64,000 nucleotides of DNA. It comes from Micractinium sp. NFX-FRZ. Its lineage: Eukaryota; Chlorophyta; Trebouxiophyceae; Chlorellales; Chlorellaceae. This document shows positions 1-64,000 of the stretch, one piece after another. The stretch's first letter is position 1. Every line of letters begins with the position of its first letter. A program made the translations under genes and the position numbers. A model generated the notes under the pieces. That model was not told the DNA's origin. It saw nothing but the letters and a program-made list of their open reading frames with translations, and made no database searches. The stretch covers positions 23,704 through 87,703 of the forward strand of contig JAPTJF010000258.1 of assembly GCA_029339195.1 (NCBI GenBank), in the 5' to 3' direction.

Positions 1-119
1 CTCGAGCAAAGGCAGCAGGCGGGGCAACGCTGCAAGATGATTGGGGACCAGCCTTGAGAGAAGGCGGGAGGTAAGGTAGCACGGCGGGGCCTGCAGCAGC
101 GAAACAGAAAAGCGGGGCC

Positions 120-3100
120 TCACTTGTTGCTGAGGTTGGGCACGGGGCTCAGTCCGTCGTCGCTGCCGCTGCCGTCAGCGCTGGTGGCTGCTGTGGTCCC
201 CGCCAGCGTGGCAGGCGCGGTGTTGGCACCCGCCAGGAAGCTTGCCAGGCCGGGGCCAGACACCAGCTGGTTCAGGCCCAGCGCTGACATGGCGGCATCG
301 CTGGCGACACGTGGCAGCAGGGAGGCTGAGCTGGCAGAGCCGGGCGGCTTGGGCGTGCTGCTGGTGCTGCCCCCGCTCTCCTGCTGGTACCGCATGACCA
401 GGGGCTTGACGCCTGCAGGCAGGGCAGAGGGGGTGGGCGGGGGGTGGTGAGTTGACGACTTAAGATCGGATGGCGGGAGTGGAGTGGGGCGAGTGAGGGC
501 GCGGGGTGGTGAGACGCGGCCTTTTTGGTGGGGTCGGTGGAGGTCAGGTGGAGTTAGGCAAGACAGACGTGAAAGTGATGTCAACAGAGCACTTGGGAAA
601 GGCCAGGCACAGGTGGCCAGCACATACACGACCGTCGATGATGCACGCCACCCCCGCCTGCCCGCTGGCCCCCCACCCCCTCACCCGTCAGCTGCGGAAT
701 GGCCAGCCCGTCCACCGCCTGCATCGCCTTGATGGCGCTGCCGATGTCGGAATAGTTCACAAAGGCGTAGGCCTTCACCGGGAACACGCGCACTGCGGGG
801 GAGGGAGGGAGGGAGGGGGGGGGACAAGAGGGAGGGGTGTGTGGGTGTATGTATTCGTGCCTCAGCTGGGGGTGTGCAGCATGTCTGTCGGCGTGGCTGG
901 CCCACAGAAGCTGGCCTTGATTTGGGGGGACACCCTGGGCAGATGCCACGTTGACCCGCCCAGCTCCAGCGCCCATGCCTGCCATGCCTCCTCATCTAAC
1001 TGCGCCCACGTTCCCAGAGAGGATGCACACGCACACCTCCTGCACTCCCTTGCCCCTCCCTCCCCTTCCATGCCAGCATGAACCACCATCAAACCGAAAC
1101 CAAACAGCAGACTGCCAGCAGTGCCTCTGCTCACCCGAGTCGACCTTGCCAAAGGAGGCAAACACCTCGAGCACGTGCTCATCCGTGGGCTTCTGTGTGA
1201 TGTTGCCCAGCCAGAGGTGGCGCGAGGGGACCATCACGGCTACAGGGGAGGAGCAGGGGAGGAGGGCAGCGGGGCAGCGGGTGGAGGTGAGGCAAGGTGG
1301 GTGGGTGAGGGCAAAGTGCCATGGGGCTGCTGCGTGCGGGTGGGGGTGCAAAATGCTGGGGCCGGGAGCTGGAGGGGCAGGGAGGCCAGGCGGGCAGGCT
1401 GCTGTTGTCTCAGAGCAGCGGGGTGGCGGGCACAATCAGGCACCTGCCTGTGGTTCCCTCTCCCTATCCTCCTCTCCCTCCCTCCCCGCGACGTGCCCAC
1501 TCCCCTCTCTCGCTCACTCTTGCCAGGGTCTGAGGGGTCCTCCCCCCGCCCCACGGGCCCGTCGTTGGCGGGCTTGTACCGCATCTTCAGCTGCTTGCTG
1601 CCGCTGAGAGGGGGCACCACCTGCGGGGTGGAAGGGACGCAGCAGGTCGGGGCAGGGTGGGGCAGGGCAGGGCAGGGCTGGGCACGGCGAGCGATGGGAG
1701 AGAAGGGCCCACAGTGTGCACGCATTCCTGCCGCCCACACAACAACTCACACACACATACAAAGGCAGCCACCGTGATATGGAGCGCAGCACCCAGTTGG
1801 GACTGCGGTGTGTGGATAACTCCAGGGCTCCTTGCGCTGGCTGGCTGGCTCACCGTGTTGTTCAGCGACTCAAAGGCGCGCGTGGCGTCCTCCACCCGCT
1901 CAAACTTGACAAAGGCGTAGCCCAGGGGGCCGATGCGCGCCGGGAAGACGGCGGCGTCGGTCAGCACGCCAAACCTGCGTGTCAGCAAGTGTTTGAGCAA
2001 ACAAGAGGGTGGGTCAAGGTGGGAGGGGCGGCGGTGGTGGGTGGGGGAGAAGAGCGGCGGCGTGCGTGGCGCAATCCGTGCGACGGAGCTGTTGCGCATG
2101 TGGGATCCGCGCAAGCACACACGCTGCAGGTTGCCCCCTACCGTCTCCCGCCCTGCCGGGTGCCCACCTGCCCAGCACGGCGTGCAGGTTCTTGGAGGTG
2201 GCGGTGGGCGCGATGTTGCCCAGCCAGATGCGGGGGGAGGGCTCCGAGCTGTTGCCGTCACGGTCCAGGTCCAGCCGGCAATAGCTGCAGTACCAAGGGG
2301 CAAGGAAGGCAGGGGATGCCGGCAAATCAGCCAAGGCCTGGGCAGTGGGCTGACTGGAGCGGGACAGTGAGGGACGAACGAGGCGGGTACCAGATCGAAA
2401 AGGCCGCCACACTGCGCCTCAAGCCAGTGCCCACCTGTCCTCGATGGGCGACCCGTCCCCGCCCAACAGCAGCCCCAGCACCCCTTCGCCCAACCGAAAT
2501 CTGTTGTGCCTCAAGCCGCTGCCCACCTGTCCTCTGTGGGCGACCCGTCCTCGTCCACCAGGCCCAGCGCCCGCAGGTGGATGGCGGCCTTCTTGGCGGG
2601 GCGGTACTTGATCAGCAGGCGGCGGTCGCCTGCACGGGGATGGCAGGAAGGATGTGGTAGATGAGGCAGGTGAGGTGGGGTGGCGTGGGTGGGGCAGGGG
2701 AAGGGAGGACGGGGAGCAAGGGCGGCAGTGCACACAACCACCACTTGCAACAATGGGCCCCAATGCGCTGCCACCTTCGATCACCTGCATCCTGCGGCGC
2801 AGCCACAAACCATGCTGCCCATCCCAAGCCCACACAGCAGGCTCCCTTACGGCCCACCAGGCAGCAGGCTCCAGCAGCAATGCAAGGCCCACCAACCAGC
2901 AGGCTCCAGCAGCAATGCAAGGCCCACCAGGCAGCAGGCCCCTAGCAGCAAGGCCTGTGCCCACCTGTGAGCTCCGCCACCACCTGGTCCTGCAACGTGG
3001 CAAACGCCGACACCGCCTCCTGGGTGGTGCGGTAGTTGACAAACGCATACATGCGGCCGGGGAAGGTGACCACGTCGTCCACCGTGCCAAACCTGTGCGG

Positions 3101-6100
3101 GCAGCGGGTGGGCAGCGGGGGCGGAGGTAAGAGCATGAATGATGGTTTGGGCAGTGGTGTAGACGGGGAGGTGACCCACCCACGTGCCAGCCATTTCGAG
3201 ACCTGGCAGCCAGCACCCCAGGCAGTGCCTGCCCTCCCCCAGGTCCTTCTCCCAGCCCTGCCTCCACTCCCGCAACCAAATCTATGTTTTTAAGCCAGCC
3301 GCCCCACCTCTCAAAGATGCTCTTGAGGACGGAGCGCGGCGTGCGCGTGCCCAGATTGCCGATCCACAGGTGGCGGGTGGGCTCTGCCGACTCATCACTG
3401 TTGGGGTCGGCGCCCTGCTGCGCCTGCTGCGCCTGCATGCCATGCCGGCCCAGCGGCGAGCCCATGCCGTTGGTTGGGGAGCCGGAGCTGCCGCTGGCGC
3501 GGCTGCCGGCCTGCTGTTGGCGCAGGCTGGCGAGCAGGGATTCGGCTGCAGAGGAGATGGAGCCAGAGCCAGCGCTGCCAGAGGACAGGTGGCGGGCCAT
3601 GAGTGCCTCCCCGCCTCCCACGCCGCCGCCGCCGTCGTCCAGGCAGCTCAGGCTGTTGCTGAGCAGGTGCATGCTGTGCGCGTCGTCCTCGCCTGCGGGC
3701 GCGCCGCCGTTGGGAGCCAGAGCGGCAAACAGCGAGTGACGGTGCTGCGGGGAGCCCTGCTGCGCCAGCTGGGCCAGGCCGCTGGCAGGGCTGCTGGCGG
3801 GGGAGCCCACAAAGAGGGCATCTTGCAGGTGCATGGACAGCATGCGATCCGTGTCGGCCGCTGCTGTGCCCGCTGCGGGGGCGCCGGCAGCGGCAAGCGC
3901 AGCGCCAAAGCTGTGCTGCCGCCCGCCGGGCAGGGGCGGCAGGCCGCCCTGCCGTGCGGTGTGCTGCGAGGATGTGAGCAGGCTGGGGTTCCCCACGGGG
4001 CTGGGGTAGGGGGCGGCGCTGCCGGGTGGGCTGGGGCAGGCGTAGGCGCTGCGCCCAGCCATGGGGCGAGACGTGGGTGGGGAGCCGGCTGCACGGGGGC
4101 ACGCAGGATGCGGGATGGGGGTGGGGAGGGCGGCATGGTCAGAGGATGGCCAAAGAGCACAGGAGGGCAGCGGGCGGGGTGAGCAAAGAGGGCAAGGCAT
4201 GCGTGAGCAGGCGGCAGCAGCAGCAGCACTCCCCTTGCAGACTGGGGTGGGCGCCACCTGCAAGCCACACCAGCACCCGACTGACATGCTCCCAGCGGGC
4301 GCACAGCTGCAGTGCGCCCACAGCACAGCACAGCACGGCATGGCACACCACCCTGAAGAACCCAGGCAGCTTGAGCCGGCCCCACCCCCCCACACAACAG
4401 GCAGCCCCCCCTGCTTGCCTGCCAGGGAGTGCATGTACGGGCTGCCAGCCATGGAGGAAGACAGGGAGGCACCCATGCCGGTGGAGTGCGGGGACGGCAC
4501 CGAATCCATCAGCAGCCCGCCCACCATGGCCGGCGAGCCAAACAGGCTGCCGCCGCTGGTGCGCGCCGGCGCCAGCGCCGCGGGCTCGGAGAACAGGCCG
4601 GCGCCGCCGGCGCTCATGCTGCCCAGGGCCTCGCTGCCGGGCTTGCCGAGCGAGGTGGCCAGCGCGCTCAGCGCAGACTGCTGCTGCTGCTGCAGCAGGC
4701 CCAGGCTGGTCAGCCCTGCAGCGTGCGCAGACAGCGGCATGCCCATCAGGCCGCCGGCAAACGGCCCACCAGAGGTGGCCTCCTGCCCCGCATCCGAGGC
4801 AGCCTCCGCCCGGCCCTCGCCGAGCAGCTGCGGCTCCGGGCTGTTGCTGCCCCCGCTGCTGGTGTCGCGGGAGGCGCCGGCGTCGCCATTGGCGGCCGGC
4901 GTGGCAGCGGCGGCTGCGTTGGGAGTGGCGGGTTGGTCGTCCATCTGCTCTGGTGTGCCCGGCTGGTCGCCGCCGCTGCTGTAGGCCTGTGACTGCTCGC
5001 CTTCCACAGCTTCTGATGCGAGAAGTCCATCAGGCATCGACTCGCCTGCCAGCTCAGCGACGCCGCGGCCCGTCGCCACTGCAGCGAGCGCCGCGCCAAG
5101 CGTGGCCGTCTCGGCAGCAAGGGCTGCGGCGGCCAGCTGCGCGGCGGACAGGGTCGGCTGGGCGGAAGAGAGCTCGGCCAGCTCGCGCCGGCGGGCCTCC
5201 AGCGCTTGCTCATACGCCTCCTCGCGCTCACGCTGCTCACCGTGGAAAAGGGAGGGGAGGTGGGGTGTGTGAGGGCACAGGGGGAAGGTGCCGCGGTTAG
5301 AGACATGACATCAGGTGTCGCCAGGTGTCAGTTACGCCAGCTGGTGCACGACTGGCAGGTGCGCAGTGCCAACCAGCGGGCAGCGAATGCTTGCAGATTG
5401 CACGCATCCATCGCCGCAAACCGGACCTCCTCTCCCCTTCCCCTCACCTGTGCCTGCAGGCGCTCTGCCATCCCCTGCTGCTGCTGCTGCTCCAGCTGTG
5501 CAGCCTTGGCAGCCGCGGCCTCGCTGTCGCCGCCCTCACACTGCAGCATCTCCTCATCTTCCTCGCCGCCGTCGCTGCTGCCGTTGAGGCGCTGGGTCTT
5601 GCCGTCGGGCTGGTCGGCACCAAAGGAGGTGGACCGGCTGAAAGCCTGCAGCACAAGAGGGGAGGCAGGGGCAGGGGCAAGCAGGGGTTGGTGGTGGGGC
5701 AAGGCAGCGCTGCTGCGGGCCAGTTGCTCTGCTCAACATGAAGCACAGGCAGTGATGGCGGCCAGGCGCCACTTGCCCGTGAGCGCTGGCGCAAAATGCA
5801 GCCGCCCGCACCCTGCCCTCCCCTCCCCTCCCGCCCCACCTTCTTCTTCTTGCCCTTCTTGCTGCCGCCCGCCGCGGCCGCCCCCTCCTCCGCCTCCATC
5901 TCCTCCAGCTCCCGCAGCAGCTCAGCCTGGCGAGCCTCCGCCGCCTGCTGGGTGGCGCCCTCCAGCAGCTGGGCACAGGCCTCATGGCGCAGCTGCCGCG
6001 CCAGCTGGAGCGCGTTGGCGCCGCTGCGGGTGCGGACCAGCAGGTCCAGGGGTGGGAAGGAGGAAGGGGAGCCCGAACTCTCGCCCGTGCCCTCCCCCTC

Positions 6101-9100
6101 CTCCTGCTCAGGCTGCGCTGCCAGCAGCAGCAGCAGCTCCAGGCAGCGCGCGTGGCCGGCCAGGGCGAGGCGGTGCAGCAGGGTGCAGCCGTCGCGGTCG
6201 GGGGTGTTGACGCCGTCGGGGGCGGCGCAGCGCAGCAGGGCGACCACGCCGCGCACGGCGTCGGCGGTGGGCCGCCACGTCAGCGGCTCCTCCCACGTCG
6301 CCTGGTGGCAGCCAAGCCTGTGGCGGCGGCGGGGGCAGGCAGGGGGCGCAGGCGGTGAGCTGAGATGTTATGCCAGAGGGTAAGCCAGCGGTGCAGAAGC
6401 TGCAGCCTTGGTAGCACACCCCTGTGACAGACGCACTGGCAGCAACGGCGGTGGCACCCTGGGGCATGCAGCCAGGCCATGCCGCAAAGCAGGGGCGCAG
6501 CAGGCGGGCGGGGGGCGCCCACCTTGAGCAGTCGAGCTGGATGGTTGGCTCCGCCGCCAGGCCCGCACCCAGCAGCTCCTCTGCCGTCGGCTGTGCCTCC
6601 AGCAGCGCCAGCAGCTCAGGGCTGCGCCCCAGCGTGCCGCAGGCAAGCGCCACCGCCTCCTGTGCCGCCTCCAGCTGCTCGCGCTGCAGCTGCGCCGCCA
6701 GGGCCGCGGCTGCCACGGGGTCGCGTGCCTCGGCGGATGCCAGCATGGCGCCCACGGCAGCCAGGCCAAACAGCTGAACTGCCAGCACGTCGCGCGGCTG
6801 CCGTGCGGCTTCCTTGCCAGCAGCGGAGGAGACGACGACAAACACAGCGGCGGCGATGGAGCAGCCGCCGGCGACGAGCTCGGCCTGGTTGGCCTGCCCG
6901 CCCGACGCCAGCTCCTGCCACGTCAGCCCGCAGCCGCCAGCCTGGCAGAGGTGGTACAGCGTGCGCAGCGTGCTGGCCTGCGTGCGCGCCTCCTGCGCCT
7001 GCCCCGCCACAAGCAGCACCGCGGCCGCCGCCTCGCGGCTCAGCAGCGCAGCGGCCACAGCGGGCTGCTGAGCTGTCGCGCCGCTGGCGACGGACAGGAA
7101 GTCGCAGCAGTGCTTCAGGAGGGGGTCATCCTGCGGCGGTGGTAAGGGAGGGAGGGAGGAGGGGGGAGGAGACAGGGGCGGGGTCAGGGAGCGCAGAGAG
7201 GGTTGGGAGGAGGCAGGGTAACCAGCAGCTGCTGCGAGCTGCGCAGCTGCACCCCGACCCCCATCGCGGTACACAGCCGCTGCAGTCCCTGTGCTGCTCC
7301 ACACTGGGGCTGCCACTCGTCACCCTCGACATTTGACCCACCCCTCCTCACCTTCTTGTCGCAGCTCTGCAGCATGGCCAGCACCACGGCGGTGCCCTGC
7401 AGCAGCAGCTCCGGCACCAGCGGCGAGCCGGGGGCGCCCTGGAGCAGGCGCTGCAGCACGCGGGACATGCCCCACACGGCGGCACGGCCGACTTCCACGA
7501 GCCTGCGGGGGCGGGGGCGGGGGCGGGGGCGGGGCAGCAGTGTGGGGCTGGTGAGGGCGGGGATGGGGGCGGAGGCGGGGGCGGGGGCGCAGCGTGGAAC
7601 CGGCGAGGGCGCTGGGGATGCTCGGCTTGCCAGTGCTCGCATGCAGCCATTTGGCGCCTCGCGGCAGCTGTTGTAGCAGCGCGGCCGGAGCGCACGTCGG
7701 GACTGCCCAGCATGTGCCGGCCGCACGCATGTGCAGCTTCGCCGCATCGTGCACAGCTGCCCTGGGAAGGGCGGAAGGCTGGGCAGAAGCATGGGCCCGG
7801 CTGGCCGCCTCACCTGCGCTCCACCTGGGCCTGAGCCGCCTGCCAGATGGCCACAGCCGCTGCCTGCAGCTCCTGCTGCGAGGCGCCGTCACGGCAGGCC
7901 AGCTGCGCCAGCAGCAGGAGGCCGTGCTCCTCGGCGGGCCACTCGCTGGCAGCGGCGGCCATGGCGGCAGCAACGGCCTGCATGCCGCCGGCTGAGCCCG
8001 CCGCCGCCAGCTGGCGGAGGTTGCCAGCGTGGCCGCCGCACATGTGGTGCAAAGCCTGCAGGCCCTCGACAATGGCCTGAGAGCGCTGCTGCTGCTTCTG
8101 CTGCTGCTGGGACGCCGCGGCGCCCGCTGCCCCGCAGTCCACAGCACCGCCGTCAGTTGAGGCCGCGGCGGGAGTGGGGGCGCAGAGCAGCGCGAGTGCT
8201 GCCACCGCAGCAGGCACGGTGCCGGCTGCACCCAGCAAGTCCTGCTGCTCACTGCTGATGTGGCTGCTGCAGCCGAGGCAGCTGGCCAGGCGCAGCAGCA
8301 GGTGCAGGCCCGCGACCGCAACGGCCGGCTCTGCGGGGTGGCGCTGCATCGCCGCCACTGCTTGCTGCGCCACCGCTGCCAGCTGCAGCTGCTGCGAGGC
8401 ATCCTGCGGGCAGTGATTGATTGGGGTTCACGTGAGTAAAGGTTGGTGTGTTTTAAAGATTGTAAGGGTGCACGATGGGTGTTTGGGCGGAAGATCAAGG
8501 GGGGCCGCACGGTTGCCGCGCGGGGTGCCCCTGAACCCTGCCTTCCCAACTCCCCAGGATGCCGTGCCCACCTGCACGCCGCTGCATTCCTGGAATGACT
8601 GCAGCGTTGCTCCCAGGGCCAGGCTCGCACGGGTGGCTATCTGCAGCGCAGAGAAGCACACAAAACGGCAAGAGGAGTGGGCCACGGCACGCCTCTGCGT
8701 GGGTGTAGGAGGGCGGGTGCGACGCCACCTTATCACTACCCAGCGGCACCGCTGCTGGGTGCGCGGGAGCGCGGTAACACGAATTTTCTGGCACGCACGG
8801 CCATATGAGGCGGGCTTGCGCGCTGGAGGGGCCCTTGCCAAGCCGCCAAAGCGAGTGCGTATCCGCTGCGCCCCCGATGCAGCCGCTACGGCAGCCCCCC
8901 GGCGCCCCACCCGTGTTCAAAATGCTGTTTGGAACACTTCGCACCTCCGGGCTCGGGTGGGTCAGGGCCCCGCAGCAGGAGGCGCAAAGTTGCGAGGCTA
9001 CATCGGCGGGCAGGCCGGGGCTGCTGCTGCCGGCCACCCTAGTGATGAGGTCAAGTAAAGCTGAGGCCTTGGCGGCGCTCGAGGGGCCCTCGGTCAGGGC

Positions 9101-9573
9101 GAGCTGCAGCTGCGCTGCAGACTGCTGCAGCACCACCACTACGTCGCTGCGCTGGTGCTCATTGCTGGCTCTGGAGGGCGGGTCGGTCATGTGGAGGGGT
9201 GCGAGAACATTAGCGGAGGGGCCGGGCGCTCGTGTGGGGGCCCTCCTGTGGGTGTGGGGCCCACGCACGGAGACTGCAAACGGTGTGTGCTTGTGTGAAG
9301 GAATGCTGGAGCGTAAGCAGAGCAAGGGGAGACGCAGGTAGGGCGATCTGCAGGTTGATGATGCCAGGCCAGCAAGCCCAGCCACAAGTGGATTTTTTTA
9401 GGCACTTCACTGGGTGCTACCAGGGTTGCCACACACCATGGGCATGCGGCTGCAGATAAGCAATGGTCCTCCAAAGCTCGCCGCCACATCCGGACCGGCA
9501 CTCTCACCCACACGTTGGCTGCTGCTGCCTCTTGCGCCTCCTTCTTGACGTTGGAGAGTCCGCCGCCTCTCAT
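120..9573 (-). CDS. Giant armadillo-like / ankyrin / triple-RRM RNA-binding protein
   Basis: Eighteen phase-consistent exons: 9573-9508, 9151-8945, 8640-8572, 8403-7814, 7502-7352, 7130-6523, 6317-5840, 5645-5448, 5232-4419, 4088-3308, 3092-2965, 2629-2527, 2284-2168, 1974-1854, 1620-1518, 1239-1135, 792-685, 412-120, giving about 1,679 residues. Residues about 25-560 are Leu/Ala-rich helical repeats of armadillo/HEAT type. Residues about 565-720 carry ankyrin-like repeats (DGCTLLHRLALAGHARCLEL) and end in a lysine-rich stretch. A coiled Glu/Gln stretch and a Ser/Gly/Gln-rich linker follow. Three RRMs lie at about 1297-1375, 1412-1495 and 1517-1590, with RNP2-like HLWIGNL, RIWLGNI, HLWLGNI and RNP1-like MYAFVNY, GYAFVKF, AYAFVNY. 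The spacing resembles SPEN/FPA-type plant RNA-processing factors, so nuclear RNA binding is inferred. The intron after 4419 is GC-AG. The start is uncertain: ATG 9573 is the first in frame after a stop, but an upstream exon is possible. Confidence 0.8.
2427..2465 (-). repeat. Decoy copy of an RRM-gene exon 3' end and donor
   Basis: The last bases of the exon at 2629-2527, encoding GDGSPIEDR-like sequence, recur here with their GTGGGC donor about 92 bases further into the following intron. The real exon reads EDGSPTEDR. Phase continuity supports the donor at 2527 as the real one. Confidence 0.7.
2851..2955. repeat. 35-base minisatellite, three copies, in an intron
   Basis: Three tandem 35-base units begin at 2851, 2886 and 2921, each starting GGCCCACCA. 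They lie in the intron just downstream (minus sense) of the RRM1 exon ending at 2965. Confidence 0.85.
7506..7590. repeat. G-rich hexamer array in an intron
   Basis: Repeated GGGGGC/GGGGCG units run from about 7506 to 7535, with a looser block near 7561-7590. They lie inside the intron between the exons at 7814 and 7502. The plus strand could form G-quadruplexes. This is a simple repeat without further evidence of function. Confidence 0.7.
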
Positions 9574-11289
9574 CCACACGGTGGCCGCTGCCTGCCGCTC
9601 AGCCGCCACTCACCGCTCCGAGATGCACAAGGGCAGGTGGGCAGGCCTGCACAGCGGGGTTCCCATGAGCAGCAATGCACATGCTGGGCTCTTTTGCTCC
9701 GTATACATGCAGTGTGGCTCGTGGACCCACGGTTTCTGGCACCCACTGACCCAGCGATGCTGGAACGCATGCTATCACCACACATTGTGCGGCAGGTGTG
9801 GCGCGTAGCAGGCGGAGGGCAGCTGCAAGGAGCGGGGCGCCACATCATCACGACATCCCCTGTGCTGCATGCGTGCCATGTGCAGGCCATGTGCGTGCTT
9901 GCCAGCTGCTGCGGCTCACCACAGGTGCATGTGTGGCAGCTGGTGGCAGCAGGGCACACACGCCCGCGGAGGTGCCCACACCCTGACTGCGCATGTGGGG
10001 CGGGTCGGGTGGTATCATGCCTGGCATCCTGCCAGCTCAGCGCTACCAGCCCAGCTGGTCGCCCGCCAGCAGCTGTGTCACTGTCTGACCCAGGGCGCTC
10101 CACTACCCTTTGCCAGGAAGTCCCCTCGTCCCCTGTTGCCCCTCCTTCCCTTCCCACCAGTGCCTGGCAGCTGAGGCCTGGTACCTTAGCTGCGCAACTC
10201 ATGTCACACACGTGCACACAAGTTGCTCGGCCGGTCATGGTGATGTATTGCACTCATGTGGTGACGACATACCGTACGTGACCTGACCCCTCATCCCATG
10301 CAGCTCTCCTCTGGGGGGGCGTCTGCTGTACCCTCTCTGGCGCCACTCATTCCTGCATCAATGCCCACCGGGGCCCCACCACATGCCGGGAGGCCATCAC
10401 TGGCCATGCCGCCGCTGTGCTCTCCAGCCACTGCCTGCCTGGCGGCAGCGCTCCCGGTGATACGTGTACAGCAACTTACAAGGCGGATATAGCCGATGAG
10501 TGTTCACAAAACCTGTTGGGAGAGAGGAGCGAGGCAAAAGGCGAAGGCGGGCGCGGGAGTGGGGGGCGGGTACATGCGGCCGGTGTTGTGCGCGCCTGCC
10601 CAACCGAGCGCGGCGCGCGGGACGCTGCCCCTTTTTCCATGGCGGCTTGGGGTGGGCGGAAAAATGCATGGCACGCCGCTGGCGCGCGCATTGCAGTGCA
10701 GGGGAGAGGGGAGGGTGCGAGGAGTGGGGAGCAGCAGAACACAGGGGGGAGAGTGACAGGCAGAGTGCAGCGGGGAGCAGGGGAGCGACTGTCAGCAGAG
10801 AAAGGAAGGATGGGGAGGTGGCACGCCGGCACCACTAGAGAGGGGAGAGGAGAAAATGGCGGCCGGGGGCGGCGGCGGAGCTGGTGGGTTCAGGCAGCAG
10901 CAGCAGCAGCAGCAAAGGAGTACAAGGCTGCTGGCGGCGACCCGTCTGGGGTGCCTGACCACCTGCTCAACGCATGCACGGCAGGGGCGCCCAGGTGCCA
11001 AGGCGGGGGAGAAGGGGAAAAGGGGGTTGCATGATACGGCAACAGGGGGGCTGAGAGAGAGGGGAGGCGCCCGGCACGCGGGCACGGGCGTGCGGGGCGT
11101 GGTGGACCCCCCTGGCCCACAAAAGCACAGGTCAGCGCGCGCACACTGGCGCGCAATACACAGCAAGGCTGGACGTCCTTGGGGGGGCGGCACCCTGGGG
11201 CGGGAGATGCGGCGGTTGGTGGTCGGCAAGTGCAGCAAGCAAGGTGGTGTGCAGGCGTGCAGTGGCCTGTGCTGCCGCCGCGGCGCCCG
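9574..11289. other. Intergenic region upstream of the ARM-ANK-RRM gene
   Basis: No convincing coding gene lies between the start of the minus-strand ARM-ANK-RRM gene and the stop of the PP2A gene. On the minus strand a 33-base segment at 10512-10480 is bounded by a pyrimidine-rich acceptor ending CCAACAG and a strong GTAAGT donor. It could be a 5' untranslated or extra N-terminal exon of the downstream gene. Pyrimidine-rich and CAG-repeat sequence fills 10680-10920. Confidence 0.5.
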
Positions 11290-14200
11290 CTACCGGCGCG
11301 GCAGCATGCCGTGACCGGGCCCGCCTGCCGTGGTGGCGCGCGCCGCTGCCACCTCTATCGCCTCCCACTGCTGCCGCCGCCGGTGCTGCTCCGCCTCCCG
11401 CCGCTGCTCCGTCTCCTCGCACTGCTGGCGGCACCGCTCATACAGGGGGCCGTCAATCTCCTGAAACATCTTGCGCACATTGAGCGTGAGGCTGCAGAGC
11501 GGGGGGCGGGCAGGGGTGCCAGGTGGCGGGCTGGTGAGGTGCATGAACTGCCGCGGTAGTAGAGTGGGTCGGTGAGGGGCGATGGGGCAACCTCCGCAGG
11601 ACACCGCCCCACCTCTCCATAGGTTGCAGTCCCACGTCCACCACACCCAACACCAACACCCAACACCTGTGCACACACAGTGCTGGCTGCACGATAGGCT
11701 CGACTGCGCTCGCAAATCAATCAACCCTCGCCTCCCCCACCCTGCCTGCAATGTACCCCGCATCTGCGCAGTGCCGGGTTTCAGGCGCGCTGCGCTTTGT
11801 GTTCCACCGCACTCCTGTCCACAAGCCCCACCTCCCTCCTCCAGCCACTGCCCCCCACACACCTGTGCACCGCCGGGTTCCAGTGGTGCTGCGCATTGTG
11901 CTCCAGCGCGCCAATCACCAGCGGCAGCACGCTCTCCCGGTGCTGCGCCACCAGCTGCACAATGTACTCGTTGTTCCACAGGAACAGGCTGCGCTCGGCC
12001 ACCTGCAAGTGTGGGCACAATGCTTATGTGTGTGAACAGCTGGAGGGTGCGCGCGCTGCTCACGGGGAACAGGCTGCATTCAGCCACCCGGACCGTGGCC
12101 ACAAGTCGCGCTTTGTGCCCCGCTCCCAGCGGCAGGCTGCATCTGTCCCTGCTTCATTCTTCTCTTTCTTGGATGACTGCCCAGCGCCGCACACCTGGAA
12201 GTGGCTGCTAGTGAGGCACCGCGAGATCTGGCGGAACAGCGGCTCCTGCACTCGCGCAAACTCCTCCGCCTGCCAAGAGGTGGGGGGAATGGACGAGTGA
12301 GCAGCGGAGAATGAGAGGGTGGGGAGAGGGGGCGGGGAGGGAGGGCGAGACAGCATTGGCACCACAGACCGCACCCCCTGCCCCACCAGCAGCACCAGAC
12401 CGCCCCCCTCCCCCGCCCCCACCTGCGTCAGCTCCAGCACCTCCTCCAGCTCCCCCAGGAACAGCACCTCCTTGTGGCTGTTGGTGAGCGGCCAGAACTT
12501 GAGCAGCGAGCGGATGACCGAGTCGGCCAGCCGCGGGTCCTTCTCCACAAACTGGTGGGGGGAGGCGGGGTGGAAGGGGGAGGCGGGGTGAAGGAGGGGA
12601 GGTGAGGTGGGGATTGCTGGGCGGGGCACGCTGAATTTGTGACTGAGGCGGCACTGGGGCGGCAGAGAGGCGGCTGGGAACAGCAAATGGGGTGGCCGCG
12701 CCGCAGTCCTCTTAGTCCCAGCCCGCCCGGCAGGCGTGCCTTCAACCCTACCCCTCCCAGGGAACCCACCCCTCTGCCCCTGCCTCCCACGTCCCGCTTT
12801 CCCACCACCCACCTGCGTGACGCAGTACGACAGCTGCTGGTGGTACGCGGGCAGGCACTTGGGTTTGTGCAGCGGCATCAGCGCGCGCTGCAGGAACTGC
12901 TTGTGCTCCTCCTTGAGCGGCAGCGCAAACCCGTTGATGATGCTGCCCAGGATCTCCAGCAGCTCTGTTGAGTGGGCAGGGGGGCGCAGGGTGAGTGGCA
13001 TTGAATGAGCACGAGACAAACAGGGAGGTGGCGCTTACACGAGGATTGCACCTATATATCGCTGGCTTGTTCTTTGCTCCAAGCATAGAACAGGACGCTG
13101 CTCCAGGAAGGGACATAGGGTGTGTAGGCAGGGGGGGGTGGCAAGTGGCAGCTACCGGAAACAGCACCCGACACACGTGTGCATGCATCCCTTCCACTAA
13201 CCTTCAGCCCAACCAACACCCGCCCCCCGTCCCACCCACCCGCAATGCCGTTGTGGTGCTCCGTCTCGAACACAAAGCGGTAGAACACAAAGTTGATGGC
13301 CTTGCGGATGAAGGGGCGGTGCACCATGAACTTGCCTGCATGCATGGCGGGCACAGCGGCAGGGGACGTTGGGACATGGGGAAGGATGGGCAGCCGCGCG
13401 TGTCTGCCTGGTCCCTCCCTGTGCTGCCCTGCCCTGCCCTTGCTATTGCTGCTGCCCGGTGTCGCAATCGGACCCCTGCCCTGCCCCTCCTGCACCTGCC
13501 CTGCTCCCGTCTGTGCTGCTTCCTGCCCTGCACCACCCCCAGGGAGGAGCCCGCAACCCCACGCACCGTAGATGCGGTGCAGGATGGTCTTCAGGTAGTC
13601 CCGCTCCCGAGGGTCCTCTGCAGGCAGGCAAAGTGGGAAGTGGGGCAGGTTGACAGTGGGGGCAGTCTGGTGAGGCAGTCGGGCGAGGCAGCCCGGCCAA
13701 GGCCAATTTGTGCCTGCCTGCCCCACCTCCAGCTACTCCCTCTCCAAAAACTGCAAACGAAACAGGCACACACACAAGTACAGTGCCCCGGCCACCCACC
13801 CGAGTCGAAGAGGTCCAGCAGGTGCACCACAAAGTTCTGGTCAATATGCCGCTTGGCCACCTTGGCGTCCGTGTCGCTGCTCACCACGTAGCGCAGCAGG
13901 AACTCGTACACAATCTGCAGCAGCACAGGCACAGCCAGCGCGCAGGTTGGTGGCGCAGATCTGGCAAGACGGGAGTGCAGCTGCTCGCCATGCGCAGCAG
14001 GGGCTTGTGCACGGTTGGCATGGCAGCACGGGTGCATGGGGAGGGAGGTGGGTGCACATGGGTGGGAGACGAGGGGCACCGGGACGCTAGCGGGGCCGCC
14101 CAGCTTGCTGCCACCACGCGGCAGTCTGGCATGCCCGCCATTCTTCTGCACCCATCCGCCATTCCTCCTACCCCATGCGACCCCGCACGCTACACCCCAG

Positions 14201-15858
14201 CCAGGCACCTGCAGGTGCGGCCACGCCGGCTCCAGGTTGGGCTCCTCCTCATCCATGTCAAAGCTCTCCTGGTCGTGCAGCTGCAGGGCAGCACAGCAGG
14301 GAGGTGGGTGTGAGAGCGCAGCGTAGCGAAGTGTATACCGCGGCTGAAATGCGGCTGAAATGCTGTGGCACGCGTACACCTCCTGGCTGGCTGGCTGTCG
14401 GATATAACCAGGGAACGTTGCCATCCAGCCCCCTCCGCCCACTGTCCCATGCTCGCGCACATGACGCCCTCACGCCCGCACCTTGAGCGGGTGCAGCGCG
14501 CGGAAGAGGTTGCTAGTGAGCATAAACATGATGTCCTCCGCTACCTGGCGCAGCAGGCAAGGGGGCGGGCGCAGCAGGCATCAAGAGGGGACCAGCGAGG
14601 GGTGCAGCAGCGGGCGAAAGCAGGGCGAGCAGCAGGACAGCGGCTTTCCTGCCATGACCCACAGCGGCTCCGTCCTACCGAGGCTGCTGCTGGTGCTGCC
14701 GCTGCCATCAACTTGGAACATCAGCAGACACAGTTGAGGGGTCCTAACAGCACCCAGCCAACCAGCAACGAAAAACTCGCCTGCGCCCCGCTGCACTCCA
14801 ATGCGAGTATCACAGCAGACCGCTGCTACTGCTGCTGCTGCATGCGCATGTCTGCCCCACTCCAGCGCACTGCAGCAAGGTTGATCACACCCCACTGCAT
14901 ACTGCTGCTGTGCCCAGCCTCCAGCCTCAACAAACCCGCAGCTGGCACCGGGGGGCTCCGCCCGGCTTCACTGTGCACCCACAAAGCGCTGCCACAGCGC
15001 CCATCTGTGTTGTTTTCTTGCTGCTGTTGCAACCACATTATCGCCAGCACCCATGAAGTTAATCCGAATGAATTCAGGCACCGACACACACAAGCAGCAG
15101 CAGCAAGAGCACCCTCAGTCAGCACCCACCTGCTCCGTGAACTTCCCGCTCCCGCTGTTCACATAATCCACCAGCTCTAGCAGCGTCTGCCGCTTCATCT
15201 CCTTCTCCCGCACGTGCGCCGTGGGGTCGGTGAAGTCAAAGGAGAAAGCGCAGAGGTGCAGCTTGCGCGCAAACAGCGACTGCTTCTCCCCAGGCGCCAC
15301 GTCGCGCAGCAGCGGCAGCGGCTCTGTGGGGTGGGGAGGGCGACTTCGTGCAGCGTGTGAGGTGCAATTGGGAGGCGGATGGGTGCAGGCAGCAGGGCCA
15401 AGGGCACGCGGTGTTGGCACAGAGAGCTGGCACCAGGAGCAGGCAGGGGGGATGAAGGAGCGCAGCAGGGAGAGGCGAGGCGTATCGCCGACAGAGCCGA
15501 GCGGACAGCCCGGTTGCCACACCCCTCGGCAGCGGCGCCCCGCCTCCACAAGACCTCCACAGCAGTGCTGCAGTCCCCTTTGCCCAACGCACGCACCCGC
15601 ATACTGCCGCCGCATCTCCTCTGGCGTCAAGGGCGGCAGCACGTGCCGCTGGTCGGAGGGCGCCGCCGCCGCGCCGCCACCGCCTGCTAGTCCTGCTAGG
15701 GGCCCATTGGGCGCTGCCGACCGGCTGTCCGGGAGGCCGCCGCCAAGCTGCTTGCCACCCAGCCCGCCCGAGGGCTGCCGCTCTTGCTGCTGCTGCTGCT
15801 GCGGGGGGCCCTTGCTACCCTTGGAGCTGGCGGTGGCCGATGACAGCTTGGCCTTCAT
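11290..15858 (-). CDS. PP2A regulatory subunit B' (B56 family)
   Basis: Regulatory subunit that directs the protein phosphatase 2A core enzyme to substrates. Twelve exons with agreeing phases: 15858-15597, 15323-15130, 14544-14482, 14280-14209, 13914-13800, 13617-13567, 13335-13240, 12964-12813, 12551-12423, 12269-12195, 12002-11863, 11491-11290. They give 516 residues, the usual B56 size. The N-terminal ~85 residues are low complexity (Ser, Gln, Gly). After that the HEAT-like B56 fold is almost textbook: [20 protein letters not shown] at about 236-255, then [62 protein letters not shown] and LTLNVRKMF. The tail is charged, with Glu/Arg/Gln-rich sequence. The start ATG follows an acceptor-like CCCGCAG at 15869, so a 5' UTR intron is likely. 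It is divergent from eIF2B gamma. Confidence 0.95.
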
Positions 15859-16414
15859 CTGGCGGAGCCTGCGGGAGACCGAAAGCAGGGGCAGTGAGCA
15901 CAGGAGCACAGGCACGTCCCAGAACCAGTGGAGAGTGGAGTCTGCTGATCCCTCAGCTCGGCTTACATGGCTGGGGAAGCGCTTCCGAAGGGCTCAGTGC
16001 CGGCGCCCTGGGTGTTCGGACATCAGAGCAGCGCCCCACGGGCGCTGGTGAGCTCGTGGGGTTGTGGGCTCTGGGGCGCCAAACCGAGGCGCGGGGTGTC
16101 GGGAGCGGAGCTTGCTGCGGTTCACCAGGCTGTGGCCGGTCGACAACAACACGCCGTGCTCGAGATGGGGTGGAAACACTTTTGCTCAGCAGGCCTCAGC
16201 ACGCTGAGAAGAGTTGAGACGTCCAGGCGGGGCAATTGCCGGTCCTACTACCTGCATAAGCCCTCCGATCAACCTGTGCAGCCCCCCGAGCGCTGCCTAG
16301 CTGCCCTCCCCACTCCTTTTGTTCGACCAGACCGCTCCTGCGGTCTGTATTGCGTGAGCGCGGCCTCAACCGTCTGTATTAGATTCTGGCACTCAGCAGA
16401 GCTGCCCAGCCGCC
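15859..16414. promoter_or_regulatory. Shared divergent promoter region, PP2A B' and eIF2B gamma
   Basis: This 556-base gap separates two divergent start codons, so it must hold the promoters and 5' leaders of both genes. A likely 5' UTR acceptor for the PP2A gene lies at 15869. I see no clear TATA box. This call rests on layout, not on a recognised motif. Confidence 0.5.
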
Positions 16415-19400
16415 ATGGCCACGGGCGCTATGATGCTGCAGACGCCTCCCGTCACTGCCGTGCTGCTGGCAGGGGGTGGCGGCTCCAGGCTGTACCCCCT
16501 CAACGCCTCGGGCATCCCCAAAGTGCTGCTGCCCGTGGCGAACCGCCCGCTGCTCACATTCCCGCTGCGCATGCTGGAGGAGAGCGGCGTCGCCGACGTG
16601 CTGGTGGTGCGTGGGGCGCGGCGAGGGCGCGGGCAGCGCTGCAGCCCTTGCTTGGGCGCATGTGTAACCTGAGGAGGTGTTTAGAGATGGTTGCTGTGTA
16701 GCAGCGGCCGCAGCAGCGCCAGTGGTCTCCCCTGTCGATGCGTTTCCTCGTCGCAGCTATGGCGGCGGCACGGGCAGGCGGCAGGGGCAGCAGGCTGAGC
16801 GCTGCCTGCCTGAGCTGCAAACCTCTGCAGGTGTGCGAGGGTGACATGACGGCGCAGGCAGTGCGTGCCTGGCTGGCAAATGGCTACACGGGCGGCCTGA
16901 AGATAGAGGTGCGCTGCGTGCCAGGGTGGCGGCGCCGCTGAGCGGGCACCGCGGCGGCCAGGCGACCTGCTCCTTCATTCCTTGGCACGTCAAGCTGCAC
17001 CCACCTGCTCTGTCACTAACCAGCAACGATGGGCCAGCTGCTGCAGCTGGGCTGCCAGCATAAGTTAAGCCGCCGCAGCTCAGGTCAGGTCAGCTCCCCT
17101 CCTGCCCTCCTGACTGCCCACCTCACCTCCTGCCCACCTCCCGCCCTGCCTCCCGCCCTGCCTCCCCCCGCCCCCAGGCGGTGCGCGTCGCCGACGGGCT
17201 GCCGCCGGTGGACGCCCTGCGCGCTGTGCTGGATCGCGTCACCACCGCCAACTTTGTGCTGCTCAGCGGCGACGTGGTGTCGGAGGCCAGCCTGCGGGTG
17301 CAGCTGCTGACGCACTATGTGAGGGAGGCGGCCATGACGGCGCTGTTTGGGCGGCGCAAGGTGCTGGCCAGCACGGAGACCAAGCCGGGGCGGGCGCCCA
17401 AGAACGTGGACTATGTCGGTGAGTTGCTGAAGAGCGATGTGGGCGGCGCTTGTGCTGCTGGCTACACTGTGTGCCGTGCCGTGCTGTGCTGTGCTGTGAT
17501 GTCGTGTCATGCGATGTGATGTGCGTGATGTATGCGCTGCAGTGCATGCTGTGATGTAGCGTGATGTAGCGTGAAGTGTGCGCTGCAGCGCGTGCTGTGC
17601 TGTGCTTTGCTACAGGCCGCCCTATTCACCGGCGTCGCCCGCCTGGCGCCACATGCACAGCCTCAGTTGGAATGCCGCTGCCTCTGACCCCTTGCCCCCT
17701 GCCTTGCCTTGCCCCCCGGCTGCCCCTCCAGGCCTCACCGACGGCGACCGCCTGGCGCTGTACGTGCACAGCCCAGACACGGTGAAGCAGCTGCTGCTGC
17801 CGCCCTCCTTCCTGCGGCGCTTTGACAACATCGAGATACGCACCGACCTGGTGGACATGCAGGTGCGGCGGTGCACATAAGTTCAGGGCTGTTTTGGTGC
17901 GGGAGCTCCGCAGCAGCAGCGGCAGAAGCAGCAGCGCACACACACACACGCACACACAATTGTACATGCGGGGTTAAGTGCAGATCTTGGGGTGGGGCAT
18001 GTGCAAGAGCTCTGCGGCAGCCGCAGCAGCAGCAGCAGCACGCACCGACCTGGTGGACATGCAGGTGCGGCACTGCTGCCTTGCTTGCTTGCTCCTCAGT
18101 CCGCTTGACTGTCATCTTGGGTTGGGTGGTCCCTAGACAGCAGCTCGGCAGCAGCAGCAGTAGCGCGCAAAGATGCACACAAGTGGTGGACATGCGGGTG
18201 GCGCACTGCATGCATGTATGGGTGCAGATCTTGGGGTGGGCATGTGCAAGAGCTCTGCAGCAGCAGCAGCAGCAGCAGCACGCACCGACCTTGTGGACAT
18301 GCAGGTGCTGCCTTGCTTGCTTGCTTTTCTATCCAGTTGAGTGTCATCTTGGGTCGGGTCTGTGCAGCAGCTCTGCAGCCGCAGCAGCAGCAGCAGCAGC
18401 ATCGATACAGACACATTGGGAGGAATGCAGGTACGGCAGTGCACACATGGTTGGCAGCGCTCCCTTGGGTTGCCTCTGTGCGGGAGCTGTGCAGCAGCAG
18501 CAGCAGCGCACACAAACAAGCCCACCCACCCCACCCTGCGAGGTGTGCCCTTCAATCCACCCCTGCCAGGTGTACGTCTTCCACACCGCCACACTCAAGT
18601 CTGTGCTGGCAGCAAACGAGAAGATCAAGCACCTCGAAGAGCAGCTGGTGCCGCACATGATCCGGTTCCAGCTAAAGCCGCGCCGCAGCGTGGGCGCCGA
18701 GGAGGCAGCAGCGCTGGCGGCAGCACGCAGCGGCGGCAGCGGCGGCGGCGGCGGCCTGGACGGACTAGAGGGCAGCTTCGCAGATCTCTCGCTGTCGGGC
18801 ATGAGCGGCAGCAGCAGCGGCTTTGCGGGGGCGGCGGCAGGCGGCGGGGCGGCGCAGCGGGCGGAGTGGCATTGCTGTGCCATTGTGGCGGCAGAGGGCA
18901 GCTTCTGCGGGCGCGCAAACACGCTGGAGGGCTTTGCGGACGTCAACAGGTGCACCGGGGGCTGGGGCTGGGGGCCAGAGCTTGGGGACTGGGGTTCTGG
19001 GAAGCTGCGGTGGCCTGCTGTGGTTTGACATGGGTGCGTGGCTGCCAAGTGGAGGCCTCACAGGGCACGTTTGGTCTACCGTGCTGTTTGGGCAGGTTGG
19101 GGTCTGCCGTGCTCTTGGGGCAGGCGGGACCCTTTGGGCTCCCCACAACCGCTCAGACGTGCACGTTTCACGGTGGACAGCTGTTCAGACCGGGACAGGT
19201 AAGGGCGAGTAGGAGCACAGCTGGCGGGCACTCATGCCTGTGCAGGGACGTTACCATTGCTGCAGAGCCACACCTTGCTGTCGCCCGCGCTCACCCACCT
19301 GAAACCTATTGCGGTGCAGGGATGTGGTCAAACCCCAGAAGACGCCTTGCTCACCCCCCTGCCCGTGCGCGCCTCACCCGCCCACCCTCCTCACCCCCCA

Positions 19401-20310
19401 TCCGTGCAGGGATGTGATCACCCCCCAGAACGCGCCCCGCGTGCTCCGGGAGGAGCCCAACCCGCGCTACGACAACTTCATCGCCGGCACCGTCACTGTG
19501 GGGACGCGCGCCAATGTGGCGCCCGCCACCATGGTGGGCGCTGACTCAGCGCTGGGGGAGCGCGTGAGCGTGAAGCGCAGCGTGGTGGGGGCCGGCTGCC
19601 AGCTAGGCGCGGGCACCAAGGTGCGGGGCGGGGCGGGGCAGGGGGCAGGGCAAGGGGAAGGGCAACACGCGGCGGGGTGAGTGGGTAGCCAGCGAGGCGC
19701 GGTCATCATGGTGGGGCAGGTGGCCCCAAATGAGAGCTGTACAGGAGCGCGAGAGCAGCGGGTGCAGGCGGGTGCGGCCCGGCCACGCCGGTTGGTGCTG
19801 TTTGGATTGCAAGCGTTTGTGTGCGGGGGGTGGGGTGCAAGCGGGCTGCGGGCAGGAAGTGGGGGCCGACAGCTGCTGCATGGTGTGTGCATATGCACAT
19901 CATCTTGCACACATCTGCACACGGTGGCACCCTGCCCGCCCCCACACAGCTAGCTCACTGCAGTGCTTGCACCCCCCTGCTGCTGCTGTTGCTGGTGGTG
20001 GTGCATCACAGGGGGTGAACAGAGTGCCGATGGATGAGACAATGTGCACACCACCCTGCCCGCACCACGCAGCCCGCTGACTGCACCGCCTGCACCTCCC
20101 TCTTGGCATCCACAGGTGGTCAACAGCGTGCTGATGGATGACGTGCGCACGGGCCCCAACTGCAGCATCCACAACTGCGTCCTGTCGGCGGGCTGCGTGC
20201 TGGGGGAGGGGGCGCGGCTGCGCGACTGCCAGCTGGCGCCTGGCTACGCTGTGCCCGCTGGGGCGGAGCTCACGGAGGAGGTGCTGCCGGCGCCGACGCT
20301 GCGGGAATGA
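16415..20310 (+). CDS. Translation initiation factor eIF2B, gamma subunit
   Basis: Subunit of the guanine-nucleotide exchange factor that recharges eIF2 with GTP during translation initiation in the cytosol. Seven exons: 16415-16606, 16831-16908, 17178-17418, 17732-17862, 18570-18949, 19410-19620, 20116-20310, giving 475 residues (human protein about 450). The N-terminal nucleotidyltransferase-like fold shows LLAGGGGSRLYPLNASGIPK followed by VLLPVANRPLL. The C-terminal third has hexapeptide/left-handed beta-helix sequence such as GTVTVGTRANVAPATMVGAD and TGPNCSIHNCVLSAGCVLGE. A low-complexity Gly/Ser/Ala insert lies at about 265-310. The ATG has a GCCGCCATGG context. The gamma assignment over epsilon rests on length and absence of a W2/HEAT C-terminus. 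Introns 4, 5 and 6 all contain copies of adjacent exon edges. Confidence 0.93.
17460..17610. repeat. Degenerate TGTGC/TGATGTAGCG repeats in an intron
   Basis: Intron 3 of the eIF2B gamma gene contains a run of diverged pentamer and decamer units such as TGTGC and GTGATGTAGC. No coding potential is supported. Confidence 0.6.
17979..18445 (+). repeat. Tandem decoy copies of eIF2B gamma exon 4 end and donor
   Basis: The end of exon 4 (CACCGACCTGGTGGACATGC from 17841, followed by the donor) recurs at about 18043, 18175 (partial), 18283 and, weakly, 18401. The copies are separated by CAG-repeat tracts. A flanking segment beginning GTGCAGATCTTGGGGTGG is present at 17979 and 18222, showing a second-order duplication of about 240 bases. 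Confidence 0.85.
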
Positions 20311-20701
20311 GGCGCTGGATGGTGCGCGGTGCAGGCTGCAGGGTGATTGCTCCTGCCAGCCCCTCTGGCTTGCGCACGCACCGCCCGCCCGTTCAAGTTG
20401 TTGTGCACCAGGTTGTGTCTCTCGCACCCCTGTAATTCTGGGAGAGTGCATTACATGCATATGCAGATTGGAAGGATGGGTGGCAGGGGGGCTGCCCCGG
20501 GGGTTTGCCTGAACCATCTTCTCACTGCCGCTGGTGCTGGCGCAGTACAGCCGGCAGTACATGGGCGCCCCTGTGCTTCTGCAGCCATCGCGCCGTGGTG
20601 CCCTGTGCATTGCCACGTGCGGCACCGCCATCGTGTGGGCCAGTACAGGAAGGGGGTGCCACAGGAGCCAGGAGAGCCATCTGCCTGCTGCCTTTGGCCC
20701 C
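20311..20701. other. Spacer between eIF2B gamma and the His-rich gene
   Basis: The 391-base interval holds the 3' UTR of eIF2B gamma with a TGTAA element at 20431 and the presumed promoter of the next gene. No ORF here is supported. Confidence 0.6.
20431..20435 (+). terminator. Poly(A) signal TGTAA, eIF2B gamma
   Basis: TGTAA, the usual chlorophyte polyadenylation signal, lies 121 bases after the stop codon. Confidence 0.55.
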
Positions 20702-23700
20702 ATGAACTACCAGGCGGGGGCCTACCCCAGCTATGGGGGGCTCAGTGGTCCTGGCTATCAGCCGCCCAGCTACGACTATAGAGGCTCCGGGCTGCTGGAC
20801 GACGACCCGCGTGGCCTCAAGTGGGTTTCCGCCGCGATCGCTTGAAAACGCGGTGCAGGAAGCAAGAGTAATGGTTTGCACCCCGTGCATATCGGCCGGC
20901 ACAGTGCGTGAGGCTTGGAATGGTAGGGGCAGATGGAGTGCTTGCCATCTCCTGGCCGGAGCGCTGCCGTTGGGGGCAGGAGGGCAGCACCCCTCCATCG
21001 GCTAGTGATGAACGTCGCGCCTGGCTGGCCGGTAGAGCTTCCCACCTGCCGCCGCTGCCAGCCTGCCGCCAGTCGCCGCCGCTGCGCCGTCTCCAGCGGC
21101 CCAACAACTCCTCACCCCGCCCCCGCCCCGCCTCCTATCTCCTGCGCAGGAAGAAGAAGGGCCTGGTTGCCAGGGTGGCGTCCAACAGTGTGAAGCTGCT
21201 GGTGCTGGTGCTGTTGCTCGTCGCCAGCGGCGGCTGGCTCTACACGCACAAGCACAAGCAGGCGCTGCACAAGAGCTTGGGGGAGACGGTGGGCAAGATG
21301 AACACGCACGCCCAGGAGAAGGGTGAGCAGGCGCGCGAGCGCACCACCCGCCTGCGTGCCTGCGCCCGTGGGGCAATGGGCGCGCGGGGCTGGGGCGGGG
21401 CCAGCGTGGGGGTCGGCGGGGCGCCCGCCTTGCCGTGCCAACCTGCCCGCCAATTCGCCGCCTCGCCGCCGGCTGCCCCTCCTCTTGCCCTGCTGCAGAC
21501 CAGCTGCGCCGCCAGCTGGCAGAGCGCGACTCCAAGATGCAGAAGGCCGACCGCGAGCTGCAGCAGCTGCGCACCCGCCTGGAGCGCCTCACCTCGGAGC
21601 TGGGCAACTCGCACAACAAGGTGCAGGGGCGGGGGCGGGGGGGCTGGTGGCATAGCAGCAGGAGGAGGTGGTGCCAGGCAAGCAGCGCGTGCTGCTGCAC
21701 CCCTGCATGTGTTGTAAGTTGCGTGCTTTGCAGCCAGCGGAGGCGCAGCACGGTGCTGGCCCAGCAGTGGGAGGTGCTGCCAGGCAGCACAACAGCCAAC
21801 AGTCGGTCAAGGATACGGTCAGCCGTCGGTGCCCACCACACTGGTGTTGTGCTCGGCGGGGGCTCAAAAGAATGAAAGGGAACATGCAGGGCGTGCACAA
21901 AGCGGCGGGGTGGGTGGGTGTACAGCTGGCGCTCTACATGCCGAGTGTTGGACGTGCGCTGGCGGGCCGTTGCAAGCGGCGCCGCCGCAGCTCTACACGC
22001 GTGCCTCGCCCTGGGGGTGCACGGCACGGCAGCTGCTGGCCTGCATGCCCACTGCCCCTTGATCTGCTGGCTGTGGGCATGCACGAACCAAAGCTGCTGA
22101 CATCATATCACCCGCCGCCCTGCCTGCCTGCTCGCCTGCCTGCCTGCCCGCAGCACACCCAGTCCAACAGCAAGCTGGAGCAGGACTTGCTCAACTGCCA
22201 GGGTGACCTGGCGGTGGCGCAAAACAGGTGGGCAGCAGCACATGTGCCTGTGCTGCTTTGTATCGCAACGATTTGGCGGGGTTGGGGCAGGCGGGAGCAG
22301 GGCTAGCTCACCTGCCAAGGCAGCGGGACTGGCGGTGGCGCGCCGGTGGTGGATGTGTGTGTGTCTTCGAGGCAGCTGGGGGGAGGGCAAGGTGGTGGGG
22401 CGCATTGCAGCGCCCTCCCTCTCACCGCCTCACCTGCGTGTCGTGCCACAAACACACGCCGCTCCCCGTGCCCCCTGCAGGGTGTCAGAGGCGCAGAAGA
22501 CGTCGGACACGTACTTCCACCAGATGCAGGACATCCAGCGGAGGCTGGAGGAGGAGACGCACGCGCGGGTGCAGCAGGTGGGTGGACGGGCGTGGTTCCC
22601 TCACATTTGTTTTCCAAAAAAGCTGGTTGAGAAGGAGCATGCAACAGAGGCTGGAGGAGGCGGCGCACCAGTGGGTGCAGCGGGTGGGTGGGTGGGCGCT
22701 GACTGCGTGGGCGTCTCAGGCTGGTGTCAAGACTGTTGCTTGTTGCATGTGGACTGCTTGGGGCATGCGTGGCATACGCTGGTGGCGCAGCAGAGCAAGT
22801 GTGGCAGCCCTGCTCGCGACCTTGCCCCACATGCATTGATGCCCCCGCAGCCTGCCCGCGCCGCGCGTTGCTGCCCTGCCTCCCCCGTCTACCCGCTCCT
22901 TCCCCCCATCATGCCTCTGCCGCCCCTTCCTGTCCCTCCCCGCACCTGCCTCTGCCTGTGCAGGACCACCAGCGGCTGCGGGAGATCGAGGGGGTGAGGG
23001 GTGAGCTCAACGCGTGCACCCTGAACCTGCAGACGGCCCGCGGCGGGGCGGCGGCGCCGCCGCCCCACGCCGAGGCGCACCAGCAGCAGCAGCAGCAGCA
23101 GCATGCGGACGCCGACCACCACCAGCAGTGGGAGCAGCACCACGCGGACCCGCAGCATGCGCAGCAGCAGGTGAGCGCCCATCCAGGCCTGCTGCCTACC
23201 GCTGCCTGTAGACAGCCTGCTGAGGGCGGTGGGCTGGGCTGGGCTCGCTGCCATCGTTCCGGATGAACCATGTGTGCTACTGCTGCTGCTGCCGCCCGGC
23301 CTGCCGCTGAACCCGCCCTGCCGCTGCCGCTGGCCCTCACCGTCCAACTGCAGCAGGCCGCCGACCTGCACGCCCAGCAGGCTCAGCACGACCAGCACTG
23401 GGAGGAGCAGCACCACCAGGACCCCCACGCCCAGCCGGACCCCCACCAGGTGAGCCCTGCCGGACCCCCAATTGGTGGCTGACTGGGGCCGTTGGGTTGC
23501 TTGCTCTCATGTTGGTCCCTGGCTTCCTCAACCCCACGCCTGTTGGGCTGTGATGATGTCCTTCCACTCCTGCTTCCCTGCCCCCACGCCTGCGCTGTGT
23601 GGGGCACAGATGCGGACTGCTGTATAGCATCCGTGCTTGTTCTATGTGATTCTCGAGGAGACTGTGAGCGTGCATGCGGGAGTTGCAGGGGCACAGCAGG

Positions 23701-24649
23701 CAGCGTGTGGGCTGAGCGGCATGAGTGCAGCGCTCGCTCATCAACCCGCGCCACTCACCAATTGCCGCCTTGCACCCCACCTGCGCCTGCCCCTGCTTGA
23801 CAGGCTCAGCACGACCAGCACTGGGAGGAGCAGCACCACGATCAGGGTCATCAGGAACAGCACCATGAGCAGGTGTGTGCTTGGCTGCCCGCCTGCCGGG
23901 CTGCGATGCGTGCCCGCCCGGCAGCGTTGCATGGTTGCATGTGCATCGGTTGCATGGCATCACTCGCCTCGCCGCTCTGCCTGCCGCTCACCTGCGTGGC
24001 TGCCCATGCGCCCACCCACCCTTGCCCACCCACTCTCATTGCACCCGCCCCGCCTGTGGGCCCACCCACCCACCCTGTGCTCCAGGCGTGAGCGAGCACT
24101 CAACCGAGTGCGTCCCGCACACGCCTGCGGCACCCCCCGCCCGCCTGGGTGCAGGAACACCACGACGCTCACTGGGAGGAGCAGCACGCGCACGACGCTC
24201 ACGCCCCTCACGCCGAGGCTCACCATGACGCGCACTGGGAGGAGCAGCACCATGACGCGCACGACGCGCATGCCCACGACCCGCATGCCCATGACGACGC
24301 CCACCACGACGCGCACTGGGAGGAGCAGCATGCGCACGACCCCCACGCACACGAGCCCGCCGCCGAGGTGCACCACGACGCGCACTGGGAGGAGCAGCAC
24401 GCGCACGACCCCCACGCCCAGCCAGACCCCCATGCGCACGACGCGCACTGGCAGGAGCAGGCGCAGCAGCAGCAGGCGCAGCAGCACAACCAGCCGGCGC
24501 CCCGCATGACGATGCAGCAGCGGCTGCGGGAGGCGCGGCTGCGGCGCCAGCAGGGCAAGCACCACAAGCTTAGCCAACTAGAGGAGGCGCTGGGGCATGA
24601 GCATGGGGCCGGGGAGGCGATTGAGCAGCACCCGGAGCGCCTTCACTAG
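20702..24649 (+). CDS. Type II membrane protein with coiled coil and His-rich HWEEQH repeats
   Basis: I do not recognise the family. Nine exons: 20702-20820, 21150-21322, 21499-21620, 22154-22227, 22481-22577, 22964-23170, 23354-23449, 23804-23872, 24155-24649, giving 483 residues. The N-terminal 40 residues are Tyr/Gly/Pro-rich, then a KKKK patch and one hydrophobic segment (LLVLVLLLVASGGWLY, about 56-71). The positive cytosolic flank suggests type II orientation. Residues about 95-235 form a probable coiled coil (RRQLAERDSKMQKADRELQQ). Residues about 235-440 contain repeats centred on HWEEQH separated by DAH, DPHAH and AQ units; about every third residue is His. The C-terminus is basic (QQRLREARLRRQQGKHH). 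The layout resembles Golgi type II coiled-coil proteins such as GOLIM4, but only in architecture. Metal or pH sensing through the His repeats is speculation. Exons 7 and 8 are duplicates of one another. Confidence 0.8.
22636..22700 (+). repeat. Decoy copy of exon 5 end in the His-rich gene
   Basis: AGAGGCTGGAGGAGG-type sequence and a GTGCAGC...GTGGGTGG donor region repeat the end of exon 5 (real copy about 22545-22590) about 100 bases downstream inside the intron. Confidence 0.7.
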
Positions 24650-25502
24650 TAATGCGGCCGCCTTGATGGCACTGGCTGGCGCGCCTGGCACAGGCTGCTG
24701 CCCTTCTTGGGCAGCCTGCACCCAGCTGCCCCGCCAGTGCTGCTGGGCATGCCCCAGTCCCTTGTTGTGTGGGGCCCCACGCACTGCGGGCGCCCCCTCC
24801 TTCCTCTGCTTGTGCGCCCCCTTCTGTGTGTTTCATTTTGTTTCACTTTTGTTTTTTTCAATCCCTCGTGGCTTATTCGTGGCAGCTGGGTATTGATCAT
24901 GTTGAATCAACGCAATGGCTTTGACAGAACTCACCTTGATGCCGTGCTTAGGTGTGCAAGCGTTGCGACGCGTGAGCATGCATGCAGGCAACGCTTGCTT
25001 GGACACTCATGTCGTGCCAATGATACGCATGTGTCAGGTGCTAGGTGCTGCTGCCAGGTCCTGCAGTCGGGTGTGTGTAAGACCATGCACACCGTGCCTG
25101 GGTCCGGACCGGCGCTGCAGCAACGGCAGGCCAGGTGCGGCGGCAGTAGCTGTGGAGCGACCTGCGGCACTGGGGCATAAACCGCTGGCTGTACATGTCT
25201 GCGGCACACCGTACGCAGGGGATTGGTGTGCATCCAGGCCGGCCGAAAGGACCGTGCTCAATGGCGCGCTCCACGTCGGCAGCGCATGGGACCGTCTGCC
25301 TGCGAGTTGGCGCCTGCCTGCCCACCGTCGCATCAATTTCGCATCTCTACAGGACTTCCACCTCCCCAGACCAAGTGTGTGGCTTGCCAGTGCCAGCAGT
25401 TGCGACCGCATCTCTCACCATCCGCGCCTGATTGCCTCGCTGCCTGCTCCCTTCACTTGCACACGCTACAAGAAAGTGTCGCAAGCAGTGCAAGTCGCCA
25501 AA
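24650..25502. other. Spacer between the His-rich and F-box genes
   Basis: 853 bases with no supported ORF. A T-rich tract (24830-24865) and a TGTAA at 25076 may belong to the upstream gene's 3' UTR. The right half should contain the F-box promoter. Confidence 0.5.
25076..25080 (+). terminator. Possible poly(A) signal TGTAA, His-rich gene
   Basis: TGTAA 427 bases after the stop at 24649. It is the first such element downstream, though the distance is long. Confidence 0.35.
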
Positions 25503-27596
25503 ATGAAGCTGGGCGGGTGCCATGTCGCGGCCACTGGCATCTCACATCTCCCGAGGGACCTCCTGCTGCAAGTCTTCGGGCAAGTGTCCATCTCGAGCAG
25601 CGTTGTGGACTGAGATGTTTGCGCAGCAGAGCGCCTGCTGCCGCCGCGCCGGCGAGCCAAGCAGTACTCCCCGCCGCCGCCCGGTCCCAACCGCCCCCAC
25701 TCCACTTCCACCCCACCGCCTTGCTTATGTGCAGCCTGCTGTCGGCACGAGACCTGGCAGCCCTCTCAGTGCAGGTAGGGACTTTGTTCTTCCCTGCTTT
25801 CACATGTGTAGCCTCACATGGCGTGAAAGCAACATGATGAGGAGTTCAGTTGGCACCGCTCTGGAGGTGGCGGGCAGAGCGCACTTGGCTGCTGCCCTGC
25901 CACCTCACCCCCCTCACCGCTGCCTCCGTGCCTCCTCACGATGTCCTGCCCACCTATCCCTCCCACAGGACACGTACCTGCGCCAGGTGGCCGCTGAGCC
26001 GCTGCTGTGGGAGCCGCTGGCCCTGGCACGCTGGCCGGGCGCAGATGCAGAAGAGGGGTATGCTGGGGACTGGCACGCCCTCTACACCGCCCGCGCACCG
26101 CAACCCCTGGCCCTGCCCTTGGCAGCGGACCGCGCACGAGCGGTGACCGCTTCCCAGCAGCGCCGGCAGCAGCAGGAGCAGCATGTAGCGGCGTTGGCGG
26201 CGGCGGTCGTCGAGTGCAGGGGCAGCGGCGGGGCGGAGGTGGAGGTGTGGGCTGCCAGGGCGGCGCCTGCGTGCGGCGGCAGCAGCGGCTCGCTAGTTCA
26301 GCTGGCATTTGAGGACGTCATGCGCCAGGTGTTCTCAGCCGGGCTGGCCTGCAGCAGGTGAGCTGTCTGTGTGCTGAGTTGTACGCGTGGTGTTTCGGGT
26401 GATGCGTTGGGGAGGCAGAGGAGCGGCCGTGGGCGGCGGCAGCTGCCTGCACGCTGCCCTGGCATGCTACCCTTGCATGCGGACAGCTGTCACAGCCCGC
26501 TGCCACCCTTTGAAACCTTCTGCGTGGATGCGTGGGCCGTGCTGTGGCTCTGCATGCAGTGCCCTCACCCCTCCCACCGCTCTGCAGCCGCCCACCTGAG
26601 CCCCGCCCCTGCCTCTCCCTGACGCCTGCAGCAGCCGTGCCCTGCGCCGCACCAACGAGTTCCGAGGGATGAAGCGGGACCTGACATGGTGGGCCACCGA
26701 GCGGCCAGAGGTGGTGGTGGCGTTTGTGCGCTCGGCACACGAGCTGCTGGCAGGCCCAGCGGGCGCCGGCACGGGCGGGCGCGGTTGGGCCGACGCCCCC
26801 TGGCGCCGCAGCGCCGTGGCCTTCCTGCAGGCAAGTGGGGCCCGGAATTGGTTGGCTGACCAGCTGGGGTTATACAGTGGAGCCAACGGCCCCGCTGCGC
26901 ATGCTGTGGTGCACCCTCGCCGCCGGCGCATGCCGCTGCTCATGGCTGCGGCCTACCCCCAAGCGTTATGCTCCAGCATTTCATGCTGCCTGCTTCCTCG
27001 CCACTTTCCCTGTCCTGCTGTTGCAAATTATCAGGACCAGGGCCTGCTTAGGGGCCCGCCTTGCCACTAGCTCTTGCACCGCTTGCTTCCTGTCGCCCAA
27101 CGATGCCCTCGTTCCTTCAAGACCTGGGCCTGCTTGGGGCCCACACCTTGCCCATCTGTGAGGTCTGACACCGCCTGCCTCCTGCTCCCGACCACTGCCC
27201 TCCCCGCCTTTCAGGACCTGGGCCTGCTTGGTGGCGCGCATGCCAGCGTGGTCAACCGTGTGACTGCAGAGGCGGCGGGGATGGACCGAGCCATCCGCAG
27301 CGGTGAGCAGCAGCGTGTGCGACTTGGGTGTGAGGGTGGGTGAGTGTCAGGAGGCAGGCTGGGAGCAGGGCGAGGGCAAGGCAGGATTGACTGGAAGCTG
27401 GCATGGCAGACAGGCCAAGCTTGGGGTGCCCTGTCGACTGCTGCGCACATCCCCCGAAATAAACACGAACCAGCGACTCATTGCCTTGTACCCCGCCCGC
27501 GTGCCCCTCCATGCTGCTGCAGCCCAGCGTGAGGCGGGCGCAGCGGCTGCAGCGGTGCCTGCCGGCGTGCCAGCCTCGCACTGGTGGTTTGCCTGA
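25503..27596 (+). CDS. F-box protein (putative SCF ubiquitin-ligase adaptor)
   Basis: Exons: 25503-25579, 25735-25774, 25969-26357, 26632-26830 (or from 26635), 27215-27302, 27523-27596, about 288 residues. Residues about 13-55 read ISHLPRDLLLQVFG, LLSARDLAALSVQ and LRQVAAEPLLWEPLALARW, a good match to the F-box helices that bind SKP1; the bound substrate is unknown. The rest is Ala-rich with no recognised second domain, and the protein ends SHWWFA. Two introns start with GC rather than GT: after 25579 (GCAAGT) and after 26830 (GCAAGT). In both cases the reading phase supports the GC donor. Intron 4 contains two decoy copies of the start of exon 5. Function as a substrate receptor is inferred from the family only. 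Confidence 0.8.
27031..27155 (+). repeat. Two decoy copies of F-box exon 5 start
   Basis: The acceptor and first ~25 bases of exon 5 (real copy from 27211, CAGGACCTGGGCCTGCTTGG) are repeated imperfectly at about 27031 and 27118 in the same intron. Confidence 0.8.
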
Positions 27597-28841
27597 CCAC
27601 TGGGGGTGCCTGTCCTGGGCTTGCCTGGCCTGTGCAGCGCGGCAACAAACTGCCGGGCTGCTGTGCTGAGGAGCCGTGGTCTCACCCCTTGTTGCCCATT
27701 GAGCGCCCACGCGCAAGGTGCCGGCTGTGCCTGCCCTGTTGCGCAGCAGATGCGCATCGTTGACTGTCTCCTCGGCTGGTTGCACGCTTGATGGCACACT
27801 TCTCTGAATGACCTGGCCAGCCCCCCGCCTGGCATGGCGTCAAATATTCGGTACAGTGGGCGCCCCCTGTTGATGACGGGAGGAGTGGCGCAGAAGTGGG
27901 TTCAGGCACAAGGAGGGTGTGTAACAAGTGCAGGCTTGCTTGCTCGGGAGGAGGTGGCGGGGCGGGCAGGGGCAGGGCAGGAGCGTGTGTAGGTTGCGGG
28001 CCCCGGGGACCCGCCTGGCAGACTGTAGTGGAGGTTGGCCGCAAGTGGGGCCCCGGCGGCGCGCCCTGTTTGTACACGCTGGCACACCAGGGCGGCCTTC
28101 CACCTAGGGTTCCAGGTGAAGGTGAAGAGGACGGGAGGTGCGCACCCCCGAGCGCTTCTGGGCTCCAGTGAAAGCTCAGAGGCCTCGACCCAAGTTTGTC
28201 AGTACAAGCTGCCCTGGGCGGCGGCGGTGCTGGCGCAAGCTAGGGACGGGTGGGACGTGCGGCTTGCCGTGCGCCGTGTGGCCGTTCTTGGGGGTTGGCT
28301 CGGCTTCCTTGCCTGTGTGTGCAACATTCCTGGCTACAAATCCGGCCTGCCCGGCAAACCCTGGAAACCGGACGGAGGGCTTGGGCGGGGTTACGACGGC
28401 TTGATCTGGTGCTTCAGGCTTGCCCTGCATTATTTTGAGCGCTCACAGCTGATCGAAGGCGAAGGAATCTCTTGGGAGGAAGCTAGGAAGCGTGGCAGAG
28501 CTGAGGTGGACCGTCCGGAGGACATTCCCGTAACCAGCGCAACTTGCAAGCCCGCCAGTGACCCACTTCTTGGTTCACACTCTACTGACATCCTCTCCAG
28601 CGGCCAGCCCAGCCGCTCTGCTCCCGTTCACGCCCGTCCGACCCGCCCTCTTCTGCGGCTCTGGAGCCCTCTCTGTTCAACATCCGAATACGGCTTAGCG
28701 TAAGGGGTAGGCGTTGAGCCCGCCATGGGTTTCAGGCCCCCTAGGTAGCTACGGCCCGGAAGCCACATCCCCTGACCTGACCGCCTTGTTCACCCAACCC
28801 TCTCCTTCCGACCGCAGAGCTGGCCAGGAGTCAGACTCAGA
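27597..28841. other. Spacer between the F-box gene and the gene at 28842
   Basis: 1,245 bases without a supportable ATG-initiated gene. TGTAA at 27920 is a candidate F-box poly(A) signal. Sequence from 28150 to 28800 is less GC-rich and is probably promoter and 5' UTR for the downstream gene. An acceptor-like ACCGCAG ends at 28817, so a 5' exon may exist here. Confidence 0.5.
27920..27924 (+). terminator. Possible poly(A) signal TGTAA, F-box gene
   Basis: TGTAA 324 bases downstream of the F-box stop codon. Confidence 0.4.
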
Positions 28842-30491
28842 ATGTGCATCGGCGATGGCACGGCGACGGCGCTCCGGCAGGGCTCCGGCAGTAGCTTTCA
28901 GGGCGGGCCAGCGCCGCGGCGGCGGCGACGGCGGGAGCTGGAGCCGCCGCCCCATGGCGGGCCGGCCGCTGACGGTCCTGTTGCTGCTGCCTCGCAGCAC
29001 AGGCCAGCACAGCGGCAGCGCCTGGATGTGGGAGAACCCATGCAGCCGCAGCAGCAGTCGGCGCAAGAGAATGCGTCGCCGCAGCAGAGTGCGGCGCTGG
29101 CCTGGCCAGGACACGAGGTGCTGCTGCCGCATGTGCGGCCAGGCGCGGCAGGCGCGCCGCAGAATTGCAGCCCCACGGCCCCTGGGCAGCCAGTGCTGCA
29201 GTTCCTGCGGCAGCCGGCAGGTGCAGATGGCAGTGACGCCAGCAGCGCGCCCACGGGGCCCTTGCACCCTTGCACCCCTGCCGTAGCTCCGCACAAGTCG
29301 CACGCCGCGCCGCCAGCAGAGGCTTGGAACCCCAGCAGCATGCGGTCGCCAGCGCATGGCGGTGCCAGCGGCAGCGATGGCGGCCAGCAGCTGCTGCGGC
29401 TGAGGCGGCAGGTCTTTCAGAAGATTGTGCGCCTGGTTGCCCTGGCACTGCAGGCGCTGAGGACTGGGGAGGTGAGGCGCGGGTGTGCTTGCTAGCTGGG
29501 GTACCGGTGCATGGGGGCATTCCGGGTGGTTGAGAGCGGTGCCTGCCTGCAATCCCAGGGTGGCTTCGACAGGCCAGCTGGGGTGCATGTACTGGCTTGG
29601 GGGTGGCCAGCTTCGGGGGCGGGTTGCGAGCGGTACCAGCACCTGGGGTGCTGGGTCTCACCCCCCTGCTTTGATATCTGCTGCTCAGCATCCGCGACAA
29701 ATGCAGCGTTGCTGCCCAAAGCCAATGCCACCCTGCCGCTGCCCCCTTCTGTCCCGCGTGCGCAGCTCCCCCCGCTTGCCACCCCAAGTGCTAGCACCCA
29801 CCCGCACCGGCAGCAGCAGCCGCAGCAGGAGGCCCCCGAGAGCCCTGCAGCCTCCACATGCAGCCAGGCGCCCACCCCGGGTGCCTGGGGGGCGCAGGAA
29901 GCGTGGGGCGAAGCGGAGGGCCAGCAGCTGGGCTCGCCGTGGCGGCCGCCCAGCTCGCCTCTGAGCCTGCTCGCGGCAGCTGCCCAGCAGCGGGCGGCGG
30001 AGCAGGCCGAGGCGGCAGCGCAGGCGGCAGTGCTGGCTGTGCAGCCCAGGTGCGGAGCGTGGGTGGGTGGGCAGGTGGGGTGGGGTGCGCAGCCCAAAGA
30101 GCAGCCTGCTCCTTGTGCTTTCTGCGAGTCTTACACTTACCCTGGGTTGAGCGTCGCCCATACAGCCGCGCCCGCCCATGCGCCCGTGTCTGAACCGTCT
30201 GCCGTCCCGCACGCCTGCTGCCTGGGAACGCCTCCACACCTTCCCCCCGTCCATACCTGCGCTGCACTGGTTGCTCCGCCAGCACCACCGCTGCATCCCA
30301 TCGCTGCCCCCTATCTTGCGTACCTCCTTGGGTGCTGCAGGGACCCTGCAGAGGCAGCAGAGGCGCTGGCAGCGGAGCGCATGAAGCAGCTCCTGCTGGC
30401 CGCGCTGGCCCGCCGCCGCCTGCAGCAGTGGCTGGCGGGGCTGGGCGCCGAGGAGCAGTGCCGCCTGCATGCGCTGCTGTGCCTGTGCTGA
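28842..30491 (+). CDS. Unrecognised Gln/Pro/Ala-rich protein
   Basis: Product not recognised. Proposed exons: 28842-29471, 29766-30049, 30341-30491 (about 354 residues), joined in one consistent frame with GT-AG borders. The N-terminal two thirds are low complexity (Pro, Gln, Ala, Ser). Two short amphipathic, Leu-rich helices stand out: RLRRQVFQKIVRLVALALQA at the end of exon 1, and ERMKQLLLAALARRRLQQWL in the last exon. No membrane segment or signal peptide is evident. The start is weak: ATG 28842 is the first in frame after a good acceptor at 28817, so a preceding exon is possible. Similar helical ends might mediate dimerisation, but that is conjecture. Confidence 0.5.
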
Positions 30492-31721
30492 GACGGCACC
30501 ACAGCGCAGCAGCTGGATTGGGGACAGCGCTCCCCGTCATCTTCTTGCCCTATTTGCATTTTATTGAGGCCCCATGCCAAGCGGTGTGCCACGCCCCTTG
30601 TCCATCCACCTAGCTACCTGCCCGCCCAGATTCTCTTGTACCGCCTCCGCCCTTTCTCCCCATCTGTCAACACTTGCCCCTGCTCTTGCACAGCCACCAA
30701 GCTACCCAACCTGCCAGCATTTCAGCACTGCATCACCCCTCCCTGCGGCCCTTGGACCTCCGGCCAGACCCTCGTTCTGACCCAGCCCACCTCTCCATGC
30801 CGCACGCCCTGTTCTGGTGTGAGCACCCCTCTGCTATGCCCACCCCTGTGCGGCGCCTGCATCCCTCTGTTGAGATGCAGTGTAACAGAGCCGTCAGCTC
30901 AGGCCAAGAAGGGCACCAGTCCGCTGACTTCCAGCTGAGCACCCCAAGGCTGGTACCCTGGGTGGGCAGGGTGGCGGCACCCTGGTGCCAAGGCGTGGTG
31001 GAGGTGTGGCATGCCCACGCGGCAGCACAGGTGGCGGGCTGTCTTGCGCGAACGCCGCCGCTGCTGCCTCAGCGCAGACAGCTTGGTGTGGCGTCTTTGC
31101 AACCCATGTGCATTGGAGATCCATGTATACCGGGCGCCTACCAGGTGCCCTGCACATAGGTAGGCATAAATAAAAAGAGGACACATGCCACAGTGTGAGG
31201 ACAATGGCAGCACAACGGACAGCTGGGCGGGCACTGTCGCGGCGGCGGCGACGGCGGCGGCAGCATGCAGGAACCTTTCCTGCGATGAGCCAGTTGCGGT
31301 TCACTGTTGTTGTGAGGCCCCGTACCTCTGCCACTGAGAGAAAGATGCAGGTTTGGCTGGACCGGTGGATATCCCCAGAGGTCGCTGCGCGTCCTGCGTC
31401 TTCAGCGCCCTCGATTGTGCATCTGCTCTGTATTAAATCCGGCTCTGTTCCCTCATCAGCAGCAAAGTGAACAGGAGGAGCCGTCCTGAAGCGGCGATTG
31501 TTCTGCCTGCACCGACGCGGCTCTGTATCCTTCCGCTGCCTTCACCTCCATGAGCCTTCTGAAGCGCTCCAAAACCACAAGCATGAGCGGCAGCAGCGAG
31601 CTGCACAGGTGAGCCGGGGGTTGCTGCCACTGGCACCTAGGACGACGTGAGGGCGGCGGCGCGGCGGCCTTGTGCCGGCTGCAAGCCCCCGACACCCTCA
31701 GTTTGTGTGCCACAACGCCGC
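30492..31721. other. Spacer between the gene ending 30491 and the sulfotransferase
   Basis: 1,230 bases with no supported ORF. It contains TGTAA at 30881, a pyrimidine-rich stretch at 30600-30860 and presumably the promoter of the sulfotransferase-like gene. Confidence 0.5.
30881..30885 (+). terminator. Possible poly(A) signal TGTAA
   Basis: TGTAA 390 bases after the stop codon at 30491. Confidence 0.35.
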
Positions 31722-32104
31722 ATGATGCGCGCGCCGCCTGCGTCCTGCCGCAGAGGTCCCGGCCGCGGGCGCGGCGGGCGCCGCTGCTCGTCGCCGCCGT
31801 TTCTGGTGCTTGTGTCAGCCGTGCTTGTGCTGTCGTGGTTGTGGCCTGGGGGCTCTCCCACACAGCGGAGCGGACCTCGTGCGCTGTTGGCACCGCCGGC
31901 GAGCAAGGCAGAGCGGCCAGCTCCCTTTGTGCTGGTAGCCAGCGATGAGCCGCTGCCCGTCAGGCCCGAGGCACTCGCCCGCATGGCGGCCCGGGTGCGC
32001 ACCCAGCAAGCCGTCGTGGGTGCTGCCGCCGACACCGCAACCCTGCGCCCAGAGCAAGGCACCGCAGCCTCAACGCTGACCGCGGTGCAGCTGGCGGCGG
32101 CAGC

Positions 32105-32142
<38 letters not shown>

Positions 32143-35100
32143 TTGGTGGCAGCGTGGGAGGCGACGAGGCACCCGCCTCTGCCGCTGCCACCCTCGGCAC
32201 CATACCGCCAGCCGGGCAAGGCCAAGAGGACGGCGAGTGCAGTCCCAGCCTGGTGGTCATGCTCACTTCCCACAAGACGGGCACCGCGCAGGCTGGGTGA
32301 GCACGGGGCATGCGCGGGTTGGGGGCGGGGCGTACAGCTGCCAGTTGGAGGGCTGACGCCGGCAGCGCTGCCGCCGGACGGACCGCACGGACCGCACTGC
32401 TTGCTTGCCGCCCACCCGTGGTCGCCAGGGCAGGCGAGGCAGAGGGGTGGGTGCTGCTCCGTAGAACTCAATTCCCCATTGAATGGAATCCCATTGACGC
32501 CCTGGCTACACTCAGATTCCCCCGAGTCCCCCCAACTCACCCAACCCCTCGCAGCTGTGTGGCCAATTCGGCAGAGAGAAGCCCTGGTCGTGCTGCCCTC
32601 TTGCTCACACTAAGAGACTAAACCCGAGAATATAGGCATCTTGCAGTCCAATTCCCTTAACAAGCGCACCTCAAAGATGACGGAGCAGCGCTTCATCATC
32701 ACATGTGCAACGCTCCTCCCGCCACGGCCATCCCACCTCGCCACGGCCATCCAAACTCAAGCTCTGCCTCCTCTCGCCCCTGCAGCTGCATCCCGCCACC
32801 TCACCTTGCCATTTTCGCAACTCACCCCTCTGCCTCGCCTCCTTCCGCCCCTGCAGCTGCATCACTGAGAAGACAGGGCAGCCCTGCCTCATGCACCGCT
32901 GCAGTCCCACTCATGCTCCCCTCCCCCGTCCCCCGCCGCCCCTCCCCTCCCCTCCTCCTGCCCCCGCAGCTGCATCACCGAGATGACGGAGCAGCGGTAC
33001 CTCATGCAGGGAGCGTCCCGCCACGACCACCACCCGCCCAGCCTGCACGCCGTCTCCGAGTTTGCGGGGCAGCGCCTGCAGACGCAGTTCAGCGGGGGCG
33101 GCGGCGCCGCCCTGGGTACGTGGGCTGACTCACACCTCGCCCACACATACTGCAGGCCGCCTGTGCTGCCCCAAAGGTCGAGTTTTGCTCCTCGGGGCCC
33201 CGTCTGCCGTGCATCAAGCTGCTTCGCCACCTCACGTCATACCGCCACCTGCACTGCCCCCTTCCCCGTACTGCAGGCCGCCTGTACTGCCCCTCGGTCA
33301 AGTTCTACTCCTCGGGCCACCACCTGCCGAGGTTGGAGGACGAGGCCTGCCCCGGCACCCTGCCCTGCCCCTGCCAGGGCGAGCAGGAGCAGTGCCTGGC
33401 AACGGAGGGAGGCACGATCGACATCCCCACAGGGAACACCACGGTGGTGCAGGTGGGCTAGTGGGCGTGGCCGGGGGGTGGGGCGGGATTGGTGCTTGCT
33501 GGCGTCTGACTGGGGGATGGGCCGGGCGTGGCCGGGGCCAGCAGATGTGGTTCGCAGCAGAGCCTGCCCGCGGCGCCGGCCAGCCAGGGCCAAGAGCAAG
33601 GTGCGCGCACACTTTGACACAAGCTGGCACCATGCCTGGCTCACAACCGCCGTCCACGCTGCCGTGGCCCCATGTCGCCGCACAGCCCCTGTGGTTTCCC
33701 CTCGCTATCCTAGCCAACCGGGTTCCCGAGAAATGCCCCCGCAGGTGGTGCGCAGCCCCGTCAACGTCGTGCTGTCGGCGTACCAGTACCACACCCAGGT
33801 CAGTGATCGCTGGTGGGATGGAGGGGCTGGGCAGCTAGAGCGGGGGATTGCCAGATATGCATGTGAAAGGCAGCCCTCGCCCGAGCTTCTGGCCGAGCCT
33901 CCCTCTTCACTCCCCCCACCCGCCTGCCCCCCCACGCCGCCGCCGCCGGTCACCCCCCACCTGTTCCGCTCCTCCCTCACCTCCCCCGCCCTGCACACCC
34001 CCAAGCACCTGCTGCCCTCCATGCGCCAGTTGTCGCTCTCCCTCCACCCACCCATCTCCACCCACCCACCCATACCCTGCCCCCCTGCAGGAGCCTGCCC
34101 CTGAGGAGTGGCTGGAGCACATGACCATGTCCAACTTCAGCGGGTGGATGGTGGGTAGCACTGCGCCCTGCGATGCTGGAAAGAATAGTGGGGGCGTGGG
34201 GTCGAGACTGTTGTGGTGCGGTTGATGGGGCCGTGGGGCGTGCTCCCTTTCCTGCCTCTCGCCCCTGCTGCCCCTCCCCTTGCGCGCCCCACCCAGCACA
34301 TCCTCCTTTTGGCCTTCTTTTTTTCTGGTTCTTTCACTCCCCCGCCCCCCGCCCCCTCCTCGGCCCCTCCTCGCTCCCCCACCCCCTGCCCGCTCCTTGC
34401 CCCCTCCCCACCTCCCCTGCAGTTTGCGGGCGGCGTCCCTTATGAGGCCCTCGACTCACTGGGTGCCCACTCCCGCCCCGAGGAAAGCTTCTACTCCTTC
34501 CTCCGCCGCCTGCCTGCGGAGCAGGGTGTCAAGCTGCAGTTCTGGATGTCAGGTGGGGTGCGGGGCGGGTGGGGCCACGCGGTGGGCAGGCGGGGTAGCG
34601 CTCAGTGGGTGGGTGCCGAGTCCACGGTGGGCGGGAGGGGGAGGAGCAAAGGGCCGCATACCGTGCGCGGCAGGAGGAGGGCTGCCGCTGGTGCGGGTGG
34701 GTGTCCCCATCTCGCAGCCTGGCAGCGGCATGGCCTTGCCCCGGTGCACCGCCTGAGCTGCCCTGCCAGCTCACTCCCTTCTGGCACCTGCTCACCCCAT
34801 CGCCCAGGCCACCAGGCAATATTTGATGCACCCCGGCATTGCCCCTCTCGTTTCGCAGCTTGTCCCCGAGCCACCCGCTCACTGTGCCCCGGCATTGCCC
34901 CTCTCGTTTCGCAGCTCTGCCCTGCCACCCTGTCCCTGAGCCGCCCGCTCACTCTGCCCTCCCCTGCCCGCAGCCTGGGAGCTGTACGGCTTTGCGCGGC
35001 AGTACCTCAGCCTGCAGCAGCAGCAGCAGCCGGGCCTGCGCTTCCTGCCAATCCGCTTCGAGGTGAGGCCGGGCCGGCTGTGGGGGCTGGTCGGGCCGGG

Positions 35101-36316
35101 GCTGATCAGAGCTGCATTTGAAGGGGGTTGCCCCAGAAACTTTTGGATGGGCGGAGGAGTCGTGCGTGATGCGCCGCTGAGGTGAAGTGAAGAGAGGCTT
35201 CATGGCTGCCGCACTGGATGGCGCAGCATGCGTGCCTGTTGTACAGCCCCAGCGACACCCAACTCAAACGTCGAACTGCTGTCCACGCACCCCGCCTGCG
35301 CCCCCCCTTGCCGCACCCTCGGCACGGCAAGCTTTCCATAATGCCATTCCCTGCTCCCCACCCGTCCCACATGCTGTGCCCCCCGCAGGACCTGCAATCC
35401 CAGTACAACGCCACGGCGCGTGCCGTGCTGGAGGCGTTCAAGGAGCGGGTGCCCTCGCTGGACATTGAGGGGCTGCTGGAGGAGGTGCAGGTGGGCGGGT
35501 GCTCAGCCACGGGAGTCGAGAGAGTGTTTGTGTGCGGTTCGCTTGAAGGCTGGGTTCGCTCGAAGGCTGGGGTCGCTTGGCTGGGTTCGCTTGAAGGTTG
35601 CTTATGTCCTGCTGAGGGCCTGCTGGGGCAGGTGGTGCTGAGTCGTGATGCTTCTGGCGCACAATAGTCAAGGTTGCGACACAGAGCGGTTGGCTTACCA
35701 GGCTGGCTCACAAGTGCAGCCAGGGCCCACAAACTCATGTGTCCTCTCAACACATGCTGTGCACGCAGGTGTGCCACATCAGCACGTGGGACCGCCTGCA
35801 CGTGGCCTCCCACGAGCATGTCACCAGCTCGAGAGACCCCGCTCTCAGGCTGCGCCTGCGGGCCGTCCTCATGTCGGACGCGGAGATCGCCCCCCGCCTG
35901 TGCCACCTGAACAAGCTGTTTGGGGTGAGTTTAAGGTTTAAGGGGTTGGGGTGGCTACAAACCCAAGCTGTTTGGGGTGAGCAGTTACATGCCGCGCATT
36001 GGCGGCTGCTCCGCGCCTGCTGCGTGCGGCTGTTGCTGCTCGCGTGCCGCCCTCTGCCTGCTGCTCCTTGCCTGCTGCTCTTGGACCCAAGCAAGAGGGG
36101 ATGCCATCCGTGCCCCCATGCCTCCCCGCCTCCCGGCCTCTTCTCACTGCTACCCCCTTGGCATGCCCCACATTGCACCCTGCTCCTCTGCAGTACCCCG
36201 ATGAGGCCGACTGCCTGCCGGGGGGTGCGGGCGCGGGGGGCGAAGCGCAGCCGCGGTGGGTGACGCTGACGGCAGACGGCGGCGCGGGCGCTGCTGTGGC
36301 GGACGCCGGCGTGTGA
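31722..36316 (+). CDS. Type II membrane sulfotransferase-like protein
   Basis: Ten exons: 31722-32296, 32970-33115, 33277-33452, 33745-33798, 34091-34150, 34423-34552, 34974-35062, 35389-35490, 35769-35924, 36194-36316, giving 536 residues. After a short basic N-terminus (RRGPGRGRGGRR) comes a single signal-anchor segment (FLVLVSAVLVLSWLW, about 26-40). A low-complexity stem with a poly-Gln tract follows. The catalytic part begins with VVMLTSHKTGTAQAGC, resembling the 5'-phosphosulfate-binding loop of PAPS-dependent sulfotransferases. VVRSPVNVVLSAYQYH (residues 300-315) resembles the 3'-phosphate loop, with Arg302 and Ser310 in the expected places. Golgi carbohydrate sulfation is therefore inferred, with the acceptor unknown. 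Either of two adjacent ATGs could start the protein. Exons 2, 3 and 9 have decoy edge copies in neighbouring introns. Confidence 0.72.
32668..32895 (+). repeat. Decoy copies of sulfotransferase exon 2 start
   Basis: The start of exon 2 (CTGCATCACCGAGATGACGG) has imperfect relatives at about 32668-32700 and 32851-32895. The second keeps a complete CTGCAG acceptor. Confidence 0.7.
33149..33200 (+). repeat. Decoy copy of sulfotransferase exon 3 start
   Basis: TACTGCAGGCCGCCTGTGCT here matches the real exon 3 acceptor region at 33270 (TACTGCAGGCCGCCTGTACT). Similarity extends about 50 bases. Confidence 0.85.
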
Positions 36317-37311
36317 TGCTGGGAGAAGCTGTTTGTCAGTGCATGCGCTGGTGGCGGCGCGCACAAGCAGAAGCTATCAAGTGCACCCCTGCATGGTGCC
36401 TCTGGCTATGAGCCAGTCTATCCTTGTCCCCGCCCCTGCGCCCAATGTGCATAAACTCTTTCTTCCAGCCCGCGTCTGGGCTTCCCCTCTCCCTGATCTC
36501 CTGGCAGCGCCCTCCTGGCTTGCTGCATCTTGTTCAGCTATCTCTCCACGTGCGTACCAAGGTGCTCGTCCCCCTGCTGCCAACGTCGTGTGTCACCTTG
36601 CCCTGCTGTGCCTGCCCGCCTCGGCACGACGCTCCTCAGTAATGGCTGCGTGCCTCCCTCTCTCGTGTGCTGCTGTGCTTTCTTTTCTGTCGTTATGCCT
36701 GCCCCTGCGGGCCTTCTTTCCTATGGTGTTCTCTTCGTTGAAGCTTGTGTGACTCTTCAGAAGCGAGAGGCGAAGGGGGGGAGGGGGGGAGAGGTATGGA
36801 CAGTAGCGGTCAGGGGCCGGAGGCAAATGAGCAGGCAGGTGCCGGCAGGCTAGGGAGTGGGTCGAAGCGGATGAGGGGTTGGCGGAGGAGAACGGGGTGT
36901 GCAGAAGGGGAGGTGGGGGTATGCTGCAGGCATGGAGCAGGGTGTTGCTGACAGGCAGATGTCGGGGTGCAGAGAGTGTTGCCGGCAGGCGGCAGTTTGT
37001 GGTTCACACTGTTGCCAAACGACGGGGTTGCGTGGAGAGGGCGGGGGTACTAATCAGGCTACCAGAGGGAGGTACTGATGCCTAGGGGGAGGGGCACAAG
37101 CAGCGGCCAGCAGGTGCAAGCTTTATCAGCCAGCGCTGCCTCCACACATCATCCGCTGTGCTGCGCGTGCTGGGCCGTGCATGCACGATGTGTCATGCTG
37201 CACATGCTGCGCCCCACAGCTTGGCTGTGGCGGCGCCGGCTCAACCGCCGCTCCTCCCTCGCCACGCTGTGCATGCTGTGTGCTGTGCCGCGCTTGTCCT
37301 TGTGCTGCACC
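36317..37311. other. Convergent 3' spacer, sulfotransferase and unknown-family gene
   Basis: 995 bases between two convergent stop codons. It should hold both 3' UTRs. I see no supported ORF and no TGTAA on either strand; a purine-rich stretch lies at 36760-36950. Confidence 0.5.
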
Positions 37312-39163
37312 CTACAGCTTGGCCTGCGGCGGCCGCGGCGGCGCCGGCTCCAGCCGCTGCTCCTCCCTCGCCGCCTGCCGCCGTTCCTCCTCGCTTCCCC
37401 CCCCGCCTGCGCTGCCCCCTATTGAGCTGCTGGCGCTGCCTGGCCGGATGCCCAGAAGCTCCGCCTGCCTGCGCTTGATGCGTTTGAACTCAGAGGTGAT
37501 GTAGTCCAGCAGCTGCGGGGGGTGGTGATGCAGGGGCGGATAAGGGGAATAGTAGGGGGCATCGCTAGGGGGTTGAGAGGTGGAGAGGTGGCGCAAACAC
37601 GAGGGTTGACGGGAAATAAGCGAACGGAGGTCGACCGCGGGCGTGACGGCCACCAACCCACTCCACCCACCCCTTGCACATGGTTGGGTTGCAAGCCCCT
37701 CCCCACCCCCCGCCCGCCTCGCCACTTCCAGCGGTTAGCGCCAGGCTCCCTCCCAGCCCCGCCACCCCCTGCCCCCCCTTTGCACCTGGTTTGGGTACGA
37801 GATGGCCGACCATTCCCGCACGCTGCCCTCCTCCCAGCGCCTCAGGATGACCTTGTTGGCGGACACGTGGGCCACCAGCTGCAGCGTATGGGTGAGTGAT
37901 CAGTCAGTCAGCTTTGGTTGACAAATTTGCGTTGTTGTCGAAGGATGTGGTAGGTGGGCGCTACAAGTCAAATTGTGAACGGGTTGACTGGCTGTTCATG
38001 GCTGCGGTGGTGAAAAGGATTTGAGCAGGGGCGGGACGGGGCGAGGGGTTTCGAATGGGCGAGAGGGTGTGGCGGAGACGGGCCTTGCTGGAGGGCATGC
38101 GAGTCGCCAGCTGCGTGCAAGGCTGTGGGTGGGGCAGGTTGGGGTGTATGAGGGTGCCTCGTTCGTGTGTGTTTGGAAGGGGAGAGGGTAGTAGGGCAGG
38201 AGAGCGGCGCGCCTGCTGCTTGCCAGGCCAGCACATGCTGCAGGGGGGTGTGGCGAGTGGGCAGGGGCCAACACGCAACGTGGCTCTGATCACTAGGTAC
38301 GAATAGAAACATTCGCACCTGCAGCAGCAGCAGGACTACACAACGTGTGCACCTGCTTATGCCACCAACACCTCCCAGGTCAGACTCCCACCGCCCACCC
38401 ACCCACACCATGACAGCGCACCTGCAGCAGGAGCGGGTCGATGTAGGGCGTGCGCAGCAAGTCCACGTGGTGAATGATGACGTCAGCGGCCTTCTCGTTC
38501 AGCGGCTGCAGCACAACCTTCATCCAGCGCCTGGCGAGCCAAAAGGGAGGGTGGGGGTGGATGGTCAGCATGGCGGCGCCCTTGCTGTTCAGCGGCTGCA
38601 GCACCACCTGCACCCAGCGCCTGCAGACAAAGGGAGGCAACCGAGCCAACCTGGGCAGCAGCAGTCACAAGCACAGAGCAGCACCCCCCACAAGGGTGCA
38701 CCCACCCACCTGTACGCATCGCCCACCGGCCCCTCCGGCTGGGCCTGCAGCTCCTGAACAAAACCCTGGACGGTGCCGTCTGGGCTGTGCTGCCGCACCA
38801 TGGCGGCGTACGCGGACCGAGAGGCGTGCACGCAGGCCAGCAGCGGGCCGTAGAGCAGGCGCACTTGGTCGTTGATCCTCTCTATCTGAGCTTTGCGCTC
38901 ATCCGTCTTCTTACTGTTGTAAAAGGTGAACAGCCAGCCTGCAGGGGCGGGATGCGGGGGAGAGTGCGGCGCACAGGCAGGTGTTTGCGGTGCTGCCGGC
39001 GAAGCGGCGGCGGGAGGGCGGGCGGGCGGGCGGCGACAGCAACCTGGCGGCGCGACAGCCATCCCGACACGTGGCGGACGGTTCGCCTAGTTCTTGCGAG
39101 TGATTTTGCGAGCCAACCGGGCTCACCGAGGAAGGCCGGCAAGATGACCGACCGGCTCGCCAT
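37312..39163 (-). CDS. Conserved protein of unknown function
   Basis: Five exons with agreeing phases: 39163-39127, 38938-38710, 38530-38422, 37878-37786, 37512-37312, giving 222 residues. The N-terminus has a hydrophobic stretch (SVILPAFLGWLFTFY) that could anchor it in a membrane. The body is helical and highly charged: ERINDQVRLLYGPLLACVHA, WMKVVLQPLNEKAADVIIHH, VDLLRTPYIDPLLLQ, LVAHVSANKVILRRWEEG and LLDYITSEFKRIKRRQAELL. The C-terminus is Gly/Ser- then Glu/Arg-rich. I believe similar unnamed proteins occur in algae, fungi and bacteria, but I cannot name the family or a function. Intron 2 contains a copy of the exon 3 start that stays open into exon 3. Confidence 0.75.
38575..38628 (-). 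repeat. Open decoy copy of exon 3 start
   Basis: The copy encodes RWVQVVLQPLNSKG against RWMKVVLQPLNEKA in the real exon, and it carries its own CTGCAG acceptor. The frame from this acceptor runs without a stop into exon 3, so it could be used as an alternative longer exon. Confidence 0.8.
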
Positions 39164-40827
39164 GGAGCTCAAGCCTCACAGCCCTCCATGGTGTGATAAA
39201 GGGCGAACGCAGGGGGTTGATCGTTGCTGAAGGCCGGCGGCGCGGGAGACGCAAGCGCTCTCAAGCCCGCCGCCTGTGCCGCCTGCGCTGGGCTGCCATG
39301 ACTGCCTCCTTCATGCTGTGAGGCAGTCTGCGCCCTTTGTGCCCTTTTCACTGGGTCTTTCTTCAGACCTGCCATGCTCACATGGTATTCGCCACTTCGT
39401 CTTTTCATCGCCGGCCACCAACTCGGGCAGGCCCGCTAGTTTGCCGCTGCCTTGCCTCGCCACTCGGCGAGCCCGCGGCTGGCTGCGCCCGGCTGCCACG
39501 ACTGCACCCACGCTGCCACTTCCTTTGTGCTGTCCATGGTTTCCGGGGTGGTGGGGTGTGGATCTTGTTTTACACAAGGCCGCGCAAAGCAGGGCTTGCA
39601 GGCTGGCGGCAGGGCACGCAGTCGCACGCTTGCGGACCATCAGGCGGGTCAAGAGGGTGAGTGGCGCCAAGCGATGCGGGCTTGGTGCGCTAGAAAATGA
39701 ACCGAGAAATGGGGAGTGTGTGAGAAAGCGAGTACGCACGATTGGGGAGGCTCTAAAGAAGCAGTACAGCAGGGCCGGCGGGCGGCGGAGTGGCAATGAG
39801 CAGGTACGTATCAGGGAAGAGGGGGGAGTATGGCAACCTCACGGGTGCACCGCCGGCCTGGCCAGGATGGCAGTGCAGCGCACAGGCTTGGGTGGTAAGG
39901 CGGATGCAATGGATGGGTTAGTGGGTGGCCGTGCAGGGAGCGAGAGTTGGGCATAAAACGAGGGAGAGGCATTGCTTTCCTCAGGGCGGGGGGCGGCATG
40001 CGGCCCATAAAGTACAAACAGGCAAGAGGAAGAAGTGCACTGGTGAAGGCAGCCGGCTGCCGGCCAGGTGCAAGCTAAGGGAGAGCTTTTCATGGCCTTT
40101 CACAAAGCTTTGAAAAGAGAGGGTGAAAAGGGTGCAGGGCTGCAGGTGTGCCCCACCTCTGCTTCACGGCAGGGCGCTGCGGCAGCAACACTGTGGGCGG
40201 CACCACAAGGGGCACACGGCACTTCCAGAAGGTGCTGGGCTTGCGGAGCGTGCCAAGGGCTGGCCGTTTGGTGCGGCAACCAGGCCTCAGTTTCGGTCCA
40301 GAGATGCTGGCAGGGCTGGGTGCTGGCAGGAGTGGCGGTGGCAGGGTGGGGCTGGCGGGGGGTGCACTGGACACCCTGGGTGGGGAGGGGCCTGGCGGGG
40401 CGGGGGGGCACGGCAGTCTTGGGGGCTGGCGTAAGTTGGTCGAGCAATCGCTGGTTGGGGCGGAGCCTGAACCAGGTCGAAGAGGAGGCTGGGCGGGAGA
40501 GCTTGGTAGATACACGAGGCCGGAGCGGCAAAAACGGCAGCAAAGGAGAGACATAAAAGGGTGATGGGCAGCAGATGGGTGGGGCTTGGCAGCGGCACGG
40601 GGCGGGGCCCTGTATGGGTGCTGGAAGCCTGTTGCTGGTTGGCGGAGGCGGAGAGGGGTGTGGGACTGTCGGGAGGTGGGCCCATGCCCACAGTTCAGCC
40701 ATTGGCAGCTACAGTGGAAAAGAGGGCGAGGTGGAGGAACAAGAGAGGGGCAAGGGGGGAGGGAGAGGGGGGTGGGTGGGGGGACGGCAGGGCAATGAGT
40801 GCGCCCTGCTCGGGTCACCTGCTTGGG
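39164..40827. other. Spacer between two minus-strand genes
   Basis: 1,664 bases. Open frames here lack ATG starts or splice support. The right half (40130-40800) is G-rich on the plus strand and may be the 3' UTR of the gene at 40828-42558. The part near 39200 should contain the promoter of the unknown-family gene. Confidence 0.5.
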
Positions 40828-42558
40828 CTAACTTATTCCAAGGTGCAGCCTGTTTGTAGGAACAGGGTCGGAGCTGTAGGTTGGCGGCGGGCACGGGGAT
40901 CGACATCCCTCCACGTGTGCGCTGCAGCCGGGCACGCGCATGGGCACCACGTGAGCCCGGGAGGCGCGCAGGCAGCCCTGCAGCGACCCGCCGGCTGCCA
41001 GCAGCAGCGCTGCGCCAGCTGAGCAGCAGAGCCAGCTGGCCCCGTGAGCCTGCATTGGCAGGGATGCAGCAGGCAGCAGGTTATGGGGTGGCCGCGCCGC
41101 ATGCAGCGGCGCAAGGGCGGTGGGCACACGGGGTGAGCTGGGCAGCCACAGCACCTGTGCGGCAGCAGCAGCAGCAGCAGCAGCAGCAATAGCAGCAGCA
41201 GCAGCAGCAGCAATAGCAGCAGCACAGGTGGTAGCAGCAGCAGTGCCGGCAGCAGCTGTGTGTGCTGCAGCCAGCCGCGGCTTACCAGCAGCACTGCAGC
41301 CGTCACGAGTGTGACTAGCACCACGGCAGCCCAGCCCGTCTGGATTTCCTTCCACAGTGCCGAGGCGTCGGGCCGGCCGGCGTGACAGGCCCCGACCGCG
41401 TGCGCCGCCTGCATGCCAGTCAGGGCAGAGCGGCCCGGCGCACTCAGCGTAGGAACCTCGGGTGCTGATGGCGGCGGGACGGCGGGACCAGCAGCAACTT
41501 CCTTCATGCTTGTGCGCTCTCATATGCGGCGCAGATTACAGGGCACGTTTGCAAGCTGAGGCAGCAAGGGCCCGCCTGATAGCCACGCCACTACCGTTGG
41601 GCGCTTCACTCGCACCCCCGGTACCGGTGACCACCCCGCTGTGCCCGCCCACATTCCCCCCGCACCTTGCGCCACGCGTGCGCCTCGCCGGCTTGCTCGA
41701 GCGCCGCCGCTGTCAGGCCGGTGGAGTAGTGCATCACTGGGTCGGCTGCTTGCTGGCGCATGGCGAATGCCAGGTCGGGCGCGGCACGCGCCAGCGCCCC
41801 GGCGGCCAGGCGCTGCATGGGGCTCTGGGCGGCCGGCGGGCTGCAGGGCGCAGCCGAGGGGCGGGGGGGCGGGTCGTGTGCGGGGGAGGGGCAATGCAGG
41901 TGCCTCGCAGCCGGCAGCTGACACTGCAGTTTGAGCCGCCTCGCAGGCAGCCGCCAGCAAGCATGCAAAGAGAAGTGCTGCCGCTTCGGCCGGTTCCTTC
42001 ATAGCAAGAGGGAGCGGGTGCGAGGGCGCCGGCGCTTCCGTTCCCGTCCCCTCCGCTGCCGCCGCGCCCACCTGGCAGCGCGCTCCTGAGGCCCCCAGGC
42101 GGCGTCGCACGCCTTGTTCAGGGTGCAGTGATACAGCGCCGCCAGCAGGGTGCTGTCCGCTGGGTGATAGCCCTCGGATGCAGCCGCAGCCGCATGCGCG
42201 GCAAGAGGTGCTGCACCCGGCGCGGCGGCACCCGGCGCGGCGGCGCTCGCCGGCGGCGGACAAGTGGGCGGCGAGCACTGCGCCGCCAGCAGGCGGCCCC
42301 AGGCGTGCTCCGGCAAGGCACACAGCCTGCGGTTGATGTGAAAGGCAAACGTCACTTGTTTCCTGCACTGTGTTGTGTTGCACAAGTGGGACCACCTTGT
42401 GCCACGACTTCGGTGGGCCTCCTGACCACCCAAACGGTGTCCCCAACGCACCTGTGGGTCCCGCAGAGTGGCACGGAGGTCAGTAGCTTGAGCGGGAGCG
42501 CTTTAGTGGCGAGCAGCAGCGCAAGCACTGTGTCATTGCCTGCCTTTGAGGCCACCAT
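40828..42558 (-). CDS. Putative membrane protein of unknown function
   Basis: Tentative five-exon model: 42558-42452, 42326-42072, 41840-41666, 41516-41286, 41154-40828 (about 364 residues). The first three exons join cleanly (RLCALPEHAWGRLLAAQCSP; YHPADSTLLAALYHCTLNKA; AAQSPMQRLAAGALARAAPD). Exon 4 uses a weak acceptor and encodes WKEIQTGWAAVVLVTLVTAA, a likely membrane segment, ending at a good GTAAGC donor. The last exon is hydrophobic but compositionally odd and is the least certain part. The N-terminus is hydrophobic (VLALLLATKALPLKLLTSV) and might be a signal peptide. No family recognised. Confidence 0.45.
41162..41225. repeat. CAG trinucleotide repeat in an intron
   Basis: Interrupted (CAG)n with two AAT-containing interruptions, within the last intron of the minus-strand gene, where it reads CTG. 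Confidence 0.9.
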
Positions 42559-43144
42559 GTCCCCCTGATTGCGTGCCTACAGGCTTCAACAGGTTGGTGG
42601 CGCCTTATAAAGCGAGCTGGACAAGTGTGGGTGGGGCAGGGCGCCCCGGCGATCGGAGAATGGCCACCCAAGCCTTGAACAAGCTATCGGAGGTCCCAGA
42701 ACAGATGCGTTCACTCAAACCAGCATGTCTGAGCAGGCAAAGGTCAAAGAACGGACGAATGACGTCCCGCACTACCACGCTGCATCACGAGCGCTGGGTC
42801 TGGCACATCGGAGGGTCATCAGACAGCGAGTAAAAGCAGCCTAGCGCGGTAAGTCAGACGCACGGGACGAGACGGTGGTCACCAGCTGACACGCCGCCAA
42901 AATTGGCAAGTGGCGGCGGCGCCTGCTTGGGCGTAGCGTCTGCGGATGGTGCCAGCCTTTTCATGATGAGGCTTCTTTCCAGCCAGTCAGAACCATGGAA
43001 TGCTATGGTTGAGTGTGGGGAGAACTCTTGTTTGCCACAGCACGGCAGCTGCAGGGCAAGGCGCGGCCGCCGCGGTGGTGTGTGGCGGCGGTAGTGGCGG
43101 CGGTATGTGGCGGCGGCGCAAGCCCTGTCGACTGATCACTCATT
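42559..43144. other. Spacer between two minus-strand genes
   Basis: 586 bases without a supported gene. GGCGGT-rich sequence is present at 43060-43115. A small plus-strand ORF at 42903-43094 has no supporting features. Confidence 0.5.
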
Positions 43145-44105
43145 CTAATATGCAGGGTCACGAAACAAGACTTTGAAACGCAGGCAGGCCTCAGGTACGA
43201 TCTGCAATGGCCGGAAGGTGCAAGCGGCAGCGGGCACTGGTGCCTGCCCGCTGCCGGCAGCGCCCTGCACAGCGCCTGGACACGGCAGCGCCCCCTCGGC
43301 AGCACAGCAGAGGCAGGTTGCAAAGCGCCCGTAGCGTGCCGTGCCGCCGCAATCGCTTCGCATGATACATCGCATCGCTTTAATCGGATGCAGGCCCTGC
43401 TCGTAGTAGTAGGAGCACTCACACGCCGCCGCTGCCGCCTCTGCCTCCAGCCCTTCAGTGCGGCTCAGACCTGCTGTCAAGTAAGATAGAGGTCAGAGGG
43501 CACTTGTGCGCCGGGGCGCGCGGCTTCCACGTGCTACAGCGCCGCTCACCGCCACTGGCGGCTGTATAGCCCTTGCCGCCGCGGAATCCGGCGCAACCAC
43601 TTGGTAGTCCTCTGGAGCGGCAGCTTTGGTATGGGCAGTGAAAACCCCGGATGCTGCGCTGATAACAATGCATCAGTAGCAGCGGCAGCGCGGGCAGCAG
43701 AGTCTGAGGTCGCACAACAGTCACAACCAGGGGCCCAGCTGGCAACAGCGGCAACGGCAGCGGGGGCAGATGCCACACAGCAGCTGGTGGCTGTGTGGCG
43801 GCGCTGCTGACAAGCCGAGGAGCTGTGACTCCGCGGCCACAAGGGACCACGCATGATGGCATGCGGGACCACCCCGTCAGGCCAGGCGGGGCGTTGTATG
43901 ACTGGTGAAGTCTGGGGCGGGGTGGGTTGCATGCTTGCAAGCGGGCACGTGTGCATGCACACACCGAGCATTGGGGATGGGGTGTTGGGTGTGCATTTAC
44001 TGTAGTACTCATGCGTCCGGAGCAGCCGCAGCAGGCACAGGCCCCGCACCGCCGGAGCAGCAGAAGCAACAGTAGCAGTGGCAACAGCCCGGGGAAGCGT
44101 TGCAT
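43145..44105 (-). CDS. Putative secreted Cys-rich protein
   Basis: Two-exon model: 44105-43550 and 43473-43145 (about 294 residues), with matching phase at a GTGAGC donor and a TTGACAG acceptor. The N-terminus [20 protein letters not shown] is a strong signal-peptide candidate, followed by Cys-rich CGACACCGCSGR. The second exon encodes CECSYYYEQGLHPIKAMRCI and CGGTARYGRFATCLCC, suggesting disulfide-bonded extracellular sequence. No family recognised. The long first exon could hide an additional intron, since its middle part is compositionally poor. Confidence 0.42.
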
Positions 44106-44616
44106 GAGCGCTTGTGCCCCGTGGCGCCTACTCCTTCAATCCATCCCCCGCAGCCAATTTCTTTGCCTGCCTTTACATCAACGGCAGCCGAGCGCTTGTA
44201 AATAACGACAACTGGGGCGGCAGTGGTGGCGGACGCCAGGCGGGGTGGAGTGGGGGCCGGGCCAACCAGCGGGCACGGCTAATCGCGGTTGAAAACTCAA
44301 AACATGAAAAGCAGTTGAAAACTAGCGGGGGGTGGCGTCTCACACAGGGGAAACGCCATCGTACTGGGCAGGGCATGTGCGGCGCGCTGATTGAAATAAA
44401 CGCGTAATATGGCAGGTCACTCTCGATGGTCAAAAAACAACAGCACGCTCAGGCACCGGCTGGATCAAAGCGGGGGGATGTCGCATGTTGGGAAAATGTG
44501 TGTGTTGCTGCTTTGAGGCGCAGCACAGGCTTGGAAGTGCGGCACTACTTGCTCGGCGCGCTCGCAGCGCGCGCAGCGTTGCAAACAAGCTTGGCTGTTG
44601 GCTCAGGGGTCCTCGC
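44106..44616. other. Spacer downstream of the DUF1990 gene
   Basis: 511 bases. It holds the presumed 3' UTR of the DUF1990 gene, with a minus-strand TGTAA (plus TTACA at 44173), and the promoter of the Cys-rich gene. No supported ORF. Confidence 0.5.
44173..44177 (-). terminator. Possible poly(A) signal TGTAA, DUF1990 gene
   Basis: Minus-strand TGTAA about 440 bases after the stop codon at 44617. Confidence 0.35.
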
Positions 44617-47508
44617 TCAAGCCTGGACTGCTTGGGCCACCGCCTTGACGCCATCCAACACATACCTGCAGCCGTGGAGGCAGGCGGCGGGCGGCACACA
44701 GAATTTCTCTCTAGATGGGCAGTAACGCAGTCACGGCATGCACACATAGGCAGCACACAGGCCAAGCAAGGATGGCACCAAGCAACAGAGGGGCCAGCCC
44801 CATCTGAGCTGCATGAGACTCAAAAGCCGGGAGGGAGGCCTCAGGCCGCCGCCGCCGCCCTAGCCAGACTCGCACCACCCCTGCGCTTGCCTCCCCCTGC
44901 CACCCTGGACCCCATCTGTGTCCCGCATACACAGCAAGCACCTGGCAACAAACGCACGTGCAGGACCGGTTGTAGAGGCATGGAACGTGTGTCTTACACA
45001 CGCCACATGCATGTGTGCAGGTGCACAACAAGAGGGTCAAGCGCAGGCGCGCCGGATCTGCATGCATGTGTGCCTGTGCACAACACAAGAAGGTACGCCG
45101 TGCGGCACAGCGCACCTGATCTGCATCAGCTTCACCACGGGCAGGGAGGCCCAGGCCAGCAGGGTGTCGGGGCGGGAGAAGAGGAAGATGTCGTACCTGG
45201 GCCAGGGGAGGGGAGCGGGCATCAGGGGCAGGATCAAGGCAGGGCCAAAGCAGGGTGCCCAGGCGTGACTGGATCAGGGAGGGCTCATGCTGGGGCCATG
45301 GCCGGGAGGTGAGGCAGACGTGGGGAGGGTGCCGACTGGTGGTGAGGAGGAGGGCGCAGGAGCGCTGGCCAGACGGGAGGCAAGTCGTCCCACAGAGGAG
45401 CCCCGTATATGCGTGCACCACGCTGAGACCACATCGTGCTATTCGTACGACATGCACTATGCTCTCATACAATCCCTCATCACAGCCACTCGCTTAACAC
45501 CGACCCACGACACAGAGCCGTGTGCAGGAAGTCGAAATTCAAACCGCTCCGCTCCTCCCCCGCGCCAGCCGTGCCCCACAACATCCGCTGCGCACACCAG
45601 CTCACCACACGGAGCCGTCTGCGTGCAGCTCCACCGCAAACCGCTCCTCCCCCGCCAGCTGGTGGCCGTTCAGCGAGCACAGGCCCAGGGCAAAGCGGCG
45701 GCCTGCAGCGGGGGCGGGGCGGGGCGCGGTGGGGCTGGCGGATTCGGGCGGGCGGGCGGGCGGGCGGGCAGGCGGGGCAGGCCGGATCAGGGCATGATGG
45801 GGCGCGGGGTGGGAGGAAGGCGCCCGCCGCCTGACCGACCCTCGGCCCGCCGCATCACACTCTCTTCCTCCCTGTCTATGCTACCTCGCCCCGCCCCGCC
45901 CCCGCCGCACCAAGCTCGCCCACGCACCAGTTCCCAGCCCGCAGCGCCCCACGCAGGCCCACCGCCACCTCTTAGCCCCACACCGCACCCCACCCTCGTT
46001 TCTGGGCCCAAACTTCGCCCTATGCCCGCCCCCGGCCAACGCCAGGCTCCTTTGCAACACACACATACAGCCACCCGACAGGAGGTGCCCACCCTTGTTT
46101 CCGGGCCCAAACTCCGCCGCTCCCTCGCTGCTGTACGTGACCTGGGCGGGCAGCACGCTCCAGGGGACCACGGTCTGCGTGGCGGAACAGATGACGGCCC
46201 CCACTTTCTGGGCGGGCTCGGTGGTGCAGTTCCAGCCTGGCGGGCCAGAGGGGGAGGGAGGGGGGAGGAGGGACGAGGGAGGGGGACATGATGTGTTAGA
46301 AGGTGCCTGTGGCGGAACACATGGCTGCCCCAGCCTTTTGGGAGGGTCCAGTGGTGCAGTTGCGGCCTGGCAGGGGGAGAGAGGTGCAAGGAGGAGAGAG
46401 TGTGTGCCAAGGGGAGGGGGTTGAGGGCGGTGGGGAGCGTGGTGGGGAAGGGGGCGGGTGGCCGCACACCGCGAGGGGCTTTGAGCTGCGCTGCAGCTGG
46501 GCGCTTGACGCGGCAGGCGCAAGGGCTCACGCACGCAGCCCCTAAACCCTAAACCCTAAACCCACCCAGCTGCAGGTGCTGCCAGGACTTGACCGCCTGC
46601 ACCGCCGCCTCATACGCCGCCTTGCCCTCCCCCACCTGCGGCACAGAAACACAACAGAAACACAACACTGGTCAGATTGCGCCGGGTGGCGCCAATATGC
46701 ACTCACTCACCACCCGCAGCAGGCAAGCACGCACGCACGGAAGTACACACGCAAGCAAGCACGCAAGCAAGCACGCACGCAAGCAAGCACGCAAGCAAGC
46801 AAGCACGCACTACCCAGCCTGGCCCACCTTCTTGCGCTGCTTGGTGAGCATGAACCCGCCGGACTGCACCTCGGCCGGCAGGTCGGGGGCAGACAGCGAG
46901 GCACCGGCATGCTCGTGGTTGCAAGTGCGGCTGCAGGCGCGGGGGGGGGGGTGGTGGGGGGGGGGGCAAGAGGGATGAGGCAGAGTGGGTGAGGCAGGGG
47001 GGGGAGCAGCAGGCATGTGGAGGGCACGGGCAGGCAGCGATGGAGTGCAGGGGGGAGGGGAGGGGGCAGGGAGAGGGGCTGGAGCGGCAGGCATAAGCAG
47101 GGGCAAGAAGGCAAGGTGCATCTAAGGTGGAACATTTGCAGCCAGGGGGTGGGAACAAGGCGAGGGAGGAGGGGTCAAAGGGCAGCCGGGGGGCGGGCAG
47201 GTGGACAGGTGCTAGCACGCAGATTGCTGCCTGCAATCTCCCCCCATCTCCCAGCTCTGCATGCACCCTCCAGCTCACCTCTGCCACTGACGCATCAGGG
47301 AGTCCATGTCTGCGGCTGAGGGCTTGCCAAAGCGCAGGGAGGAGAGGCCAGTTGGGTCATGACCCTCCCTTGCCGCCGCTCCTGCCGCCGCACCCCGCCC
47401 GCCCTGTTTGGCGGCCTGCAGAGGCGGCGCCAGCACGCGGCGCCGCAAGACGCCGCTTGATGGGGCCGATCGGACCGCGGGTGCAAAGGTCTGCGCAACG
47501 GCTGCCAT
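44617..47508 (-). CDS. DUF1990 / UPF0548 domain protein, probably plastid-targeted
   Basis: Seven exons with agreeing phases: 47508-47279, 46930-46828, 46635-46566, 46236-46093, 45702-45606, 45196-45116, 44665-44617, giving 257 residues. Residues 1-55 are Ala/Arg/Ser-rich and lack acidic residues at the start (MAAVAQTFAPAVRSAPSSGV), like a chloroplast transit peptide. The DUF1990 core follows: GKAAYEAAVQAVKSWQHLQL, GWNCTTEP, VTYSSEG, LCSLNGHQLAGEERFAVELH, ADGSVW and YDIFLFSRPDTLLAWA. The family has no firmly established reaction that I can name. The short last exon (RYVLDGVKAVAQAVQA) is supported by splice sites and phase only. Intron 3 begins with telomere-type repeats, and the exon 4 edges are duplicated on both sides. 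Confidence 0.82.
45985..46030 (-). repeat. Decoy copy of DUF1990 exon 4 end and donor
   Basis: TTTGGGCCCAGAAACGAGGG in minus sense repeats the real exon 4 end (TTTGGGCCCGGAAACAAGGG) about 95 bases downstream, including the GTGGG donor. Confidence 0.8.
46303..46365 (-). repeat. Decoy copy of DUF1990 exon 4 start
   Basis: Imperfect copy of the first ~60 bases of exon 4 (real from 46236), located upstream in the same intron and retaining a CAG acceptor-like border. Confidence 0.7.
46539..46563. repeat. Interstitial telomere-type array (CCCTAAA)n
   Basis: Three and a half units of CCCTAAA, the plant/Chlorella telomere heptamer. In minus sense the array reads GGGTTTAGGG and begins within the donor sequence of DUF1990 intron 3 (exon ends 46566). 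Confidence 0.95.
46722..46812. repeat. GCAAGCAAGCAC microsatellite in an intron
   Basis: Alternating GCAAG and GCACGC units over about 90 bases, in intron 2 of the DUF1990 gene. There are no spacer/repeat units of CRISPR type. Confidence 0.85.
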
Positions 47509-48644
47509 CTCCGCTATCTATCGGAAGTGGGCGACGTGGTGAGGCTTGTGAGCTCAGCTTGCTTGTGAGCTCAGCTTCACGCTTCCCGGCACTAGGAAGC
47601 AGCGTGTGGGAGCCGTCAGTAATTGGGTTAGCGCACGCAGAGGCGAAGCGGCGCTGTTCAAAGATGCACTCACGGCGCCAGCGGCCGCTGGCGCCACATG
47701 GCAGCGTGGGTCCGCTTACAATCTAAGTTAGATGTTGCCGGTGTTGCTATGGCTGCTGTTTCAGTGCCGGTTGGTGCGTGCGCATGCATGTGTGGAGCAT
47801 TACAGTGCGGCAGCTACTGCATTCATGCCACGCCAACACTGCCGACTACTCTGTCGCTCACGGCTGTGCCTCCAAGATGGGCTGGCGGCTCCAGGCGCCC
47901 GCCTCCTTCAGTGGGGATCGCCCCTTGGGCACTTGTCAGGCAAAGTCAGCCAATGAGGCGCGCATGTTGGCCAGCAAGCTTCTCAAGGAAGTGGGCAGAA
48001 GGAGGGCGCATGACGTCGGCACGATTGCTGGCGGCGGCAAGCAGGGAGGCAGCGGGCGGCAGGCAGGTGGCAGAGACCCTGTCGGCACGTACTGGCTACC
48101 ATTGTGGGCAGCCCTTGGGTTAACATATTCTAGTTTTCCACCGTCCCCTGCACATGTGGCTTGCCACACAATCACCCACACCTACACCCCTGCTCACCAC
48201 CGGGCAGGCGGGGTGACGTAATGGCTGCCACCGCATGTCATCAAAGAGGCGGCGCTCGGCGGTCACCATGCGCCAATCTTGCCAGGGCAACAACTTATTT
48301 TGCACACGTCAAACGGCCTGAGATCCAGGCCGCTACAGGTGTGCTGCGCTCCGCTGCCCCGCCGACAGCAAAGTTCCTCGCGAGGCACAGTCCTCGCTGT
48401 ACCGTAGCCTGGAAGCAGCGCTGCATTCTTCAGGCTGACCGCCCGACTGCCTCTGTGGGAGGGCCGGCCGCCACTGCGTCTGGCCGCCAGGTGCCGCCCG
48501 CCTTCCGCCAGCGGAGGAACGCTGGCACGCCCTCCCTCCTTACAACTCCTGCGTTGTGCCCATGCACCCTTTTGTGCAGCCTGGGCTGCTTTTTGTGCTA
48601 CCTTGAGCCCTCGGCCTGAGGAGCCTTCACACACACGGCCCGGG
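47509..48644. promoter_or_regulatory. Divergent intergenic region, DUF1990 gene and transporter
   Basis: 1,136 bases between two divergent start codons, so it should contain both promoters. No specific motif is recognised and no ORF inside it is supported. Confidence 0.5.
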
Positions 48645-51598
48645 ATGGCGGCCCCTGCTGGGGGGGCGGCCCTCGCCGCGCCCCGCCCGCACACCGCCGC
48701 GACACGGCCGCTGGTGGTCGTCCTCTTCCTCTTGCTGGCAGCTGGCACTCAAATGCTGCTTGCCCAGTACGGCCTGCTCTCCCGCTATGTTCAGGTGTGA
48801 TTTTGGGCATGGTACAGGGGCTTGCCGCTCCACATGGGTGCAGGCATGCACCGCGGCATGATGCATCGGCTCTTTCCAATCAACCCCCTGCTGCCGGCAC
48901 CGCCCACCACATTCTCCCCACCCGCCCACCGCTGCCTGCAGCTCAAGCCGTCGCCTCCGCTGCCTGCGCTGCGCCTGGTGGTACTCACAAACCTGATAGG
49001 AGAGGCAGCCCTGGTGGCCTTCCACCTGCTGCCGCTGGGCCTGCTGCACTGCTGGTGGCGGCGGCAGCAGCAGCAGCAGCAGCTGGAGCAGCTTGAGCTG
49101 CCACTACACCAGGCAGCTCTGCAGGCTGGCATCGGAACGGGACCCACTAACAGCAAGGTTTCTGCCAAGGGGTTGGGGGGGAGCGGCAGCAGCAACGGCG
49201 GCGGCGGCGGCGGCAGCGGCGACAGCGAGCGCAGCGGCGGCAGCGAGGCGGGAAGCATTGCTTCCACGCCCACGGGGCCGGCGACCATGCCTGTCGAGGC
49301 GCACCAGGTGGCAGCAGAAGCGGGAAGTTGCGAGGCACGCCACCTTCAGCAGCAGCAGCGGCGGCAGCTGGCGCCGGCGGCCACGGCGAGCACGCTGCGG
49401 TCGCCGGTGCCGCTGGTGCGTGGCATGACCCTCCGCATGGAGCGCTGGCAGCAGGAGCGCAGCCCGCTGCTGCGGCGCCGCCTGGCCATGGGGGCAATCA
49501 CCTTTTCCTTCATGGGCACCTGCTCCCTCCAGATCCTGGCGCCCGGCTTTGTGGACGTCTCAATCGGTGCGTGCGCGGCTGCACGCACACGAGCGCTCCT
49601 GGGTGCAGGGTGGGGGGGGGATGCCTGGTGGGGAGTCGATGGCGGGGTAGGGCAGCTGCCTTGGTGGGGCCCGCCTGCGCGGGATCAAGTGACCAGCGCC
49701 CTTGCTGCGGCAGTGGCACTGATGATGATGTTACCAACCCCCGGGCACTCTGCCAACCACAGCATGGAGCCTCCCAGCTGCAGAGCCTGCTGTGGCGCCG
49801 TCTTCCGGCCCCCCCCCTGCACCCCCTCCCCCCCTCCCCTGCCCTCCCTTGCCATTTTGCGCCGTGCTCCCCACCCCACCCCCTGCAGTCCAGCTCACCA
49901 CCCAGTGGACCACCCTGGCCATTGCCCTCACCCAGGCCCTGCTGCTGCACGCCCGCCTGCCGCGCGCCTTCTGGCCCGCAGTGGCCGTCATGCTGGGAGG
50001 TGCGCACCGGGCGGGGCAGGCTTCGGGAGTGCGGGTGGGGGGTGCAACAAAAGAAGACTTTAGGCCGTATATGGAACGTGATCCTCCTGCTGACGTTTTC
50101 ATTCCCCTCCCTTCCACCCTCCCTCCCCGTCTCCGTTATTATTTATGCCCACCAGGCGCCTGCATGGTCATCATCCCAGCCGTGGGGCAGAGCACCGTGG
50201 GCAGCCTCAGCACGCCGCGCGGCTGGTGGGGCTTTGCCATGGCGGTGGGGGCGCTGCTTTCCACTTGTGTCTACTACTGCCTCCTGCAGGTGTGTGCTGT
50301 GCGGGTGGGGTGGGGTGGGGTGCACACAAGTCCACTGTTCACATCAACTTATTCCAACACTCCAACAACATATGCATCGTCGGATGGGCCCGTGTGTGTG
50401 TCTGGTGGACGGTGACTGCGTCGTGCACGGATGGCCTGGCCTGGCGTCTGGGCAAGAAGCCAGGGACCCTCCAGCCTCTCCGCTGTGCCTCACCCCGCTG
50501 CCTCCCTTCCCCCTCAGCACACTTCGGGGTTTAGCCCTTGATCGACCTTGCTCCCAACCACTGCCACGTCCCGCTCACCCCGCTGCCTCCCTTCCCCCCT
50601 GCCCCCTGCGCCCCCCTGATACATCAGGCCACCCGCCACTTTGGCTTCAGCGCGCTGCAGCTGCAGCACCTGATGAACACCGCTTCCATCCTGTTCTTCC
50701 TCCCCCTCACCCTGCCCATCGACGGCGCCAGCTGGGCGGGCCAGTTCTCGGGCTGGGTGGCGCACGACTGGGTGGCGCTGCTGGGGCTGTCCACTGCCGC
50801 CTACCTGGGCAGCGGCATGCTCATGCAGGTGGGCGCTGGGGTGGGGGTGGGGGAGGGCAGCTGGGTGGGTGCAGCTGGGGTAGGTGTTTGGTTGGTGGGT
50901 GGCGAGGGTGCCATGGCCACAGCGCGGGCTGTGCTCTCCGTTGTAGGGCTGGGCGGGCGCACAGTGCAGCGAGCCACGCCAGGCTGCCCTGCTGGACGCG
51001 TATGCTGCCTCCCGCCCTGCTCACCTGCTGCCTGCCCATGTGCTGCGTGCCTACATCTGCTCACTTCACCCTCACAGCCCCTGCCCCTCCCGTGCCTCCC
51101 TCACCCCCCGCCAGGTCTGCGTCTGGAAGCTGGGAGCGCCCACGGCGGCGCTCTTCTTTGGCCTACGTGCGTGGGCGGGCCTCTCCCGTTGGCAGCGTGG
51201 GGCTGGCCTGGGGCGGCGAGGCCACGGATTGCGCAGGGGCAGGCGGGGGCGCTGCAGCCAGCCGCTTGAGCATCGCCGCTGCTTGCAAACACCCTTCCAC
51301 CCCCACCGCCCCACCCCCCACACACCCCGCAGGCCTCGTCTTTGCCTGCCTGCTCTCCGACCCAATCCTGGGGGCAACGGTTATCCAAACGGGGGTGCAG
51401 ATAGCGGGGGTGGCGGTCACGGCGGTGGCGGTGACGTGCTACGCGGGCAGCCAGTGGTGGGCCAGCCGGCAGGCGGCGCGGTGCGCGGCGGCGCAGGCGC
51501 AGGAGCAGCGAGAGGAGGGGCAGCGGGAGGAGCAGCGGGAGGCGGAGCAGCAGCACAGTGGACAGCAAGAGCAGCAGCAGCCGCCGGCGGCAGGGTGA
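48645..51598 (+). CDS. EamA-like (drug/metabolite) multi-pass membrane transporter
   Basis: Seven exons: 48645-48794, 48942-49566, 49889-49999, 50156-50289, 50628-50828, 51115-51166, 51333-51598, giving 512 residues. About ten hydrophobic helices can be seen, including VVVLFLLLAAGTQMLLA, LAMGAITFSFMGTCSLQILA, FWPAVAVMLGGACMVIIPAV, WWGFAMAVGALLSTCVYYCL, WVALLGLSTAAYLGSGMLMQ and GVQIAGVAVTAVAVTCYAG. A long Gln/Gly/Ser-rich loop (about residues 88-210) separates helices 3 and 4, and the C-terminus is Gln/Glu-rich. The order resembles the EamA/DMT fold, to which purine permeases and other plant metabolite exporters belong. The substrate cannot be inferred. Intron 4 holds a decoy of the exon 5 start. 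Confidence 0.72.
50508..50545 (+). repeat. Decoy copy of transporter exon 5 start
   Basis: CAGCACACTTCGGGGTTTAG resembles the real exon 5 border (CATCAGGCCACCCGCCACTT then TGGCTTCAGC at 50622). The preceding CCCGCTGCCTCCCTTCCCCC tract is also duplicated (50497 and 50580). Confidence 0.6.
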
Positions 51599-52201
51599 AG
51601 AGCAAGTGCAGCAGCAGCTGCTGGCGCAGGCGCTTTGTTTTAAGGGCCCACTTGCTGCGTGAGCCAACAGGGCCGCCCACCCTGGTGGCATGACCAAGCA
51701 CCACTACCTGCCCCCCTAAAACCCCAAAAGAGCAACCTTAGACACAGCAACCTCAGCGTGAGCGGTTGTGAGAGCACCCACCAGACACTGCCCCGAGTGC
51801 CCCATTTCATTCTTTCTCATGCTCTGTCCAACAGTTTAGTCATCACACCCGTGAGCCCATACGCGCATGCACTCATACACACATGCATACTCCCCAACCC
51901 GCGACTCAGGACCAGACCAGAATTCTTTCCCCAAATTTTGCGATTGGCATTCCTCATGAACGCCGCCAGCCCGGCGCCCTTCCACCAATGTTTGCAACCA
52001 TCCCCTCTCAAGTGACTGGCCCCTGGCGGGAACAGGTGCAAAGGGAGCATAGTAGGGGCGGTGGAGGAAGGAGAAAGGAGGGGCCTCCTGTGTGCAGCTG
52101 CCAGCGGCTGCCTGCAGCCGCCCGCTGAGCTGTCAGCTTCCCAGGCAGCTTCCGACCTCCTGCTGTGAAGTGGACTCCTGCCCACAACAAACCGTCTTTC
52201 C
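51599..52201. other. Spacer between the transporter and DUF3455 genes
   Basis: 603 bases, relatively A/T-rich for the window (51720-51960). It should hold the transporter 3' UTR and the promoter of the secreted protein. No supported ORF. Confidence 0.5.
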
Positions 52202-54683
52202 ATGTATATCCTGTCCTCGGGCATTTCGCTTGACCAGCCCAACAGCATGTCCTGCCTCACCTACGCCGCCCTGGTCTGCCTGCTGGCCTCGTGCTGCGCC
52301 GCCAGGCCTGCCGGCGCCCGCACTCTGCTGCAGGCGCCTTCCAGGACGGCCTCGGATCGCATGGCGCCCGCTCCTGAGATGGGTGAGCCTGTGGGGCGTG
52401 CGCTGCCGGCTTGCCCGATACCAGCAGTTGCGCAGGCGCCCGGTCCAAGGTGGTGACTCAGAGGGACCCTTTTCAGTACCTTCCCCATCTCTCTTTCGAT
52501 CTCAGATCTTCGAGGTTGGGATCCTTCCTTCCTCGATTCTCCCCTACCTTCCTCTTCCCCCTGTCTTGCAGAGTACTCCACCGTGGTGCCCGCTGTGCTG
52601 GAAGTCCCCGCCATGTGCGCTCCCAAGTACACATGCCCAGGTGGGGCGGTGGCGTGCTGCCGGTGCATGCATGCACGCCTGCCGCCTGCCATGTGCTTCC
52701 AACGGTGCTGCCAACGGTCGCCCCAGGTGAGGGGCAGCACTGCAGCGCCCTTGTGCCGATGCACAGCCAGCTGGCGGCTGGGCACAAGCGACCCAGACAG
52801 CCTCGAAACAGTGCAGACAACATAGCTACAACAGGATCCGAATCGTGCATCGTTAGATTCCCTGTTGCGCCGCCGTGCCCACCCAACCTCTCTGCCCTGC
52901 ACTGCCCTGCCCCCTGTGCCCCTGCCTGTCCCGCCCGCAGGGGTGGGGCCTCAGATCTACACCTGCAACGGGACCAGGTGAGTGCTGGCGGCAGACGGGC
53001 CACGGCATGGCCAAGCCGCTGTGGGTGCGGTTCGTTGTCGGGTGGGTTTTGGTGCTGGCTAGTGTTGGGGGCCAGGTAGGAGCAAGCCACCCGACCTATA
53101 TAGTAATGAACACTCAGGAAAGCCAGCCGTGCGTGCTGGCCTCTGCTCCAGTGGGAATGTGCCAGCACCCCTGGCACATGCGCTGTGGCCCGGACGGGGC
53201 GTGCCGCAGTCGTAGGCTTGCGAAAGGTTGAAGATGTGCACCTCCAAACCATGGCGGCCCATCTCTCTCTCAGTGAACCAGTGCCAGGCACGTGTCGTCT
53301 GCCCCCTCCTGGCTGCAGGTGGGTCAACACCAACAGCAGCGTCGCCTTCAACTGCACAGGTGAGACCCAAGCCCAGCGGGGTGGGGCAGCCGGTGCGCGC
53401 CACTTGCGGCTGGCCCCCTGGGCAGGATACTGGGCAGCGTGCATGTGGTCCCGCCCACCTGCCTGCCTGCCTGCCTGCCTGCCAATGTAGGGGGCACGAG
53501 TGCACACGCACGCTGTGCGGCGGGATCTGAGGCCGCGTGCTCTCCCCCTCCCTGGGCGGCCATGCAGGCACTGACGTGACGGGCGTTCACAGGTGAGGCC
53601 CCCTCAGGGGAGGTCCCCCTTTAGAGGTGCACCCCCGCCCAGCAAGCCTCATGTCGTGGTAGCGCCGGTCCGCCAACCGCAACACAGCTGGTGCCTGCCC
53701 CCCTCCCTCAGCCAACCACCCACCCATCCACCAACCCACCCATGCACCATGCCCCCACCCTCGCTGCCAGCGTAATTGCCGAGGTGCCTAGCTACACCTT
53801 CAGCTGTGGCTTTGCCCAGGTGGGCCGGGAAGGCTGGGGGCTGGGCCTCCAGCTTGGCGGGTCGCGGGTGTTGTTGGTGCCACATGCTGGGGTGCCGCCG
53901 CCGCCTGGCGGATGGCAAGCGCACCAAGCGCTACTTGTGTGGGGCTGCTGCCACCGAGCGAGCGCAACACCTATTAAGCACCCAGCGTGCGCGTTGGGCT
54001 GTTACGGATATGTGTGCTGCGCATGCGCACGCAGACTTGTCTTCCCACCCTCCCCGCCCTGCAGGGGATGACCAAGGGTCAGGTCATGGTGCCGGGCCCT
54101 GGGGCCACCCCCGCCGACCTGCCCATCTACCGCCGCGCCGCCTTCAACACCTCGGGCTGCGTGGCCGGCATCCAGGCAAGTGTGTTATCCATCAGATTAT
54201 TGCATACAATCTTAACATTGAACAATCAAGGAAAAGGATAACGCGGCGGTTGAGGTGGCATGAGGGCGGGAGGTGGGGGTGGGGAGTCCCTGGGGCTCAG
54301 CCCTGCCTGCGTGCACATGACCCACCCTCTGGCCACCTCAGCTATCCCACGTTCACCATCCCTGCCCGCTGCTCCCTCTTCCCCGTCCCTCCCCCCACCG
54401 CTTCCCCCATGTCAAACGTTTTGAGTGAGCTGAACATCAAGGCAGCAAGGTACACATAACGAATAGACACATGAACACGAATCACTACAGTACACTGCTC
54501 GAGTTCGTAACACACGGTTGACCCCCCCTTATCATCCGATCCGCTGCCCGCCCCCCGCAGTGGATCACGCGCACCAAGACCATGGGCGGCGTGCCCCCGG
54601 AGCCCACGTGCGACCAGGCAATGGCCAACAAGACGGAGGGCATCGACTACACGGCTGACTTCACCTTCTGGACCTGCATGTGA
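52202..54683 (+). CDS. Secreted DUF3455-family protein
   Basis: Eight exons: 52202-52382, 52572-52640, 52941-52977, 53319-53359, 53568-53592, 53771-53819, 54065-54175, 54561-54683, giving 211 residues. A hydrophobic leader follows an internal Met (MSCLTYAALVCLLASCCAAR, about residues 16-35), so translation may start at 52247 and the protein is probably secreted. The mature part shows GVGPQIYTCNGTRWV at its start and WITRTKTMGGVPPEPTCDQA then YTADFTFWTC at its end. These match my recollection of DUF3455 (a QIYxC motif, then xRTxTxGGxxPxxxC). Several N-x-S/T sites and about eight cysteines suit an extracellular or cell-wall role. Several exons are tiny (25-41 bases). The intron after 54175 is GC-AG. 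No enzymatic function is established. Confidence 0.75.
53457..53483. repeat. CCTG tetranucleotide repeat
   Basis: Six to seven CCTG units within intron 4 of the DUF3455 gene. Confidence 0.85.
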
Positions 54684-55410
54684 CGTGATGTGGTCTATAG
54701 TATGAGGCGGTGTGATGTGATGTCAGGTGGCAAGCTGTTGGTGACACATTCTCATGGTCATATACCCTAATCCATGACGTGAAGCGTGGTTGATTCCCGG
54801 GTCGAGGTTTGTGTGATCTAAATGTGACCAGTTGGCTGGCGGCTGCGCCGGTCGCACCACAGGGTGCGAGGGGCGAATGCAGCGGCCGGCGTGTGGCTGC
54901 TGCGCCAACTGCCTCTTTGAGTGGCTGCTGTGCCAACCGCAGCAGCATGTGCATGCTTATGTATCCAGCACCGTCCTTGTGCTGTGAATAGTTGTGTTGC
55001 TCTGTAATACGGGCCTGCACTGCCCGGAAGCCCCAACATGTGAAGCAGTGGATTTGTAGGGCCGCTGCCATGCTGGCCCAAGAGCGGCAGTTGCCCGCAG
55101 GAGTGGCTTGATGGGTGGAGCAGCCGGAAGGCAGGGCCTCCAGTGCTGCATTGTCTGGGGCTATGCAAATGCATCCCTGCCACTGTGCCTGGCATCGCTT
55201 CAAGAATGCGGCCTTCATCATGCAGCATCAGGCATGTGTGCAGCTGGGCGGCGCCACATCAGCGGGTAGCGGCGGCAGGAAGTCTGTAGCTTGAACCGTG
55301 CCCCATCGTTGCTCGCCCATTGGTGCGCATCTTGAGGGCATTGCCTGCCGCCTTGCCAGGCAGCTGACAGCTTGATAGGCAGTGGTTCCGCGCCTGCAGC
55401 AGACCAGCTT
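54684..55410. other. Spacer between the DUF3455 and ARC6 genes
   Basis: 727 bases with a TGTAA at 55003 that may end the DUF3455 transcript. The remainder is presumably the ARC6 promoter and 5' UTR. No supported ORF. Confidence 0.5.
55003..55007 (+). terminator. Possible poly(A) signal TGTAA, DUF3455 gene
   Basis: TGTAA 320 bases after the stop codon at 54683. Confidence 0.4.
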
Positions 55411-58400
55411 ATGGCGTTACCAGCTTGCAGAGCGTTGCTGTCATTTCCCGCAACGCCGGCGCGTGTGGGCCGCCGCCCAGCACCGCCAAATGTTGGGGCC
55501 AAGACAACACACAGTTTGCGGCGACACAGGAGCGCTGCGGCGTCCTCCTACCCGCGCAGCAATAGCAGCACGTCCAGCTCAAAAGAAGGAATCACGTTGC
55601 CGCTGAACAGTGCCGAGGTGGGTCCCGAGCGCTCCTTTCTGCGAGCTTGCCGCCCGACCCACCTGCGGGGTGCCTTGGACGCGGCAGGTGGGTCGACGAT
55701 CGCCAAGACTCACTCATCGCCGTCAGGCCGCCGTACTGGGCGCTTCCCTGCGGCGCCTGCATGCCGCCGCCGCTGCCGGGCAGGCGACAGGGCGCGGTCC
55801 TTGCTTGCCCCTTGACGACCGCTTGGGCAACCCATCCCCCACTTGGCAAGTGCAGCTGCTGGGTCTGCAGGATGTTGAGATGCCCCTAGGCCCCGCGATC
55901 GAGGCGGCCTATGATGATCTGCTCAACCTGCCGTTGGAGGAGGGGTACAGGTCGGTTGCAAATGGTGCCTCCCTGTGCAGTTCATTTGAGGTTGCTGTTT
56001 GAAAGCTTGCCAGCTAGCTGGGCAGCCTAGAATGTCAAGCTGCACACGCCGCTGGATGGGCGCGTGTCTTGCCGTGGGTCCTGGATGTTTCATGTATTTT
56101 GGTCTCAGCTCTGCTGAGCACGCCGCTGCTGGATGAAAGGGGCAGGTCAAACATCAATCAAGTGAAGTCACCCTGCAGCTGCTGGGTCCGGAGGGGTGCT
56201 ACACATGTGTATCACATGTGTATCACATGTGCATCACAGGTGTATACAGATGGCCAGCCACAAATAGTTAGGCAAGGAGAAGCCGCTGTGTGCTGCATCC
56301 CTCGGCTGCCGCGCCTCACATCCTGACACCCGCCACACCCTGTGTCGTGTTTATGTTGCAGCGAGCTGGCGCGGCTGGGCAAGGAGAAGCTGCTGTTTGC
56401 GGCCCGTGACCGCGTGCGCGGCGTGCGCGGCCGCGTGGCGCTGCTCAGCCCCACCGTGCAGGTGCAGAGGGAGGCAGGAGCGGGGCAGGGCGGGGTATGC
56501 AGTGCGGTGTGTAGTTGGGGAGGGCACATGCCGTAGTGCTACCCACTGGCTGGTTGAGCTGTGGCTGCCGTAACTCGGCGCCCTGGCACCAGGCATGCCT
56601 TGCGCCTGCCTGCCTGACGCCCACGCCGCCCTGAGCTGCCACTAACAGATGGTGGCTTGATTGCCTGCCTGCTGCCTCGCCTGCAGGTGGAGCCGCTGCT
56701 GCTGCCGGGAGCCATGGCGCTGCTGCACCAGGTGGGCGGGTGGGTGCATGGGTGGGTGGGCTGAGAGTGGCACCCGCGAGCAGCGCTGCTGCCGCCTGCT
56801 GCCCCTGCTGCTGCGCTGCTGCCCCTCCTGCGGCCCTGTTGCCACTGCTGCTGCCACGGTCCCTGCTTCCGCCCCTGCTGCCACTGCCTCCGCTGCCGGA
56901 TGCTTTCGCTGCTGCCTCTCCTCATTGTCACTGTGCCCGCACCCCTCCCCCTTGCCTTCCACACGAACACGCACAGGTGCGGCGGTACGAGGAGGTGATT
57001 GCGTTGAGCGAGGAGGGTGCGGCGCTGAGCACGCGCGAGATCCGGCGGTCTAGCCGCGACACGATGCGCGACTTTGAGCAGGACATGGCGCTGGCCACGG
57101 CACTGGCCCAGGTGCGCAGCCGCAGGCACAACATGGCACAACATGACAGGGCTAGGGGTGGTTGTTTATTTTTGACTTAATGTTGGCTTCCTGGGGGGGG
57201 ACGGCTGGGCCAGGCCATTTGAGGCATGCATGCCCACTGTGTGGAGGGTGGGCCGGGGGTGTGGGGCCGGGGATTTGCCCCCCCAGCTGCCGAGGGGCTT
57301 ACAAAAGTCTTTCAGGCAGTACATTGCGCTGGCCACGGCACTGGCCCAGGTAACCACACAATCGATTTGCCTCGGAAAGCATCAAGGCAGCGCCTGCGCC
57401 TCTGCCCACCCGACCCATCCCAGCCGCCCCACCCGCCCCCCGCCCACCCCCCACCTGCAGTGCGGCCTCGCCGACCGTGCACTGAAGCAGGGGCAGCCCG
57501 CCCTGGCCTGCGCCCGGCTGGCAGAGGCGCTGGACCTCCTCACCGACGCAGCAGGCCTGCCAGGGGGAGGGGGCAACGGCGTCAGCAGCCTGCTGCCGGG
57601 GCGCACGGCGGGCGGGGAGGACGCGTCGGGGCGGCGGCAGCTGGCGCCGCGCCTGCAGGCCGACATCCGGTCGGCGCTGGCAGAGTACCACCCGGATGCG
57701 GTAGCAGACTACCTGCAGGTGCCTGCGCCTGTGTGTGTGCGTGTTTCTGTGTGTGTGTTTGTGTGCCTGTGTGCCTGCGTGTGCTTGGTGCCTTTGTGTG
57801 CTTGGTGCCTGTGTGTCTTTGTGAGTTTGTGCTTTCGGGTGTGCGGGTGTGCCTCCGCCGCCCCCGGCCCCCGCCCTCAGCCCTCCTTTTCACATGCCCC
57901 ACGTGTGCCCCCCCCATCTCCTTGCTGCGCAGGTCCCGCTGGACCGCGCCGATTTTGAGCTGCGCGCTCGGGAGGTGTCTGCCCTGCGCCGCTGGGTCGC
58001 CTCCCCGGCCACCGCCCTGCGCCGCGACCAGTCCCCCATCTGCTCTCCTGAATACATGTCTCGGGTGGTGCCCTGCCTGACTGGCGGGGAGCTGTGCGGG
58101 CTGTATGACTGGGAGTGGCTGGCCGCGGGGGGCAGCCCCGCCCGCTGCCCCTGGTACTACCCGGGGTTGCTCAAGGTGGGTGGGGGACCGGTGGGTTGCG
58201 CTGTGCTGTGCTGTGCTGTGCTGTGCTGTGCTGGCGTGGCAGCCTGCAGGTAGTGAGACGTAGATGCAGGGGCTTATCAGGGTGGTGATGTGGGACTGCG
58301 GGGCTGCGGCGCAATGATGGGGGCTGGACAGGTGAGGAGCTGGTGCCTGGTGCTGGGGTTGGGTTGTGGTTGTGCGATGCGGGAGCTGGTGTAGGGGAGA

Positions 58401-61400
58401 GGGGAGTCTGGGACACTTGCATGCAGTGTGTTTTGCTGCTGCAGCTCTAGAGCTGCCCGGTACTATCCGGGACTGCCCCGCTTACCTTGCCATTCCGCCC
58501 TGCCGCTGCCCCGGTGCCTCCCTCCCTCCCTGTTCTTTCAAGTGCTCTGGCCTGCACCATTTTGTGGCGCCCCACCCGCTGCTTCACACAGCCCTCACCT
58601 CACCCACTCCATCAAGTGTGCTTCATGCCTCACGCGTATGCCCCCCTGCCCCTCACGCCCGCAGCGCGCCGCCCTGGCCCACCTGGTTGCCGGCTTTGTG
58701 GAGCGCCGCCCGCTGCTGGTGCGCATCGCGGCCAAGCTGTTTGGGGTCATAAAGAAGGTGAGTGGGGTGGCTTGGAAGTAACATAACTGCAGGTGGGCTG
58801 AGGGGGAGTGAGGCCCATGTGATTGGACAGCTAGCCGCTGGTGCGCCCTCCCCCCACCACACCCCACACACATGCACTGACCCGGCGCCGGCCCTTGCTA
58901 TGCTATGTTCAAATCGACTCAACCCGGGCCACAGCCACCCACCTCCACCCCACCCCCGCCCCATCCCCTCTTTACACCTCCCTGCCTTTCCAACAGAGCG
59001 ATGAGGATGCTGCCCTGTCTCTGGCCATCTGCAAGCTGCTGCTTCTGTTACACTTTTAAAGTGGTTATGATATAACAAACACTCCTTTCCCTGCAGAGCG
59101 ACGAGGATGCGGCCCTGTCCCTGGCCATGTGCGAACTGCTGCTGGGCAACGCCGGCGGGGCGCTGCATTTGTTGGAGGACGACGAGCGGGCGCAGCAGGC
59201 AGCGCTGGCGCAGCAGGCAAAGCAGCGGCGGCGGGGGCGGGACAAGGCCGAGCCGCCGGCGCCGGCAGCTGCAGCTGCTTTTGCAGGAGGTGAGGGAGGT
59301 TGAGGGGCCTGTGAGGGGTTGTGTTTGCACGCTCCTGCCCACCACCACCCCCACCACCACCACCATCCTGGCATTTCCTAAAGTCGTGAAACTGCCTGGC
59401 TGCAGCCGACGGCAGCGGCGAGAAGGCGGCGGGCGCGCGGCAGGGGGGACCCGAGGCGCGGCACGCAGTCATGGCCTTCATCCGGCAGCACTCGCCGCAG
59501 GTGAGGGCCTGCCACTTCTGTAGTCAGCCCATGATCAATCAACTGGGTGCTATCCAATATGCGCTGCTTGCTTTTTTAGCAGCTGTGACGGCGCCCATGC
59601 AGCAGCAGTGTCCCCGCAGCACCCCTCTGGTTACACGGCTCACCCACAGGCTCCACTCCCTCCTGTCAATGCAAGCAAGACCTTGACTGGCAGATGCGCC
59701 TGGACTCTTCAAGCTCACAATGTGCTGCACCGTGTGATGGGACTGGTGTTGTTGCACTTACACAGGAAACCATCTGCATCGTGCCCCCGCAGGGAGACCT
59801 GGACCTGCGCCCGGGCCCTGCTTTCGAAAATTCTCGCTGTTTTTGTACTGTGTAGTGAAATGCTATTGTTATACTTACAAAGAGCCATGTGGGGCCCCCG
59901 CAGGGAGACCTGGACCTGCGGCCGGGCCTGGCCCAGTTTGCCTGCTGGTGGCTGGCGGCGGTGGCCTACCCAGAGTTCCAGGACACGGGTAGGCGGGGAG
60001 GGCCGGCAGGAACCCTTGGTGGGGGGGTGGAGCCTTGGGTGTGTGGTAGGCGGGGGTGTGTGGTGGGCAGGGGTGGGGCTTGCGCACACCCAGCGGAGGG
60101 TCAAGGCCCTGCTGGGCGGCCAGGACAAGCGCCTGACACACTAGGATGGTGCTTCTCTCACCAGCTGAGGCGGCATGGGCAGGTGGAGGCCGCCCCTGCA
60201 GCCGCATCAATCACAAGGGCAGGCGCCCCTGCCGGCTTGCCGGCCTGCGTGCCTATTCATGCACCCCCTCGCCCGCCCGCCTGTTGTAACATGTGATACT
60301 GTCTCACCCGCCCGCCCACCGCTCCTGCAGCCATGGGGGCCGCGGCACGCCCCGACCTGGGTGCTTATTTCGAGGACTTGCGGGTGCAGGCGTTCCTGGC
60401 GGCGCAGGTGGGTCAGGAGCCCGGCGGTTGTTCTGTGTTCAAGCAATGCAGCTGGTGTTTTGGGCGGCATGGCTGGGGTGCAGGCGCTCCTGCCAGCTGG
60501 TGGGTCTACCTATAAGCTGGGAGGGCACGGAGGTTCAGATTTGGCAGGCCCAAGCCATGCGCCGCCAGCGTGGGCGAATAGAAGGGGGCAGGCGCTGGGC
60601 AAGGCGGGGCAAGTGCTGGCAGGCTGTGGTGTAATGATGAGGTCATTTGAAGTTTGGCACAGCCTCATGCCCACCCACGCCCCACCCTTGTCCATCTGCC
60701 CTGTCCACACCTGCCCACCCTATGCGCCTGCAGGACGGCCGGCCCAGCGGCGGCATGCTGGGCATGCTGTCCAACGCCCAGTCAGCGCTCATGGCACGCC
60801 TGGCACATGCCAGCCCCCCGCCCCCCCCCCCTGCGATGGCAGCAGCAAACGGCGCCGGCGCTCGGCCAGGCGAGCCGCCGTTGCCGGCGCGGCCGCCGCA
60901 GCCGCCCGGGTTTCTCCCAGCCAAGCTGACAGCTGGGCGGGCGCTGCAGTGGCTGGCTGGTGCGCTGGCGCTTGCTGGCGGCATCTGGTATGGGGCTAAT
61001 GCACGCAGCCAGGCTACTGCTGGCGGCGTAAACGGCTGGGCAAACCTGCAGTGGCCGGCGGCGGGTGCAGTGGCAGAGCGGGGGGTGACGGCGGAGGAGG
61101 CGGAGGCGGCAGCGGACATAGGGGTGCCTGTGGGCGCGCTGCGTGCGCAGCGGGCGGCCCAGCAGCAGCAGCAGCGGCAGGAGGCGGCGCAGCAGCAGGC
61201 GCAGCAGCAGCAGGCGGCCCAGCAGCAGCAGCAGGACGCGCAGCAACAACAGCAGCAGTTGGAGCAGGAGCAGCGGGAGCAGCAGCAGGCGCAGCAGCAG
61301 CGGAGGCAGCGGCAGGTGGCTGCACCCAGTAAGAAGGCGGCAGACAAGCTGGTGGCACAGTGGCTGGTGAGCTCCCGCCATGCTATGCCCTGCTATGCCC

Positions 61401-63077
61401 TGCTTTGCCTTGCCGTGCCTGCACAAGGGCTGCACCCGCATGAGCGTGGGGTTCCGCCTGTGGGCACACTGTACGTAGCCCACACATTGGTGGGCAGCTG
61501 GACATACAGTGGCCTGCCGAAGCCTGCGCGCCTGCCCGGCAGCTTCCAGGTGGCACAGGTGTCGCCGCTCTCGCCCGCTTGCCTGCTTGGCACCCCCTGA
61601 TCCTTCTGACCATCCCTGCTGGCGCTGTGTGACCGCTAGCGCCGCTGTGGTAGCAGCACAGGCCTCATCTTCCTGCTTCACTTTGCTTGGCTTACCGTAG
61701 CTGTACGCCTGCTCTCTCCGTCTGCAGCGCGTGAAGGCTGACGCGATGGGGCAGCGGCACAAGACGGAGCGGCTCGCCCAGGTGTGTGTGCTTTGTGCTG
61801 AACTGCTGTCCCTGCCACCCCGCCTGGCAGGTGCTGGCGGAGCCTGCGGTGGCAAAGACGTGTAACCCGCCTTCAGCCTGCGGTGGCACACCCTCCCCCA
61901 CCCCTGTGCGCCCCGCCCTGCCAACACCCCTGTCTGCCCTGCACATCCCCCGCCTGGCAGGTGCTAGCTAACCCGATGCTGTCTGGGCCCCCTGTCCACC
62001 CCCCATCTGTGCAAAACATCCTCCCTCTCCTGCCCAGCCCCCACAACCCCTAACCACCCGTTCCACCCCTCCACCTCCCCGCCTTGCCCACAGGTGCTGG
62101 CCGAGCCGATGCTGTCCGCGGTGGCCCAGGAGGCGCAGGATGCCGCCAGCAGCGGGTGGTACTGGCAGCTGCGGCCGCTCAAATCCAAGGTGGGGTGACA
62201 CATGTGTGTGTGTGTGTGTTGGGGTGAGGCGGGGGTGGGGTGCGGGAGGGTGTGGGTGTGGGCAGCAGCTGCCGTCTACGTGCAGCGTGTGAGGGGCTGC
62301 GCGTGCAGGGGTAGGCACAAGTGGGCCTGGTTCGGTGGCTTGCTGCCGCTGTCCGCACTGTCTCGTTGCTGCGTTGGCGCTCCTCTCTGCCCTGTTCCCA
62401 TCCCAGCCCACCTGCACCTGTTTGCTGCAATTGCATGCGTCTGTGCCGCCTCAACGCCTCTTGCGCCCCCCCGCGGCCCCTTCCCCCGGGTTGCGGCCGC
62501 CCCAAGCTCCCCCTGCTGCCACCTTGGTAGCAGAGCTAGACTATACTGAAGTAAACCAGGGTTCGAGTTCTGGCTGTCCAACGATTCAACCAGGCCTCTG
62601 CCGTTGCTCCTGTGTTGCCTCCCCAGGTGGAGTCCCTGGGTGGCAGCAGCTTCCACCATGGCTTGCACTATCGAAAGAGACCATGGGTCTATGCCTTCCC
62701 CCACTGCCCCCCTTTTCCTTCCCCCCCAGGTGGAGTCTGTGGATGGCAGCAGCTTTGACCCCGCCAGCGCTGCCGGCCACGTGCTGGTGGTGGCCTCTGT
62801 GGAGGAGAGCGCGCAGCTGCTGGCCGCCGATGGCAGGAAGGGGGACAGCTACCAGACGACGTACCAGGTGGGCAGGGTTGTGCAGGGTGCGGGTGCCAGG
62901 GATCTTGCGATGCGATTTGAGAGTGGCGGTTGGGAGCTGGGGGGGCTCCTGCTGGCCTCCCTAACACCACTTTTTCGGGCTGTAACCTTCTCTTTCTTCG
63001 TCCTGCAGGTGGAGTATGCTCTGGTGCACCGCGACGGCGCTTGGAAAATGGCTAGTGCCAGCGTGCTGGCCAGCTGA
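55411..63077 (+). CDS. ARC6: Chloroplast division protein ARC6 (Ftn2 homologue)
   Basis: Inner-envelope protein that, in plants, tethers FtsZ on the stromal side and PDV2 in the intermembrane space. Seventeen exons with agreeing phases: 55411-55617, 55856-55950, 56362-56461, 56687-56731, 56977-57111, 57461-57718, 57933-58175, 58665-58757, 59097-59289, 59406-59500, 59904-59988, 60331-60407, 60734-61366, 61728-61781, 62094-62189, 62730-62867, 63009-63077. They give 871 residues (Arabidopsis about 800). Residues 1-55 resemble a transit peptide. ITLPLNSAELLGL starts the J-like region (about 60-130). The middle contains LQADIRSALAEYHPDAVADY and SDEDAALSLAMCELLLGNAG. A membrane segment (LQWLAGALALAGGIWY) lies at about 613-628, followed by a Gln-rich stretch. 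The DUF4101/IMS domain closes the protein: WYWQLRPLKSKVESVDG, VLVVASVEESAQL, YQTTYQVEYAL and WKMASASVLAS. At least six introns carry exon-edge copies. Confidence 0.93.
56206..56246. repeat. Short tandem repeat CATGTGTATCA
   Basis: Three to four imperfect 12-base units (CATGTGTATCA) lie in ARC6 intron 2, directly before a decoy copy of exon 3. Confidence 0.85.
56262..56300 (+). repeat. Decoy copy of ARC6 exon 3 start
   Basis: TTAGGCAAGGAGAAGCCGCT resembles the real exon 3 sequence at 56375 (CTGGGCAAGGAGAAGCTGCT). The acceptor is not preserved. Confidence 0.7.
57317..57355 (+). repeat. Decoy copy of ARC6 exon 5 end and donor
   Basis: GCGCTGGCCACGGCACTGGC followed by CCAGGTA repeats the real exon end at 57088-57113 exactly over 25 bases, about 240 bases downstream. 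Confidence 0.9.
58196..58232. repeat. TGTGC pentamer repeat
   Basis: Seven tandem TGTGC units in ARC6 intron 7. Confidence 0.9.
58992..59058 (+). repeat. Decoy copy of ARC6 exon 9 start with stop codon
   Basis: Complete AACAG acceptor followed by about 55 bases matching real exon 9 (AGCGATGAGGATGCTGCCCT versus AGCGACGAGGATGCGGCCCT). It would encode SDEDAALSLAICKLLLLLHF and then a TAA stop. Confidence 0.9.
59783..59822 (+). repeat. Decoy copy of ARC6 exon 11 start
   Basis: GCCCCCGCAGGGAGACCTGG repeats the real border at 59894. Similarity also extends about 40 bases upstream into the intron (TTGTTGCACTTACA versus ATTGTTATACTTACA). Confidence 0.9.
60474..60510 (+). repeat. Decoy copy of ARC6 exon 12 end and donor
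   Basis: GGTGCAGGCGCTCCTG... and GTGGGTC resemble the end of exon 12 (GGTGCAGGCGTTCCTG... and GTGGGTC at 60383-60413). Confidence 0.7.
61820..61990 (+). repeat. Two decoy copies of ARC6 exon 15 start
   Basis: Acceptor plus exon-start copies lie at 61821 (GGCAGGTGCTGGCGGAGCCT) and 61951 (GGCAGGTGCTAGCTAACCCG). The real border is at 62091 (CAGGTGCTGGCCGAGCCGAT). Confidence 0.85.
62621..62660 (+). repeat. Decoy copy of ARC6 exon 16 start
   Basis: CCCCAGGTGGAGTCCCTGGG then TGGCAGCAGCTT mirrors the real border at 62726 (CCCCAGGTGGAGTCTGTGGA then TGGCAGCAGCTT). Confidence 0.9.
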
Positions 63078-64000
63078 GCTGCGCAGTCCATGGGCAGGTC
63101 TGCAGTTGCTTTGGAACAGGCACGCAACCCCGCGCCCTGTGCCTGGCAGCCTGCCGTCGACAGGTCAGCTGACAGAGAGACGAGCGGCGTTGACGCTCCC
63201 AGTGGGCAACATGGTTATTTATTTAGCGACCATTGCATGACGGACACTTGACTGACTGGCAGTTGTAATGACAAAGCAAGGCGCATTGCCGGCCAGGCAC
63301 TGGCGTGCCTCGCTTCCTGGCGGTAAACAGCGCACCCCGAGCAGGTTGACAGGGAGGCGGGCAGGCACCACAGCCGGGGGACCCAAAACACTGGGCGGGG
63401 CCCCGCCCCACTGCTGCCTTATGCGAAAGCCGCAGCGGGCGGCAAAGGAGTGCAGCGAGGGGCTGAGGACAGCCCGTCCAGGGTGGCCAAGAGCTGCTGC
63501 CCGCTCGGGGAAAAGACGGACGACCAGTAATACACAATGTGTGCAGCGCTCTACAGTGTCGCTGTCGGCGAAGCAAAAGTAGAAAGGGGCAGGAGAGCGG
63601 CGGGCGCCTGGGAGCCACCCCCGAGAACATGGGCACGCTTGGGCAAACGGGGCAAGCATCAATGAGTGTGTGTGTGTGTTACATGGGGTCCGCACGTTAA
63701 CGTGCTGGGGCCGAGCCCTCTACCATGATGTGAGTGCAAGTGCGGAACAATCTGGCGGAGCACACAGCCGGTGCCCCTGGCTCAGTCTCTCACTGACTGA
63801 ATGTGGGTTACACGTCATTTCAGCACAAACCTGTGCTGCTCAATGAATCAAGCATACCGAATGAATGACACATTGAGATGCGAGCGCGAAAGCATCGCAG
63901 GACGAGAATGGAGCAGCTTACCAAAGGCAGCTCGGCAGGGAGACGGGCAGGCACAGCGGCAGGGGGACCCAAACACCGGGCGGCGCCCCGACCTCCCGCT
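63078..64000. other. Region downstream of ARC6
   Basis: 923 bases to the window edge. TGTAA at 63264 is the likely ARC6 poly(A) signal. A segment at 63340-63410 (GACAGGGAGGCGGGCAGGCA...) is partly repeated at 63935-63985 (GGCAGGGAGACGGGCAGGCA). No supported ORF. Confidence 0.5.
63264..63268 (+). terminator. ARC6: Poly(A) signal TGTAA, ARC6
   Basis: TGTAA 187 bases after the stop codon. Confidence 0.55.

Follow-up and report, generated by a model that had tools for sequence, protein, structure and literature searches.

The systems of Gao and Lynch 2009 and Hellsten 2011 reportedly involve short tandem duplications in which gene segments are copied together with their splice signals, and a review counts tandem duplication among the routes to intron gain (PMC3443670). 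In the RdRp gene of potato, a duplication across an intron-exon boundary gave rise, by way of a cryptic donor, to a new intron (PMC4974935). The duplications reported here, from the green alga Micractinium sp. NFX-FRZ, resemble those of the first two systems in kind and the potato case in spanning the intron-exon boundary and copying splice signals, but the outcome differs: the copy sits within a pre-existing intron, and a new intron is not observed. In place of the birth described for potato, an old intron appears to absorb the inner copy, and this at 67 of 850 junctions.

Vaughn and Bennetzen 2014 reportedly dealt with small tandem duplications arising from break repair. Broken ends are known to give rise to small tandem duplications (PMC8355091), and the copies described here are likewise direct, adjacent and about 100 bp or less; the likeness is one of sequence pattern, and the narrow size of 75-135 bp at junctions is a feature added here. 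Introners (PMC9860276) also represent recurrent sequence gain in introns. Here, by contrast, the copied sequence is the edge of the adjacent exon and does not occur in other introns above control level. In tandem exon duplication with mutually exclusive exons, exon sequence is duplicated beside itself, whereas here only the exon edge (7-67 bp) is copied, and the copy decays. Among the full-text matches listed (titles and opening lines of abstracts, at most 20 per search of up to 3,012 hits), none is a paper on junction-spanning duplications of fixed size in introns, which does not amount to absence from print.

Sample and gene models

The sample consisted of the window, that is, the whole 64-kb stretch of DNA analysed here, and of one 10-kb stretch from each of 24 other contigs, giving 304 kb out of 66,065 kb of a 66-Mb genome in 838 contigs. 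Genes were modelled ab initio by a two-strand, splice-aware gene finder trained on the 304 kb without transcripts, which returned 430 introns with a median of 270 bp and a modelled splice consensus of CAG/GTGNGT at donors and TGCAG/G at acceptors (the slash marks the junction). Apart from PP2A B56, eIF2B gamma and ARC6-like, the gene names used below (RRM, His-rich, F-box, sulfotransferase, DUF1990) are those of an earlier sequence-only reading of the window. Loci L001-L008 and L029-L033, which had been chosen via a search, were excluded from every count. The edge-probe test covered 399 introns, 31 of the 430 being dropped for short exons or a length outside 120-1200 bp, and the clustered-window counts covered 425 introns with 850 junctions (5 of 430 dropped).

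Detection thresholds were chosen by us during the analysis. The complexity filter removed 209 of 322 repeat pairs, including some that are real by the swap test (22633, 32825). A further 6 of 59 pairs had no assignable junction and were excluded, leaving 53 alignments at 45 junctions for the codon-position and spacing-remainder counts; divergence was taken from 36 of these 45 junctions, 9 with fewer than 20 aligned exon bases being dropped. The intronic comparison set comprises 22 first-order duplications in introns of at most 700 bp without junction copies.

Copies of exon edges in introns

An intronic copy of the exon edge was identified at 67 of the 850 junctions (34 acceptors and 33 donors, in 62 of 425 introns) with clustered ungapped windows. 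With 45-base probes and a local score of at least 30, the start of the exon matches the intron before it in 25 of 399 cases and the end of the exon matches the intron after it in 33 of 399, against 7 of 9587 (acceptor) and 9 of 9587 (donor) swaps with length-matched other introns, so that an exon edge matches other introns about 85 times more rarely than its own. The sequence-only reading had proposed to check its observation by aligning exon edges with their own introns and with controls, and over the 304 kb this comparison bears the observation out. Within genes, the acceptor edge matches its own upstream intron in 26 of 419 cases, the next intron in 2 of 365 and the previous one in 1 of 364; the donor edge matches its own intron in 35 of 411, the previous intron in 0 of 365 and the next in 1 of 356. 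With 0-2 matches in 356-365 other introns of the gene, added to the swap counts above, introner-like dispersal of exon-edge copies was not found. A reverse complement search of the own intron gave no inverted copy at any of 419 acceptors or 411 donors; the copies are direct and lie beside their source, in the orientation and adjacency of small tandem duplications. Copying of whole exons was not found either, the exon part being 7-67 bp in 53 gapped alignments (up to 82 bp in one windowed event) and probes from the exon interior (bases 45-90 from the edge) matching in only 2 of 279 and 0 of 269 cases.

We also noticed that a 45-base probe from the middle of the intron matches the rest of its own intron in 24 of 399 cases (swaps 15 of 9587), which means that intron self-similarity extends beyond the edges. 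As a boundary without a splice site, CDS ends gave 3 matches in a small sample of 46 (swaps 14 of 2070), two of which are simple repeats, the third (37311) being doubtful; CDS starts gave none in an equally modest 41. A duplication with an offset of ~98-109 bp does lie at 37205-37372, at the modelled CDS end of the minus-strand gene 37312-39062, and is either a case at a boundary without splicing or the sign of a donor that the model missed.

The phenomenon is not confined to the window: at least one junction copy occurs in 16 of the 24 sampled stretches, in line with the general recurrence that had been suggested. The window is nevertheless about 2.5 times richer (24 of 166 junctions versus 43 of 684 elsewhere, p 0.001). 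For 8 of the 12 junctions with two or more copies, the distance of the second copy is 1.75-2.05 times that of the first (hand count). Enlargement of introns, as had also been claimed, goes with the copies: copy-bearing introns have a median length of 387 bp versus 254 bp for the others (p 4e-14), and 285 bp after subtraction of one unit. A search of Rfam for structured RNA gave no match at gathering score.

Loci in the window

At all 21 coordinates listed in the sequence-only reading, the alignment to the junction surroundings of the same intron is better than that obtained with pieces of other introns (p 0.0005-0.006, 2000 swaps each), and self-BLAST of the window recovers most of the 21 pairs; the weakest two are 60474, with a score of 35, and 61821, with a score of 34. 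As duplications they therefore all stand. By our own gene models, 19 are exon-edge copies or further copies in an array (Table 1), but 38575 and 50508 are not exon edges. For 61951 the best swap-test partner is on the donor side (61781), and 61937-61983 also matches the acceptor region 62067-62116. The recurrence claimed for the genes of the window is real and widespread, 9 of 12 modelled genes having a junction copy by clustered windows.

Table 1. Duplicated exon edges and related tandem duplications in the window (positions in the window; spacing in bp between copy and source)
Feature	Positions	Strand	Gene	Real site	Spacing	Remarks
Copy of exon end and donor	2413..2480	-	RRM	donor 2526	92	
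Source exon end and donor of the 2413 copy	2505..2575	-	RRM			
Copy of exon end and donor	11761..11810	-	PP2A B56	donor 11862	99	absent from the sequence-only reading
Copy of exon start	17626..17662	+	eIF2B gamma	acceptor 17731	106	splice site lost; absent from the sequence-only reading
Copy of exon end and donor	18040..18071	+	eIF2B gamma	donor 17862	202	32/32 bases identical; within array 17978-18507
Second copy of donor edge 17862	18280..18311	+	eIF2B gamma	donor 17862	442	
Copy of acceptor and exon start	19314..19346	+	eIF2B gamma	acceptor 19409	90	
Copy of acceptor and exon start	19928..20037	+	eIF2B gamma	acceptor 20115	104	
Copy of exon end and donor	22633..22698	+	His-rich	donor 22577	106	
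Farther acceptor-edge copy	27031..27059	+	F-box	acceptor 27214	180	
Nearer copy of acceptor edge 27214	27117..27140	+	F-box	acceptor 27214	94	
Copy of acceptor and exon start	32825..32895	+	sulfotransferase	acceptor 32969	114	
Copy of acceptor and exon start	33148..33209	+	sulfotransferase	acceptor 33276	121	
90-bp tandem duplication	38486..38637	-				both copies modelled at or inside one exon, in frame; exon-edge status uncertain
Copy of exon end and donor	45989..46019	-	DUF1990	donor 46092	99	
Copy of acceptor and exon start	46309..46371	-	DUF1990	acceptor 46236	130	
Perfect 25-bp repeat	50489..50513	+			85	both copies modelled within intron (exon starts 50628)
Copy of exon end and donor	57316..57351	+	ARC6-like	donor 57111	238	junction homology-supported
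Copy of acceptor and exon start	58985..59043	+	ARC6-like	acceptor 59096	100	
Copy of acceptor and exon start	59749..59817	+	ARC6-like	acceptor 59903	111	
Weak copy of exon end and donor	60476..60506	+	ARC6-like	donor 60407	94	
Two acceptor-edge copies	61818..61983	+	ARC6-like	acceptor 62093		period ~130
Copy of acceptor and exon start	62618..62652	+	ARC6-like	acceptor 62729	103	

The gene models at copy-bearing junctions were compared with homologous proteins in three genes. In the PP2A B56 gene the real exon aligns to B56 delta without a gap, leaving no space for the copy at the junction. In eIF2B gamma two of the four copy-bearing junctions are ungapped and the other two have a gap of 1-2 residues nearby. 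The ARC6-like protein has its best homologues among Micractinium proteins (66-68%), together with a 521-residue protein encoded on a 1861-base contig (86%), which by homology places the alga in the Chlorella group; the gene is continuous with the Micractinium homologues at all six copy-bearing junctions, four of which are spanned by the 521-residue protein. The ab initio models and the assembly in 838 contigs are what would make one think of an annotation or assembly artefact, but we give this almost no credence, considering the protein support for these joins, the swapped-intron controls near zero and the divergence of 9-23% in 33 of 36 copies, which makes a duplicated-contig assembly error unlikely for those copies.

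Several other repeats were seen in the window. In the complex eIF2B gamma intron array at 17978-18507, stretches as long as 300 bp recur at distances of 244, 362 and 109 bp with 72-77% identity, and two copies of the donor edge at 17862 form part of the array. Just upstream, a TGTGC/TGATG-type simple intronic repeat at 17465-17620 has many genome-wide matches and could pass for a dispersed element; a candidate element at 17470-17610 was rejected as this simple repeat. An intron of the RRM gene contains a 35-bp minisatellite (2851-2951, 2.9 copies), and the gene at 20702-24649 has His-rich coding repeats of several sizes (69 bp, 144 bp and larger) at 23350-24490. Two segments of 67-68 bp, 82% identical and 586 bp apart, lie in modelled intergenic sequence at 63341-63993, and the 5.5 kb without a gene call at 39063-44616, between two minus-strand genes, may contain a missed gene.

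Spacing and unit geometry

A close examination of the distance between copy and splice site revealed a narrow spacing that the earlier reading had overlooked. It is 75-134 bp in 53 of 67 junction copies, as compared with 4 of 22 purely intronic duplications (Fisher p 5e-7), with 32 of 34 copies in this range at acceptors and 21 of 33 at donors; the 33 of 34 acceptor copies at 150 bp or less have a mean of 107.7 and a standard deviation of 14.6. Word-pair correlation gives the same picture, with a tenfold peak at 90-105 bp for words spanning a junction (0-2-fold at 30-75 bp) and a 3.9-fold peak for exon-intron pairs; intron-intron pairs fall from 5.8 to ~3 over the same distance range, intergenic pairs stand at 2.4 at 75-90 bp and exon-exon pairs at 3.6 at 105-120 bp.

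Such figures would be expected from an event directed at exon borders and tied to splicing or transcription (a break, a nick pair, a stalled fork or a chromatin edge), which would duplicate a unit of ~105 bp, roughly 30 exon plus 75 intron bases, mainly at junctions. We regard this as unlikely, though worth weighing, as duplications of similar size are also present in introns without junction copies. The ratio of own to swapped word pairs in these introns is 1.69, 2.84, 2.87 and 1.36 at 75-89, 90-104, 105-119 and 120-134 bp, respectively, and is ~1 or below in four bins from 200 bp on. This interior bump at 90-120 bp suggests that ~100-bp duplications arise inside introns too; it comes from about six introns, two of which supply 56 of the 199 word pairs.

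In all 55 junction units of 75-150 bp, the unit minus its exon part is at least 50 bp. The better-kept arrays include contiguous whole-unit examples (L026 6562, L026 8826, L010 7851, L015 712, and nearly so L027 6205), and the intron side fades fast, most other arrays being too decayed there for their head-to-tail structure to be read. At L015 712 an 11-base overlap at the unit ends can be seen by eye; breakpoints are otherwise too decayed. Spacing is not biased toward multiples of three, the remainders 0, 1 and 2 occurring at 15, 22 and 8 of 45 junctions, and the excess of remainder 1 (22 of 45) is without explanation. We also considered, and rejected, the copying of an entire short intron together with its two flanking exon edges, only 5 introns having both an acceptor and a donor copy against ~2.6 expected by hand calculation from 34 acceptor and 33 donor copies in 425 introns.

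The geometry bears directly on intron gain by tandem duplication of AGGT-containing exon segments, which the sequence-only reading had put forward. That route likewise places a tandem duplication at exon borders, and the potato intron born from a duplication across an intron-exon boundary lends it some plausibility (PMC4974935). It would require an offset equal to the intron length, and no such event was found (0 of 198 events matching to within 15 bp; 401 of the 425 introns were scannable); moreover, the introns exceed the unit in length. Rogers-type intron gain is rejected with the absence of this required geometry, and the AGGT route in general appears highly improbable for these copies.

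Junctions and intron interiors

The copies had been thought more frequent at junctions than elsewhere in introns. Here the comparison has to allow for the fact that exon sequence changes slowly, so that junction copies stay visible longer. As an internal gauge of visibility, the intron-only part of junction copies is detectable alone in just 10 of 55. With this gauge, uniform placement predicts that 23 (12-38) introns contain an interior duplication of 75-150 bp under a requirement of 45 intronic bases per unit, and that 12 do without such a requirement; 9 are seen. Depending on the assumed filter, the apparent junction excess after allowing for exon preservation is thus 2.6-fold (45-base filter) or 1.3-fold (no filter), and the claim in its simple form is not supported. 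This residue is a further point for an event directed at junctions, set against which better exon preservation, on the 10/55 gauge, explains much or all of the excess, and the youngest class (28 of 30 matches, 75-134 bp) contains 7 junction and 6 interior cases, too few to reveal a bias. That junctions are the preferred sites of a set ~105-bp duplication, and that a sizeable share of intron sequence would then be decayed duplicates of intron ends and neighbouring exon edges, preserving exon sequence within introns like fossils, seems to us rather doubtful.

The reverse prediction, from interior to junction, brings out the filter. At 75-134 bp it gives 29 junction copies with the 45-base rule and 56 without, against 53 seen, figures that rest on just 7 interior counts and the visibility factor of 10/55. 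At 45-74 bp it gives 26 copies without a filter and 2 with it, and 1 is seen; at 15-44 bp, 8 without a filter, and again 1 is seen. At 135-300 bp, 12 junction copies are seen and none predicted, because no interior event of that size was found in introns of at most 700 bp. The strict rule underpredicts at 75-134 bp, and doing without any rule fails for units shorter than 75 bp. Short units are missing at junctions, and a splicing filter against them is supported in general though not in an exact form. In a constant-birth simulation visibility favours junctions by 1.16- to 1.35-fold only, so the argument rests on the internal gauge and not on the simulation.

Divergence and splice-site retention

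Copy and exon differ at 10.9, 14.9 and 17.6% of codon positions 1, 2 and 3, respectively, a gradient expected if the intron copy drifts freely and the exon changes mostly at third positions. Pooled over the 36 junctions, the exon part is 15.1% diverged and shows no excess scatter; just 3 of the 36 copies fall below 8%. The few young copies and the lack of excess scatter suggest that formation is mostly past, unless young perfect repeats were collapsed in the assembly. The process had been called active, which these ages do not support, with the reservation that a short-read assembly could have collapsed perfect young copies.

In alignments that cross the junction, the nearest five bases are ~89-96% kept versus ~65-88% further out. 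This apparently better retention, together with the lack of excess scatter in divergence, could be taken as a sign of maintained decoy or regulatory splice sites, the copy being kept because a second site ~105 bases away tunes splicing or triggers nonsense-mediated decay. The retention signal vanished, however, when exon-only probes that omit the junction were used, and conserved decoy sites were rejected on this ground. With these probes the copied AG is in exact register in 10 of 19 cases and the GT in 14 of 23 (12 of 19 and 17 of 23 on visual inspection with a tolerance of up to 3 bases), and per-base retention is 27 of 38 for AG and 33 of 46 for GT against 80 of 95 and 90 of 115 for nearby exon positions. 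Neither the copied AG nor the copied GT is better preserved than exon bases, and the copies, in register with their source, decay like neutral DNA. A spacing without preference for multiples of three also speaks against maintenance. Maintained sites are therefore very unlikely, and the creation of decoy splice sites, part of the earlier interpretation, finds no backing here.

Origin and significance

In our judgement the copies are probably, for the most part, old small tandem duplications that have passed through a splicing filter at junctions. Their source would be a general process of small tandem duplication in genes, also acting within introns, with break repair or slippage as the candidate mechanism. 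Some of the direct tandem units, mostly of 75-135 bp, would by chance include an exon-intron junction. There the exon-proximal copy would go on serving as the splice site, and the inner copy would be absorbed into the intron, which would grow by ~105 bp, and decay neutrally there. A unit would survive at a junction only if it brought enough intronic bases (~50 in the cases seen) for the signals of the outer site; the exact splicing requirement may differ from this figure, and fixation probably lies mostly in the past. On this account the outer site must keep its own intronic signals, hence the missing short units at junctions, and the exon copy changes slowly, hence the ease with which duplications are spotted at exon edges.

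The interpretation given in the sequence-only reading is thus partly supported overall, and the idea of ongoing intron gain is corrected. What emerges in its place is a countable class of tolerated duplications that hit a splice junction. The missing short units may reveal how much intronic sequence a splice site needs, and each copy, as a freed and neutrally decaying fossil of an exon edge, could allow intron growth and the rates of neutral change and of insertions and deletions to be measured within one genome.
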